A DNA stretch of 43,338 bases. Origin: Lachnospiraceae bacterium (GTDB taxonomy: Bacteria; Bacillota; Clostridia; Lachnospirales; Lachnospiraceae). Under the pieces are notes generated by a model. It was not told where the DNA came from and did no database searches. It saw only the letters and a list, made by a program, of their open reading frames with translations. Position 1 is the first letter of the stretch, and every line of letters starts with the position of its first letter. The DNA lies in NCBI GenBank assembly GCA_030526195.1, contig JAUNDG010000014.1:25499-68836 (forward strand), written 5' to 3'. Made by a program: the position numbers and the translations under genes. Of the stretch, positions 1-43,338 are shown one piece after another.

Positions 1-60
1 AAATATATTGCATGATATAGTATTGAATACGAGATAGCAAAGTGCTAGGAGGAATTAAAA

Positions 61-291
61 ATGACATTCGACAAAGTGAAATCTGTTATCGTTGACACTC
101 TGAACCTGGACGAAGAAGACATCACAATGGAAGCTTCCCTGATGGACGATCTGGAAATCGACTCTCTGGACGTTGTTGAGCTGATCATGGCTCTGGAAGA
201 AGAATTCGGCCTGAAGATCGCCAACGAAGAAGCTGCCGAACTGAAGACAGTCGGTGCCATCGTTGAATACATTGATGCTAAGCTTGCCTAA
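61..291 (+). CDS. acpP: Acyl carrier protein
   Basis: This 76-residue acidic protein carries growing acyl chains on a phosphopantetheine arm during cytoplasmic type II fatty-acid synthesis. The attachment motif is the DSLDVVEL segment, with Ser38 as the modified residue, followed by the usual acidic helix II (IMALEEEFG). The length is typical of the family. An excellent ribosome binding site, AGGAGG, lies about 8 bases before the ATG. It is the first complete gene of the fatty-acid operon here and is followed after 18 bases by accB. Only 60 bases of upstream sequence are visible, so the operon promoter and any gene before acpP cannot be judged. Identification is by motif and context and is secure. 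Confidence 0.97.
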   Translation: MTFDKVKSVIVDTLNLDEEDITMEASLMDDLEIDSLDVVELIMALEEEFGLKIANEEAAELKTVGAIVEYIDAKLA

Positions 292-309
292 TCAAATCAG
301 AGGTATTGT

Positions 310-843
310 ATGAATTGGGATTTAAAGACGGTGACGACCCTCATCGATCGTTTCGATAAGTCCTCACTGGTTGAACTGTCACTGGAAGACGAAGAAGGCT
401 GCATTTCCTTAAAGAAGAGCGATGCCTTCGTGCCGGCCACCCAGGCTGTGGTGACACCGGCCGCTGTGGCTCCCGCTGTGGCAATGCCCAGCGTTGTGGC
501 CCCGGCTCCGGCTGTTGTGGCTCCCGCCGCTCAGCCGACAGCACCGGAAACAGCCGCTTCCGAAAATGACGCATCATCCGCCGCTGCAGCTCCGGCTGTC
601 AACGGCACAGAAGTGAAGGCCCCCATGGCCGGTACCTTCTACAGAGCCGCTTCACCGCAGGATGCTCCCTACGTGGAAGTTGGCCAGAGCGTCAAGAAGG
701 GTGACACCATCGGTCTCATCGAGGCTATGAAGATTATGTCGGAGATTCCGGCTCCGGTCAGTGGCGTTGTACGCAAGATCCTGATCGAGAACGGCGAATT
801 TGCCGAGTTTGATGCCCCGATCATCATCATCGAAGAGGCATAA
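310..843 (+). CDS. accB: Biotin carboxyl carrier protein of acetyl-CoA carboxylase
   Basis: AccB carries the biotin that shuttles CO2 from biotin carboxylase (AccC) to the carboxyltransferase (AccD/AccA). The 177-residue protein has a short N-terminal region (1-40), a long Ala/Pro/Val linker (about 41-98), and a C-terminal biotinyl domain (about 100-177). The biotinylation motif EAMKIMSEI contains Lys141. The ATG follows an AGAGG ribosome binding site. The linker is longer and more alanine-rich than in many homologues, and its Glu-Asn-Asp stretch contains one copy of the GAAAATG word discussed in the findings. A 200-base gap containing a strong hairpin separates it from accC, which is unusual inside this otherwise tight operon. 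Confidence 0.96.
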   Translation: MNWDLKTVTTLIDRFDKSSLVELSLEDEEGCISLKKSDAFVPATQAVVTPAAVAPAVAMPSVVAPAPAVVAPAAQPTAPETAASENDASSAAAAPAVNGTEVKAPMAGTFYRAASPQDAPYVEVGQSVKKGDTIGLIEAMKIMSEIPAPVSGVVRKILIENGEFAEFDAPIIIIEEA

Positions 844-861
844 ACTCGCCTGCTTTACCGG

Positions 862-917
862 CCGCCCGTATGTGCCGCAAAGCCGGTCATCCGGCTGCTT
901 GCGCGCGCTACGGGCGG
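862..917. other. Large imperfect hairpin in the accB-accC spacer
   Basis: The outer arms CCGCCCGTA (862-870) and TACGGGCGG (909-917) are a perfect 9-base inverted repeat. They enclose further pairing (GCAA/TTGC) and an inner perfect stem AGCCGG-tcat-CCGGCT (881-896). No T-run follows, so it does not look like an intrinsic terminator. It may be an RNA processing or stabilising element that sets the ratio of AccB to AccC, but that role is inferred. Confidence 0.6.
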
Positions 918-1043
918 TTGTCAGCATTTATGAGACATTTTTGAGTGACGCATTTCATCAAACCGAAACGGGACCCGGCTGATGTGCTGCCGGCCCTCTG
1001 CGCGTCACATTTTTTACCGACAGTTCATGGAGAAATAAACCAT

Positions 1044-2429
1044 ATGTTTAAACGTATTCTCATTGCCAATCGCGGGGAAATCGCCATGCGCGTGCTGCGC
1101 TGCTGCCAGGAAATGGGTATCGAGGGCGTGGTGGCCTGCTCAACGGCCGACCGCGAATCCCTGCCGGCCCAGATGGCAGCCCAGAGTGTCTGCATCGGCC
1201 CGCCGCCGGCTGACAAGAGTTATTTAAATGAAAATGCCCTGCTGGAAGCCGCCAAGAGACTTCACTGCGACGCCATCCATCCGGGCTACGGCTTCCTTTC
1301 CGAAAATGCCGCCTTCGCCGAAAAATGCGAAGAGGCCGGCATCGTCTTCATCGGTCCGTCCGCGAACATCATCCGTCGCATGGGCGACAAGCAGACCGCC
1401 CGCAGCCTGATGCGTGAAAAAGGTGTGCCGGTGGTGCCGGGTTCCGCCGGTTTCCTGGACAGCGTGGAACATGCGCTGGCCGAAGCCGAAAAGGTGGGCT
1501 ATCCGGTGCTTCTGAAGGCCACTGCCGGTGGCGGAGGCCGCGGTATGCGCACCGCCTTCGATGCCTCCGAGGTTGAAAAAGCCTTCAGCGAGGCTCAGGC
1601 CGAAGCTCAGGCCGCTTTCGGAAATGGCGCTCTTTATCTCGAAAAGCTCATCCTGAACCCGCGCCACATCGAGGTGCAGATCCTGGGTGATAAGAAGGGG
1701 AACATCATTCAGCTGGGCGAACGCGACTGTTCACTGCAGCGCCGTAAGCAGAAAATGCTGGAGGAATCCCCCGCCAGCTGTCTTGATGATAAGACCCGCC
1801 AGGCCATTTTAAAAACGGCTGTGAAGGCCGCCAAGGCCGCCGGTTATTACAGCGCCGGTACCGTGGAATTTGTCCTGGATAAAGACAAGAATTTCTATTT
1901 CATTGAAATGAACACCCGTATTCAGGTGGAACATCCGGTAACGGAAATGGTAACCGGCGTCGACCTGGTGCGTGAGCAGATCCGTGTGGCGGCCGGCCTG
2001 AAGCTGTCCGTCAAGCAGAGCGATATCGTGATCAACGGTCACGCCATCGAATGCCGGATCAATGCCGAAGATCCCACCAACGGCTTCAGACCCTGCCCGG
2101 GCAAGATCAATTTCCTTCATTTCCCCGGCGGCAACGGTGTGCGGATCGACAGCGCCCTCTATGCCGGCGCTGAAATCTCACCCTTCTATGATTCCATGGT
2201 GGGTAAGGTGATCGTTCACGCCCCCAACCGGCTGGAAGCCCTGCGCCGCATGCGCCGCGCTCTGCTGGAAACTGTGATCGACGGCATTCCTGTGAATACT
2301 GATTTCTTATATCTCATCCTGTTCGATCCCGATTTCATCATGGGCAAGGTGGACGTGTCCTTCATGGATACCCACATGGACGCCCTGCTGAAATATCAGA
2401 AAGACAGTGAGAAAAAGGCTGATAAATAA
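1044..2429 (+). CDS. accC: Biotin carboxylase subunit of acetyl-CoA carboxylase
   Basis: AccC uses ATP and bicarbonate to carboxylate the biotin on AccB, the first half of the acetyl-CoA carboxylase reaction. The sequence starts with the canonical MFKRILIANRGEIAMRV. It contains the ATP-grasp glycine-rich loop (KATAGGGGRGMR) and the catalytic EMNTRIQVEHPVTE segment. At 461 residues it has the normal family length. The ATG at 1044 is chosen because the reading frame upstream (from 945) is not AccC-like, while a GGAG ribosome binding site sits about 12 bases before 1044. The next gene, accD::accA, starts 3 bases after the stop, so the two are surely co-transcribed. Confidence 0.97.
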   Translation: MFKRILIANRGEIAMRVLRCCQEMGIEGVVACSTADRESLPAQMAAQSVCIGPPPADKSYLNENALLEAAKRLHCDAIHPGYGFLSENAAFAEKCEEAGIVFIGPSANIIRRMGDKQTARSLMREKGVPVVPGSAGFLDSVEHALAEAEKVGYPVLLKATAGGGGRGMRTAFDASEVEKAFSEAQAEAQAAFGNGALYLEKLILNPRHIEVQILGDKKGNIIQLGERDCSLQRRKQKMLEESPASCLDDKTRQAILKTAVKAAKAAGYYSAGTVEFVLDKDKNFYFIEMNTRIQVEHPVTEMVTGVDLVREQIRVAAGLKLSVKQSDIVINGHAIECRINAEDPTNGFRPCPGKINFLHFPGGNGVRIDSALYAGAEISPFYDSMVGKVIVHAPNRLEALRRMRRALLETVIDGIPVNTDFLYLILFDPDFIMGKVDVSFMDTHMDALLKYQKDSEKKADK

Positions 2430-2432
2430 TAA

Positions 2433-4283
2433 ATGACAAACGTATTTTTAAAGAAAAGACGGACGATCCTGTCCTATAAAAATCTGAGAGAAAGCCGCAC
2501 CGAGCGCATCGAAGCCGGCCGTCGGCTCAAACTCATTTTCGATGAAGGGACCTTCGTTCCGCTTTTTACGGAAATGAAAACCAAAGACCCGCTGCAGTTC
2601 CCGGGCTACGAGGACAAGCGGCGCGAGCTGGAAAATCGTTCCGGCGAAAATGATGCTCTGGTGGCAGGCGTTGGCCTTGTTGGCGGCCGTCGCGTCTGCG
2701 CCGCGGAGCTGGATCGTCAGATCCTGATGGGCAGTATGGGCACCGTTGTGGGCGAAAAGCTGGTGTGCCTCATTGAAATGGCCGGTCGGGAAAAGCTGCC
2801 CCTTGTGGTCTTCTCCGCCAGCGGCGGGGCCCGTATGCAGGAGGGCCTTTATTCCCTGATGCAGATGGCCAAGACCTCAGCGGCCGTGAGAAAATTCCGC
2901 CGGGAAGGTGGCCTTTTTATTTCCGTGCTGACCCATCCCACAACCGGTGGTGTCAGCGCCAGCTTCGCCTCTCTGGGCGATATTATTCTGGCTGAACCGG
3001 GCGCCCTCATCGGGTTCGCCGGTCCCCGGGTCATCGAGCAGACGATCCGGAAGAAACTGCCGGAAGGCTTCCAGAGAGCGGAATTCCAGATGGAACACGG
3101 CTTCGTGGACAAGATCGTGGATCGGAAGGATATGAAAAAGACCCTGATCCGCATCCTGCGCCTCCATGAGAAGCGGCCGTTAAACCGTCCGGTGGCTGCG
3201 AAGATGTCGGCCGTCACCGACACGATTTCAGACAATGCCGTGACGAGTACAACGGTTGGGGCTGATAAACTGACAACCGTATCGGAAACTGTTAATGCAA
3301 CAACCGACAAGACCGTGGCTGACGGTACGACAGACAACGGTTCAGCCGTTCCCGAAAATGGCGGTGCCGCCGACAAGCTGACAACAGCAACAGCCGACAC
3401 AACAATCGCCCGTCCGCTTCCGGCTTCCGGTATCCCGCCGAAGGATATTCCCCGCAGCGACTTAAGCGCTTACGAGCGCCTGAGCCTGGTCAGATCCGCA
3501 GACCGGCCGAAAGTGACCGACTACATCAGCGCCATTTTCGATGAATTTATGGAAATGTGCGGCGACCGTCTCGGGCGGGAGGATGCTTCCCTGCTTGGCG
3601 GCGTGGCCATGCTGGATGGCATGCCGGTGACGGTCATCGGTCATCGCAAGGGTAAGACCGCCAAGGAAAACCTGGCCTGCAACTTCGGTATGACCTCTCC
3701 CGAGGGCTACCGCAAGGCGCTGCGTCTCATGGAGCAGGCTGAGAAATTTGGCCGTCCGGTGATCACCTTCATCGATACCCCCGGTGCTTACCCGGGCATG
3801 GAAGCTGAGGAACACGGACAGAGCATCGCCATTGCCGAAAATCTGGCCCGCATGAGCGACCTCAAGGTGCCGATCATCGCCATCGTCACAGGCGAAGGCA
3901 ACAGCGGTGGCGCCCTGGCCATCGGTGTGGCGGATGAAGTCTGGATGCTGGAAAATGCCGTTTACGCCATTCTGTCCCCGGAGGGCTTCGCGTCCATTTT
4001 GTGGAAGGATGCTGCCAAAGCACCCAAGGCCTGCGAGATCATGAAGATCACCTCCCACGACCTTTTCGAACGCGGTCTCATTGACCGGATCGTGGCAGAG
4101 GGCCCCGGCGGGATTCAGAAAAATTTTGAAAATGACACAGCGCGCCTGCGTCACCTTCTGGTGAAAGCCGTCCGTTCTCTGGCGGCAAAGGATCCGGAGG
4201 AGCTGGCTGCGGAGCGTTATCTTAAATACAGAACCATCGAAGGTGACATGCGTCCCTTCGGAGCTGAAGAGGTGCAGCCGTGA
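2433..4283 (+). CDS. accDA: Fused acetyl-CoA carboxylase carboxyltransferase, beta and alpha subunits
   Basis: This single 616-residue frame joins the two carboxyltransferase subunits that transfer CO2 from carboxybiotin to acetyl-CoA to give malonyl-CoA. Residues 1-255 are AccD-like (FSASGGARMQEG, THPTTGGVSASFAS, GFAGPRVIEQT). Residues about 258-335 are a Thr/Ala/Asp-rich linker of low complexity. Residues about 340-616 are AccA-like (GDRL, VIGHRKG, FIDTPGAYPG, GEGNSGGALAIG). The N-terminus lacks the four-cysteine zinc ribbon typical of bacterial AccD: only scattered cysteines are present and no CxxC pair is visible. The ribosome binding site is weak, and the start lies 3 bases after the accC stop, so translational coupling is likely. 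The fusion keeps the catalytic cores intact; the linker probably spans the subunit interface. Confidence 0.93.
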   Translation: MTNVFLKKRRTILSYKNLRESRTERIEAGRRLKLIFDEGTFVPLFTEMKTKDPLQFPGYEDKRRELENRSGENDALVAGVGLVGGRRVCAAELDRQILMGSMGTVVGEKLVCLIEMAGREKLPLVVFSASGGARMQEGLYSLMQMAKTSAAVRKFRREGGLFISVLTHPTTGGVSASFASLGDIILAEPGALIGFAGPRVIEQTIRKKLPEGFQRAEFQMEHGFVDKIVDRKDMKKTLIRILRLHEKRPLNRPVAAKMSAVTDTISDNAVTSTTVGADKLTTVSETVNATTDKTVADGTTDNGSAVPENGGAADKLTTATADTTIARPLPASGIPPKDIPRSDLSAYERLSLVRSADRPKVTDYISAIFDEFMEMCGDRLGREDASLLGGVAMLDGMPVTVIGHRKGKTAKENLACNFGMTSPEGYRKALRLMEQAEKFGRPVITFIDTPGAYPGMEAEEHGQSIAIAENLARMSDLKVPIIAIVTGEGNSGGALAIGVADEVWMLENAVYAILSPEGFASILWKDAAKAPKACEIMKITSHDLFERGLIDRIVAEGPGGIQKNFENDTARLRHLLVKAVRSLAAKDPEELAAERYLKYRTIEGDMRPFGAEEVQP

Positions 4284-5335
4284 AAACACCCGGAGTAACA
4301 ATTGCAGGTATCGGGAGAGCACTTCCGAAGACCTGTCTGACAAATGATGATATGACACAGTTCGTGGAGACCTCGGACGAATGGATCACCGGCCGGACCG
4401 GTATCCGGACGCGGTACCTGTGCCGGGAGGAAGACCAGATGTCTCTGGCCATCGAAGCCGGTCGGGAAGCCCTCGAGGATGCGGGCATCGACCCGTCTCA
4501 GGTGAGCCTTTGCCTGGTGGCCACCGCCACCCCCCTCACCACCATGCCGTCCACGGCCTGTATGGCGGCCAAGGCCCTGGGCCTGCCGGAAATGTGCGCC
4601 GCCTTTGATTTCAATGCGGCCTGCAGCGGCTTCATTTACGGGATGAAAACAGCCGCCGCCTGGCTGGCTGCGGATGCCGCAGCCGGTATGCATGTAGCCG
4701 CCGGTAATCACGCAACGACTTTCGAAAATGCCGTTGCCGGTGATAACGCTGCGGCTTCTGCAAATGCCGTAGCCGATGCTGCCAACAACGATGGCCCCTA
4801 CGCCCTGCTGATCTGTGCGGAGCAGTTCTCCCGGATCCTTGATTTTACGGACCGGAGCACCTGCGTCCTGTTCGGCGATGCCGCCGGCGCCGTGGTGCTC
4901 AAGCATGACCCGACAAAACAGATGTATACCACCTTCGGCACACGAGGGGATGACAAAGCCCTTCATTGTCCGGGTCCGGGCCTTGCCGGCCGCGTGACCA
5001 TGGACGGCCCGGCGGTTTTCCGTTTTGCGGTGGAAGTGATGGAGAAAATCCTGAAAACCCTGGAAGTTGAGCGTGGTCTTAGCCTGGCAGAGGTGGGCGA
5101 GATCGTCTGCCATCAGGCAAACAAGCGCATTATCGCCAGCACCGCCCGCCATCTGAAGCTGGACGTCGACCGTTTCTTTATGAACCTCGACCGTTTCGGC
5201 AACACATCGGCGGCCAGTATCCCGCTGGCACTTTACGATCTTAAGAAAATGGGTCGGCTCACCCCGGGCAAAACCATTTACTGCGCCGGTTTCGGTGCGG
5301 GCCTCACATACGGTGGCCTCAGCCTCGACCTGTAA
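4280..5335 (+). CDS. fabH: Beta-ketoacyl-ACP synthase III with an Ala/Asn-rich insertion
   Basis: FabH condenses acetyl-CoA (or a branched starter) with malonyl-ACP to start each fatty acid. The catalytic triad is visible as Cys115 (NAACSGF), His278 (VCHQANKRI) and Asn308 (RFGNTSAAS), with the C-terminal GFGAGLTYG loop. The GTG start overlaps the accDA stop by 4 bases, indicating translational coupling. The protein is 351 residues against a usual 310-330. The excess lies at about 131-171, between the helix after the active-site Cys and the strand ending LICAEQFSRI, and is an Ala/Asn/Asp-rich stretch with no counterpart in typical FabH. This site is expected to be a surface loop, so activity is probably retained. 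Confidence 0.95.
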   Translation: MKTPGVTIAGIGRALPKTCLTNDDMTQFVETSDEWITGRTGIRTRYLCREEDQMSLAIEAGREALEDAGIDPSQVSLCLVATATPLTTMPSTACMAAKALGLPEMCAAFDFNAACSGFIYGMKTAAAWLAADAAAGMHVAAGNHATTFENAVAGDNAAASANAVADAANNDGPYALLICAEQFSRILDFTDRSTCVLFGDAAGAVVLKHDPTKQMYTTFGTRGDDKALHCPGPGLAGRVTMDGPAVFRFAVEVMEKILKTLEVERGLSLAEVGEIVCHQANKRIIASTARHLKLDVDRFFMNLDRFGNTSAASIPLALYDLKKMGRLTPGKTIYCAGFGAGLTYGGLSLDL

Positions 5336-5385
5336 GTGGGAGAGAAACCCATATATTTGAGAAGATGGTGAGTTGTTGAGCACGA

Positions 5386-5546
5386 AAAACCATTTTTTGA
5401 CAGAAAATAAGTCACATTTGCATCGGAATCCCAATTGGCAAAAAAGATGCAAAAGATATGTCGACAAAACCATTTTCTAAAAAGAAAAGCGGTAAGATTT
5501 CCGAGAATATCATTTTCGAAAAGAAAAGTCAGCGCGAAAGCCACTG
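5386..5546. repeat. Three imperfect CATTTT...AAGAAAA repeats before fabK
   Basis: The 290-base fabH-fabK spacer contains no gene that I can support. It holds three related segments, beginning near 5390, 5470 and 5509. Each starts with (C/T)CATTTT and continues into an A/G-rich stretch containing GAAAA. The third reads TCATTTTCGAAAAGAAAAGT and closely matches the repeat units before fabZ. The spacer lacks a clear terminator hairpin, so read-through into fabK is likely. Confidence 0.55.
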
Positions 5547-5625
5547 TTTCAGTCTATGAGCAGCTGACAATTCTGGGCAGGCGGAAGCGATTGCGCATGT
5601 CCGCGTGAGAAAGAGAGGAATGAAG

Positions 5626-6573
5626 ATGAGATATTTACATGAGATTTTAGGAACAAAATATCCGATCATCCAGGGCGGTATGGCCAATATCGCCACCGGC
5701 ACCTTCGCCGCAGCCTGCGCCAATGCCGGCGCGCTGGGCATCATCGCCGCCGGTGGTATGGATGCGGCCACTCTGGAAAAGGAGATCCGCACCTGCCGTT
5801 CTCTGACAGATAAACCCTTCGGCGTCAACCTGATGCTGATGAACCCCCACTGCGACGAGATGGCCGAAGTGCTGGTGCGCGAAAATGTCAAGTTCGTCAC
5901 CACAGGTGCCGGTTCACCGGCCAAGTACATGGCCGCCTGGAAGGATGCCGGTATCACTGTTATGCCGGTGGCCGCTTCCGTGCTGCTGGCCAAGCGTCTG
6001 GTGGATGACGGCGCCGACCTCATCATCGCCGAGGGTACCGAAAGTGGTGGCCATGTGGGTGAAATGACAACCCTGGCCCTGGTGCCCCAGATGGTGGACA
6101 GCCTGAGCGTGCCCGTTGTGGCCGCCGGCGGTGTGGGCAGCGGTCGTCAGCTGGCAGCCGTGATGGCGCTGGGCGCCTGCGGTGTGCAGATCGGTACTTC
6201 CCTGCTGGTCAGCGAAGAATGCCCGATCCATGCCAACTACAAACAGGCCATTCTGGACTCCAAGGATAACGGCACCGTGGTCACAGGCCGCAGCGTCAAC
6301 GCCCCGGTTCGTATCCTGAAAAATAAAATGTCCCGTCAGTATGTCCGTCTTGAAAGAGCCGGCGCTGACCGGATGGAACTTGAAAAATACACACTGGGCT
6401 CCCTGCGCAAGGCCGTTTTCGACGGAAATGTGGATGAGGGTTCCCTGATGGCCGGTCAGATCAGCGGTCAGCTGACAGAAATTCGTCCGCTGAGCGTGAT
6501 CCTTGAGGAAATGATGAAGGATGCCACAGCTGTGGCCGGTGCTCTTCCGGGCGTTATGGAGGCTTTAAAATAA
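5626..6573 (+). CDS. fabK: Enoyl-ACP reductase II (FMN-dependent)
   Basis: FabK performs the last reduction of each elongation cycle, converting trans-2-enoyl-ACP to acyl-ACP with NAD(P)H and FMN. The nitronate-monooxygenase/FabK fold is seen in the N-terminal YPIIQGGMANIATG motif, in the AEGTESGGHVGEM segment with the family's catalytic histidine, and in the phosphate-binding AAGGVGSGRQ. I chose the ATG at 5626 (315 residues) because AGAGAGGAA lies just upstream; in-frame GTG 5605 and ATG 5620 are alternatives. No fabI is seen in the window, so this is probably the triclosan-insensitive enoyl reductase of the pathway. The stop overlaps the fabD ATG by one base. Confidence 0.95.
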   Translation: MRYLHEILGTKYPIIQGGMANIATGTFAAACANAGALGIIAAGGMDAATLEKEIRTCRSLTDKPFGVNLMLMNPHCDEMAEVLVRENVKFVTTGAGSPAKYMAAWKDAGITVMPVAASVLLAKRLVDDGADLIIAEGTESGGHVGEMTTLALVPQMVDSLSVPVVAAGGVGSGRQLAAVMALGACGVQIGTSLLVSEECPIHANYKQAILDSKDNGTVVTGRSVNAPVRILKNKMSRQYVRLERAGADRMELEKYTLGSLRKAVFDGNVDEGSLMAGQISGQLTEIRPLSVILEEMMKDATAVAGALPGVMEALK

Positions 6574-7538
6574 TGAAGATTGCGGTACTTTTTGCGGGCC
6601 AGGGCAGTCAGGTGCCCGGCATGGGGAAAGAGCTTTACGAAGCCAACACCTCATTTTCATCAGTGATCGATCAGGCCTGTGCCTATGCCGATCGGGATCT
6701 CAAAACCCTCATGTTCGAGGATCCGGACGGCACTTTGAGCGAAACCCGGAACACCCAGCCGTGCCTTGCTGCTTTTGCAGCCGGCGTGTGGCAGTTATTA
6801 AAGGAAATGGGTGTGCAGGCCGACTACGCCGCCGGCTTAAGCCTTGGTGAATACAGCGCTCTTTACGCAGCCGGCGTCTTATCTCTGGAAGACCTCATGA
6901 CTCTGACCGTGAAGCGCGGCGGGTTCATGACAGAAGCCGGCAAGGGCATGGATGCCCTGATGTGCGCCATTTTAGGGCTGGATGGTGAAGTTTTGAGCGG
7001 CATTTGCGAAAATGTCACAGCTTCAGGCATCGGCCGTGTGGAGATCTCCAATTACAATGCGGTGGGCCAGATCGTCATTTCCGGTGAAAAACCGGCCGTT
7101 GAGAAGGCTGCCGAGGCGGCACTGGAAGCCGGTGCCAAGCGGGCCATGACTCTGAACACCAGCGGTGCTTTCCACACATCCTTTATGGCACCCGCCGGTG
7201 AAGAATTGAAGGCGCTCATGACAGAAATGAATCTGGATGAGAAAGCCGCCGGTATGGTGATGCCGGTCATTTTCAACGTGACAGCTCAGCCCATGGGCAG
7301 CACACCGGATGAAACCCTGACATCCCTGCTGGTGCGTCAGGTGCAGCAGCCGGTGAAAATGGCCCAGACTATCCAGTATCTGGAATCTCAGGGCGTGGAT
7401 ACGATCCTTGAAATCGGCCCGGGCAAGACGTTAAGCGGTTTTGTCCGTCGGACAGCCAAGGGCATTAAGTGCCTGGCCATCGAAAAGCCGGAGGATCTTG
7501 AGAAGGTGCGGGCATACCTCGCACAGGAGGAAGCATAA
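6573..7538 (+). CDS. fabD: Malonyl-CoA:ACP transacylase
   Basis: FabD moves the malonyl group from CoA to acyl carrier protein, supplying the extender unit for FabH and FabF. The N-terminal FAGQGSQVPGMG, the nucleophile elbow GLSLGEYSAL (catalytic Ser) and the later SGAFHTSFM containing the catalytic His are all present. At 321 residues the length is normal. The gene overlaps the fabK stop by one base (TAATG) and is followed directly by fabG with no intervening base, so the block is tightly coupled. Confidence 0.97.
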   Translation: MKIAVLFAGQGSQVPGMGKELYEANTSFSSVIDQACAYADRDLKTLMFEDPDGTLSETRNTQPCLAAFAAGVWQLLKEMGVQADYAAGLSLGEYSALYAAGVLSLEDLMTLTVKRGGFMTEAGKGMDALMCAILGLDGEVLSGICENVTASGIGRVEISNYNAVGQIVISGEKPAVEKAAEAALEAGAKRAMTLNTSGAFHTSFMAPAGEELKALMTEMNLDEKAAGMVMPVIFNVTAQPMGSTPDETLTSLLVRQVQQPVKMAQTIQYLESQGVDTILEIGPGKTLSGFVRRTAKGIKCLAIEKPEDLEKVRAYLAQEEA

Positions 7539-8285
7539 ATGAAGAAATTTTCGGGACAGACAGCCCTTGTCACAGGGGCTTCCCGCGGTATCGGCCGGGC
7601 CATCGCTCTGGCTCTGGCCGCTGAAGGCGCCAACGTGGTGATCAATTATGCCGGCCGTGCGGAGGCAGCGGAAGCCACCGCTGAAGAATGCCGCGCCCTC
7701 GGCGTCGAAGCCATCTGCGTGCAGGCCGACGTGTCTAAGGAAGAGGACTGGGCACGGATGACAGAAGAAGCCAAAGCTTTGAGCGGCCGCATCGACATTT
7801 TAGTGAACAATGCCGGCATCACCCGTGATGACCTGCTTTTCCGTATCAGTGAAGAAGATTTTGACGCCGTCGTGAAGACCAATCTTTACGGCTGCTTCCA
7901 TGGCCTTAAGTCTGTGTATCGTCTCATGATGAAGCAGAAATACGGCCGTATCATTAACATCAGTTCTGTGGTGGGCCTTCACGGCAATGCCGGTCAGGCC
8001 AACTATGCGGCAGCCAAGGCCGGGATCGTGGGTCTGACCAAGTCCATGGCCAAGGAACTGGCTTCCCGCGGCGTGACAGTGAACGCTGTGGCTCCGGGGT
8101 TTGTGGCCACCGATATGACAGATGCCATGCCGGAAGCCGCTAAGGAAGCCGCTCTTGCCGGCATCCCTATGAAGAGTCTGGGCAAGCCGGAGGATATCGC
8201 CGGTGCGGTTCTGTTCCTGGCAGATCCGGCCAGCCGTTACATCACAGGTCAGGTTTTAAGCGTTGACGGAGGTATGAGCATATGA
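7539..8285 (+). CDS. fabG: 3-oxoacyl-ACP reductase
   Basis: FabG is the NADPH-dependent short-chain dehydrogenase that reduces 3-ketoacyl-ACP. The nucleotide-binding TGASRGIGRAIA, the NNAGITRD motif, and the catalytic Ser-Tyr-Lys set (INISSVVG followed by NYAAAKAG) are intact, as is the C-terminal GQVLSVDGGMSI. The 248-residue length is exactly typical. A GGAGG-rich sequence at the end of fabD provides the ribosome binding site. The stop overlaps the fabF start by 4 bases (ATGA). Confidence 0.97.
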   Translation: MKKFSGQTALVTGASRGIGRAIALALAAEGANVVINYAGRAEAAEATAEECRALGVEAICVQADVSKEEDWARMTEEAKALSGRIDILVNNAGITRDDLLFRISEEDFDAVVKTNLYGCFHGLKSVYRLMMKQKYGRIINISSVVGLHGNAGQANYAAAKAGIVGLTKSMAKELASRGVTVNAVAPGFVATDMTDAMPEAAKEAALAGIPMKSLGKPEDIAGAVLFLADPASRYITGQVLSVDGGMSI

Positions 8286-9517
8286 GACGCGTTGTGGTAA
8301 CAGGTATGGGTATGGTCACACCCATCGGCAATACTGTTGAAGAAAACTGGGCGGCCGTTAAGGCCGGAAAATGCGGCATCGCGCCCATCACTTACTATGA
8401 CACCGCCGATCGTCAGGTCACGCTGGCCGGTGAGGTAAAGGATCTGGACGTCGAGCTTTACATGAAGAAAAAAGAAGTGAGAAAAATGGACGGCTACACC
8501 AAGTTCGCCATGATCTCAGCTATCCAGGCCTTTGAGGATGCCGGTCTTTCCGAGATCAAGGAAGACCGCAGCCGCTGGGGTGTGTGCATGGCCAGCGGTA
8601 TCGGCGGCATCAGCACCATCGAAACCGAACAGGTCCGCGGTATGGAAAAAGGCTTTGACCGCGTATCCCCGCATTTCATCCCGATGGCCATTTCCAACAT
8701 GGCTGCCGGTAATATCGCCATTCGTTTCGGCCTTCACGGCTCCTGCACCGCTGTGGTCACAGCCTGTGCCAGCGCCGCCAATGCCATCGGCGAAGCTTTC
8801 CGTCACATCCGCGACGGTTACGGCGACCTGATGCTGGCCGGCGGTGCCGAGTCATCCATCACACCGCTGTCCATCGGCGGTTTCACTTCCCTGCAGGCTT
8901 TAAGCACAGCTTCCGAGGTGAGCCGTGCTTCCATTCCGTTTGATAAGGAAAGAAGCGGTTTCGTTATGGGCGAAGGTGCCGGTGCTCTGATCCTGGAAGA
9001 GTACGAGCATGCCAAGGCCCGCGGCGCTCACATTTACGGCGAGCTCGTCGGTTATGCCACCAACTGTGATGCTCATCATGTCACAGCCCCGGCTCCGAAC
9101 GGCGAATATTCCGCCGTCTGCATGCAGCTGGCTCTGGCCGATGCCGGTCTTCAGCCGGAAGACATCGACTACATCAATGCTCACGGCACATCCACTCACC
9201 TGAACGATATGGGTGAAACGGCTGCTGTGAAGACCGTGTTCGGCGACCATGCCCGCAAGCTGGCCATGAGCTCCACAAAATCCATGACCGGTCACCTGCT
9301 GGGTGCCAGCGCCGCTGTTGAAGCCATCTACACCGTGAAGGCTATTCAGGACGATTTCCTGCCGGCCACCATTAACTATCAGGTGCCGGATGAGGACTGC
9401 GATCTTGACATTGTCCCCAACGAAGGTCGTAATTGTGTGGTGCGCGCAGCCATGTCCAACTCCCTGGGCTTCGGCGGCCACAATGCGTCACTGGTGTTTA
9501 AGAAATTCGCTGAGTAA
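8282..9517 (+). CDS. fabF: Beta-ketoacyl-ACP synthase II
   Basis: FabF elongates acyl-ACP with malonyl-ACP. The sequence shows the thiolase-fold hallmarks: Cys162 in VVTACASAAN, and the histidines in INAHGTSTHLND and KSMTGHLLGASA. The length of 411 residues is standard. Its start overlaps fabG by 4 bases. It is the last gene of the tightly packed part of the operon; the following 230 bases carry tandem repeats before fabZ. Confidence 0.97.
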   Translation: MRRVVVTGMGMVTPIGNTVEENWAAVKAGKCGIAPITYYDTADRQVTLAGEVKDLDVELYMKKKEVRKMDGYTKFAMISAIQAFEDAGLSEIKEDRSRWGVCMASGIGGISTIETEQVRGMEKGFDRVSPHFIPMAISNMAAGNIAIRFGLHGSCTAVVTACASAANAIGEAFRHIRDGYGDLMLAGGAESSITPLSIGGFTSLQALSTASEVSRASIPFDKERSGFVMGEGAGALILEEYEHAKARGAHIYGELVGYATNCDAHHVTAPAPNGEYSAVCMQLALADAGLQPEDIDYINAHGTSTHLNDMGETAAVKTVFGDHARKLAMSSTKSMTGHLLGASAAVEAIYTVKAIQDDFLPATINYQVPDEDCDLDIVPNEGRNCVVRAAMSNSLGFGGHNASLVFKKFAE

Positions 9518-9532
9518 TCACAATTAAAGTCA

Positions 9533-9720
9533 CGCGGCCGGCGCGCCATTTTCGAAAGAAAGTGAAGCTCTGCGGCCAGTGCGATGATTTTAGAAAATGA
9601 GGTATCGCGGCCGGCGCGCCATTTTCGAAAGAAAGTGAAGTTTTGCAGCCGGTGCGGTACTTTGGGAAAATGAAGTCGCGCAGCCGATGAGCTATTTAAA
9701 AAAATGAGTTGTGGGCTGCG
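9533..9720. repeat. Tandem repeats of about 36 bases (73-base higher unit) before fabZ
   Basis: The fabF-fabZ spacer contains about five degenerate copies of a unit of about 36 bases. Each has a GC-rich head (GCGGCCGGCGCG) and an A-rich tail (CATTTTCGAAAGAAAGTGAAG or a variant with GAAAATGA). Copies 1 and 3 are nearly identical and lie 73 bases apart (9541 and 9614); copies 2 and 4 form the alternate half, and copy 5 is decayed. The heads and tails contain the GAAAATG/CATTTTC word four times. No open frame or terminator is apparent, so transcription may continue into fabZ. Confidence 0.8.
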
Positions 9721-9748
9721 CTGTATGAAATGATTGAGGAAGACGAGT

Positions 9749-10183
9749 ATGGTTCTGTCATCTAATGATATTGAGAAAATTCTGCCGCATCGTTATCCCT
9801 TCCTGTTGGTAGATCGGATCGATGAGCTGGAACCGGGCGTACGGGCCCGGGGTGTGAAGTGCATTTCTGCCAATGAAATGCAGTTCTGTGGTCATTTCCC
9901 GGGTATGCATGTCATGCCGGGTGTGCTGCTGATCGAGGCTCTGGCTCAGACCGGGGCTGTGGCCCTGCTTTCCGAAGAGGAAAACAAGGGGAAGGTTGTG
10001 CTGTTCGGGGGCATCAAAAATGCCCGTTTCAAAAAGCAGGTGGTGCCGGGTGACCGGGTCGAGCTGTTCTGCGAGATCCTGGAACGCCGTGGTCCGGTTG
10101 GCATCGGCAAGGCTGAGGCCAGAGTTGACGGCAAACTTGCGGTAACGGCGGAACTGACATTTGCGATTGCTGATAAGACATGA
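9749..10183 (+). CDS. fabZ: 3-hydroxyacyl-ACP dehydratase
   Basis: FabZ removes water from 3-hydroxyacyl-ACP to give the enoyl-ACP used by FabK. The hot-dog fold signature is clear: [14 protein letters not shown] near the N-terminus, then [12 protein letters not shown] with the catalytic His, and EALAQTGAV with the catalytic Glu. I place the start at ATG 9749 (144 residues), preceded by GAGGA about 9 bases upstream, rather than at the in-frame TTG 9734. It is separated from fabF by the repeat array. The next gene is the MarR-type regulator. Confidence 0.95.
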
Positions 10184-10287
10184 TATTCTGAAAGAAATAT
10201 CACATTTTTTAGAAGATTCAGTCATAATTGTGAAGATTCAAAGATTTTTGCGATTATGGAGCGATTGCAGATAAAAGGAGCGCCGTC

Positions 10288-10821
10288 ATGAGGGTTGAAG
10301 ATAGGTTCTATGCGGTTTACACAAAGTTCAGAATGCATTTTTACAGAGAGATTTTCGGCCACTTTGCTTCTCGGGAGGCAACGTTGACGACGGTAGAGAG
10401 CTTCTGCATGGAGGTCATCTATGCCATGGACCATCCGACGGTGAATGAGTTTGCCTCCTTCATCCGCATTTCCCAGCCGAACGCAGCCTATAAGGTCAAC
10501 AACCTGATCAAAAAGGGTTACCTCAAAAAGATCCGTTCGGAGGAGGATAAGCGGGAATTCCATCTGGAAGTCACGCAGAAGTATAAGGAATACTACAACA
10601 TCAGCAATGCCTATCTGCACACGGTTATCGGGCGTCTGAGAGATCGTTTCTCAGAGGAAGATCTGGAGAAGCTCTCCGAGATCCTGAAGGTTCTGTCGGA
10701 AGAACTGATGCCGGAGGTACCGGTTTACGGACGCTACACCAAAGCCCTGAAGGATTTCGGGGATGCGGATGGCAATGTGGCAGCTGATACGGCTGTCAAA
10801 GCCGTGGCAGTGGCCGAGTAG
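10288..10821 (+). CDS. MarR-family regulator, probable fatty-acid synthesis repressor (FabT-like)
   Basis: This 177-residue protein has a MarR-type winged helix. The recognition region is about residues 50-90 (TVNEFASFIRISQPNAAYKV, then KKGYLKKI with the wing RSEEDKREFHLEV), flanked by helices that form the dimer interface. MarR-family FabT controls fab operons in streptococci and relatives, and its position directly after fabZ suggests the same job here, but this is inference. AAAAGGAG precedes the ATG at a good distance. The C-terminal tail after about residue 150 is Ala/Val-rich and not conserved in MarR proteins. A 10-of-11 inverted repeat immediately follows the stop. No FapR gene is present in the window. 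Confidence 0.8.
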   Translation: MRVEDRFYAVYTKFRMHFYREIFGHFASREATLTTVESFCMEVIYAMDHPTVNEFASFIRISQPNAAYKVNNLIKKGYLKKIRSEEDKREFHLEVTQKYKEYYNISNAYLHTVIGRLRDRFSEEDLEKLSEILKVLSEELMPEVPVYGRYTKALKDFGDADGNVAADTAVKAVAVAE

Positions 10822-10860
10822 TGTGACAGAACGATTGCTTTGTATGATGGTTCCGTCACA
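10822..10860. other. Inverted repeat after the MarR gene
   Basis: TGTGACAGAAC (10822-10832) and GTTCCGTCACA (10850-10860) pair at 10 of 11 positions around a 17-base loop. There is no T-run, and the repeat lies just before the -35 box of the riboswitch promoter (10868). It could be a weak 3' hairpin of the regulator mRNA or an operator for the downstream promoter. Confidence 0.45.
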
Positions 10861-10867
10861 TAGCGGA

Positions 10868-10895
10868 TTGACACTTTGATAAGCCGCGTTATAAT
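10868..10895 (+). promoter_or_regulatory. Promoter of the FMN riboswitch-ribU unit
   Basis: A perfect TTGACA (10868-10873) and a perfect TATAAT (10890-10895) are separated by 16 bases. They lie about 30 bases before the FMN aptamer, as expected for a housekeeping sigma-A type promoter. Confidence 0.85.
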
Positions 10896-10925
10896 AGAAA
10901 ACGGACACAGTCCATAATTGAACAG

Positions 10926-11060
10926 GGTTCTTCGGGGTCGGGTGAAATTCCCTACCGGCGGTGATGCATGAAAATGACGAGTCCGCGAGCCAAACAAGGC
11001 AGAATCGGTGCCACATAAGTGAAATCCGATACCGACAGTAAAGTCTGGATGAAAGAAGAG
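10926..11060 (+). ncRNA. FMN riboswitch (RFN element)
   Basis: The conserved RFN blocks occur in order: CTTCGGGGTCGGGTGAAATT, CCCTACCGGCGGTGAT, GTCCGCGAGCC, GCAGAATCGGTG, then CCGATACCGACAGTAAAGTC and GGATGAAAGAAG. This aptamer binds flavin mononucleotide and in Bacillota switches off riboflavin synthesis or uptake genes. An intrinsic terminator follows at 11082-11112, so control is probably by premature termination. The regulated gene is ribU, which begins about 390 bases downstream, farther than usual because of inserted repeat elements. Confidence 0.95.
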
Positions 11061-11081
11061 CGTATCATAACGTTTATTATT

Positions 11082-11112
11082 CGCCCCGAATCTCAGGATC
11101 CGGGGCGTTTTT
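11082..11112 (+). terminator. Terminator of the FMN riboswitch expression platform
   Basis: CGCCCCG (11082-11088) pairs with CGGGGCG (11101-11107) and is followed by TTTTTG. Its position just after the aptamer suits FMN-dependent termination. Confidence 0.85.
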
Positions 11113-11121
11113 GTTATCCCG

Positions 11122-11248
11122 ATGAGCCAAGTGAAGTCCCATGCTTGCATGGGAGGATTCATTTGGCGAACGGTAATCACCGAGATGAAGCAAAGCGAAA
11201 TCGAGGTGATGCCGAAGGGATAAAGTGCAGAAGGTTTAACTCCTGCAC
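11122..11248 (+). ncRNA. Structured-RNA-like repeat, copy 1 (HEARO/omegaRNA-like, possibly 3'-truncated)
   Basis: The element begins ATGAGCCAAGTGAAG, forms a hairpin TCCCATG-cttg-CATGGGA, and continues through an AAGCAAAGCGAAATCGAGG segment into GTGATGCCGAAGGGATAAAG. It closes with a hairpin GTGCAG...CTGCAC. Copy 2 starts exactly 130 bases later and shares the same head, hairpin and GAGGTGATGCCGAAGGGATA block. The two hairpins differ by compensating changes (TCCCATG/CATGGGA against TTCCATG/CATGGAA), which supports an RNA structure. HEARO RNAs (IscB-associated omegaRNAs) are reported to sit beside ATGA or GTGA and share this general look, but the assignment is from memory of the family. Confidence 0.45.
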
Positions 11249-11251
11249 CCG

Positions 11252-11400
11252 ATGAGCCAAGTGAAGTTCCATGTTTGCATGGAAATTGACAGCTGGTGAA
11301 CGGTTTCACTAAGATAAGCGAAGAAAAATCGAGGTGATGCCGAAGGGATAAAGAGTAAGGCGACCGCCGGGGTTGAGAGGGGACAACGAGGACTCCTGTA
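11252..11400 (+). ncRNA. Structured-RNA-like repeat, copy 2 (HEARO/omegaRNA-like)
   Basis: This second copy repeats the ATGAGCCAAGTGAAG head and the hairpin TTCCATG-tttg-CATGGAA. It continues past the shared GATGCCGAAGGGATAAAG block into a segment absent from copy 1: GGCGACCGCC and a small stem GTTG-agagggga-CAAC. The longer 3' part suggests that this copy is the complete one. No IscB, TnpB or other nuclease gene is present nearby, so it would be an orphan element. Alternatively it could be an uncharacterised regulatory RNA of ribU, since it lies between the FMN riboswitch terminator and ribU. The 3' boundary is approximate. Confidence 0.45.
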
Positions 11401-11452
11401 TCACAAAATATCGCGCCCCATTGAGGCGCAGGAAAAGCAAAGGAGTTTTACT

Positions 11453-12085
11453 ATGTCAACAGCAACAACAGTTACACCGGGAAAAGAGAATCGCATCAGC
11501 AGCGTTCGCTTCATGGCCTTTGTCGGTATGTTCTCCGCCATCGCCGCCGTTCTTATGTTCATTGAAATGCCGATTCCCTTTATCGCACCGCCGTTCTACA
11601 AGCTTGACTTAAGTGAGGTGCCGGTTCTTGTCGGGACCTTCGCGCTGGGCCCGGTGGGCGGTATCTTTATTGAAATCATTAAGATCCTCATTCACCTGCT
11701 GATCAAAGGTACCTCAACAGCTTATGTCGGTGAGCTTGGCAACCTGGTTGTGGGTATGGCTCTGTTCCTGCCGGCCGGTCTTATTTACAAGAAGGTTAAG
11801 ACACGCAAGGGTGCTCTCATCGGTCTCATCACCGGCAGCGTTGTTATGATCCTGGCCGGTTCTCTGATGAACGCTTATGTGCTTCTGCCGATGTACGCCG
11901 CAGCCTTTGGCGGTATGGAAGGTATCCTGGCCTTCGGTACAGAAATCCATGCTTCTGTTAATTCCGTTGCCAGCTTCGTCGCTCTGTGCGTCGCTCCCTT
12001 CAACCTGGTGAAAGCGATCATCACATCCATTCTGACCCTGCTGCTTTACAAACGCATCAGTGTCCTGATCAAGGGTCAGCACTAA
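11453..12085 (+). CDS. ribU: Riboflavin ECF transporter, substrate-binding S component
   Basis: RibU is the membrane protein that binds riboflavin and works with the shared ECF ATPases and EcfT. The 210-residue sequence has about six hydrophobic segments, starting with RFMAFVGMFSAIAAVLMFIE, and contains the family-typical KLDLSEVPVLVGTFALGP and a later GxxxN-rich membrane helix (ILAGSLMNAYVLLPMY). The start is supported by AAAGGAG about 9 bases upstream. An upstream FMN riboswitch is the classical control of ribU. The energising partners EcfA1A2 and EcfT are encoded at 26787-29471. The ribU unit ends at the terminator near 12134. Confidence 0.93.
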   Translation: MSTATTVTPGKENRISSVRFMAFVGMFSAIAAVLMFIEMPIPFIAPPFYKLDLSEVPVLVGTFALGPVGGIFIEIIKILIHLLIKGTSTAYVGELGNLVVGMALFLPAGLIYKKVKTRKGALIGLITGSVVMILAGSLMNAYVLLPMYAAAFGGMEGILAFGTEIHASVNSVASFVALCVAPFNLVKAIITSILTLLLYKRISVLIKGQH

Positions 12086-12130
12086 AAGCAAAGTACTAAA
12101 AGCTAAACACTAAATACTGAATACTAAACA
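12086..12130. repeat. Short degenerate ACTAAA repeats after ribU
   Basis: Five imperfect copies of a 7-10 base unit (ACTAAAAGC, ACTAAATACTGA, ACTAAACAC and similar) lie between the ribU stop and its terminator. They form a simple repeat with no open frame. Confidence 0.55.
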
Positions 12131-12133
12131 CGG

Positions 12134-12179
12134 TCCCCCGCTTCCGAGATGGAGAGTCTCGAGCGGGGGTTCTGTTTTT
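12134..12179 (+). terminator. Intrinsic terminator of ribU
   Basis: CCCCCGCT (12135-12142) pairs with AGCGGGGG (12162-12169), with an inner CGAGA/TCTCG stem, and is followed by a T-rich tract (TTCTGTTTTTC). Confidence 0.88.
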
Positions 12180-12277
12180 CTTGTTTGTGTCTGCGGCCCT
12201 CAAAAACTCCGCTGTATCTCAAATGGGTTTACCGTTGTACTATACGGCCGTGTTACCCGATGAGCTACCGCCTGAAA

Positions 12278-12306
12278 TTGACATCGGGCGGGGGCTGCTT
12301 TATACT
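12278..12306 (+). promoter_or_regulatory. Promoter for the aminotransferase gene
   Basis: TTGACA (12278-12283) and TATACT (12301-12306) are separated by 17 bases. The transcript would have an untranslated leader of about 215 bases containing an inverted repeat TCCGAT/ATCGGA near 12354-12373 and a GCCCGCCTTCGGCGGC-type hairpin close to the gene start. I see no T-box or recognised riboswitch consensus in the 12181-12530 gap. Confidence 0.75.
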
Positions 12307-12530
12307 TGCTTCTGTATGTGGTTATGTATACCACCATATGCCATGAGCCTGTCTCCGATCGCATGATATCGGATGACGGCCGCATCATGATAAAAGTTAC
12401 GGATTGAGAGTGACCGTTTTTGAAGAGCAGAAAGCATGCTACGGCTTTTCATGGTTACATGATCAATCCGAAAATGATACTGTATATAAAGAAGCAACAC
12501 GTGCCCGCCTTCGGCGGCAGAAAGGAATTT

Positions 12531-13583
12531 ATGAGCTGGCTTGATAATGTAAGAACCTGTGATCCCTACACACCCGGTGAGCAGCCCCATGAGGCTGACA
12601 TGGTGAAACTGAATACCAATGAAAATCCGTATCCGCCCTCACCGCGGATCGAAAAGGCACTCAAGGACATGGATCCTGCAGACCTGCGTCTGTATCCGGA
12701 TCCCTCTGCGGGAGCCCTGGTCCATGCCCTGGCCACCCATTTCCGTCTGAAGGATTCTCAGGTGTTCGTCGGCGTCGGTTCTGACGATGTGCTGGCGATG
12801 CTGTTCCTGACTTTCTTCAATTCCGATAAGCCGATTCTGTTCCCGGATATCACCTACAGCTTCTACGATGTCTGGGCCAAGCTTTTCCGTATTCCGTATA
12901 AGGAAATGCCTCTGGATGAGCAGTTCCACATTCGGCCGGAAGATTACCTGCAGGAAAACGGCGGCATCATTTTCCCGAACCCGAACGCCCCGACAGGTGT
13001 GGCCATGAGTGTGGAGGTGATCGAGGAAATCGTCGCGGCAAATCCGGACAGCGTGGTCATCGTGGATGAAGCTTACGTGGACTTTGGCGCCGAGAGTGCG
13101 CTGTCTCTCATCGACCGTTACGACAACGTGGTGGTGGTTCAGACATTTTCAAAATCCCGCAGTATGGCCGGTTTGCGCATCGGTTACTGCATGGGCAGCG
13201 AAAAACTGATCAAGTGCCTGAACGACGTGAAATACAGTTTCAATTCCTACACCATGAACCGCCCCTCCATCGAACTGGGCTGTGCCGTGGTGGCGGATGA
13301 TTATTACTTCACAGAATGCTGCCATAAGGTTATGGCGACCCGGAAACGGACGGAAACACGTCTGCGTGAAATGGGCTTCCGTTTTGAAAGTTCTTCCGCC
13401 AACTTCATTTTCGTCAGCCATGCGGACAAGCCGGCGAAGGAGATCTTCGAGGCCCTGCGTCAGCAGCACATCTATGTGCGTTGGTTCAACAAGCCGAGAA
13501 TCGACAACTATCTGCGTATCACCATCGGGACAGAAGAGCAGATGAGCCGTCTCTTCCTGGCCCTGAAGGATATCCTTAAGTAA
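12531..13583 (+). CDS. hisC: Histidinol-phosphate aminotransferase-like PLP enzyme
   Basis: This class I/II pyridoxal-phosphate aminotransferase resembles HisC, which converts imidazole-acetol phosphate and glutamate to histidinol phosphate. Visible marks are KLNTNENPYPPSP near the N-terminus, the FPNPNAPTG motif, VIVDEAYVDFG, and the PLP-lysine region QTFSKSRSMAGLRIGY. The length of 350 residues is normal. The ATG at 12531 is preferred to the in-frame upstream start at 12420 because it has AAAGGA upstream and matches the usual N-terminus. No other his genes are adjacent, so it could also serve phenylalanine or tyrosine transamination, or be a stand-alone HisC. Confidence 0.88.
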   Translation: MSWLDNVRTCDPYTPGEQPHEADMVKLNTNENPYPPSPRIEKALKDMDPADLRLYPDPSAGALVHALATHFRLKDSQVFVGVGSDDVLAMLFLTFFNSDKPILFPDITYSFYDVWAKLFRIPYKEMPLDEQFHIRPEDYLQENGGIIFPNPNAPTGVAMSVEVIEEIVAANPDSVVIVDEAYVDFGAESALSLIDRYDNVVVVQTFSKSRSMAGLRIGYCMGSEKLIKCLNDVKYSFNSYTMNRPSIELGCAVVADDYYFTECCHKVMATRKRTETRLREMGFRFESSSANFIFVSHADKPAKEIFEALRQQHIYVRWFNKPRIDNYLRITIGTEEQMSRLFLALKDILK

Positions 13584-13633
13584 AGACACGCACAAAGTCG
13601 TGTTGCCATTGCATTTTTGAAAGGCTGATAAAT

Positions 13634-14116
13634 ATGAGTTTTGCAGTGTGGTTTTCAACCCATTTATCTTTCTTGCCGCCGCAGCTGGCGGTGCTTCTGG
13701 TGTCAATGGTGCCCGTCGTGGAACTTCGCGGCGGTATTCCGCTGGCCAGACTTCTGCATTTGCCGTTATCCCAGGCAATCTTGTTCTCGGTTATCGGCAA
13801 CCTGATTCCGATTCCGTTTATTCTGCTGTTTGTCCGTAAGATCTTTGACTGGCTGCGGCCCACAAAGCTGCTGGGCGGCTTTGTCACCAAGATGGAAAAC
13901 CGCGCCATGAACAAATCCGGCAAAATCGGCAAGGCCGAATTCTGGGGCCTGCTTCTCTTTGTTGGTATTCCTCTGCCGGGTACCGGCGGCTGGACAGGGT
14001 CTCTGATCGCCTCCTTGCTGCGGATCGATCTTAAGAAAGCCGTTCTGGCTATCCTGTGCGGTCTGGCACTGGCAGCTACCATCATGAGCCTTATCGCTTA
14101 TGGTATCTTCGGTTGA
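13634..14116 (+). CDS. Small multidrug export family membrane protein (COG2426-like)
   Basis: This 160-residue hydrophobic protein has about four membrane segments. It contains motifs typical of the COG2426/Sm_multidrug_ex family: MVPVVELRGGIPLA, NLIPIPFILLFVRKIFD, and GIPLPGTGGWTGSLIA. The family name is historical and the biochemical role is not established; the paired re-entrant ELRGGIPLA and PLPGTGGWTG motifs suggest a transporter-like fold. An AAAGG sequence about 10 bases before the ATG acts as ribosome binding site. The following hydrolase gene starts 8 bases after the stop, so the two form a unit. Confidence 0.85.
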   Translation: MSFAVWFSTHLSFLPPQLAVLLVSMVPVVELRGGIPLARLLHLPLSQAILFSVIGNLIPIPFILLFVRKIFDWLRPTKLLGGFVTKMENRAMNKSGKIGKAEFWGLLLFVGIPLPGTGGWTGSLIASLLRIDLKKAVLAILCGLALAATIMSLIAYGIFG

Positions 14117-14124
14117 GGTGTCTC

Positions 14125-15099
14125 ATGCTGATACCGATTCTGATTATTGCCGCCACCGCACTGATCGTCTTTGTTCTGTTCGGCGCGTATAAGGCGGCCA
14201 AAGCAGCCTTCGGCCGTTTTGATAATCCCCTGCCGGATGAGGCCATGCCCCATCGGTTTAAGGGCTTTGAAAATGAATATCGACAGGCTCGCCATTTCCT
14301 GAAGGCTCATCGCCATCAGATGAAAACCCTGACGCTCACATCTGAGGATGGTCTGAAGCTGCAGGCCACGTATCTCCGTCATCCGGAGGCGCAGCGGGTC
14401 TATGTATTTGCCCATGGTTATCACAGCACCCCCGTGTGGGATGTGATGATGGCTCTGCGGTTTTATTATGAGAGCGGCTGCAGTGTGCTGATGTTTGATC
14501 AGCGCGCCCATAACGGCAGCGAAGGCCGCTTCATTTCCTACGGTGTCCTTGAACGGAAGGACATGGCCGCCTGGGTGCGCCTGGCGGCAGATATGCCGGA
14601 AAACCGAGATCTGCCCATCTATCTGGGTGGTGTTTCCATGGGGGCAGCCACGGCAATCCAGACACTGGAGGAAGACCTGCCGGACAATGTCTGCGGTGTC
14701 ATCGCGGATTGCAGCTTTTCATCCATGCCGCGACAGCTGGTGGATTGCTTCCGCCGGCTTTATCACATTCCGGTCTTTCCTTATTACGGACTGTCGCTGA
14801 TGTGGCTGAAGTTCCTGGGGCATGTGTCCATTAAGACAGCCTGCCCGGAGGATGTGCTGGCTCGCAACGACCGCTATCCGGTGCTCTTTATTCACGGCAC
14901 CCATGACCGGCTGGTGATGCCCTCCCATGCGGTGCGCAATTACATGGCCTGTCAGGCCCCGACCATGATCTGTTTCATCGACGGCGCAGACCATTGTCAG
15001 GCTTATGAGAAAGACCCCGAAAAATACGAGAGCTATGTCACCTCATTTTTTGCCTTCTTTGAAGAAGAGGAAGACGATCACGCAAACACTTTCAGATGA
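14125..15099 (+). CDS. Membrane-anchored alpha/beta hydrolase
   Basis: This 324-residue serine hydrolase has one N-terminal membrane segment (about residues 2-22) followed by an alpha/beta-hydrolase domain. The oxyanion region FAHGYHSTP, nucleophile elbow GGVSMGAAT (Ser), acid FIHGTHDRLV (Asp) and base GADHCQAY (His) form a complete triad. Similar proteins are common in Bacillota as cell-envelope hydrolases of unknown substrate. I chose ATG 14125 because it begins the hydrophobic anchor and has GAGGTG upstream; the in-frame extension to 14056 overlaps the previous gene. It precedes uppS by 13 bases. Confidence 0.85.
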   Translation: MLIPILIIAATALIVFVLFGAYKAAKAAFGRFDNPLPDEAMPHRFKGFENEYRQARHFLKAHRHQMKTLTLTSEDGLKLQATYLRHPEAQRVYVFAHGYHSTPVWDVMMALRFYYESGCSVLMFDQRAHNGSEGRFISYGVLERKDMAAWVRLAADMPENRDLPIYLGGVSMGAATAIQTLEEDLPDNVCGVIADCSFSSMPRQLVDCFRRLYHIPVFPYYGLSLMWLKFLGHVSIKTACPEDVLARNDRYPVLFIHGTHDRLVMPSHAVRNYMACQAPTMICFIDGADHCQAYEKDPEKYESYVTSFFAFFEEEEDDHANTFR

Positions 15100-15112
15100 A
15101 AGGAATGACACG

Positions 15113-15814
15113 ATGGAAAACTATGTCAGACACTTAGGCGTCATTATGGACGGCAATCGCCGCTGGGCGAAAAAGCACATGCTGGCCTCTGTTCTCAAGG
15201 GTCATGAAAAGGGCGTTGATGCCTTCATCGACACCTGCAAATGGTGCCAGGAAGCCGGGATCGGTTATCTGACGGTCTATGCCTTCTCAACTGAGAACTG
15301 GCAGCGGTCCAAGGAAGAAGTGGCCGGCCTTTTCAAGCTGATGGGCAAGTTCTTCTTAAATGAAGTGCAGACCTGCATCGACCGTGATATTCGGATGATC
15401 ATTGTCGGCGACCGCTCTCTGCTGTCCCCGGAGGATCTGGAGACTGTGCGGAAGACGGAAGAACTGACCGCCCACTGCAAGAACCTGATCGTTCAGGTGG
15501 CCATCAGTTATGGTGGCCGTGACGAGATCCTGCGTGCCGTCAAAGCTTACACCGCTAAAGTTCTTGAGGGACAGGAAGATCCTGCCGCTCTTGATGAAAG
15601 CCGTTTCGAGCAGTATCTCGACACCACCGGTGTGCCGGATATCGATCTGGTGATCCGGACCGGCGGCAACCGTCGCCTGTCAAACTTCTTCCCCTGGCAG
15701 ACCACCTATGCGGAAATCTGGTTCACCGATGTGCTGTGGCCGGACTTCTCTCAGCAGGATCTCCAGGAAGCGCTGGATTATTACCGGCAGATTCAGATCA
15801 ACAAAGGCAAATGA
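15113..15814 (+). CDS. uppS: Isoprenyl (undecaprenyl) diphosphate synthase, cis type
   Basis: UppS condenses isopentenyl diphosphate units in cis to make the undecaprenyl carrier lipid of cell-wall synthesis. The start region HLGVIMDGNRRWAKK with the catalytic Asp, the HEKG motif, TVYAFSTENWQRS, and the C-terminal WFTDVLWPDFS are all recognisable. The 233-residue length fits. The usual RTSGExRLSNF block reads RTGGNRRLSNF here, replacing the normally conserved Glu by Asn. ATG 15113 is chosen for its conserved N-terminus and the AAAGGAA upstream. A trans-type prenyl synthase follows 20 bases later. Confidence 0.93.
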   Translation: MENYVRHLGVIMDGNRRWAKKHMLASVLKGHEKGVDAFIDTCKWCQEAGIGYLTVYAFSTENWQRSKEEVAGLFKLMGKFFLNEVQTCIDRDIRMIIVGDRSLLSPEDLETVRKTEELTAHCKNLIVQVAISYGGRDEILRAVKAYTAKVLEGQEDPAALDESRFEQYLDTTGVPDIDLVIRTGGNRRLSNFFPWQTTYAEIWFTDVLWPDFSQQDLQEALDYYRQIQINKGK

Positions 15815-15834
15815 TACGCGGCAGGGAGAACACT

Positions 15835-16938
15835 ATGACAGCTTTTGAGTCATTTTATAATGAAAATGTGCCGCGCCTTCGCCGGAAGATCGCTTCTTAT
15901 AATGAAGCGCTGGCACAGGACGACAACGCACTGCTGCGGCCCTTCAGGGCTTACATGGCAGACCTTAACGAAGGCGGAAAATGCCTGCGGGGGCTGCTGG
16001 TTAATCTGGGTTACCGCCTGGCAGGTCATGACACCTGCGAGGAGAGTGATGGTGCCGCATTGGCCTTTGAATTTTTCCAGACCGGTGTGCTGATCCACGA
16101 TGACATCATCGACAAGGCCAGCTATCGCCGGGGCAAAAAGACCATGACGGTTCGCTACAATGAATCGATGACAGAACGCGGTCTCACACCGCCGGCTTCC
16201 GGAGATACCCGGGAGAGCCTGTCGGAGAGTGCGGCGCTGTGCTGCGGTGATTATCTCATCACAGCCGCCAATCTTTTCCTGGCTGAACAGTACAGCAGCC
16301 ATCCCTGTGCTGTGCCGGTGATCGCTGAGTTTGACCGCATTATTTTAAATACCATCCGCGGTGAGCTCCTGGATGTGGTGCTGCCGACGGAAATCACAGA
16401 TCCGGCCCACGGTGATAACAGCGGTGAACTTCTGATGACATCGGTCTATGACATTTATCATCTGAAGACCTCTCAGTATTCCGTGGTGGGGCCCCTTCAT
16501 CTGGGCATGCTGCTGGGCGGCATGAAGCCGGAAGAGATGGCGCTGGTGGATGCTCTGGCAGATGAACTGGGCATCGCCTTCCAGATCAAGGATGATCTTC
16601 TTGGCATCTACGGTGATGAAGAAATCGTGGGCAAGGACATCGGCTCCGATATCTCGGAATTTAAACAGACCATCCTTTATGCCTTTATGAAATGCCGCGC
16701 CGCCGACCGCATGCCGGAACTTCTGCAGCATTACGGCAAGTCACCGGCCACCGCCGAGGATGTGGCGGCTGTCCGGACTATATTTGAAGAAACCGGGGCC
16801 CGCCGCTTTGCGGAGGATGAGATGAATGCCTGCTTTGAAAGAGCCGGCCGTCAGATGGAAGAAATGACTTTCATCGATGAGGGCACAAAGGCTGTGCTGC
16901 GGGATTTCATCGATTACTGCCGGAACCGCCTGAAGTAA
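15835..16938 (+). CDS. Trans-polyprenyl diphosphate synthase
   Basis: This 367-residue all-alpha prenyltransferase makes an allylic diphosphate such as farnesyl, geranylgeranyl or longer. The first aspartate-rich motif is HDDIIDKASYRRG and the second is QIKDDLLGIYGDEEIVGKDIG. The spacing matches the IspA/IspB superfamily, although the protein is longer than bacterial IspA (about 300). The ATG at 15835 has an ideal AGGGAGA site upstream. It directly follows uppS and could supply its allylic primer, or make a quinone or hopanoid precursor; product length cannot be read from sequence by eye. The 132 bases before dapF contain a hairpin near 17027. Confidence 0.88.
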   Translation: MTAFESFYNENVPRLRRKIASYNEALAQDDNALLRPFRAYMADLNEGGKCLRGLLVNLGYRLAGHDTCEESDGAALAFEFFQTGVLIHDDIIDKASYRRGKKTMTVRYNESMTERGLTPPASGDTRESLSESAALCCGDYLITAANLFLAEQYSSHPCAVPVIAEFDRIILNTIRGELLDVVLPTEITDPAHGDNSGELLMTSVYDIYHLKTSQYSVVGPLHLGMLLGGMKPEEMALVDALADELGIAFQIKDDLLGIYGDEEIVGKDIGSDISEFKQTILYAFMKCRAADRMPELLQHYGKSPATAEDVAAVRTIFEETGARRFAEDEMNACFERAGRQMEEMTFIDEGTKAVLRDFIDYCRNRLK

Positions 16939-17026
16939 GGGCTTTTTACGGGAGATGGCGTCGACCTTATCGGGGTTCGCCGGATAAGCGTTGGTCCTCC
17001 TTTCATGGAATGATTGGTATACAGTT

Positions 17027-17046
17027 CCGCATCGCAGGCGATGCGG
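17027..17046. other. Perfect hairpin before dapF
   Basis: CCGCATCG-cagg-CGATGCGG is a perfect 8-base stem with a 4-base loop, 24 bases before the dapF start. There is no T-run. It lies just before the AACAGGAGAG ribosome binding site and might affect translation or mRNA stability. Confidence 0.55.
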
Positions 17047-17070
17047 GTAAAACAGGAGAGTTATAGTTTT

Positions 17071-17907
17071 ATGAAGTTTACGAAAATGCACGGTATCGGC
17101 AACGACTATGTCTATGTTGATGCCACAAAGGAACCTGTCAAAAATGCCTCAGAGGTGGCTATCTTCGTCAGCGATCGTCATTTTGGCATTGGCTCTGACG
17201 GCCTCATTCTGGTCTGCCCCTCCGACAAGGCTGATTTCCGTATGGAAATGTATAATGCAGACGGCAGTCTGGGCGCTATGTGCGGCAACGGTGTCCGCTG
17301 CGTGGGCAAATTTGTCCACGATCACGGCCTGACCGATAAGACAACGGTGGATATCGAAACCGGCAGTGGCATCAAAAAACTGGTGATGCAGACAGAAAAC
17401 GGCAAGGTAACCACCATCCGTGTCAATATGGGCACGCCGATCCTGAAGGCAGCCGACATCCCGGTCATTTCCGAAAATGAACGTGTGCTTGAGGAACCCA
17501 TCACCGTTGACGGTGTTCCGTACAAGATGACAGCCGTTTCCATGGGGAATCCCCACTGCATCATTTTCATTGATAAAAACCCGAAGGTCTTCCCGGTGGA
17601 GGCTGTCGGTCCGTTCTTTGAAAAGCATGAACGGTTCCCGGATCGCATCAACACAGAGTTCATCCATGTGATCGACGAGCACCGCATCGCCATGCGTGTG
17701 TGGGAACGCGGTTCCGGTGAAACACTGGCCTGCGGGACAGGGGCCTGCGCCTCTGCTGTGGCCGGTATTCTGACCGGTCGTCTGGTGTCTCCGGTGACAG
17801 TGGATCTTCTGGGCGGCAGCCTGGTGATCGAATGGGCCGGCGAAGGTGAACCGGTTTATATGACCGGTCCGGCCACCGAGGTTTTCCGGGGCGAGATCGA
17901 TATCTGA
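17071..17907 (+). CDS. dapF: Diaminopimelate epimerase
   Basis: DapF interconverts LL- and meso-diaminopimelate, the last step before meso-DAP enters peptidoglycan or lysine synthesis. Both active-site cysteines are present, Cys71 in AMCGNGVRC and Cys221 in LACGTGACASA, together with the N-terminal KMHGIGNDYVYVD. The 278-residue length is typical. The ATG at 17071 matches the conserved N-terminus and has CAGGAGAG upstream; the in-frame start at 17014 is not conserved. It indicates a meso-DAP type cell wall or lysine pathway. A bidirectional terminator lies downstream. Confidence 0.96.
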   Translation: MKFTKMHGIGNDYVYVDATKEPVKNASEVAIFVSDRHFGIGSDGLILVCPSDKADFRMEMYNADGSLGAMCGNGVRCVGKFVHDHGLTDKTTVDIETGSGIKKLVMQTENGKVTTIRVNMGTPILKAADIPVISENERVLEEPITVDGVPYKMTAVSMGNPHCIIFIDKNPKVFPVEAVGPFFEKHERFPDRINTEFIHVIDEHRIAMRVWERGSGETLACGTGACASAVAGILTGRLVSPVTVDLLGGSLVIEWAGEGEPVYMTGPATEVFRGEIDI

Positions 17908-18051
17908 ACCGCAGCAAGCATTCCTCGCTTCAAAGACGCAGAGTCTTAAACGGGGGGGCGCCACATTGCTGCTGTTTTGAAGACATCGTGGCTAAAGCCG
18001 GTGGACGTCTGGCTGACCGAAGGCAATTATCGTAAATGAACAGGCATATTG

Positions 18052-18088
18052 ACAAAGGATCTGCAAAAGCTGCAGGTCCTTTGTTTTA
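18052..18088. terminator. Bidirectional terminator between dapF and the minus-strand small gene
   Basis: ACAAAGGATCTGCA (18052-18065) pairs with TGCAGGTCCTTTGT (18071-18084) with one mismatch around a 5-base loop, followed by TTTTA on the + strand. The convergent minus-strand gene ends at 18086, so it can serve both. The rest of the 17908-18085 gap shows no gene. Confidence 0.8.
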
Positions 18089-18391
18089 CCCATCCGGGGG
18101 CACAAAGAGGTGTCGCTCGGCTTCGGCGGACAGGAGGACCCAGGTGTGCGAGAGCACGTTGTAGCGTAAAGTGAGCTGTCGTTCCCGGTCGCCCACCGGT
18201 GCCAGACAGGTAAACTGCAGGCAATGGACACCGCCGTAGGCCGTGGCCTTGGTGGACAGGATACGGCTGATGGTGACGGTGTGCAGCTCGTGACGATCGT
18301 CTTCAAATCGGAAGCGCAGCGGGGTCATATCCCCCTTCGTGCTGCAGACCGAGATGATCTGGATAGGTATATGATGTGATGGAAAAGTCAT
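18086..18391 (-). CDS. Small protein of unknown function under a LexA box
   Basis: This 101-residue soluble protein carries no domain I can name. Its central part, QIISVCSTKGDMTPLRFRFED, looks conserved in style, with alternating beta-strand patterns and a C-terminal strand ending TWVLLSAEAERHLF. The ATG is preceded by AAAGGAGG, and a promoter with a LexA box in its spacer lies 60-85 bases upstream, so it is very probably a DNA-damage-induced gene. It is the only convincing minus-strand gene of the first 32 kb. I recall similar short proteins beside Y-family polymerase genes in Bacillota, but no polymerase is present here and I do not rely on it. Confidence 0.75.
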   Translation of the reverse strand: MTFPSHHIPIQIISVCSTKGDMTPLRFRFEDDRHELHTVTISRILSTKATAYGGVHCLQFTCLAPVGDRERQLTLRYNVLSHTWVLLSAEAERHLFVPPDG

Positions 18392-18425
18392 AAGCAGCCT
18401 CCTTTTGCGTTCTGCTTCCCGGGGC

Positions 18426-18454
18426 TTGACAACGGCGCCTCATATGACCATAAT
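18426..18454 (+). promoter_or_regulatory. Possible divergent promoter next to the LexA box
   Basis: On the + strand TTGACA (18426-18431) is followed after 17 bases by CATAAT (18449-18454). The LexA palindrome begins 2 bases later, over the likely start of transcription. If active, it would place the lipoprotein gene under the same SOS control. Confidence 0.5.
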
Positions 18455-18477
18455 AGAACATATGTTCGATATGTCAA
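18450..18477 (-). promoter_or_regulatory. LexA-controlled promoter of the minus-strand small gene
   Basis: Read on the minus strand, TTGACA (18477-18472) and TATTAT (18455-18450) are 16 bases apart. The spacer contains GAACATATGTTC (18456-18467), a perfect Gram-positive SOS box palindrome. Bound LexA would cover the polymerase site. Confidence 0.85.
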
Positions 18478-18485
18478 GAGCCATT

Positions 18486-18514
18486 TTGATTTCCGTTGAC
18501 GAGGATGGTATAAT
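18486..18514 (+). promoter_or_regulatory. Promoter of the lipoprotein gene
   Basis: TTGATT (18486-18491), 17 bases, then a perfect TATAAT (18509-18514), about 70 bases before the gene start. This one is outside the LexA box. Confidence 0.6.
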
Positions 18515-18585
18515 CGCGCTGAAAGAGACTATCGAAAAAACAGAGAAACAGACGATAGAAGTGAAAGAGTCATTCAAGCGTTTAT

Positions 18586-19746
18586 ATGAAGAGATTTCGA
18601 AAAACAAAAACAGGACAAAGCGTCCGCCCGGGGATGCATCTTCTGATACTGATACTCATGATGGTGCTGACCATGGCCCTGACCGGCTGCGGCAGCAAGA
18701 AGGCAAAGGAGCCGAAACCCGAGCTCCTTGTGCCGGAGGTGGTCAGCGGGGAGATCGAGCCGGAAGAGGTCGAGAAGGCCATCAGCGAGGCTGCCATGGA
18801 TGACGGCTCCGATCCGGAGGAAGCCATGCGCGCCGCCGAGAATATGATGTCGGCCAACAACGGCCGAAGGGTGGTTTATCTCATTCTGGAGAGCGAGAGC
18901 CCCATTTTCACAGAGGAAAAGAACAGCCTGTCGAAAAAACTGACCGGAGCCGGTTACGGCGTGACGGTGCGGTATCATCATAATGATCCGGCATCTCAGA
19001 GAGCTTATTTTGAGGAGGCCGTGACCTGTGAGGCAAAGGCGGTGGTCTGTGACAACCTGCCGGGAAACGATATATTGGAAATCGTGCGGGGTGCCTCTGA
19101 TGCCGGTATCGGTGTCTTTCTGGTCAATGAAGGTATGTCCCTGTCAGGGGTGGCCAAGGCCCAGGTGGTCACAGACCGGGCGGCACTTATAGATGATCTC
19201 ATTGAGCGGTTTGCGGCCGAGCATCGTGACAGCACCGGTTATCTGCTGCTTAAGGGCGCCGGTGAGGACAGCCGGTCTGTGGATATCATGACCCGGGTCA
19301 GCCATCGGCTGAAGGATTACGACCAGATGGAAGAACTTATGGTGCAGACACCTCTCACCTATGCAGAAGCGGATACGGAAAATGCGCTGCGGGAGATGCT
19401 CACCTACCATCCCATGGCCGGTGCCGTGTTCTGTTATAACGCCGCTCAGGTCAATGTCTGTCTGAGAGTCTTAGAGGAAATGGGGCTTTCCGGCAAATCG
19501 ATTATCTGTGTGAACGGCGATCGCAGCGAGATCGAGACCTATCTGGCGGACGGCCGGGTGGAGGCTTCCATCGTGCGGTCAGGCGCTGAACTTGGGGAAA
19601 GAACAGCGGAAACACTGATCACCTTCTATAAGAGTGGTCGGGACGGCATTAATGAGCGCCAGTATGTGGCCGGAAAGGTGATCTTCAGCGAGGATCTTCG
19701 GACGGAGGAGGCCACAGAGAATCTGCCGGCCGAATTGCCGGAGTAA
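18586..19746 (+). CDS. Lipoprotein with a periplasmic-binding-protein fold (sugar-type)
   Basis: This 386-residue exported lipoprotein has a basic N-terminus, a hydrophobic segment (about residues 18-31) and a lipobox LTGC with Cys35. From about residue 85 it resembles type 1 solute-binding proteins of the ribose/xylose group: VVYLILESESPIFTEEKNS, the AVVCDN and GVFLVNEG strands, then a second lobe with GYLLLKGAGEDSRSV and AGAVFCYNAAQ. The ATG has only a weak ribosome binding site; an in-frame ATG at 18634 is an alternative. There is no ABC permease or ATPase next to it, so it may be a solitary sensor or feed a remote transporter. Confidence 0.8.
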   Translation: MKRFRKTKTGQSVRPGMHLLILILMMVLTMALTGCGSKKAKEPKPELLVPEVVSGEIEPEEVEKAISEAAMDDGSDPEEAMRAAENMMSANNGRRVVYLILESESPIFTEEKNSLSKKLTGAGYGVTVRYHHNDPASQRAYFEEAVTCEAKAVVCDNLPGNDILEIVRGASDAGIGVFLVNEGMSLSGVAKAQVVTDRAALIDDLIERFAAEHRDSTGYLLLKGAGEDSRSVDIMTRVSHRLKDYDQMEELMVQTPLTYAEADTENALREMLTYHPMAGAVFCYNAAQVNVCLRVLEEMGLSGKSIICVNGDRSEIETYLADGRVEASIVRSGAELGERTAETLITFYKSGRDGINERQYVAGKVIFSEDLRTEEATENLPAELPE

Positions 19747-19811
19747 CGGATGAAACCGTAAACGGCATCCGACAGAGTTGATGACATCGATCAGAGGATA
19801 AAAACGTGGGA

Positions 19812-19848
19812 AAATGGCAAAAAACCACGGATTATCGTGCATTTTCCG
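19812..19848. other. GGAAAATG inverted repeat between the lipoprotein and DJ-1 genes
   Basis: GGAAAATG (19812-19819) is matched by CATTTTCC (19841-19848), with CACGG/CCGTG overlapping nearby. The two arms are oppositely oriented copies of the GAAAATG word. It might be a weak terminator or simply part of the repeat phenomenon described in the findings. Confidence 0.45.
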
Positions 19849-19869
19849 TGATTTTGAGGCCTGCGTGTC

Positions 19870-19899
19870 TTGTCATGGTTTTGATCGCTGTGCTATACT
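19870..19899 (+). promoter_or_regulatory. Promoter of the DJ-1/PfpI gene
   Basis: TTGTCA (19870-19875) and TATACT (19894-19899) are 18 bases apart, 38 bases before the start codon. Confidence 0.65.
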
Positions 19900-19936
19900 G
19901 TCATTCGGGTGTGCCCAGGATAAAGGAGGCCTTTTT

Positions 19937-20488
19937 ATGAGTAAAGCCTGTATTTTTATGGCCAACGGCTGTGAAGAAGTTGAAGCCCTGACGGTGGTGG
20001 ATCTTTTAAGACGCGCTGCCATCGAGATAACGATGGTATCTGTCACAGGCGGTCTTGATATTGTCGGCCGCAGCGGTATTGCCTTTAAGGCTGATGCGCT
20101 GTATGAGGATGTCTCATTTGAGGAGGCGGATCTTTTGGTCCTGCCCGGCGGTATGCCCGGCACCACAACTTTGGGTGACCATAAGGCGCTGGGACAGCTG
20201 CTGAAGGAAAAGGCAGCGGACGGCAGCACTTACATCGGCGCAATCTGCGCAGCTCCGATGGTGCTTGGGGCATTGGGACTTCTTGAGGGAAAGAACGCGA
20301 CAATCTATCCCGGTATGGAAGAGGAACTGGTGGGCGCCAAAGCCCTGACGGAGAAGGTGGTGAAGGATGATCGCATCATCACAAGCCGAGGCGTGGGAAC
20401 CGCCATTGACTTTGCCCTTTGCCTGATCACGTGCCTGGAAGGCGCGGCCAAGGCGGAAGAAGTGGCCCACAGCATTGTTTTTCAGTAA
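19937..20488 (+). CDS. DJ-1/PfpI family protein
   Basis: This 183-residue cytoplasmic protein belongs to the DJ-1/ThiJ branch of the PfpI superfamily. The family marks are CEEVEALTVVDLLRRA near the N-terminus (with the conserved Glu), DLLVLPGGMPGT, and the nucleophile elbow GAICAAPMVLG with Cys104. Members include protein or nucleotide deglycases and chaperone-like redox proteins; the exact activity cannot be read here. The ATG has an AAAGGAGG site upstream, so the longer frame from 19814 is not used. It has its own promoter and precedes tig, which also has its own. Confidence 0.88.
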   Translation: MSKACIFMANGCEEVEALTVVDLLRRAAIEITMVSVTGGLDIVGRSGIAFKADALYEDVSFEEADLLVLPGGMPGTTTLGDHKALGQLLKEKAADGSTYIGAICAAPMVLGALGLLEGKNATIYPGMEEELVGAKALTEKVVKDDRIITSRGVGTAIDFALCLITCLEGAAKAEEVAHSIVFQ

Positions 20489-20503
20489 TCAATATGCTAT
20501 ACT
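20475..20503 (+). promoter_or_regulatory. Promoter of tig
   Basis: TTGTTT (20475-20480), 17 bases, TATACT (20498-20503), placed 36 bases before the start codon. The -35 box overlaps the last codons of the DJ-1 gene. Confidence 0.7.
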
Positions 20504-20538
20504 AACGCATTGTATTATCTATAAAAGGAGAATTAATC

Positions 20539-21852
20539 ATGAGTGTAAAGGTAGAACGTTTAGAGCATAACATGGCTAAACTGACAGTCGAAGTACCGGC
20601 AGCTGACTTTGTCGCCGCTATCAAGACTGCTTACAACAAGTCAAAGAACAGATTCAACATCCCGGGCTTCCGTAAGGGCAAAGCTCCGCAGAATCTGGTA
20701 GAAAAGATGTATGGCAAGGAAGTCTTCTATGATGATGCTGCCAACGAAGTGCTGCAGAACTCCTATCCGGAAGCTGCTAAAGAATCCGGTCTGGATATCG
20801 TTTCTGCTCCGCAGGTTGAACTGGTTCAGATCGAAAAGGGTCAGGACTTCATCTATGCCGTGACAGTAGCTGTTAAGCCGGAAGTTAAGCTTGGCGCTTA
20901 CAAGGGCCTTGAAATTCCGAAGTTCGAAGCTACAGTGTCCGAAGCTGATATCGATGCTGCTCTGGTCAGAGAACAGGAAAAGAATGCCCGCGTTGTCACA
21001 GTTGAAGATCGTGCTGTTGAAAGCGGCGATACAGTCGTTCTTGATTATGCCGGTACAGTTGACGGCGTAGCCTTCGACGGTGGTACAGCAACAGATTATG
21101 AACTGGTTATCGGCTCAGGCGCTTTCATCCCGGGCTTCGAAGATCAGCTGATCGGTGTTAACACAGAAGAAGAAAAAGACATTGTCGTCACATTCCCGGA
21201 AGATTACCATGCTGATCTGGCCGGTAAGGAAGCTGTCTTCAAATGCACAGTTCATAAGATCACAAAGAAAGAAATGCCGGAACTGAACGATGAATTCGCT
21301 CAGGAGGTTTCTGAATATGACACTCTGGCTGAGTACAGAGAAGAAGTTAAGGGCCACCTTCAGGAAGCAAAAGACAGACAGGTCGATGCTCAGAAGAAGG
21401 AAGCTGCTGTCAGCAAGCTGGTAGAGCTGTCTGAAATGGATATCCCGGAAGCTATGATCGATACACGCGTTGACCAGATGTTCAACGACCAGGCTAACCG
21501 TATGCAGAGCCAGGGCTTCCCGATGGATATGTACCTTCAGTACATGGGCACAACAGCTGCCGAAATGAAGAAGAACATGAGACAGTCCGCTGAAGCTCAG
21601 ATCAAGGGCGACCTGGTTCTGGAAGCTGTTGCCGCTGCTGAAAACTTCGAAATCACAGATGATGCTATCAATGCCGAAATGACAAAGATGGCTGAAGCTT
21701 ACAAGATCGATCCGCAGGTTGTCATCGATGCTATGACAGACTATGAAAAGGATCAGATGAGAAAAGATCTGTCCACACGCGAAGCGCTGAAGTTCCTGAT
21801 CGACAACGCTGTGGAAGTTGAAAAGAAAGACGAGGCTGAAAAAGCTGAATAA
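20539..21852 (+). CDS. tig: Trigger factor, ribosome-associated chaperone and prolyl isomerase
   Basis: Trigger factor binds the ribosome exit tunnel and helps nascent chains fold. The ribosome-binding signature appears as FRKGKAPQNLVEKMYG. A central FKBP-type domain (about 150-245; GDTVVLDYAGTVDG, FIPGFEDQLIG) and the C-terminal helical arms follow, for a usual total of 437 residues. AAAAGGAG precedes the ATG. Codon choice (GCT, GTT, ACA, GAA) is visibly more biased than in neighbours, as expected of an abundant protein. It heads the classic tig-clpP-clpX-lon-engB order of Bacillota. Confidence 0.97.
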   Translation: MSVKVERLEHNMAKLTVEVPAADFVAAIKTAYNKSKNRFNIPGFRKGKAPQNLVEKMYGKEVFYDDAANEVLQNSYPEAAKESGLDIVSAPQVELVQIEKGQDFIYAVTVAVKPEVKLGAYKGLEIPKFEATVSEADIDAALVREQEKNARVVTVEDRAVESGDTVVLDYAGTVDGVAFDGGTATDYELVIGSGAFIPGFEDQLIGVNTEEEKDIVVTFPEDYHADLAGKEAVFKCTVHKITKKEMPELNDEFAQEVSEYDTLAEYREEVKGHLQEAKDRQVDAQKKEAAVSKLVELSEMDIPEAMIDTRVDQMFNDQANRMQSQGFPMDMYLQYMGTTAAEMKKNMRQSAEAQIKGDLVLEAVAAAENFEITDDAINAEMTKMAEAYKIDPQVVIDAMTDYEKDQMRKDLSTREALKFLIDNAVEVEKKDEAEKAE

Positions 21853-21885
21853 TTTGAGTTTTTCCGGCCGTAAGGAGGTTCCTGT

Positions 21886-22485
21886 ATGCCGTTAGTACCC
21901 TATGTAATCGAACAGACACCGCAGGGTGAAAGAAGTTATGATATTTATTCCCGACTGCTGAAGGACAGAATTATTTTCCTCGGTGATGAGGTCAATGACA
22001 CCACAGCCAGTCTGGTGGTCGCCCAGCTTCTGTTCCTGGAATCAGAGGATCCCTCAAAAGATATCTACCTTTACATTAACAGTCCGGGCGGATCCGTGAC
22101 CGCAGGTATGGCGATCTACGATACCATGCAGTATATCAAGTGTGATGTCTGCACGATTTGTGTCGGTATGGCTGCCAGCATGGGTGCTTTCCTTCTGGCA
22201 GGCGGCGCAAAAGGTAAACGGCAGGCTCTGCCGAATTCCGAGATCATGATTCATCAGCCTTCCGGCGGTACGCAGGGACAGGCTTCCGAGATTCTGATCG
22301 CTGCGGAACATATCCTGAAGACAAAGAAAAAACTGAACCGCTACCTGGCCGAGAATACCGGCCAGCCGCTGGAAATCATCGAGAAGGATACGGATCGCGA
22401 TAACTGGATGTCCGCTGAAGAAGCTGTGGCCTATGGCCTCATTGACAGCGTTGTCGAGAATCGTGTGCCTTCGGAAAAAGCCTGA
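21886..22485 (+). CDS. clpP: ATP-dependent Clp protease proteolytic subunit
   Basis: ClpP forms the tetradecameric chamber that degrades proteins fed to it by ClpX. The catalytic Ser98 ([11 protein letters not shown]), His123 ([10 protein letters not shown]) and Asp172 ([11 protein letters not shown]) are intact, and the 199-residue length with a short N-terminal stretch is typical. TAAGGAGG is an ideal ribosome binding site. It lies 33 bases after tig without a terminator between them, so they may share a transcript. An intrinsic terminator follows the gene. Confidence 0.97.
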
Positions 22486-22512
22486 TAAAGGCAATTGAAA
22501 GCAGTAACCGAA

Positions 22513-22544
22513 GAAGCACGAGCCGTCAGGCTTGTGCTTCTTTT
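22513..22544 (+). terminator. Terminator between clpP and clpX
   Basis: GAAGCACGAGCC (22513-22524) pairs with GGCTTGTGCTTC (22529-22540), with one G-T pair, and is followed by TTTT. It separates tig-clpP from clpX. Confidence 0.88.
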
Positions 22545-22618
22545 AAAAAATGACGAAATTGGCTGCCCGGCAGCCAGCTAACAGCGTCACCTTTAGACAG
22601 AATGAACGGAGAAGATAG

Positions 22619-23866
22619 ATGGCAGGCAGAACACCGAACATAAAAATCAGATGCGCCTTTTGCGGCAAGACTGAGGATCAGGTTGCCAAACTGATCGCCG
22701 GACCCGATGGCGTCTGTATTTGCGATGAGTGTGTCGGCATCTGCACCGAGATCCTGGAAGAGGAACTGGGTGGTGGCAACAAAGAAGAGGTGGATGAAGA
22801 GATCAACCTGATGAAGCCCATGGAAATCAAGGCTTATCTGGATGAGTATGTCATCGGCCAGGATGCGGCAAAAAAGGTCCTGTCCGTTGCTGTATACAAC
22901 CACTACAAGAGATTGCTGGCCCCCACCGATATGGATGTGGAACTTCAGAAATCAAACGTGATGATGCTGGGTCCCACCGGTTCCGGTAAAACACTGCTGG
23001 CTCAGTCACTGGCAAGACTGTTAAATGTCCCCTTTGCCATTGCCGATGCCACAACCCTCACAGAAGCCGGCTATGTCGGTGAAGACGTGGAAAATATTCT
23101 GCTGAAACTGATTCAGGCAGCGGATTTTGATATAGAAAGAGCCCAGAAGGGCATCATTTACATCGATGAAATTGATAAGATCGGCCGCAAGTCCGAAAGC
23201 ACCTCCATCACACGAGATGTTTCCGGCGAAGGCGTTCAGCAGGCTCTGCTGAAGATCATTGAAGGTACGGTGGCCTCCGTTCCGCCTCAGGGTGGCCGGA
23301 AGCATCCGCAGCAGGAGATGATCCAGATCGATACCACCAATATTCTGTTTATCTGCGGCGGTGCTTACATTGGTCTTGATAAGATCATCAGCCGTCGTCA
23401 GGAAACCAAGACCATGGGCTTCGGTGCCGAACTGGCCAAGAAGGCTGAGGAGAAGAACATCGGCGAGATCCTGAAGGACGTCATGCCGGAGGATTTTGTG
23501 AAATTCGGTCTGATTCCCGAGCTGATCGGCCGTATCCCGGTGATCGTGTCCCTGGATGGTCTTGATGAGGCAGCCCTCATTAAGATCCTGACAGAGCCGA
23601 AGAATTCCATGGTGCGTCAGTACACCAAGCTTTTTGAGATGGACGGTGTCAAGCTGACCTTTGAAGAAGATGCACTGAAGGAGATCGCCCATCAGGCGGT
23701 TGTCCGCAACACAGGTGCCAGAGGTCTGCGGGCAATCGTCGAAAAGACCGTCATCGGCCCGATGTATGAGGTGCCGTCAGACGAAAGCATCACAGAATGC
23801 ATCATTACGAAAGACTGTGTGGACGGAAACGGCAGCCCCATTTTCGTGCGCCGTGAGGAGATATAA
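22619..23866 (+). CDS. clpX: ATP-dependent Clp protease ATP-binding subunit
   Basis: ClpX is the AAA+ unfoldase that recognises substrates and threads them into ClpP. The N-terminal zinc-binding domain has four cysteines (CAFCGK and [10 protein letters not shown], residues about 13-40). Walker A is GPTGSGKT, Walker B is [10 protein letters not shown], and the ClpP-binding loop and sensor regions follow in the normal order. The 415-residue length is standard. AACGGAGA lies just before the ATG. The lon gene starts 3 bases after its stop. Confidence 0.97.
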
Positions 23867-23869
23867 AGA

Positions 23870-26185
23870 TTGAATACCATAACCAACATGATCATACCGG
23901 CGCTGGCCCTGCGAGGAAATGCCATCCTCCCGGGCATGATCGCCCATCTGGATGTCGGACGGGCCAAATCTATCAGTGCCGTTGAAAAGGCTATGCTGCT
24001 GGATCAGGAAATTTTTATGGTGGCCCAGCAGGATCCGGATATTGAAGATCCGGATATTCATGATCTTTATCGGATCGGGACCCTGTGCCATATCCGTCAG
24101 ATCGTGAAAATGCCGAAGAATCAGATCCGCATTATGGTGGAGGGCATTGTCAGAGCCCGTATGGAGGAGCTGACCGGCCGGGATGACTATCTGGAAGCCG
24201 CCGTTGAGCGTCTTGAAGACGAGGAATATCCGGATGCGCTTCATCAGGAAGCCCTGCTGCAGGAACTGAAAGTATCATTTTCGACCTATGCCTCTTTAAA
24301 TGAGGGCATCGGACCGGAGGTGGTCGATAATCTGATGATTATTGAAGAACTGGATTACCTGGTTGAAAAGCTGGGAGCCATCCTGCCGCTGGAATGGGAA
24401 AAACGGCAGCAGCTTCTGGAAGCCCTGACACTGGCTGAGCAGGCGGAATGTCTGTGCCTGCAGCTGCGCAATGAGGCCTCCATTCTCAGCATTCGTCACG
24501 AAATCGGCGAACGTCTGAAGGATCGCCTTGACCAGAATCAGAAGGATTATGTGCTGCGGGAGCAGCTGAAGCTGATTCGTGAAGAACTGGGCGAGGAAGG
24601 CGAAGCCGAGGCTGATAAGTTCGAAGAAGCGGTTGATAAACTGGAAGCCTCTGACGAGGTGAAGAATCGCATTCGGGAAGAAATCAAACGCTTCAGAGGC
24701 ATTTCCTCCCAGACCCCGGAATATGCCGTGGGTCGCACCTATATCAGCACCCTGCTGAAAATGCCCTGGGATAAGAGAAGCGCCGACAATGACGATCTGT
24801 CCTATGCCCGGGACGTGCTGGATCAGGATCATTACGGTCTTGAAAAAGCCAAAGAACGTATCCTGGAATTTCTGGCTGTCCGCAAACTGACGGGCAAGAG
24901 CCAGGCCTCCATTTTGTGTCTGGTGGGGCCGCCCGGTACCGGTAAGACCTCCATCGGCAAATCCATCGCCAAGGCCCTGGGCCGTGAGTATGTGCGTCTG
25001 TCTCTTGGTGGCGTTCATGACGAGGCGGAGGTTCGCGGTCATCGCCGCACCTATGTGGGCGCTATGCCCGGCCGCATCGCCACAGCCTTAAAGACCGCCG
25101 GTGTGAAAAATCCGGTCATCGTGCTGGATGAAATTGATAAGCTGAGCGCCAGTTACAAGGGTGAAACCGCTTCCGCCATGCTGGAGGTGCTGGACGCCGA
25201 GCAGAATAACAAATTCGAGGATCACTACATCGAGATCCCCATCGATCTGTCCGAGGTGTTCTTCGTGACCACCGCCAACGATCCGTCTGCCATTCCGCAG
25301 CCACTGTACGATCGTATGGATGTGATCGAGATCAGTTCTTATACAGAAAATGAAAAGTTCCACATCGCCAAGGAGCATTTGCTGCCCAAGCAGATCGAAA
25401 GCGCCGGTTTAACACCGAAGCAGCTGACCGTCAGCGATAAAGCGCTGACCTCCATTATCGGCGATTATACCCGGGAAGCCGGTGTGCGTTCTCTGGAACG
25501 CCGGATCGGCAGTCTGTGCCGCAAGGCCGCCCGCATTATTCTGGAAGAAGGCAAGAAAAAAGTCTCCGTTACAGATAAGAAACTGGTGGACTTCCTGGGT
25601 CAGCCGGTTCACACCGTGAACCGGGTCAATGAAACCGACGAGGTGGGCATTGTCCGTGGCCTGGCCTGGACAGCCATGGGCGGCGAAACCCTGGAGGTGG
25701 AAGTCAACCTCATGCCGGGCGAAGGCGAATTCATTTTAACAGGCCAGTTAGGTGACGTGATGAAGGAATCGGCTCAGGCCGGTACCAGCTACATCCGCTC
25801 CGCCGCAAAGGAACTGGGTATTGAGGATGAAGCCTTCCGCAAGCAGGATATTCACATTCACATTCCGGAAGGTGCCGTGCCGAAGGATGGCCCCTCTGCC
25901 GGCGTGACCATGATCACCGCCATGGTATCAGCCTTCACCAACCGACCGGTTTACGCCAATGTGGCCATGACAGGTGAGATTACCTTAAGAGGTCGTGTCC
26001 TGCCCATTGGCGGTCTGAAGGAAAAACTTCTGGCGGCCAAGAAAGCCGGCATCACCAAGGTGCTGGTGCCGGAAGCCAACAAACGTGATGTTAAGGAAAT
26101 CAGCAGCGAGATCACAGACGGTCTGACTATACTCTACATGACCCATGTGTCTCAGGTGCTGAAGGAAGCGCTCGTAAAAGTATGA
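23870..26185 (+). CDS. lon: ATP-dependent protease Lon
   Basis: Lon is a soluble AAA+ serine protease that removes misfolded and regulatory proteins. The N-terminal substrate domain covers about 1-200, followed by coiled-coil helices, the AAA+ module (Walker A GPPGTGKTS; Walker B VIVLDEIDKL) and the C-terminal protease domain with the Ser in PKDGPSAGVTM and the Lys in GGLKEKLLAA. The start is a TTG at 23870, placed 9 bases after a GAGGAG site; the ATG at 23888 has no such site. The 771-residue length is typical. The stop overlaps the engB ATG by 4 bases. Confidence 0.96.
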   Translation: MNTITNMIIPALALRGNAILPGMIAHLDVGRAKSISAVEKAMLLDQEIFMVAQQDPDIEDPDIHDLYRIGTLCHIRQIVKMPKNQIRIMVEGIVRARMEELTGRDDYLEAAVERLEDEEYPDALHQEALLQELKVSFSTYASLNEGIGPEVVDNLMIIEELDYLVEKLGAILPLEWEKRQQLLEALTLAEQAECLCLQLRNEASILSIRHEIGERLKDRLDQNQKDYVLREQLKLIREELGEEGEAEADKFEEAVDKLEASDEVKNRIREEIKRFRGISSQTPEYAVGRTYISTLLKMPWDKRSADNDDLSYARDVLDQDHYGLEKAKERILEFLAVRKLTGKSQASILCLVGPPGTGKTSIGKSIAKALGREYVRLSLGGVHDEAEVRGHRRTYVGAMPGRIATALKTAGVKNPVIVLDEIDKLSASYKGETASAMLEVLDAEQNNKFEDHYIEIPIDLSEVFFVTTANDPSAIPQPLYDRMDVIEISSYTENEKFHIAKEHLLPKQIESAGLTPKQLTVSDKALTSIIGDYTREAGVRSLERRIGSLCRKAARIILEEGKKKVSVTDKKLVDFLGQPVHTVNRVNETDEVGIVRGLAWTAMGGETLEVEVNLMPGEGEFILTGQLGDVMKESAQAGTSYIRSAAKELGIEDEAFRKQDIHIHIPEGAVPKDGPSAGVTMITAMVSAFTNRPVYANVAMTGEITLRGRVLPIGGLKEKLLAAKKAGITKVLVPEANKRDVKEISSEITDGLTILYMTHVSQVLKEALVKV

Positions 26186-26790
26186 AGATAAAAAGCGTCA
26201 ATCTTGAAAAGGTCGTGGGTATCACCAGCACGATTCCGGAAACGGATACCATGGAGATCGCCTTTGCCGGCAAGTCAAACGTCGGCAAGTCCTCCCTCAT
26301 CAATGCGCTGATGAACCGTAAGAAGCTGGCCCATGTGTCGGAAAGACCGGGCAAAACCCAGACCATTAACTACTATCGTGTCAACAAAGGCGTGGCTGAT
26401 GCCCCGGATTTTGCCCCGGATTGCTATCTGGTGGACCTCCCCGGCTATGGTTACGCCAAGACAGCCATTTCCGAAAAGGAAAAATGGGGCGAGATGATCG
26501 AGAATTATCTCCACGGCTCCAAGAATCTCAAGACAGTCTTCCTGCTGGTGGACATTCGCCATGAGCCCTCCGAAAATGACTGTATGATGCACGACTGGAT
26601 CCTGGCCAACGGCATGGAACCGGTCATCATTGCCACCAAAAAAGACAAGATCAATCGCTCACAGCTGCAGAAGACCTTGAACAACATCCGGACCCGCCTC
26701 AAAGTCAGCGCGGAAACACCGGTGCTGCCCTTCTCAGCTCTGAACAAGGATGGTCTTGAAGATATCTGGAAAGTAATCAGCGAGCAATGA
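26182..26790 (+). CDS. engB: Ribosome-biogenesis GTP-binding protein (YsxC/YihA family)
   Basis: EngB is a small essential GTPase needed for assembly of the 50S subunit. The G motifs are clear: G1 GKSNVGKSSLI, G3 DLPGYGYAK, and G4 TKKDK. At 202 residues the length is typical. The gene overlaps lon by 4 bases and the following ecfA1A2 gene by 4 bases, so it is translationally coupled on both sides. Coupling of engB to lon is normal in Bacillota; coupling to the ECF transporter genes is not something I regard as usual. Confidence 0.96.
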   Translation: MKIKSVNLEKVVGITSTIPETDTMEIAFAGKSNVGKSSLINALMNRKKLAHVSERPGKTQTINYYRVNKGVADAPDFAPDCYLVDLPGYGYAKTAISEKEKWGEMIENYLHGSKNLKTVFLLVDIRHEPSENDCMMHDWILANGMEPVIIATKKDKINRSQLQKTLNNIRTRLKVSAETPVLPFSALNKDGLEDIWKVISEQ

Positions 26791-28658
26791 ATATTATCAA
26801 AGCCTTTAAAATGGGGCATAATTTCCTGAAATACTCTGAGGATGACACCAAGGAGCCCGAGGTTGTCACGGCCGTGGCCGATGTGAATCTCGAGATCGAA
26901 GCCGGCGAGTTTGTGGCCATTTTAGGTCACAACGGGTCCGGTAAATCCACCCTGGCCAAGCACCTCAATGCCCTTTTGCTGCCCACCAGCGGGACCGTCT
27001 GGATCGACGGCGCCGATACAAAGGAAGAGCCTGAACTGTGGCGGATTCGCCAGAAGGCCGGTATGGTTTTCCAAAATCCGGACAACCAGATCATCGGCAC
27101 CGTGGTGGAAGAGGATGTGGGCTTCGGCCCGGAAAACATCGGGATTCCCACAAAGGACATCTGGACCCGTGTGGAGGATGCCCTCACCAAGGTGGGGATG
27201 CTCGACCGCCGCAAGAGTTCGCCGAACCGTCTGTCCGGCGGGCAGAAGCAGCGCGTTGCCATCGCCGGTATCGTGGCGATGCATCCGCAGTGCATCATTC
27301 TCGATGAGCCCACCGCCATGCTGGATCCCAACGGTCGGCGTGAGGTGCTCAATGTTATTCGGGAATTAAATGAAAAAGAAAATGTCACGGTCATCCTGAT
27401 CACCCACTACATGGAGGAGGTGGTCTGGGCCGACCGCGTTTATGTGATGGACGACAGCCGTGTGGTCATGGAGGGCACGCCCCGGGAGATCTTCTCCAAG
27501 GTGGAAACTCTGAAGGCCCTGCACCTCGATGTGCCGGATGAAACGGAACTGGCCTGGCACATTCGCCGCGCCGGCTATGAACTGCCCCATGTGATGACCC
27601 GCGCAGAAGCGGTGGATGCCATTGTGAAACTGGCTGCCGCGGAAGGTTGTGCCATCGACGAGCCCATTTTCGAAAATGAGGTTGCTGCAGAATCCGTCTC
27701 TGTACCTGAAAATGCTTCCGAAGCGACATCTGCGTCTGAACAGGAGCTGACAACTGAGTCCGCCACTGCATCCGGGCCTGACAACGACGCCGCACAGGCT
27801 CTTCTGACTCTTGAAAACATCGGCTACACCTACGGGGCCGGTACGGTCTACGAACGGAAGGCCCTGGAGGATATCAACATTGCCATCGGCAGCGGTGAGT
27901 TTATTGGCATCATCGGTCACACCGGTTCCGGTAAATCCACACTGGTACAGCTTTTGAACGGCCTCATCAGACCGACAGAAGGCCGCGTGCTGTGGCAGGG
28001 ACGGGACATTTTCGAAAAAGATTTCCCGCTGAGAGAGCACCGCACCAAGGTGGGTCTGGTGTTCCAGTATCCGGAGCATCAGCTTTTCGAAGCGGATATC
28101 CTGACAGATGTCTGCTTTGGTCCGAAGAATCAGGGACTTGACGAGGAAACCTGCAAGGCCCGGGCCCGCAAAGCTCTGGAGCAGGTGGGCATTCCGGAAC
28201 GTAAATACACGGATTCGCCCTTTGATGTGTCCGGCGGTCAGAAACGACGCGTGGCCATCGCCGGCGTTCTGGCCATGGAACCTGAGGTGCTGATTCTCGA
28301 CGAACCCACCGCGGGTCTTGATCCGCTGGGCCGGGATGAAATCCTTGACTGCATCAAATCGCTGCAGAAGGAGCGGGGCATCACTGTTGTGCTGGTTACT
28401 CACAGCATGGAAGATGTGGCTACTTATGCCGATCGTCTCATTGTTATGGACAACGGCCGTCTGCAGTATGACGATACACCGCGTCGGGTGTTTACCCACT
28501 ATCGTGAGCTGGAGGCCATGGGTCTGGCGGCTCCGGAAATGACTTATCTCATGCATGATCTTCAGAAAGCCGGTCTGCCGGTCAGCCTTGAGGCGATGAC
28601 GGTGAAGGAAGCGGCGGATGAGATCGTGCGTATGTTTGAAACAAAGGGGAAGGAGTAA
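26787..28658 (+). CDS. ecfA1A2: Fused ECF transporter ATPases EcfA1-EcfA2
   Basis: This 623-residue protein carries both ATPases of the group II energy-coupling factor transporter, which powers vitamin uptake by several S components such as RibU. The first ABC domain (about 1-290) has Walker A GHNGSGKST (47-55), signature RLSGGQKQRVAIAG and Walker B CIILDEPTAML. The second (about 337-623) has GHTGSGKST, DVSGGQKRRVAIAG and VLILDEPTAGLD. Each normally comes from a separate gene of about 280 codons. The linker, residues 291-336, is rich in Glu, Ala, Ser and Thr, and its DNA holds a perfect CATTTTCGAAAATG palindrome at 27665-27678. Both nucleotide sites appear competent. Confidence 0.94.
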   Translation: MNIIKAFKMGHNFLKYSEDDTKEPEVVTAVADVNLEIEAGEFVAILGHNGSGKSTLAKHLNALLLPTSGTVWIDGADTKEEPELWRIRQKAGMVFQNPDNQIIGTVVEEDVGFGPENIGIPTKDIWTRVEDALTKVGMLDRRKSSPNRLSGGQKQRVAIAGIVAMHPQCIILDEPTAMLDPNGRREVLNVIRELNEKENVTVILITHYMEEVVWADRVYVMDDSRVVMEGTPREIFSKVETLKALHLDVPDETELAWHIRRAGYELPHVMTRAEAVDAIVKLAAAEGCAIDEPIFENEVAAESVSVPENASEATSASEQELTTESATASGPDNDAAQALLTLENIGYTYGAGTVYERKALEDINIAIGSGEFIGIIGHTGSGKSTLVQLLNGLIRPTEGRVLWQGRDIFEKDFPLREHRTKVGLVFQYPEHQLFEADILTDVCFGPKNQGLDEETCKARARKALEQVGIPERKYTDSPFDVSGGQKRRVAIAGVLAMEPEVLILDEPTAGLDPLGRDEILDCIKSLQKERGITVVLVTHSMEDVATYADRLIVMDNGRLQYDDTPRRVFTHYRELEAMGLAAPEMTYLMHDLQKAGLPVSLEAMTVKEAADEIVRMFETKGKE

Positions 28659-28661
28659 GGT

Positions 28662-29471
28662 ATGACAGAGATAACGCTGGGGCAGTTTTATCCGGCGGAT
28701 TCTATTCTGCATAAGCTGGATCCCCGGGTGAAATTCATCGGCACCTTTGTTTATATCGTGTCGCTGTTTCTGGTCAAAGGCCTGGTGGGCTACATTTACG
28801 CCATCGCTGTGCTGCTGACCTTCATGGCCCTGTCCAAGGTGCCGGGCAAGATCATTTTAAAAAGCTTAAAACCGGTCTGGTTCATCCTCATCATCACGGT
28901 GGGCTTTAACCTGTTCCTGACCCAGGGCGAGGTCATCTGGCAGCTGGGCTTCCTCAAAGTGACGGAAGCCGGCATCCGGTCCGCCATAAAAATGGGTATC
29001 CGGCTGCTCTTTCTTGTGATGGGCTGCTCCCTCATGACCCTCACCACCACACCGAACCAGCTGACGGACGGTATGGAACGGCTCTTCGGGCCGCTGAAAA
29101 AAATCCATGTGCCGGTTCACGAGGTGGCGATGATGATGTCCATTGCACTGCGGTTCATTCCCATTCTTATGGAAGAAACCGATAAGATCCGCAAGGCTCA
29201 GATCGCCCGTGGGGCTGATTTTGAAAATGGTAATTTCATGAAACGCGTCAAAGCGATGATTCCGCTGCTGGTGCCGCTCTTTGTGTCGGCCTTCCGCCGG
29301 GCCAATGATCTGGCACTGGCCATGGAAGCCCGCTGTTATCACGGGGGCGATGACCGGACACAGATGAAGCCGCTGGTATATGCCAGGCGAGACTACATCG
29401 CTTTCGTGGTGCTTCTGCTGATCCTGGCGGGAGCCATCCTGATGCGCATCTTTGGCGACAGCATTTTGTGA
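28662..29471 (+). CDS. ecfT: ECF transporter transmembrane component EcfT
   Basis: EcfT is the membrane scaffold that couples the EcfA ATPases to exchangeable S components. The 269-residue protein has an N-terminal GQFYPADSILHKLDPRVK motif typical of the CbiQ family and about five membrane segments. Two Ala-Arg coupling motifs are present, AQIARGADFE and AMEARCYHGG, which contact the ATPases. It starts 3 bases after ecfA1A2 with AAGGAG upstream. With RibU encoded at 11453, the window holds a complete riboflavin ECF transporter. Confidence 0.95.
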   Translation: MTEITLGQFYPADSILHKLDPRVKFIGTFVYIVSLFLVKGLVGYIYAIAVLLTFMALSKVPGKIILKSLKPVWFILIITVGFNLFLTQGEVIWQLGFLKVTEAGIRSAIKMGIRLLFLVMGCSLMTLTTTPNQLTDGMERLFGPLKKIHVPVHEVAMMMSIALRFIPILMEETDKIRKAQIARGADFENGNFMKRVKAMIPLLVPLFVSAFRRANDLALAMEARCYHGGDDRTQMKPLVYARRDYIAFVVLLLILAGAILMRIFGDSIL

Positions 29472-29481
29472 GGACTGTGAT

Positions 29482-30897
29482 ATGAGAGTCAAGCTGACTG
29501 TTGCTTATGACGGCAGTGCCTATGTCGGCTATCAGAGCCAGACAAACGGCACCGCCATTCAGGACGTGCTGGAAGAGGCACTGACAGATCTTTTTAAGAA
29601 ACCGATACGCACCATGAATGCCAGCCGGACGGATACCGGCGTGCATGCCCTGGGCAATGTATCGGTTTTTGACGTGGAGACGCGGATTCCGGCGGACAAG
29701 CTGGCCTTTGCTCTCAACATGCGTCTGCCGGAGGACATCCGGGTGACCGCATCCGAGGCGGTGTCGGAGGATTTCCATCCCCGGTTCCAGCGCACCGTCA
29801 AAACCTATGAATACACCATCTTAAATCGCACCCATCCCGATCCCACCCGTCGCCTTTATGAGTGGCATGTTTACGGTCCGCTTGATGTGACGAAAATGGA
29901 TCGTGCGGCCCAGTGTCTTATCGGCGAGCACGACTTTGCGTCTTTCTGCGCCGCCGGTTCCAGTGCGAAAACCACGGTGCGTCGCATTTATGACGCTTCC
30001 GTCCGCCGGGAGGGTGATCGGGTAATCTTCCGCATCACCGGCGCGGGCTTTCTTTACAACATGGTCCGCATTCTGGCCGGGACCCTGGTGGCCATCGGCA
30101 AAGGGCAGATGGCAGAGGATGCCATGCCGAAAATTCTGGAGGCGCGGCAGCGCAGCGCCGCCGGCAATACCGCCCTTGCCAAGGGGCTTTGCCTTATGAA
30201 AATATCTTATCCCGATGCCGCCACACCGGTGCGGGAGGATTTGCTGGCTCTGAAGGATGACAAATACCAGGCATTTTCGGCCAAACTCATCCCGAATGTG
30301 GATCCTGAGCTCATTATCGGCATTCGCAAAGAACCCCTTCGGCGCTACGCGGCTTCCATCGCCGGGACGCCGAAAGCCGAGCAATTCCTGGCTACCGCGC
30401 CGCATCATTTCCTTGAAGAAAATGATCTGCACATGGAGCTTATCCGTTTTGAAAATGATCTGACGAGGGCCATCGCGCTCACGGAGGACATGCTGCCCTT
30501 CATCGACAACTGGGAGACCTGCGATCTGCCCAATCCGAAGGTGTTTGAAAAGCATGCAGAGGAAATGCTGCCGCACATTCGCCGTTGGCTGAAGAAGCCC
30601 CAGGTGTATTATCGCCGATACGCGGTGAACATGCTGATGCGCCATTTTCTGCAGGAACGGTTCAGTCCGGAATATCCGAAGCTGGTGGCAGGCCTTGCCA
30701 TGGATGATTATTACATCATGATGAGCGCGGCCTGGTATTTCGCGGAGGCGCTGGGCAAGCAGTATGAGGCGGCGGTGCCGTACCTCGAAAAGAAAAAGCT
30801 GCCCAAGGAGCTCCACAATATGGCCATCCGCAAAGCCATCGAAAGCCGCCGGATCCCGGAAGAGAGGAAGACGTACCTGCGGAGCTTGAAGCGGTGA
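29482..30897 (+). CDS. truA: Fusion of tRNA pseudouridine synthase TruA and an AlkD-like DNA alkylation-repair domain
   Basis: Residues 1-245 are TruA, which makes pseudouridine at positions 38-40 of tRNA anticodon arms; the catalytic Asp51 is in NASRTDTGVHALG. Residues about 256-471 match the HEAT-repeat AlkD/COG4912 family of alkylpurine DNA glycosylases. Marks include IPNVDPELIIGIR, FLEENDLHMELI, DNWETCD with Trp344 and Asp348, MLMRHFLQERF, AAWYFAEALGKQY with Trp418, and the C-terminal ESRRIPEERKTYLRSLK. These resemble the Trp/Asp/Trp active-site set known in Bacillus cereus AlkD. The two parts are in one uninterrupted frame, with no convincing internal start between them. Normal TruA has about 245 residues. 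ATG 29482 lies 10 bases after the ecfT stop. Confidence 0.92.
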   Translation: MRVKLTVAYDGSAYVGYQSQTNGTAIQDVLEEALTDLFKKPIRTMNASRTDTGVHALGNVSVFDVETRIPADKLAFALNMRLPEDIRVTASEAVSEDFHPRFQRTVKTYEYTILNRTHPDPTRRLYEWHVYGPLDVTKMDRAAQCLIGEHDFASFCAAGSSAKTTVRRIYDASVRREGDRVIFRITGAGFLYNMVRILAGTLVAIGKGQMAEDAMPKILEARQRSAAGNTALAKGLCLMKISYPDAATPVREDLLALKDDKYQAFSAKLIPNVDPELIIGIRKEPLRRYAASIAGTPKAEQFLATAPHHFLEENDLHMELIRFENDLTRAIALTEDMLPFIDNWETCDLPNPKVFEKHAEEMLPHIRRWLKKPQVYYRRYAVNMLMRHFLQERFSPEYPKLVAGLAMDDYYIMMSAAWYFAEALGKQYEAAVPYLEKKKLPKELHNMAIRKAIESRRIPEERKTYLRSLKR

Positions 30898-30922
30898 GAG
30901 CGTTCTCTTGATAATAAGTAAT

Positions 30923-30981
30923 AAAAAAGCCTGATGGCACTATCAATGTTGAACAGACTTGATGGGCTATCAGGCTTTTTT
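30923..30981. terminator. Bidirectional terminator after truA
   Basis: AAAAAAGCCTGAT (30923-30935) and ATCAGGCTTTTTT (30969-30981) form a perfect outer stem, with further pairing inside. A-run and T-run on the two sides allow termination in both directions. It marks the boundary between the conserved block and the accessory island. Confidence 0.9.
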
Positions 30982-30992
30982 GACTATCGGTG

Positions 30993-31021
30993 TTTACTTT
31001 TACACGTAAAAAATATATGAT
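30993..31021 (+). promoter_or_regulatory. Promoter with operator-like inverted repeat for the AbiE operon
   Basis: TTTACT (30993-30998), 17 bases, TATGAT (31016-31021). The spacer holds TTTTAC-ac-GTAAAA (30998-31011), a 6-base inverted repeat. AbiEi antitoxins are known to repress their own operon through inverted repeats, so this is a good candidate operator. Confidence 0.65.
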
Positions 31022-31054
31022 TTAAGCGAAAAAGTAAAGTTCGGAGGGCCTGTG

Positions 31055-31645
31055 ATGACATCGGAAATCTTATCGGAATTGATTGAAAAAAATAATGGGT
31101 ATTTGCTCACATCAAAAGCCGTTGCAGCAGGTGTGTCAAAGCCGTCTGTTTTAAAATACGCCAGAGAACATGATATGGAAAAAGTGGCGCATGGTATCTA
31201 TGCTTTGGATGATGTGTGGCCGGATGAACTGTTCGTGCTCCAGGAGCGGAATAAGAATATCATTTATTCAGGAGAAACGGCGCTGTATCTGCACGGGCTG
31301 ACGGACAGGGAATACAGTCAGCTCTGCTTTACAGTTCCGACGGGCTACAATGCGACCCACATCAAAAAGGAGAATAAACAGGTGCGCTATGCCAATGCGG
31401 AGACTCTCGAACTGGGTACATGTGAGGTTCCGTCAAGTAGCGGCAACATGGTGAAGGCTTATGACAGAGAAAGATGTATCTGCGACCTGATCAAGGATAG
31501 AAAAAAATACGAAATCCAGACATTCCAGACCGCTATCAAAGAGTATATGGCTTTGAGAGATAAGAATCTGACGAGGTTGATTGATTATGCCATCAGACTT
31601 GGTGTAAGAGATGAAGTTATGAAGTATGTGGAGGTGATGGTGTGA
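31055..31645 (+). CDS. abiEi: AbiEi-family antitoxin (type IV toxin-antitoxin)
   Basis: AbiEi proteins bind their own promoter and counteract the nucleotidyltransferase toxin AbiEii. The 196-residue sequence shows the typical N-terminal winged helix (ILSELIEKNNGYLLTSKAVA, SKPSVLKYAREH, EKVAHGIYALDD) and the C-terminal antitoxin part (IIYSGETALYLHGLTDR, then DRERCICDLIKDR). I prefer ATG 31055, with GGAGG 8 bases upstream, to the overlapping GTG at 31052. The stop overlaps the toxin GTG start by 4 bases. Codon use is more AT-rich than in the fab or lon blocks, consistent with acquisition. Confidence 0.92.
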   Translation: MTSEILSELIEKNNGYLLTSKAVAAGVSKPSVLKYAREHDMEKVAHGIYALDDVWPDELFVLQERNKNIIYSGETALYLHGLTDREYSQLCFTVPTGYNATHIKKENKQVRYANAETLELGTCEVPSSSGNMVKAYDRERCICDLIKDRKKYEIQTFQTAIKEYMALRDKNLTRLIDYAIRLGVRDEVMKYVEVMV

Positions 31646-32484
31646 TTCGTACGGCAAAACAGCTAAAGGATAAAGTAAGAAACCTATCCGGTGGAAATAG
31701 CGAAGCTGCACAGGCGCTGATTCGCAACTATTTCATGGAACGTTTTTTAGAAAGAGTTTCGCAATCGGAATACAGGCATAATTTTATTCTTAAAGGTGGG
31801 ATGCTTGTTGCCTCCATTGTTGGTGTTGATATGCGGTCAACAATGGACATAGATACGACAGTAAAAGCATTACCGTTGGATGTGCAAAGCACAAAAACTA
31901 TTATTGAGAAAATTTGTGCGGTTCAACTTGAAGATGGTGTGTCATTCAAGATTACTTCTGTAAAAGAGATTATGGAAGTGTTTGAATATCCGGGGATTCG
32001 TATGATGTTAGTAGCAAATCTCGAGCGAATGAGACAACCATTCAAAATTGATATTTCTACTGACGATGTTATTACACCGAGGGCAATCAATTATGACTAT
32101 CGGTTGATGTTTGAAAATCGGTCTGTTTCAGTTTTGTCCTATAATCTGGAAACGCTTCTAGCGGAGAAACTTCAAACAATCCTTGCAAGGGGGCTTGCAA
32201 ATACGAGAATGAGAGATTTCTACGATGTTTATGAACTTATGCAATTGCGGGCTGATCAAGTGGACTTGAATGTCCTAAGAAGTGCTTTTAAAGCTACTTG
32301 CCTGAAACGTAAAACGATTTTTAGTCGTGCAGAAGTAGGTTGCCTTTTAGAAAGAATCGAAGAAGATGGCGCACTTGAGGAAATGTGGAATCAGTTCAAA
32401 CGGACGAATTGTTTCGTTGAGGAACTATCATGGACGGACGTGATGAAAACTAATGCAGAAATTGCTAATCAAATATTAGAATGA
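31642..32484 (+). CDS. abiEii: AbiEii-family nucleotidyltransferase toxin
   Basis: AbiEii toxins are nucleotidyltransferases; characterised relatives modify tRNA ends and arrest growth, often giving phage resistance. The 280-residue protein has the family motif FILKGGMLVAS followed by MRSTMDIDTTV (the metal-binding Asp pair), then AEKLQTILARG and the TRMRDFYDVYEL segment. The GTG start overlaps the antitoxin stop. Base composition is markedly more AT-rich than in the core genes, and codon choices such as TTA and AGA are frequent. A terminator follows at 32493. Confidence 0.92.
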   Translation: MIRTAKQLKDKVRNLSGGNSEAAQALIRNYFMERFLERVSQSEYRHNFILKGGMLVASIVGVDMRSTMDIDTTVKALPLDVQSTKTIIEKICAVQLEDGVSFKITSVKEIMEVFEYPGIRMMLVANLERMRQPFKIDISTDDVITPRAINYDYRLMFENRSVSVLSYNLETLLAEKLQTILARGLANTRMRDFYDVYELMQLRADQVDLNVLRSAFKATCLKRKTIFSRAEVGCLLERIEEDGALEEMWNQFKRTNCFVEELSWTDVMKTNAEIANQILE

Positions 32485-32492
32485 AGAAATCG

Positions 32493-32540
32493 ACAGGGCG
32501 AAGGGTTATCTGAGGGTGACCGCCTATTCGCCCTGTTTTG
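32493..32540. terminator. Terminator between abiEii and the XRE gene
   Basis: ACAGGGCGA (32493-32501) pairs with TCGCCCTGT (32527-32535), followed by TTTTG. It overlaps the last codons of the converging minus-strand XRE gene. Confidence 0.8.
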
Positions 32541-32838
32541 TTCTTTTGTTCTTTCTACGTAGCTGCTCAACCATCTGAGCAATAATCTTAATATCGTCAT
32601 CATCGAGACCGCTGACATTGATCGTGCGGTCTTTTTCTATGCCCAGAAGATAGTCCGTGCTCACATGAAAAATCGCCGACAGCTTGGCTAAAACCTCCGG
32701 TGATGGTGTGCGTTCTCTCAACTCGTAGAAGGAAACAACTGACGTTGTGACCCCGATGCGGGAAGCCAGTTGCTTTTGTGTTAATCCGGCCTGGAGACGC
32801 AGCTCCTTCAGACGACGGCCAAAGTCGAAATCTACCAT
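32524..32838 (-). CDS. XRE-family transcriptional regulator
   Basis: This 104-residue protein has an N-terminal Cro/C1-type helix-turn-helix (LKELRLQAGLTQKQLASRIG, SVVSFYELRERTPS, LAKLSAIFHVSTDYLLG) and a short basic C-terminal tail (QLRRKNKRTKQ). Such small regulators usually control a neighbouring element or stress gene. The start has AGAGAGG upstream. The A/T-rich region upstream (32880-32915) contains imperfect inverted ACTAATA/TATAGTA sequences that might be its operator. Targets could be the cell-wall protein that is divergent from it, or itself. Confidence 0.9.
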   Translation of the reverse strand: MVDFDFGRRLKELRLQAGLTQKQLASRIGVTTSVVSFYELRERTPSPEVLAKLSAIFHVSTDYLLGIEKDRTINVSGLDDDDIKIIAQMVEQLRRKNKRTKQGE

Positions 32839-33009
32839 AATAATACCTCTCTACTACTTGAGTTTATATGCGCGGGGTACTAATATGGTGTTATATAGTA
32901 TTAAAAAAGTATATTTCTTTGGGTGTTTTATGAAATGGATCTGTGGATACATTGTTGGCAGGTGATGCGATAGAATCCGAGCCTGCGCATCACTAAAGGA
33001 GGGCATTAT

Positions 33010-35043
33010 ATGAAAAAAATGTTATCAATTCTCACGGCTATAGGCCTTTTGTTTTCGTCTTTGCCGACTGGTGTAACCGTCATGGCTGATGAGGCGGATC
33101 CATACGAGGGATATACCAAAATCTATACCATTGATGACCTGCGTGCTATTGAAAATGACATGTCGGCAAAGTATGTGCTGATGAATGATATCGACATGAC
33201 AGAAGCGACAGCGCCCGGTGGTTCACATGACAGTGGCAGCGGTTGGCGACCGATTGGTTTAGATGTTGCGAATCCAGATGATGGTGAAGGGTTTAGCGGA
33301 GAATTTGACGGTAATGGATTCTCCATCATTGGTATGCATCAAACCGGAACAAAGTATACGCAGATGGAAAGTGAAAAGTATGCGGCAGGCCTGTTTTTTA
33401 AACTGTGCAATGGGTTGAGCATTCACGATTTATATTTGCGAGATGTTGATATTCATATCATTGGAACCGGAGACGAAGAAGCCGGTGTTGGCGCACTGGC
33501 TGGCGGGATAGATTATTACCATTATGGAGAGTCTGCGCTTGGCGTTAAGCGGGTTTCCGCTGAAGGCAGTATCAAGGCTGAGTCATGTCGGGCTACAATA
33601 TGTCATTTAGCCCCGGTGCGCTGCTCTGAATGCTATAGTTTGCTGGATATTTATGTAGGTGAGAAGAGCTGTATTGTCGGGATTTCGGGAAGCGAGTATG
33701 GAGAAGAGGATTGCTACTTTGCCGGTAGCATCACGAGCTCATCAACGGACAGATCATGCGGTTATCTGGTCGGGAATATGGTGTCTAGATGTTACAGTAT
33801 CGGAATGGTGTCCTACACGTCGGAATCTTCTTGTGATAGAAGACCGGATTATGCGTATTATCCAATGCAGTCTTATATTTTGAAGAATTCAGTTTCCGGT
33901 GGCGTGAATGTTAATTGGTCATGGTCTGAATCTGAACTTGCCGAGCGTAGCGCAGAAGACTTAATAAAACCATCCACCTACAAAGGATGGGATTTTGAGA
34001 ATACCTGGATTATCAGCCCGCTCAGCGACTATCCATATCCGCAGCTGCGCCATCATCGTCAGTCGATCAAAACACTCGATGAGAAAATGAGCATTGAGCG
34101 ACTGGGTGGGCAGAATCGCTATGCCACGGCAGCTGCGATAGCGGCAGAGGCATTTCCGGATGGTGCTGAGGAAATCATTCTTGTGAACGGGGCCAAATTC
34201 CCGGATGCGCTGTCGGCATCAGCTTATGCCGGGGCGAAACAATGTCCGTTGCTTATTACATCGCTCAAATCTCTGAAACCGGAAATTCAGGATCTATTGA
34301 CGAATACCTGGAATGGGCGAGTTCGTAAGGTGACCATTGTGGGGGCCGGTTTCGAACCGGCGGTGTATGAGTCACTTCGAAATTGCGGCGTTTCTGAGAT
34401 AAAAGACATTGCCGGTGCCGATCGTTTTGAAACGGCAGAAAAAGTTTTTGAGGCCGGTCTTGCGGAGGGCTACTTTAATTATGATGCCTGCGTGGTGGCC
34501 ACCGGTGCGAAAGCAGCGGATGCCTTGTCGGTTTCTTCCTGGACGTATAAGTATCACATGCCGATTTTACTGACGAAGAAGAGTGACCGATCTCTGACAG
34601 AAAGGGGACGGAGCATCGTCAGTAACTTCAAGAAGGTGTATATCGTCGGATCTGAAGAAGTTGTAAATGATCCAACTGTGAATGCTATGGCTGCAACTCC
34701 CGGCAGGGTGGAACGACTGGCCGGCAAGAATCGGTACGAGACTTCTGTAAAAATTGCAAAGAGATTCGCAGAACCTGGTGAGGTTAATACCCTTACATTT
34801 GCGGCTGGCGGCGACAACAATTTCCCGGATGCGTTAGGCGGTGCCATGTTAGCCGGACAGCTGAACAGCCCGATTATTCTGGTTTCTGTGAATGAGGACA
34901 ATAACAAGTCGGCTTGTTCTTATTTGTCATCAGCATATGGTCGAAACGCAACGAATGACCTGTATTTATTGGGGTCTTCGGTTGTGCTTTCGGATTATAC
35001 AGGGGAACTGATGGCGGCTCAACTTATAGAGCGTGCGTCATAA
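33010..35043 (+). CDS. Secreted surface protein with three CWB2 cell-wall-binding repeats
   Basis: This 677-residue protein has a signal peptide (about 1-26, ending VTVMA). Residues about 35-350 form a predicted beta-rich region; its start (IYTIDDLRAIENDMSAKYVL, NDIDMTEA, FSGEFDGNGFSIIG) resembles the GLUG/beta-helix surface proteins of Clostridia. From about 358 to the end there are three cell-wall-binding 2 repeats, recognisable by ERLGGQNRYATA, DIAGADRFETA and ERLAGKNRYETS with FPDAL or ADALS and the LVSV, LLTK, YLLG strands. CWB2 modules anchor proteins to wall polymers in Clostridioides. AAAGGAGG precedes the ATG. The function of the N-terminal region is unknown. Confidence 0.9.
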   Translation: MKKMLSILTAIGLLFSSLPTGVTVMADEADPYEGYTKIYTIDDLRAIENDMSAKYVLMNDIDMTEATAPGGSHDSGSGWRPIGLDVANPDDGEGFSGEFDGNGFSIIGMHQTGTKYTQMESEKYAAGLFFKLCNGLSIHDLYLRDVDIHIIGTGDEEAGVGALAGGIDYYHYGESALGVKRVSAEGSIKAESCRATICHLAPVRCSECYSLLDIYVGEKSCIVGISGSEYGEEDCYFAGSITSSSTDRSCGYLVGNMVSRCYSIGMVSYTSESSCDRRPDYAYYPMQSYILKNSVSGGVNVNWSWSESELAERSAEDLIKPSTYKGWDFENTWIISPLSDYPYPQLRHHRQSIKTLDEKMSIERLGGQNRYATAAAIAAEAFPDGAEEIILVNGAKFPDALSASAYAGAKQCPLLITSLKSLKPEIQDLLTNTWNGRVRKVTIVGAGFEPAVYESLRNCGVSEIKDIAGADRFETAEKVFEAGLAEGYFNYDACVVATGAKAADALSVSSWTYKYHMPILLTKKSDRSLTERGRSIVSNFKKVYIVGSEEVVNDPTVNAMAATPGRVERLAGKNRYETSVKIAKRFAEPGEVNTLTFAAGGDNNFPDALGGAMLAGQLNSPIILVSVNEDNNKSACSYLSSAYGRNATNDLYLLGSSVVLSDYTGELMAAQLIERAS

Positions 35044-35083
35044 CGAGACGTTGATTTGTAAAGTTTAGGGAGGAAAGCAATAG

Positions 35084-36352
35084 ATGTTTTGTCAAAAATG
35101 CGGAGAGCAACTGCTTGAAGGCGATGTGTTCTGTCCAAAGTGCGGGTGGAAAGCAGAGTTTTTTGAAGAATCAGATGCAGAAGGCATCGGCAAGAAAAAA
35201 GAAAAGGCCGGGAAAAAGAGCGGTTCGAAAAAAACTAAATGGGTAATTGGTTTGGTTGGTGTCGTAATCGTTGTGGCTATTGTGGCTTTTTGTATAACAC
35301 TGCTGCCGAAAATGACCAGGAGCAACGGCGGGGAGGTTATAGAGGCATTTAAATCAGGTGATGACTCGGTTGTTCTTTCACTGGAAAATGGCAAGAGTAT
35401 CACGGTTGAAGAAGCTTCACGAGCGACTATGACCGCAGATGGTCAGCACCTGATTGTTTTGTATACCGATAAATCGCTCTATATCATGGATAAAAATCAA
35501 AAAGAGCGGGTGTGTGTCGCTGATAAATGTAAATCTTATGCGTATGTTCGCAATGATGGCTTCTATTATGAAGACTCAAAAGGAAAGGTTTATCGTGTTA
35601 AATACAAGGATGGTTCAACGGTTCTTCTTGAAGATTTGATCTACTTAACCGTTGCGCCGAATACGACAACAGCCCTTTATAGAAATAGCAGACATCAGAT
35701 GATGCAGCTAAATCACACAAGCGATGTTCCGGAAAAGATTTCAGCGTACAAGTTGCCAAAGTATATAATGGATTCGCTGGAGAAAGAGGATCCACTAGTT
35801 GGTGAAGAACCAGAGGCCGATCAGATTACTGATGAAGGTGATATGGCACTGTGGGTCGAGGGCACAGATGATGGACAGGCCTCTGTATGGTGTTATGAAG
35901 ATGGAATAAAATCGAAAATCCTTGAGAACGATGATGACGATATAGATTTGTATCATTCAAAAGATCAAGGGACCTGTGTTATTGAAACGGAAGGTAAGAT
36001 TTGGATTAAACGACGTGGTGAAGAACCGATTTCTGTTGGTAAGCCATCTGGCTCTGTGTATAACATTTGCACGGCAGAGGGGTATATAGAAGATGTTAAT
36101 GTAATGAATAAAGATTACATTTATTTTGAAGCAGATGCTTCCGAAAAAGAGAATTTTTATGTCATTACTCCGGAAGGAGACAGAGAACGACTTTTGGCGA
36201 ATGTATTCGTTTTAAGCATTGGAAATGGTCGTATTGTCTGGAAAGATGAGGATGACAGTCTCTATCATGGCAAATTGGAGGGTGCAAAGATTTCAGATGA
36301 GACTTGTCCGGTATATATGATTGGGGAGATGCAGATGATGGAGGATTTCTAA
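35084..36352 (+). CDS. Zinc-ribbon membrane protein with a propeller-like domain, probably truncated
   Basis: This 422-residue protein has an N-terminal zinc ribbon (Cys3, Cys6, Cys17, Cys20), a basic stretch, one membrane segment (about 49-73) and an exterior domain of repeated beta-strand patterns, suggestive of a propeller. It parallels the protein at 37283 closely up to KISDET (about residue 407), after which the paralogue continues for another 150 residues but this one ends with 15 unrelated residues. The break coincides with the start of an orphan C-terminal piece in another frame. GGGAGG lies upstream of the start. Its codon use is distinctly more AT-rich than that of the paralogue. 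Function is unknown. Confidence 0.75.
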   Translation: MFCQKCGEQLLEGDVFCPKCGWKAEFFEESDAEGIGKKKEKAGKKSGSKKTKWVIGLVGVVIVVAIVAFCITLLPKMTRSNGGEVIEAFKSGDDSVVLSLENGKSITVEEASRATMTADGQHLIVLYTDKSLYIMDKNQKERVCVADKCKSYAYVRNDGFYYEDSKGKVYRVKYKDGSTVLLEDLIYLTVAPNTTTALYRNSRHQMMQLNHTSDVPEKISAYKLPKYIMDSLEKEDPLVGEEPEADQITDEGDMALWVEGTDDGQASVWCYEDGIKSKILENDDDDIDLYHSKDQGTCVIETEGKIWIKRRGEEPISVGKPSGSVYNICTAEGYIEDVNVMNKDYIYFEADASEKENFYVITPEGDRERLLANVFVLSIGNGRIVWKDEDDSLYHGKLEGAKISDETCPVYMIGEMQMMEDF

Positions 36353-36912
36353 CCGTTTTTGATGTCACCAACGGAGATGAACTGTATTTTGAGTTTAGTT
36401 ACACAAGATATTTTGGTTTCGGCGGTGTGGCCAAGTATAACGGAGATGTCTTTACTTTTAATGAATCTGGAAATAAGGGTACCATTCGACGTGATAGTGC
36501 TGGTGATGTGATTTTTACATTAACGGAATCTGAATATCAAGACGGACTTGGCGTTTATACGATGACTTATGAAAGGTCATTGGAGGAATGGAATGATATA
36601 ATCAGCGAGTATCGTTATTTGGCGGATTATGAATCCTATCCTAATGCGTTCTTTAATCAATTCCTTTGTGACTACTGGGGCGATTATAATGCCGGTTACA
36701 TGGAATGGCTAGGCGATACAAATGAGATTTTTACTTTTCCGGGACAGACTTACACACGCTGTACGATTTATAAATTGAATCTAACAGATGGGACGACGGC
36801 ATATTTTGTCGTTGGCCAAGAACAAAATAATACTTTCCAAGTGTATGAAATTTATCCCGGTAAGCAATTGAAATGGCTGTGGAATGTGCCGAGCCACTTG
36901 GTAAAAAAGTAG
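36304..36912 (+). pseudogene. Orphan C-terminal remnant of a surface lipoprotein or zinc-ribbon protein
   Basis: This open frame of 202 codons begins only with TTG, overlaps the end of the previous gene in a different frame, and has a stop just upstream (TGA at 36298). The encoded sequence (SGIYDWGDADDGGFLTVFDV, then FTFNESGNKGTI, and ending LWNVPSHLVKK) looks like a real folded C-terminal domain of an extracellular protein. It has no start, ribosome binding site or signal of its own. I interpret it as the 3' end of another zinc-ribbon-type gene whose 5' part was replaced when a deletion or recombination joined it to the paralogue. A frameshift is possible but less likely, because the paralogue's C-terminus is unrelated. 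Confidence 0.6.
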
Positions 36913-37004
36913 ATATGTGTATATGGCCGAAACTGTGTGTAATAATACATCCGATATTACTTTGAACTGTTTCGGAAGAGGGTAATCTCCAAAGGACTAC
37001 TTAG

Positions 37005-37031
37005 GGGCTGCCGCATTGCGGCAGCCCTTTT
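37005..37031 (+). terminator. Intrinsic terminator after the remnant
   Basis: GGGCTGCCGC (37005-37014) and GCGGCAGCCC (37018-37027) form a perfect 10-base stem with a 3-base loop followed by TTTT. Confidence 0.9.
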
Positions 37032-37046
37032 CCTGTGCCCTTTTCT

Positions 37047-37089
37047 GACAACCACACATAAATTTCTGTCAATATTATGTGTGGTTGTC
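37047..37089. repeat. Perfect 15-base inverted repeat
   Basis: GACAACCACACATAA (37047-37061) and TTATGTGTGGTTGTC (37075-37089) are perfect inverted copies with a 13-base loop. There is no T-run. It could be an operator, a small folded RNA, or the residue of an insertion. The remainder of the 36913-37282 gap holds the preceding terminator and a second inverted repeat, CCAAGCGA...TCGCTTGG (about 37207-37238), and no gene. Confidence 0.7.
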
Positions 37090-37282
37090 GGCAGTTGTGG
37101 CATCAGAGATTATCAGAAGGGGATAAATACACCATTTGTCATGTGAAGATTACGGGTGTATCATGAAAAAAGAGGATACTGTGAGTAAATTATAAGAAAC
37201 AAATCCCAAGCGACATGCATTTGTGTCTATCGCTTGGCAAATGGTCTTTTTCGATAATGTCTTGAACAGGGAGGTTGCAAGG

Positions 37283-38956
37283 ATGTTTTGCAAACAGTGT
37301 GGTGAAAAACTGCTTGAGGGCGATGTTTTCTGCCCTGAGTGCGGATGGAAGATCGAGGCTGTGTCACCGACATCAATGCTGAACAGTGAGCCTGTGTCAC
37401 CGACACCGTCCCCGATGATGGGCAGCGTATCTGAGGCGCCGACCGATAAGAAAAAAGGCAAGTTCCCGAAGTGGGCAAGCGGCCTGATCGCCGTGGTGGT
37501 CGTGGCGGCAGCGGCAGCGGCCGTTGTCATTTTCGGCCTGCCGATGCTTAAGGGAAACAGCGTAAGCTCTGAGAGCACCATCAAGACAAGCTATGCCGCA
37601 GAGGATGACACAGTCGTCATTTCCGTAGGCGATGGCAGCAGCATCACCATCGGCGATGCCAAGCAGGCCACTCTGACAGCCGACGGCAAACATATGGTGA
37701 TCCTGTATACAGATGATGCCCTGTACATGATGGACCGCGAGCAGAAGAATCCGGTTTGCCTGGAAGAAAAGTGCCTCAACTACGACTGCGTGCGTGATGA
37801 GGGCTTCTTCTATCAGGATAAGGAGGGCAACATCTACCGCGCGAAATTCGAGGATGCTTCCGTGGTGAAGCTCAAAGATGCCGAAAATGTCTCAGTCGCC
37901 GCGCACACAACGACAGCCATTTTCAAAAACAGCCGCGATCAGCTGGTGAAGCTTAACGCCGATTCTGAAGAAATGGAAAAGATCGGCACCTGCAAAAAAA
38001 TGCAGCAGATGGACATCACCGATCAGGGCGACATGGCTCTGTGGGTGGATGAATCCGATGGCGTGACGGTTTATGCCTATGAAGATGACACCAAGACGAA
38101 GGTGGCAGAACTGTCGGACGATGAGGATGTGGACCTGCTGCTGTCAAAGGATCAGGGGACTTGCCTTGTGGTGGCGAAGGAAAAACTGTGGATCAAACGG
38201 GTCGGCGCAGAAGCTGTGCCGGTCAATATGCCCTCCAGCGGTTCCATCGATGATGTTTATACAGCCCAGGGTGAGATTGAATCCGTCGATGTGGCCAAGA
38301 ATGATTATTTCTACGTTGTGGCCGATGGCTCATCCAACAGCAACCTGTACGCTGTCGGCATGGACGGCGAACGTGAACGTGTTCTGGCCAATGTTTACGT
38401 GAGCAACATCGCCAACGGCCGGATCGTCTGGATGGATGAAGAGGAGAACCTCTACCACGGGAAACTCAACGGCACCACCATTTCCGATGAGACACGAATT
38501 GCCAGCGAAGGCATGAGCATCAGATGTTCGAAAGATATGAAGACCGTGCTCTTCTTCAAAAATGTCAGCGATGACGAGGGCACACTGTGCTGCTGGCGCG
38601 AAAATAAATCCGATATTGAAAAGATCGCCAAGGACATCAATATCTATACACGGATCACCATCGGCGAGTCCGACAATGCGGTTTACTATCTGGCGGAAAC
38701 AGAAAGCATTTCTAATGGTTCGATTTTTGATGTTTACGGCACACTGATGCGCTGGAAGTCAGGCGCTGACAAGGCTGAACGTCTCACAAGCGATATCATG
38801 AGCACGAATTTCGGCCGTCAGATGGGCAAGACTTTGACATTCCTGAGATATCAGGGCAGCGATAAGAAAAACGATGATATCTGCTATGCGGATCTGGTGG
38901 CTGTTGACGGGAAAAATGTCAGCACCATTTCCACAGACCTGAAGATCAATATGTAA
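37283..38956 (+). CDS. Zinc-ribbon membrane protein with a propeller-like exterior domain
   Basis: This 557-residue protein shares its architecture with the gene at 35084: zinc ribbon (Cys3, Cys6, Cys17, Cys20), a Ser/Pro linker, a membrane segment at about 64-88, and then a long domain with regularly spaced strand-turn units (AKQATLTADGKHMVILYTDD, EGFFYQDKEGNIYRAKFED, NGRIVWMDEEENLYHGKLNG). These spacings suggest a beta-propeller such as TolB/WD40-like folds. The in-frame ATG at 37223 is upstream, but GGGAGG at about 37270 supports 37283. Codon use is like the core genes, unlike the paralogue. The ribbon faces the cytoplasm and the propeller probably faces the outside, a possible sensor arrangement, though no function is known. 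Confidence 0.82.
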   Translation: MFCKQCGEKLLEGDVFCPECGWKIEAVSPTSMLNSEPVSPTPSPMMGSVSEAPTDKKKGKFPKWASGLIAVVVVAAAAAAVVIFGLPMLKGNSVSSESTIKTSYAAEDDTVVISVGDGSSITIGDAKQATLTADGKHMVILYTDDALYMMDREQKNPVCLEEKCLNYDCVRDEGFFYQDKEGNIYRAKFEDASVVKLKDAENVSVAAHTTTAIFKNSRDQLVKLNADSEEMEKIGTCKKMQQMDITDQGDMALWVDESDGVTVYAYEDDTKTKVAELSDDEDVDLLLSKDQGTCLVVAKEKLWIKRVGAEAVPVNMPSSGSIDDVYTAQGEIESVDVAKNDYFYVVADGSSNSNLYAVGMDGERERVLANVYVSNIANGRIVWMDEEENLYHGKLNGTTISDETRIASEGMSIRCSKDMKTVLFFKNVSDDEGTLCCWRENKSDIEKIAKDINIYTRITIGESDNAVYYLAETESISNGSIFDVYGTLMRWKSGADKAERLTSDIMSTNFGRQMGKTLTFLRYQGSDKKNDDICYADLVAVDGKNVSTISTDLKINM

Positions 38957-39026
38957 GGTCGCATCCTGGCGGTGGGATGGATGCCGCTGATATGACAAAT
39001 GCTCGATTATGATGAGGTGAAAGAAA

Positions 39027-40253
39027 ATGGCAAAATTCTGCAGATTTTGCGGATCCGCGATTCGGGAGGGTGTCAAGTTCTGCCCGAAGTGCGGTAAGAA
39101 CCTGATAGAGGCGCAGGCCGGAAAACGGCCCGGCGCTCAGTCCGGCGCTCAGCCGGATGCACCGGCTGCTACACAGCCGGGATCACAGACGGGGGCAACA
39201 ACACCCCTGCGGCAGAATGCGCTGGGCTCTGATAAACCGACCGATCCTTCAGTGCAACAGACAAATGCATTCAACCCGCAGGGAAATGCGAACACGTTCA
39301 GAAAAGAACCGGATTTGGCGCAGGCGCCTTATCCGCAGCCGCCGAAAACTAAAAACAAAAATGGTCTCCTGATTGCCCTTGCGGTCATCCTGGCATTACT
39401 GGCCGTTGTCGCAACGGTGATGGTTGTGCTGGATCCTTTCGGCTTCAAAACACCGCCGTCTCCGACACCGGCACCAGTGCCGGCGCCCCGGGATCCGGAT
39501 GACGATGAGGAAGAAGATGCCTCAGACGATGACGGTACCATCGACTTGTTTGAAGACATTCACGTTATCGTGACCGGTGTCCCCGGTCAGGCCATCATCA
39601 ATGAGATTTATGGTGAATATGAGGGTATTGGTTATACCTGCGTGCCGCTTAATGCGAAGCTTGGCGATACGGTGTCCATTACCGCGTATTGCACGGATTT
39701 CGATGAGGATGACGTGGTGGCCTATTGCCGCGAGAATTTCGGCGCCGAGCCCGAGGCCGTGACGATTAACTACACCATTGATGAACTGTCTCCCTGTCCG
39801 GAGACGGTGAAGGATATTCCGGATGAGACCATTCAGGAAATGGTCAGTTACGCCGAAGCGTATATGGCGAATAAAGCCGCCACCTGGCCGCCCAATGAAG
39901 CGCTGCTTGCTTATGATTATGTGGGCTGCATTTACCTGAAGGGCCGTCAGGATGTGGTGGTATCCCACACCAACCTTGTGGATCTTATTTTTAAGACCAC
40001 GGTGATCGCCGATGGTATCGAGAAGACCTTCTACCGCGTGGTGGAATTTGTCAATCTCGTGTATGACGGCGATGACCTGCGCTACGAGGTGGGCGATGCT
40101 TACGAGACCATCACCCGCAACGGCGGTGAACAGATCCAGGTGGGCACCGCGTCCTATTACGGTTTCCTGAGCCTTAAGGAAATCAAGAATGAGCGTCTGA
40201 CCGGCCTGGCCAACCACTGGGACGGCGAGTCCTCAATCAATCTGGATGCATGA
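39027..40253 (+). CDS. Zinc-ribbon membrane protein of unknown function
   Basis: This 408-residue protein starts with a zinc ribbon (Cys5, Cys8, Cys19, Cys22). A long Ala/Gln/Pro-rich disordered segment (about 30-110), a membrane helix (about 113-137), and an acidic Pro/Asp/Glu linker (about 145-175) follow. The exterior domain (about 175-408) has strands such as HVIVTGVPGQAIINEIYGEY and VVSHTNLVDLIFKTTVIADG, which I do not recognise. It has no sequence similarity by eye to the propeller domains of its neighbours, although the anchor plan is the same. GATGAGGTGAAAG provides the ribosome binding site. It lies 70 bases after the previous gene. Confidence 0.8.
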   Translation: MAKFCRFCGSAIREGVKFCPKCGKNLIEAQAGKRPGAQSGAQPDAPAATQPGSQTGATTPLRQNALGSDKPTDPSVQQTNAFNPQGNANTFRKEPDLAQAPYPQPPKTKNKNGLLIALAVILALLAVVATVMVVLDPFGFKTPPSPTPAPVPAPRDPDDDEEEDASDDDGTIDLFEDIHVIVTGVPGQAIINEIYGEYEGIGYTCVPLNAKLGDTVSITAYCTDFDEDDVVAYCRENFGAEPEAVTINYTIDELSPCPETVKDIPDETIQEMVSYAEAYMANKAATWPPNEALLAYDYVGCIYLKGRQDVVVSHTNLVDLIFKTTVIADGIEKTFYRVVEFVNLVYDGDDLRYEVGDAYETITRNGGEQIQVGTASYYGFLSLKEIKNERLTGLANHWDGESSINLDA

Positions 40254-40332
40254 TCCGCAAGGTTCAAGAACAAGTAGCGAAGGGGACAGCGTGCTTCGTG
40301 TAGGGTGACTTGCGTCAAAAGGGAGAAAAACT

Positions 40333-41478
40333 ATGCCACTTCAATTTGTGCGACAGGATATCACAAAAATGCAGGTTGACGCCATCGTCAATGCTGCTAA
40401 TAGCACCCTCCTCGGAGGTGGCGGTGTGGATGGCTGTATTCATCGGGCGGCGGGGCCGGAGCTTTTGGAGGCCTGCCGCTCTCTGGGCGGTTGTCCCACA
40501 GGCAGTGCCAGGATCACGAAGGGCTATCAATTGCCGGCCACCTATGTCATTCATGCTGTGGGACCGGTGTGGCAGGGCGGTGCCTTCGGAGAACGGGAAC
40601 AGCTGATATCCTGCTACCGCACGGCACTTGAACTGGCAGCGGATTATCACTGCGAAAGCGTAGCATTTCCGCTCATTTCATCGGGCATTTACGGATACCC
40701 GAAGGCTGAAGCTCTGCGGGTGGCGGTGGACACCATCAGTGATTTTCTGATGACCCATGACATGCTAGTCTATATCACCATTTTCGATAAGAAAGCCTAT
40801 GAGATCAGCAGTCAGTTGTACGCGTCTATTGAGGCTTATATCGATGACCGTTATGTGGAATGCGTGGAGGAATATGAGGACCCTGCCGGCAGACGGCTGT
40901 CTCGCCTGGCATCCCTTTTCGGAAAAATAGGATCAAGACGCCCGAAAGAATCGCCGCAGCTTCCGCTCGAGACACCGGAACCTGTGTCGCGCGGGGCATC
41001 GCGCCCGACACCTCTTGAGTCATCCCTCCCGACACCGCTTGGGTCAATACCCAAGGCACCAATCGGGGCATCGCGCCCGAAAAAACCGCAGTCGCCCTGG
41101 TTCCATAAGTCGTTGGACGAGGCCCTTAATAGCATCGACGAAAGCTTTTCCGAAATGCTCCTGCGCAAGATCGACGAGCGGGGCATGACGGATGCGGCCT
41201 GTTACAAGAAGGCCAATATCAGCCGCAAGCTATTTTCGAAGATCCGCTCGGACAAGCTTTACAAGCCCAGCAAACCGACGGCGCTGGCCTTCGCGGTGGC
41301 ACTGGAGCTGTCCATGGCCGAGACAACGGAAATGCTCATGAAAGCGGGCTTTGCCCTGTCCCATTCCAACAAATTCGATATCATCATCGAGTTCTTCATT
41401 TCCCAGGGCCGTTACAATATTTACGAAATCAACGAAGCCTTGTTCGCCTTCGACCAGAATCTCCTGGGCGGCGGCTGA
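40333..41478 (+). CDS. Macro-domain protein with a C-terminal helical domain
   Basis: Macro domains bind or hydrolyse ADP-ribose derivatives. Residues 1-170 carry the signature DAIVNAANSTLLGGGGVDGC IHRAAG, then PTGSARITKGYQL, and PLISSGIYGYP. A Ser/Pro/Arg linker (about 205-255) with two GASRP units follows. The C-terminal part (about 256-381; KIDERGMTDAACYKKANISR, FSKIRSDKLYKPSKPTAL) resembles a helix-turn-helix-like domain often seen attached to macro domains in Clostridia. It precedes a VWA protein, and I recall such pairs elsewhere. AAAGGGAGAAA lies before the ATG. Deacetylation of O-acetyl-ADP-ribose or removal of ADP-ribose is the likely chemistry, but the target is unknown. Confidence 0.88.
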   Translation: MPLQFVRQDITKMQVDAIVNAANSTLLGGGGVDGCIHRAAGPELLEACRSLGGCPTGSARITKGYQLPATYVIHAVGPVWQGGAFGEREQLISCYRTALELAADYHCESVAFPLISSGIYGYPKAEALRVAVDTISDFLMTHDMLVYITIFDKKAYEISSQLYASIEAYIDDRYVECVEEYEDPAGRRLSRLASLFGKIGSRRPKESPQLPLETPEPVSRGASRPTPLESSLPTPLGSIPKAPIGASRPKKPQSPWFHKSLDEALNSIDESFSEMLLRKIDERGMTDAACYKKANISRKLFSKIRSDKLYKPSKPTALAFAVALELSMAETTEMLMKAGFALSHSNKFDIIIEFFISQGRYNIYEINEALFAFDQNLLGGG

Positions 41479-41524
41479 AACGGATGTCGCCCTGCAAGCG
41501 ACCATTTTCGAAAGAGAATCTTCC

Positions 41525-41572
41525 ATAATAATGACTGTCAGGAACGAAGTCCTGCACAGTCATTATTTTTTT
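41525..41572 (+). terminator. Terminator after the macro-domain gene
   Basis: AATAATGACTGT (41527-41538) pairs with ACAGTCATTATT (41556-41567), extended by an inner CAGGA/TCCTG stem, and ends in a T-run. Confidence 0.9.
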
Positions 41573-41641
41573 ACGAAAATGGTGTGGCCTAAGCCGATAG
41601 AGCCCGGCTTGGCCCGTGATAGAAAGAGAGGAGATAGCATT

Positions 41642-42298
41642 ATGAAGAAAAATCTGACAGAAATCGTTTTTATTTTGGATCGCAGTGGTTCCATGAGCGG
41701 CCTTGAGGCGGATACCATCGGCGGGTTCAACAGCATGATCCGAAAGCAGCAAAGGGAAGAGGGTGAGGCTCTGGTCTCGACAGTTCTTTTTGATAATACC
41801 TGCGAGGTGATTCACGACCGGGTGAAGGTGCAGGATGTGCGGCCGATGACAGAACAGGATTACACGGTGCGGGGATGCACGGCGCTGCTGGATGCCATCG
41901 GCGGTGCCATTCATCACATCGGCAATGTCCATAAATACGCCCGTCCGGAGGATGTGCCGGCCCACACCCTTTTCGTGATCACCACCGACGGCATGGAAAA
42001 TGCCAGCCGACGCTACAGCAGTATAGAAGTTAAGCAAATGATCAAGCGTCAGCAGGAAAAGTACGGCTGGGAATTCTTGTTCCTGGGCGCCAATATTGAT
42101 GCGGTGGAGACCGCGGGACATTTTGGTATCGCCGGGGATCATGCGGTGAATTATCATGCCGACCGGGAAGGCACACGGCTAAATTATGAAGTGCTCAGTG
42201 AGGCCATCAGTTCTGTTCGGACTGAGGCGAAGCTGGGTGCCGGATGGAAGGCCCGGATCAATACAGATTTTACGAGTCGGCAGAAGAAAAATCGATGA
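41642..42298 (+). CDS. VWA-domain protein with intact MIDAS motif
   Basis: This 218-residue cytoplasmic protein (no signal or membrane segment) is one von Willebrand factor A domain. The metal-ion-dependent adhesion site is complete: FILDRSGSMSG (Asp13, Ser15, Ser17), the Thr in RGCTALLDAIG, and the Asp in ITTDGMEN. A C-terminal stretch WEFLFLGANIDAVETAGHFG is typical of the TerY-like subgroup. Such proteins assemble partner complexes in stress-response systems; with the macro protein next door, a shared ADP-ribose-linked process is conceivable but unproven. AGAGAGGAG precedes the ATG at 41642. It is the last gene of the island. Confidence 0.88.
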   Translation: MKKNLTEIVFILDRSGSMSGLEADTIGGFNSMIRKQQREEGEALVSTVLFDNTCEVIHDRVKVQDVRPMTEQDYTVRGCTALLDAIGGAIHHIGNVHKYARPEDVPAHTLFVITTDGMENASRRYSSIEVKQMIKRQQEKYGWEFLFLGANIDAVETAGHFGIAGDHAVNYHADREGTRLNYEVLSEAISSVRTEAKLGAGWKARINTDFTSRQKKNR

Positions 42299-42364
42299 TT
42301 GGAATGTGTCAAAAAAACCGCGGAAAATCAACGAAAAATCGGCAAAAAAGTGCAGGGCGGACTA

Positions 42365-42393
42365 TTGACAGCCATCGGTATGTTTTCTATAAT
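42365..42393 (+). promoter_or_regulatory. Strong promoter of rplM-rpsI
   Basis: Perfect TTGACA (42365-42370) and TATAAT (42388-42393) boxes are 17 bases apart, the consensus spacing. The leader of about 95 bases before rplM could hold a ribosomal-protein autoregulatory element, but I see no clear consensus. Confidence 0.9.
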
Positions 42394-42493
42394 GTTTAAG
42401 CATGTGTGTGACGATGTCTACCATAGCCCCGGTAACATCCGATCCAAAGCATATATTGAACAGTTAACTCTTATTTTTGGGAGGTTATCATCC

Positions 42494-42925
42494 ATGAAAG
42501 ATACATTTGTGGCTAACCCGGACAAGATCGAAAGAAAATGGTATCTTGTCGATGCTGATGGCGTAACACTTGGCCGTCTGGCTTCAGAAGTCGCTAAGAT
42601 TCTTCGCGGTAAGAACAAACCGGAATACACACCGTTTGTTGACACAGGCGACTATGTTGTTATCGTAAACGCAGAAAAAGTTAAGATCTCCGGCAAGAAG
42701 CTGGATCAGAAGATCTACTTCAGACATTCCGATTATGTTGGCGGTGCTAAATATACATCTCTCCGTGAAATGCTCGCCACAAAGCCGGAATATGTTGTTG
42801 AACATGCTGTTCGCGGCATGGTTCCGAAGGGTGCTCTTGGCGACAAGATGTACAAGAAACTCCATGTTTACGCTGGTCCGGAACATGAGCAGGCCGCTCA
42901 GAAGCCGGAAATGCTGACAATCTGA
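42494..42925 (+). CDS. rplM: Large-subunit ribosomal protein uL13
   Basis: This is L13, an early-assembling protein of the 50S subunit. The typical N-terminus ([20 protein letters not shown]), the [18 protein letters not shown] helix, [20 protein letters not shown], and the [21 protein letters not shown] motif are all present at the normal 143 residues. The ATG at 42494 is preceded by GGGAGG; the longer frame upstream is not conserved. In most Bacillota it directly follows truA, but here 11.6 kb separate them, and it has its own promoter. Confidence 0.97.
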
Positions 42926-42941
42926 TAGGAGGAGTTGAAAA

Positions 42942-43331
42942 GTGGCAGAAAAATTTTATGGTACCGGCAGAAGAAAAAAATCTATCGCTAGAGTCTATCT
43001 GACACCGGGCACAGGCAAAATCACAATCAATAAGAAAGACATCGACGTTTATTTCTCAATGGAAACACTGAAGATGATCGTTCGTGCTCCGTTCGCTGTT
43101 ACTGAAACAGAAGGCAAGTATGATGTTACTGTTACAGTTCGTGGCGGCGGTATGACAGGCCAGGCTGGCGCTATCCGCCACGGCCTTGCACGTGCTATCG
43201 CTAAGATGGATCCGGAACTTCGTCCGCTTGTTAAGAAGGCCGGCTATCTGACACGTGATCCGAGAATGAAAGAACGTAAGAAATACGGTCTCAAAGCAGC
43301 CCGTCGCGCTCCCCAGTTCAGCAAGCGTTAA
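42942..43331 (+). CDS. rpsI: Small-subunit ribosomal protein uS9
   Basis: This is S9, whose C-terminal tail reaches the P-site tRNA. The [21 protein letters not shown] start, [19 protein letters not shown], and the basic C-terminus [10 protein letters not shown] are canonical. It has 129 residues. It begins with GTG at 42942, 16 bases after rplM, with an ideal AGGAGG upstream. The window ends 7 bases past its stop, so no terminator can be seen. Confidence 0.97.
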
Positions 43332-43338
43332 TCGACTG

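Follow-up and report, generated by a model that had tools for sequence, protein, structure and literature searches.

A 7-base word, GAAAATG/CATTTTC, is over-represented across the genome of the Lachnospiraceae bacterium studied here, and this observation is confirmed as real and genome-wide. A short degenerate site with the core AAATG is present in thousands of copies in this genome and in some related ones; the copies point either way, lie in genes as well as spacers, and are kept at the level of the DNA. Our leading interpretation of the analysis, held at a little short of even confidence, is that the word may be an uptake-sequence-like tag. The window (the whole stretch of 43,338 nucleotides that was analysed) has a GC content of 52.3%, where the earlier note gave about 54%, and contains 69 exact copies, 45 as GAAAATG and 24 as CATTTTC on the + strand, close to the roughly 65 (42 and 24) that had been counted by eye. 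The copies and the features referred to below are as follows.

GAAAATG (+) and CATTTTC (-) sites, first base on the + strand, part 1 of 4: 562+ 1230+ 1302+ 1751+ 2534- 2646+ 3354+ 3533- 3951+ 4128+ 4724+ 5245+ 5471- 5511- 5881+ 6652- 7008+ 7268- 7355+
Part 2 of 4: 8367+ 9547- 9593+ 9620- 9666+ 10970+ 12470+ 12968- 13144- 13406- 14269+ 15862+ 15977+ 17082+ 17473+ 17562- 18903- 19378+ 19810+ 19840-
Part 3 of 4: 23839- 24106+ 24276- 24757+ 25346+ 26572+ 27378+ 27665- 27672+ 27708+ 28007- 29223+ 29892+
Part 4 of 4: 30272- 30418+ 30451+ 30643- 33151+ 34083+ 35308+ 35384+ 37528- 37883+ 37918- 39023+ 40779- 41503- 41575+ 41996+ 42534+
9547..9672: four GAAAATG copies of alternating orientation, an example outside genes, in the spacer that separates fabF (called gene 8282-9517) from the called gene 9734-10183
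5471..5517, - strand: two GAAAATG copies in the spacer between a called gene ending at 5335 and the next, starting at 5605
27665..27678: head-to-head pair at gap 0, CATTTTC then GAAAATG, forming a perfect 14-base palindrome inside the gene 26787-28658
26787-28658: gene holding the 14-base palindrome, with two ECF-transporter ATPase domains
20539..21852, + strand: trigger-factor gene, an example without GRAAATG

The 38 called genes of the window hold 60 of the 69 copies and the rest lie outside them, which agrees with the description of the word as occurring both inside genes and in spacers. In 400 synonymous shuffles the same genes contained 18.2 +/- 3.5 copies (maximum 30; z 11.9), so that the excess in the coding part is about 3.3-fold over a codon-aware expectation of about 18, and the chance figure of about four given previously was too low. 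The GGAAATG form is likewise enriched in these genes (40 vs 15.0 expected), and the reversed word GTAAAAG, used as a control, occurs once against 2.4 in shuffles. A maximum-order Markov model of the window alone gave 69 vs 48 (z only 3.0), a low score because the word's own sub-words are built into such a model. The 45:24 split reflects gene direction, as 38,310 of the 38,625 called gene bases lie on the + strand. The trigger-factor gene contains no GRAAATG, with 0.8 expected from shuffles and 2.8 at the genome-wide enrichment.

Searching the whole genome (2.54 Mb) resulted in 3,510 copies of GAAAATG/CATTTTC and 211 of the reversed word; the excess therefore extends to the rest of the genome. 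This count is raw, and the codon-aware test was applied to a sample of 0.4 Mb, about a fifth of the genome, in which codons were shuffled synonymously within genes, a procedure that leaves all proteins and the codon counts of each gene unchanged. GAAAATG is the most over-represented 7-mer of this sample relative to the shuffles, with 477 copies vs 139 in 309 called genes and 485 vs 143 in a set of 316. Reproduction of the count by a codon- and protein-preserving model had been named beforehand as one outcome that would tell against the word, and the model fails to reproduce it. The excess is present in each codon phase and in both orientations: 394 copies read along the coding strand where shuffles give 136, and 233 along the antisense strand where they give 46. 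Density is equal in and between genes, at 1.43/kb in coding and 1.48/kb in noncoding DNA, the noncoding comparison being with a base-composition expectation only, which poly-A words also exceed (AAAAAAG 81 vs 12.3).

If six of the seven bases matched and the seventh was synonymous, the completing base was preferred at 10 of 11 testable positions, whether it was A, C, G or T. The only exception was antisense position 6 (11 vs 12.2); the alternative base there yields GGAAATG. The spellings noticed earlier hold in the sample: Asn between GAA and G is spelled AAT 264 times and AAC 16 times, with 2,984 AAT to 3,030 AAC for Asn overall, and in CATTTTC (antisense position 4) Ile before TTC is ATT in 159 of 182 cases where 54 are expected. 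The 105 anagrams of the word have a ratio of 1.16 overall and 1.01 once those containing AAATG are removed. The shuffling and the completing-base preference rule out that codon use or protein sequence causes the excess, the composition-matched anagrams rule out a local AT-patch effect, and the preference for completing bases of all kinds rules out one-way mutation bias such as deamination. The earlier claim that the DNA word rather than the protein is maintained, beyond chance or codon choice, is thus well supported by synonymous shuffles and completing-base test alike.

The repeated element is a degenerate site rather than a fixed 7-mer. Its core is AAATG, and weak base preferences extend for several bases on either side. 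In the present genome (G000) the preferred form is G(A/G)AAATG with a T-rich tract ahead of it, roughly one base lying between the tract and the first G. The tendency to T-rich sequence before the word, also remarked on in the earlier note, was recovered here: of 1,040 words, 165 have at least three T at positions -5 to -2, compared with 19 of the 307 words in shuffled genes. GTAAATG shows no excess in noncoding DNA (5 vs 9.9), unlike in genes. Head-to-head CATTTYC-GRAAATG pairs such as that at 27665..27678 were found 17 times at gap 0 in the present genome's sample, vs 0 to 5 at each gap from 1 to 7. Three relatives (G170, G171 and G155) favour GGAAAATG(A/C)A, with G preferred at -3/-2, A or C at +1 and A at +2. 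The core is constant and its flanks are specific to lineages, as dialects.

Among the relatives the word excess ranges from 2.9-fold to none, and the word-rich genomes do not form a single clade on a ClpX tree. G170, G171, G155, G188 and G189 are word-rich, G150, G164, G160 and G179 have little or no excess, and G154 is also word-poor; in the genome search the reversed word is only a rough control, as it gave G150 a ratio of 3.4 where shuffling shows no excess. Conservation of the word in relatives, a check proposed with the original observation, was found in two pairs of relatives, in which synonymous bases inside words are well conserved (odds 1.91, 4.58, 3.75 and 2.39); in all four comparisons no other word that was tried reached odds as high.

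Orientation is mixed, as claimed: by contig strand, the genome-wide copies divide 1,785/1,725, and the orientations of successive sites are even (138/140/142/147). With gene direction as the proxy for replication strand, words divide 344:243 on the majority-gene strand, and spacers between codirectional genes hold 45:36 (p 0.37). Word orientation also follows the GC skew of the contigs (Spearman 0.62, p 0.004), a correlation that we read as a gene-strand codon effect because of the balance in these spacers. By the proxies used, strong replication polarity is not seen. The segregation words KOPS and SRS are short, dispersed, over-represented and polar relative to replication; the present word shares the first three properties, and its strand balance in spacers and its excess in both orientations in genes, judged by the gene-direction proxy, do not show the strong replichore polarity of the fourth. 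GRAAATG occurs about once per 0.41 kb, and 103 windows of 5 kb held a mean of 11.2 sites (variance 19.1, lowest 4), a mild over-dispersion. No even spacing was found in the sample, where spacing is about random (CV 1.14-1.15). This says little, because the uptake sequence USS is also called unevenly spread in the available portion of its description (PMC7811141).

Among the closest known systems are the uptake sequences DUS (Neisseriaceae) and USS (Pasteurellaceae), which occur in both orientations. Like them, the present word has copies numbering in the hundreds to thousands and a short core that stays constant across the dialects of relatives; unlike them, it lies in another phylum and has another sequence and a shorter core. 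It shares with them an over-representation beyond protein and codon use (by a codon test of about a fifth of the genome), both orientations without strong replication polarity (by the gene-direction proxy, with GC skew correlating), and the AAATG core with lineage dialects (G000 vs G170, G171 and G155). Density, a constant core and dialects are among the traits published for DUS and USS (PMC12616744; PMC7811141, each as far as available), and AT-rich flanking tracts are described for USS (PMC12616744, same portion). In that portion, Neisseriaceae and Pasteurellaceae are the only two families named as having uptake tags and discriminating by them (PMC12616744).

Under the uptake interpretation, a membrane or surface DNA-binding part of the competence machine would prefer fragments bearing the site. 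When a near-match recombines with a match, these fragments would pass the site on to the chromosome by homologous recombination, the word would thereby accumulate genome-wide wherever codons permit, and the site would drift into dialects upon a change of receptor. Candidate parts of such a machine, a ComEC channel, DprA (searched for in the present genome alone) and a Tad-type pilus locus, are encoded in the genome, and no PilB-type ATPase was seen there. The more specific proposal, that AAATG-core tags in several dialects make the Lachnospiraceae a third independent uptake-sequence system and the first in Bacillota, read by a Tad-pilus and ComEC-based machine and not by a type IVa pilus, is put forward tentatively, at roughly one chance in three. 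The look-up of competence and AddAB genes urged earlier was productive as to presence (ComEC, DprA, the Tad-type locus and AddB) and uninformative as to distribution, since ComEC and AddB are also found in word-poor relatives. Of the group's 42 genomes, 38 have a ComEC match, including G150, G164, G160 and G179, and word-poor G154 has none; a Tad-like T2SSE was also matched in G150. Competence genes were accordingly dropped as the trait separating word-rich from word-poor genomes. If the uptake reading is true, self-recognising DNA uptake extends to a large family; otherwise another process, as unsettled as HIP1, shapes thousands of genomic sites. In either case word-rich and word-poor relatives are a natural comparison for finding the responsible protein.

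Another known kind of dispersed word, absent from the list in the earlier note, is the HIP1-like word. HIP1 is a high-frequency cyanobacterial word of unsettled role that some species have at low frequency, lack, have lost or have exchanged for other words (PMC4390886, available portion). A comparable origin here, improbable in our judgement, would have the hyper-abundant site made and kept via DNA methylation or methylation-coupled mismatch repair, as proposed for cyanobacterial GCGATCGC, with species differing through methyltransferase exchange. The present word is similarly short, hyper-abundant, unsettled in role and patchy among relatives, and a weaker symmetrical excess in the genome, CACCGGC/GCCGGTG (1.97- and 1.96-fold), resembles the alternative HIP cACCGGCa (PMC4390886, same portion). 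However, HIPs are GC-rich palindromes matching a methyltransferase site, whereas AAATG is AT-rich and non-palindromic, and its palindromic arrangement is a minority of 17 cases. A methylase site should also end sharply, and here soft preferences span several flanking bases.

The word could also be bound by an abundant protein that organises or segregates the chromosome, with many sites and weak selection on each. A dimeric DNA-binding protein would fit the sharp core with its T-rich shoulder and the head-to-head palindromes that cluster at gap 0, and the sites are conserved. We consider this less probable still: we know of no bacterial chromosome-binding protein with thousands of sites kept at the codon level, and the distribution of the sites over the sample shows no more than mild over-dispersion.

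A Chi-type recombination hotspot read by AddAB, the other function suggested originally, is weakened by the near-even orientation in spacers and by the density of the sites, and we judge it unlikely. Chi words are short, dispersed and over-represented, and they vary between bacteria. The genome encodes AddB (a full-length match at 828 bits, below the curated cut-off), and E. coli Chi in the same test over 250 kb has a similar excess (69 vs 27.1), in both orientations once codon-corrected (56 vs 23.0 on the coding strand and 13 vs 4.1 on the antisense strand). Polarity was dropped as a separator of the two words, which made the Chi reading slightly more probable than before, since the raw 56:13 of E. 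coli Chi is explained by codons (23.0:4.1 expected) and a gene-strand test fails to discriminate a Chi that is not polar after correction either. If the leading strand can be told from gene direction, the near-even spacers of the present word nevertheless argue against any strong preference for that strand. The absolute excess by strand is +33 to +9 for E. coli Chi vs +258 to +187 here, Chi's 7-mers rank 5th and 26th in E. coli vs 1st for the present word, and the sites are denser than a hotspot should need. AddB was found in 8 of 8 genomes tested, word-rich and word-poor alike, and known Chi sites are G-rich.

A neutral outcome of codon-pair habits, local AT-rich patches or context-dependent mutation bias would fit the up to about 2-fold excess that ordinary E. 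coli words retain after synonymous shuffling (GCTGGCG 257 vs 114), the lead of CGGAA among 5-mers in several word-poor relatives and the poly-A words of noncoding DNA, but is unlikely given the excess in each codon phase and both orientations, the preference for all four completing bases, the anagrams at 1.0, the conserved synonymous bases and the pooled count for 74 named loci (AAATG 3,361 vs 3,250, best z 3.6).

An uptake sequence should be scarcer in recently acquired DNA, and here the picture is divided. In favour, one of three integrase neighbourhoods (C7) is poor in words, with 10 where shuffles give 6.8 (ratio 1.47, compared with 3.29 for all 439 sampled genes). Against it, the other two have ratios of 3.58 and 4.04, and codon-atypical genes are nearly as rich in the word as typical ones, with an excess of 3.11 vs 3.26-3.78.

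Exact counting gave 45 copies of GAAAATG and 24 of CATTTTC on the + strand of the window, confirming an over-representation for which an earlier note on this DNA had counted about 42 and 24 by eye, and 60 of the 69 copies fall within the 38 called genes. Synonymous codons were shuffled gene by gene, which leaves the protein, and therefore all dipeptides, as well as each gene's codon counts unchanged. The shuffled window genes held 18.2 ± 3.5 copies (maximum 30 in 400 shuffles) as opposed to the observed 60, indicating that the DNA word rather than the protein is maintained, as the note had supposed. The excess extends over the whole genome (2.54 Mb, 43 contigs; assigned to Lachnospiraceae from the best-matching relatives of its trigger factor), which contains 3510 copies (1785 and 1725 by strand) and 211 of the reversed control word GTAAAAG. 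When the same shuffling was applied to a 404 kb sample comprising the window and 20 further stretches (~3 kb of it N), GAAAATG ranked first of all 7-mers (477 observed vs 139.2 expected, z 34.7), followed by GGAAATG (305 vs 90.1). A codon- and dipeptide-preserving model, by which the earlier note had thought its observation might be explained away, thus fails to reproduce the count. A better gene caller gave 485 vs 143 and 308 vs 95, respectively. In this sample, GAAAATG exceeded expectation in every codon phase and both orientations, and its density was nearly equal in noncoding (1.48/kb) and coding DNA (1.43/kb), in keeping with the copies first noticed in both genes and spacers. With the sample enlarged to 541 kb, the counts were 394 vs 136 on the coding strand and 233 vs 46 antisense, so that the mixed orientation also held. 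GRAAATG (GAAAATG plus GGAAATG) was 3.29-fold in excess in 439 genes of the enlarged sample (1041 vs 317), 3.1 to 3.8-fold across all five codon-typicality fifths (353 genes), and 2.5 to 3.6-fold by position along genes. Noncoding GAAAATG numbered 120 vs 12.6 under a null of base composition only, which poly-A words exceed too. The word is real, specific, and maintained, and it occurs in both orientations.

A completing-base test considered cases in which six bases of the word are present and the seventh is a synonymous third base, at 11 positions with at least 15 cases each. The completing base was favored at 10 of these, including T over C by 218 to 10 (114:114 expected), A by 218:18 at one position (135:101 expected) and 104:25 at another (50:80 expected), and G in 92 of 120 cases (51 expected). 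On the antisense strand, C was chosen in 159 of 186 cases (81 expected) and by 159:12 (104:67 expected), and T in 159 of 182 (54 expected), the last being the ATT TTC spelling of Ile-Phe within CATTTTC remarked on previously. The sole exception was antisense position 6, which showed no preference (11 vs 12.2) because the alternative base creates GGAAATG. Asn in GAA-Asn-G was likewise nearly always AAT (264, with 16 AAC), whereas after GAA and before other bases AAT occurred 69 times and AAC 115. The word is maintained whichever base change completes it.

Within genes, those of the 21 one-base neighbors of GAAAATG that differ at positions 3 to 7 occurred at 0.46 to 1.28 times expectation, and AAAAATG, GGAAATG, and GTAAATG were still 2.1 to 3.4-fold in excess; GTAAATG had no excess in noncoding DNA (5 vs 9.9). 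The top 5-mer was the core AAATG (1530 vs 734), and anagrams of GAAAATG lacking it stood at 1.01 of expectation, so AT content is not responsible for the excess. T was favored at −5 to −2 both in genes (codon-controlled) and in spacers; a preference for C at −1 was confined to genes, and weaker preferences for T lay at +11 and, for spacers, also at +9. At least three T at −5 to −2 precede 165 of 1040 words vs 19 of 307 in shuffles, substantiating the T-rich sequence seen by eye ahead of the word, and the excess of this long form was 8.6-fold, that of the core 3.4-fold. Head-to-head pairs had a gap of 0 in 17 cases and each other gap in 0 to 5. The word is therefore a site with flanks, more than a fixed 7-mer.

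Consecutive sites were even in orientation and near exponential in spacing (CV 1.14). Word orientation tracked gene direction on contigs (344:243) and also GC skew; in spacers between codirectional genes it was 45:36 (p 0.37). As a yardstick, Escherichia coli Chi in 250 kb numbered 69 vs 27.1 after codon control and was not the top word. By strand it gave 56 vs 23.0 and 13 vs 4.1, meaning that codon-corrected Chi is also nonpolar in the gene-strand test, and polarity is therefore informed by spacers only.

The ratio of GAAAATG to the reversed word, worked out manually from tabulated counts, is 16.6 in this genome and at least 8 in 8 of 41 other members of the search tool's 'genus', a broad grouping (Lon 51–66% identical for closer copies, ClpX 65–79% for full-length best matches). 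None of 149 others in the family sample (highest 7.7) or 195 others in the class sample (highest 5.5) reached 8. Codon-controlled AAATG ratios were obtained for 26 genomes, of which 18 were each represented by a single 20 kb stretch and one, G089, belongs to another genus; the highest were 2.93, 2.73, and 2.68 (relatives G170, G171, and G155) and the lowest 1.10, 1.09, and 0.93 (G164, G154, and G150), with 2.11 for the window's genome. The three highest share the core with this genome but favor G at −3/−2, with either A or C at +1. In a ClpX tree of 30 rows, built by a quick method and with several weak forks, word-rich genomes were scattered over several places. When AAATG was pooled over 74 named loci, each 9 kb or longer and most from Lachnospiraceae, it was near expectation (3361 vs 3250); two of the loci had a ratio of at least 1.5, and the best z of any was 3.6. 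The top 5-mer of word-poor relatives was often CGGAA/TTCCG or CCGGA/TCCGG (CGGAA 584 vs 354 in G150, loci L111–L115), perhaps a codon-pair habit or another word.

Conservation was assessed in two pairs of relatives rather than in the window's own genome: G170/G174, with 54.8 kb aligned at 88.9% identity, and G171/G155, with 41.2 kb at 80.8%. Before codon control, AAATG ranked 72nd of 479 and 65th of 461 5-mers. Third bases inside AAATGMA or GRAAATG were then compared with the same codons elsewhere, in four comparisons, the two directions within each pair being non-independent; 192/234, 163/187, 118/148, and 116/148 were kept (165.5, 116.7, 77.0, and 88.1 expected). The odds (1.91, 4.58, 3.75, and 2.39) exceeded all nine control words in each, narrowly in two (controls 1.69 and 2.23). 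The conservation that the earlier note had proposed to look for thus holds for these longer forms and less clearly for AAATG alone (1.53, 3.39, 2.30, and 1.76), which was not top in two of the four.

In its density, its core with dialects, and its AT-rich shoulder, the word best matches the uptake sequences of Neisseriaceae and Pasteurellaceae (DUS/USS), a likeness by which it may function in DNA uptake. Among the titles and abstract openings listed in searches of an open-licence library, which does not extend to subscription papers, none reports an uptake word from Lachnospiraceae or from elsewhere in Bacillota. The genome encodes ComEC (871 aa frame; Competence, DUF4131, and Lactamase_B domains), DprA, AddB, and a candidate locus of two T2SSF (one match below its curated cut-off), one T2SSE, and an A24 peptidase gene, which we read as Tad-type; no PilB-type ATPase was seen in the genome, as judged by us from profile coverage. 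ComEC and a Tad-like T2SSE match were likewise found in word-poor G150. One article cites Tad genes as required for transformation in Micrococcus luteus and, for Liberibacter crescens, links them to the uptake of DNA (PMC8513845). Near three integrases, GRAAATG stood at 1.47, 3.58, and 4.04 times shuffles. One integrase region (contig C7, 61–72 kb, L247) has a lower GC content (0.46–0.48) and few words, and is possibly a recent island; the other two integrase places differ.

A second, weaker symmetrical word, CACCGGC/GCCGGTG, reached an excess of 1.97-fold on one strand of genes, 1.96-fold on the other, and 4.4-fold in spacers. It is similar to an alternative HIP word, one of the hyper-abundant cyanobacterial words, described in PMC4390886. 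An intergenic repeat family in the sample starts TCTGTCCA and continues about GGGGCC-TGAAAGCCCGCAGGTGGA, with CTGTCCA at 47 copies vs 8.4 expected in noncoding DNA (79 kb of the sample); TCTGTCCA at window positions 21768 and 35130 marks candidate members. The following genes were also observed in the window:

2433–4283, AccD and AccA domains (acetyl-CoA carboxylase) in a single 616 aa frame
26787–28658, two ECF-transporter ATPase domains in a single 623 aa frame
29452–30897, tRNA pseudouridine synthase and DNA alkylation repair domains in a single 481 aa frame
33010–40253, a CWB2 cell-wall-binding protein, then three zinc-ribbon proteins (two with weak DUF5050 matches)
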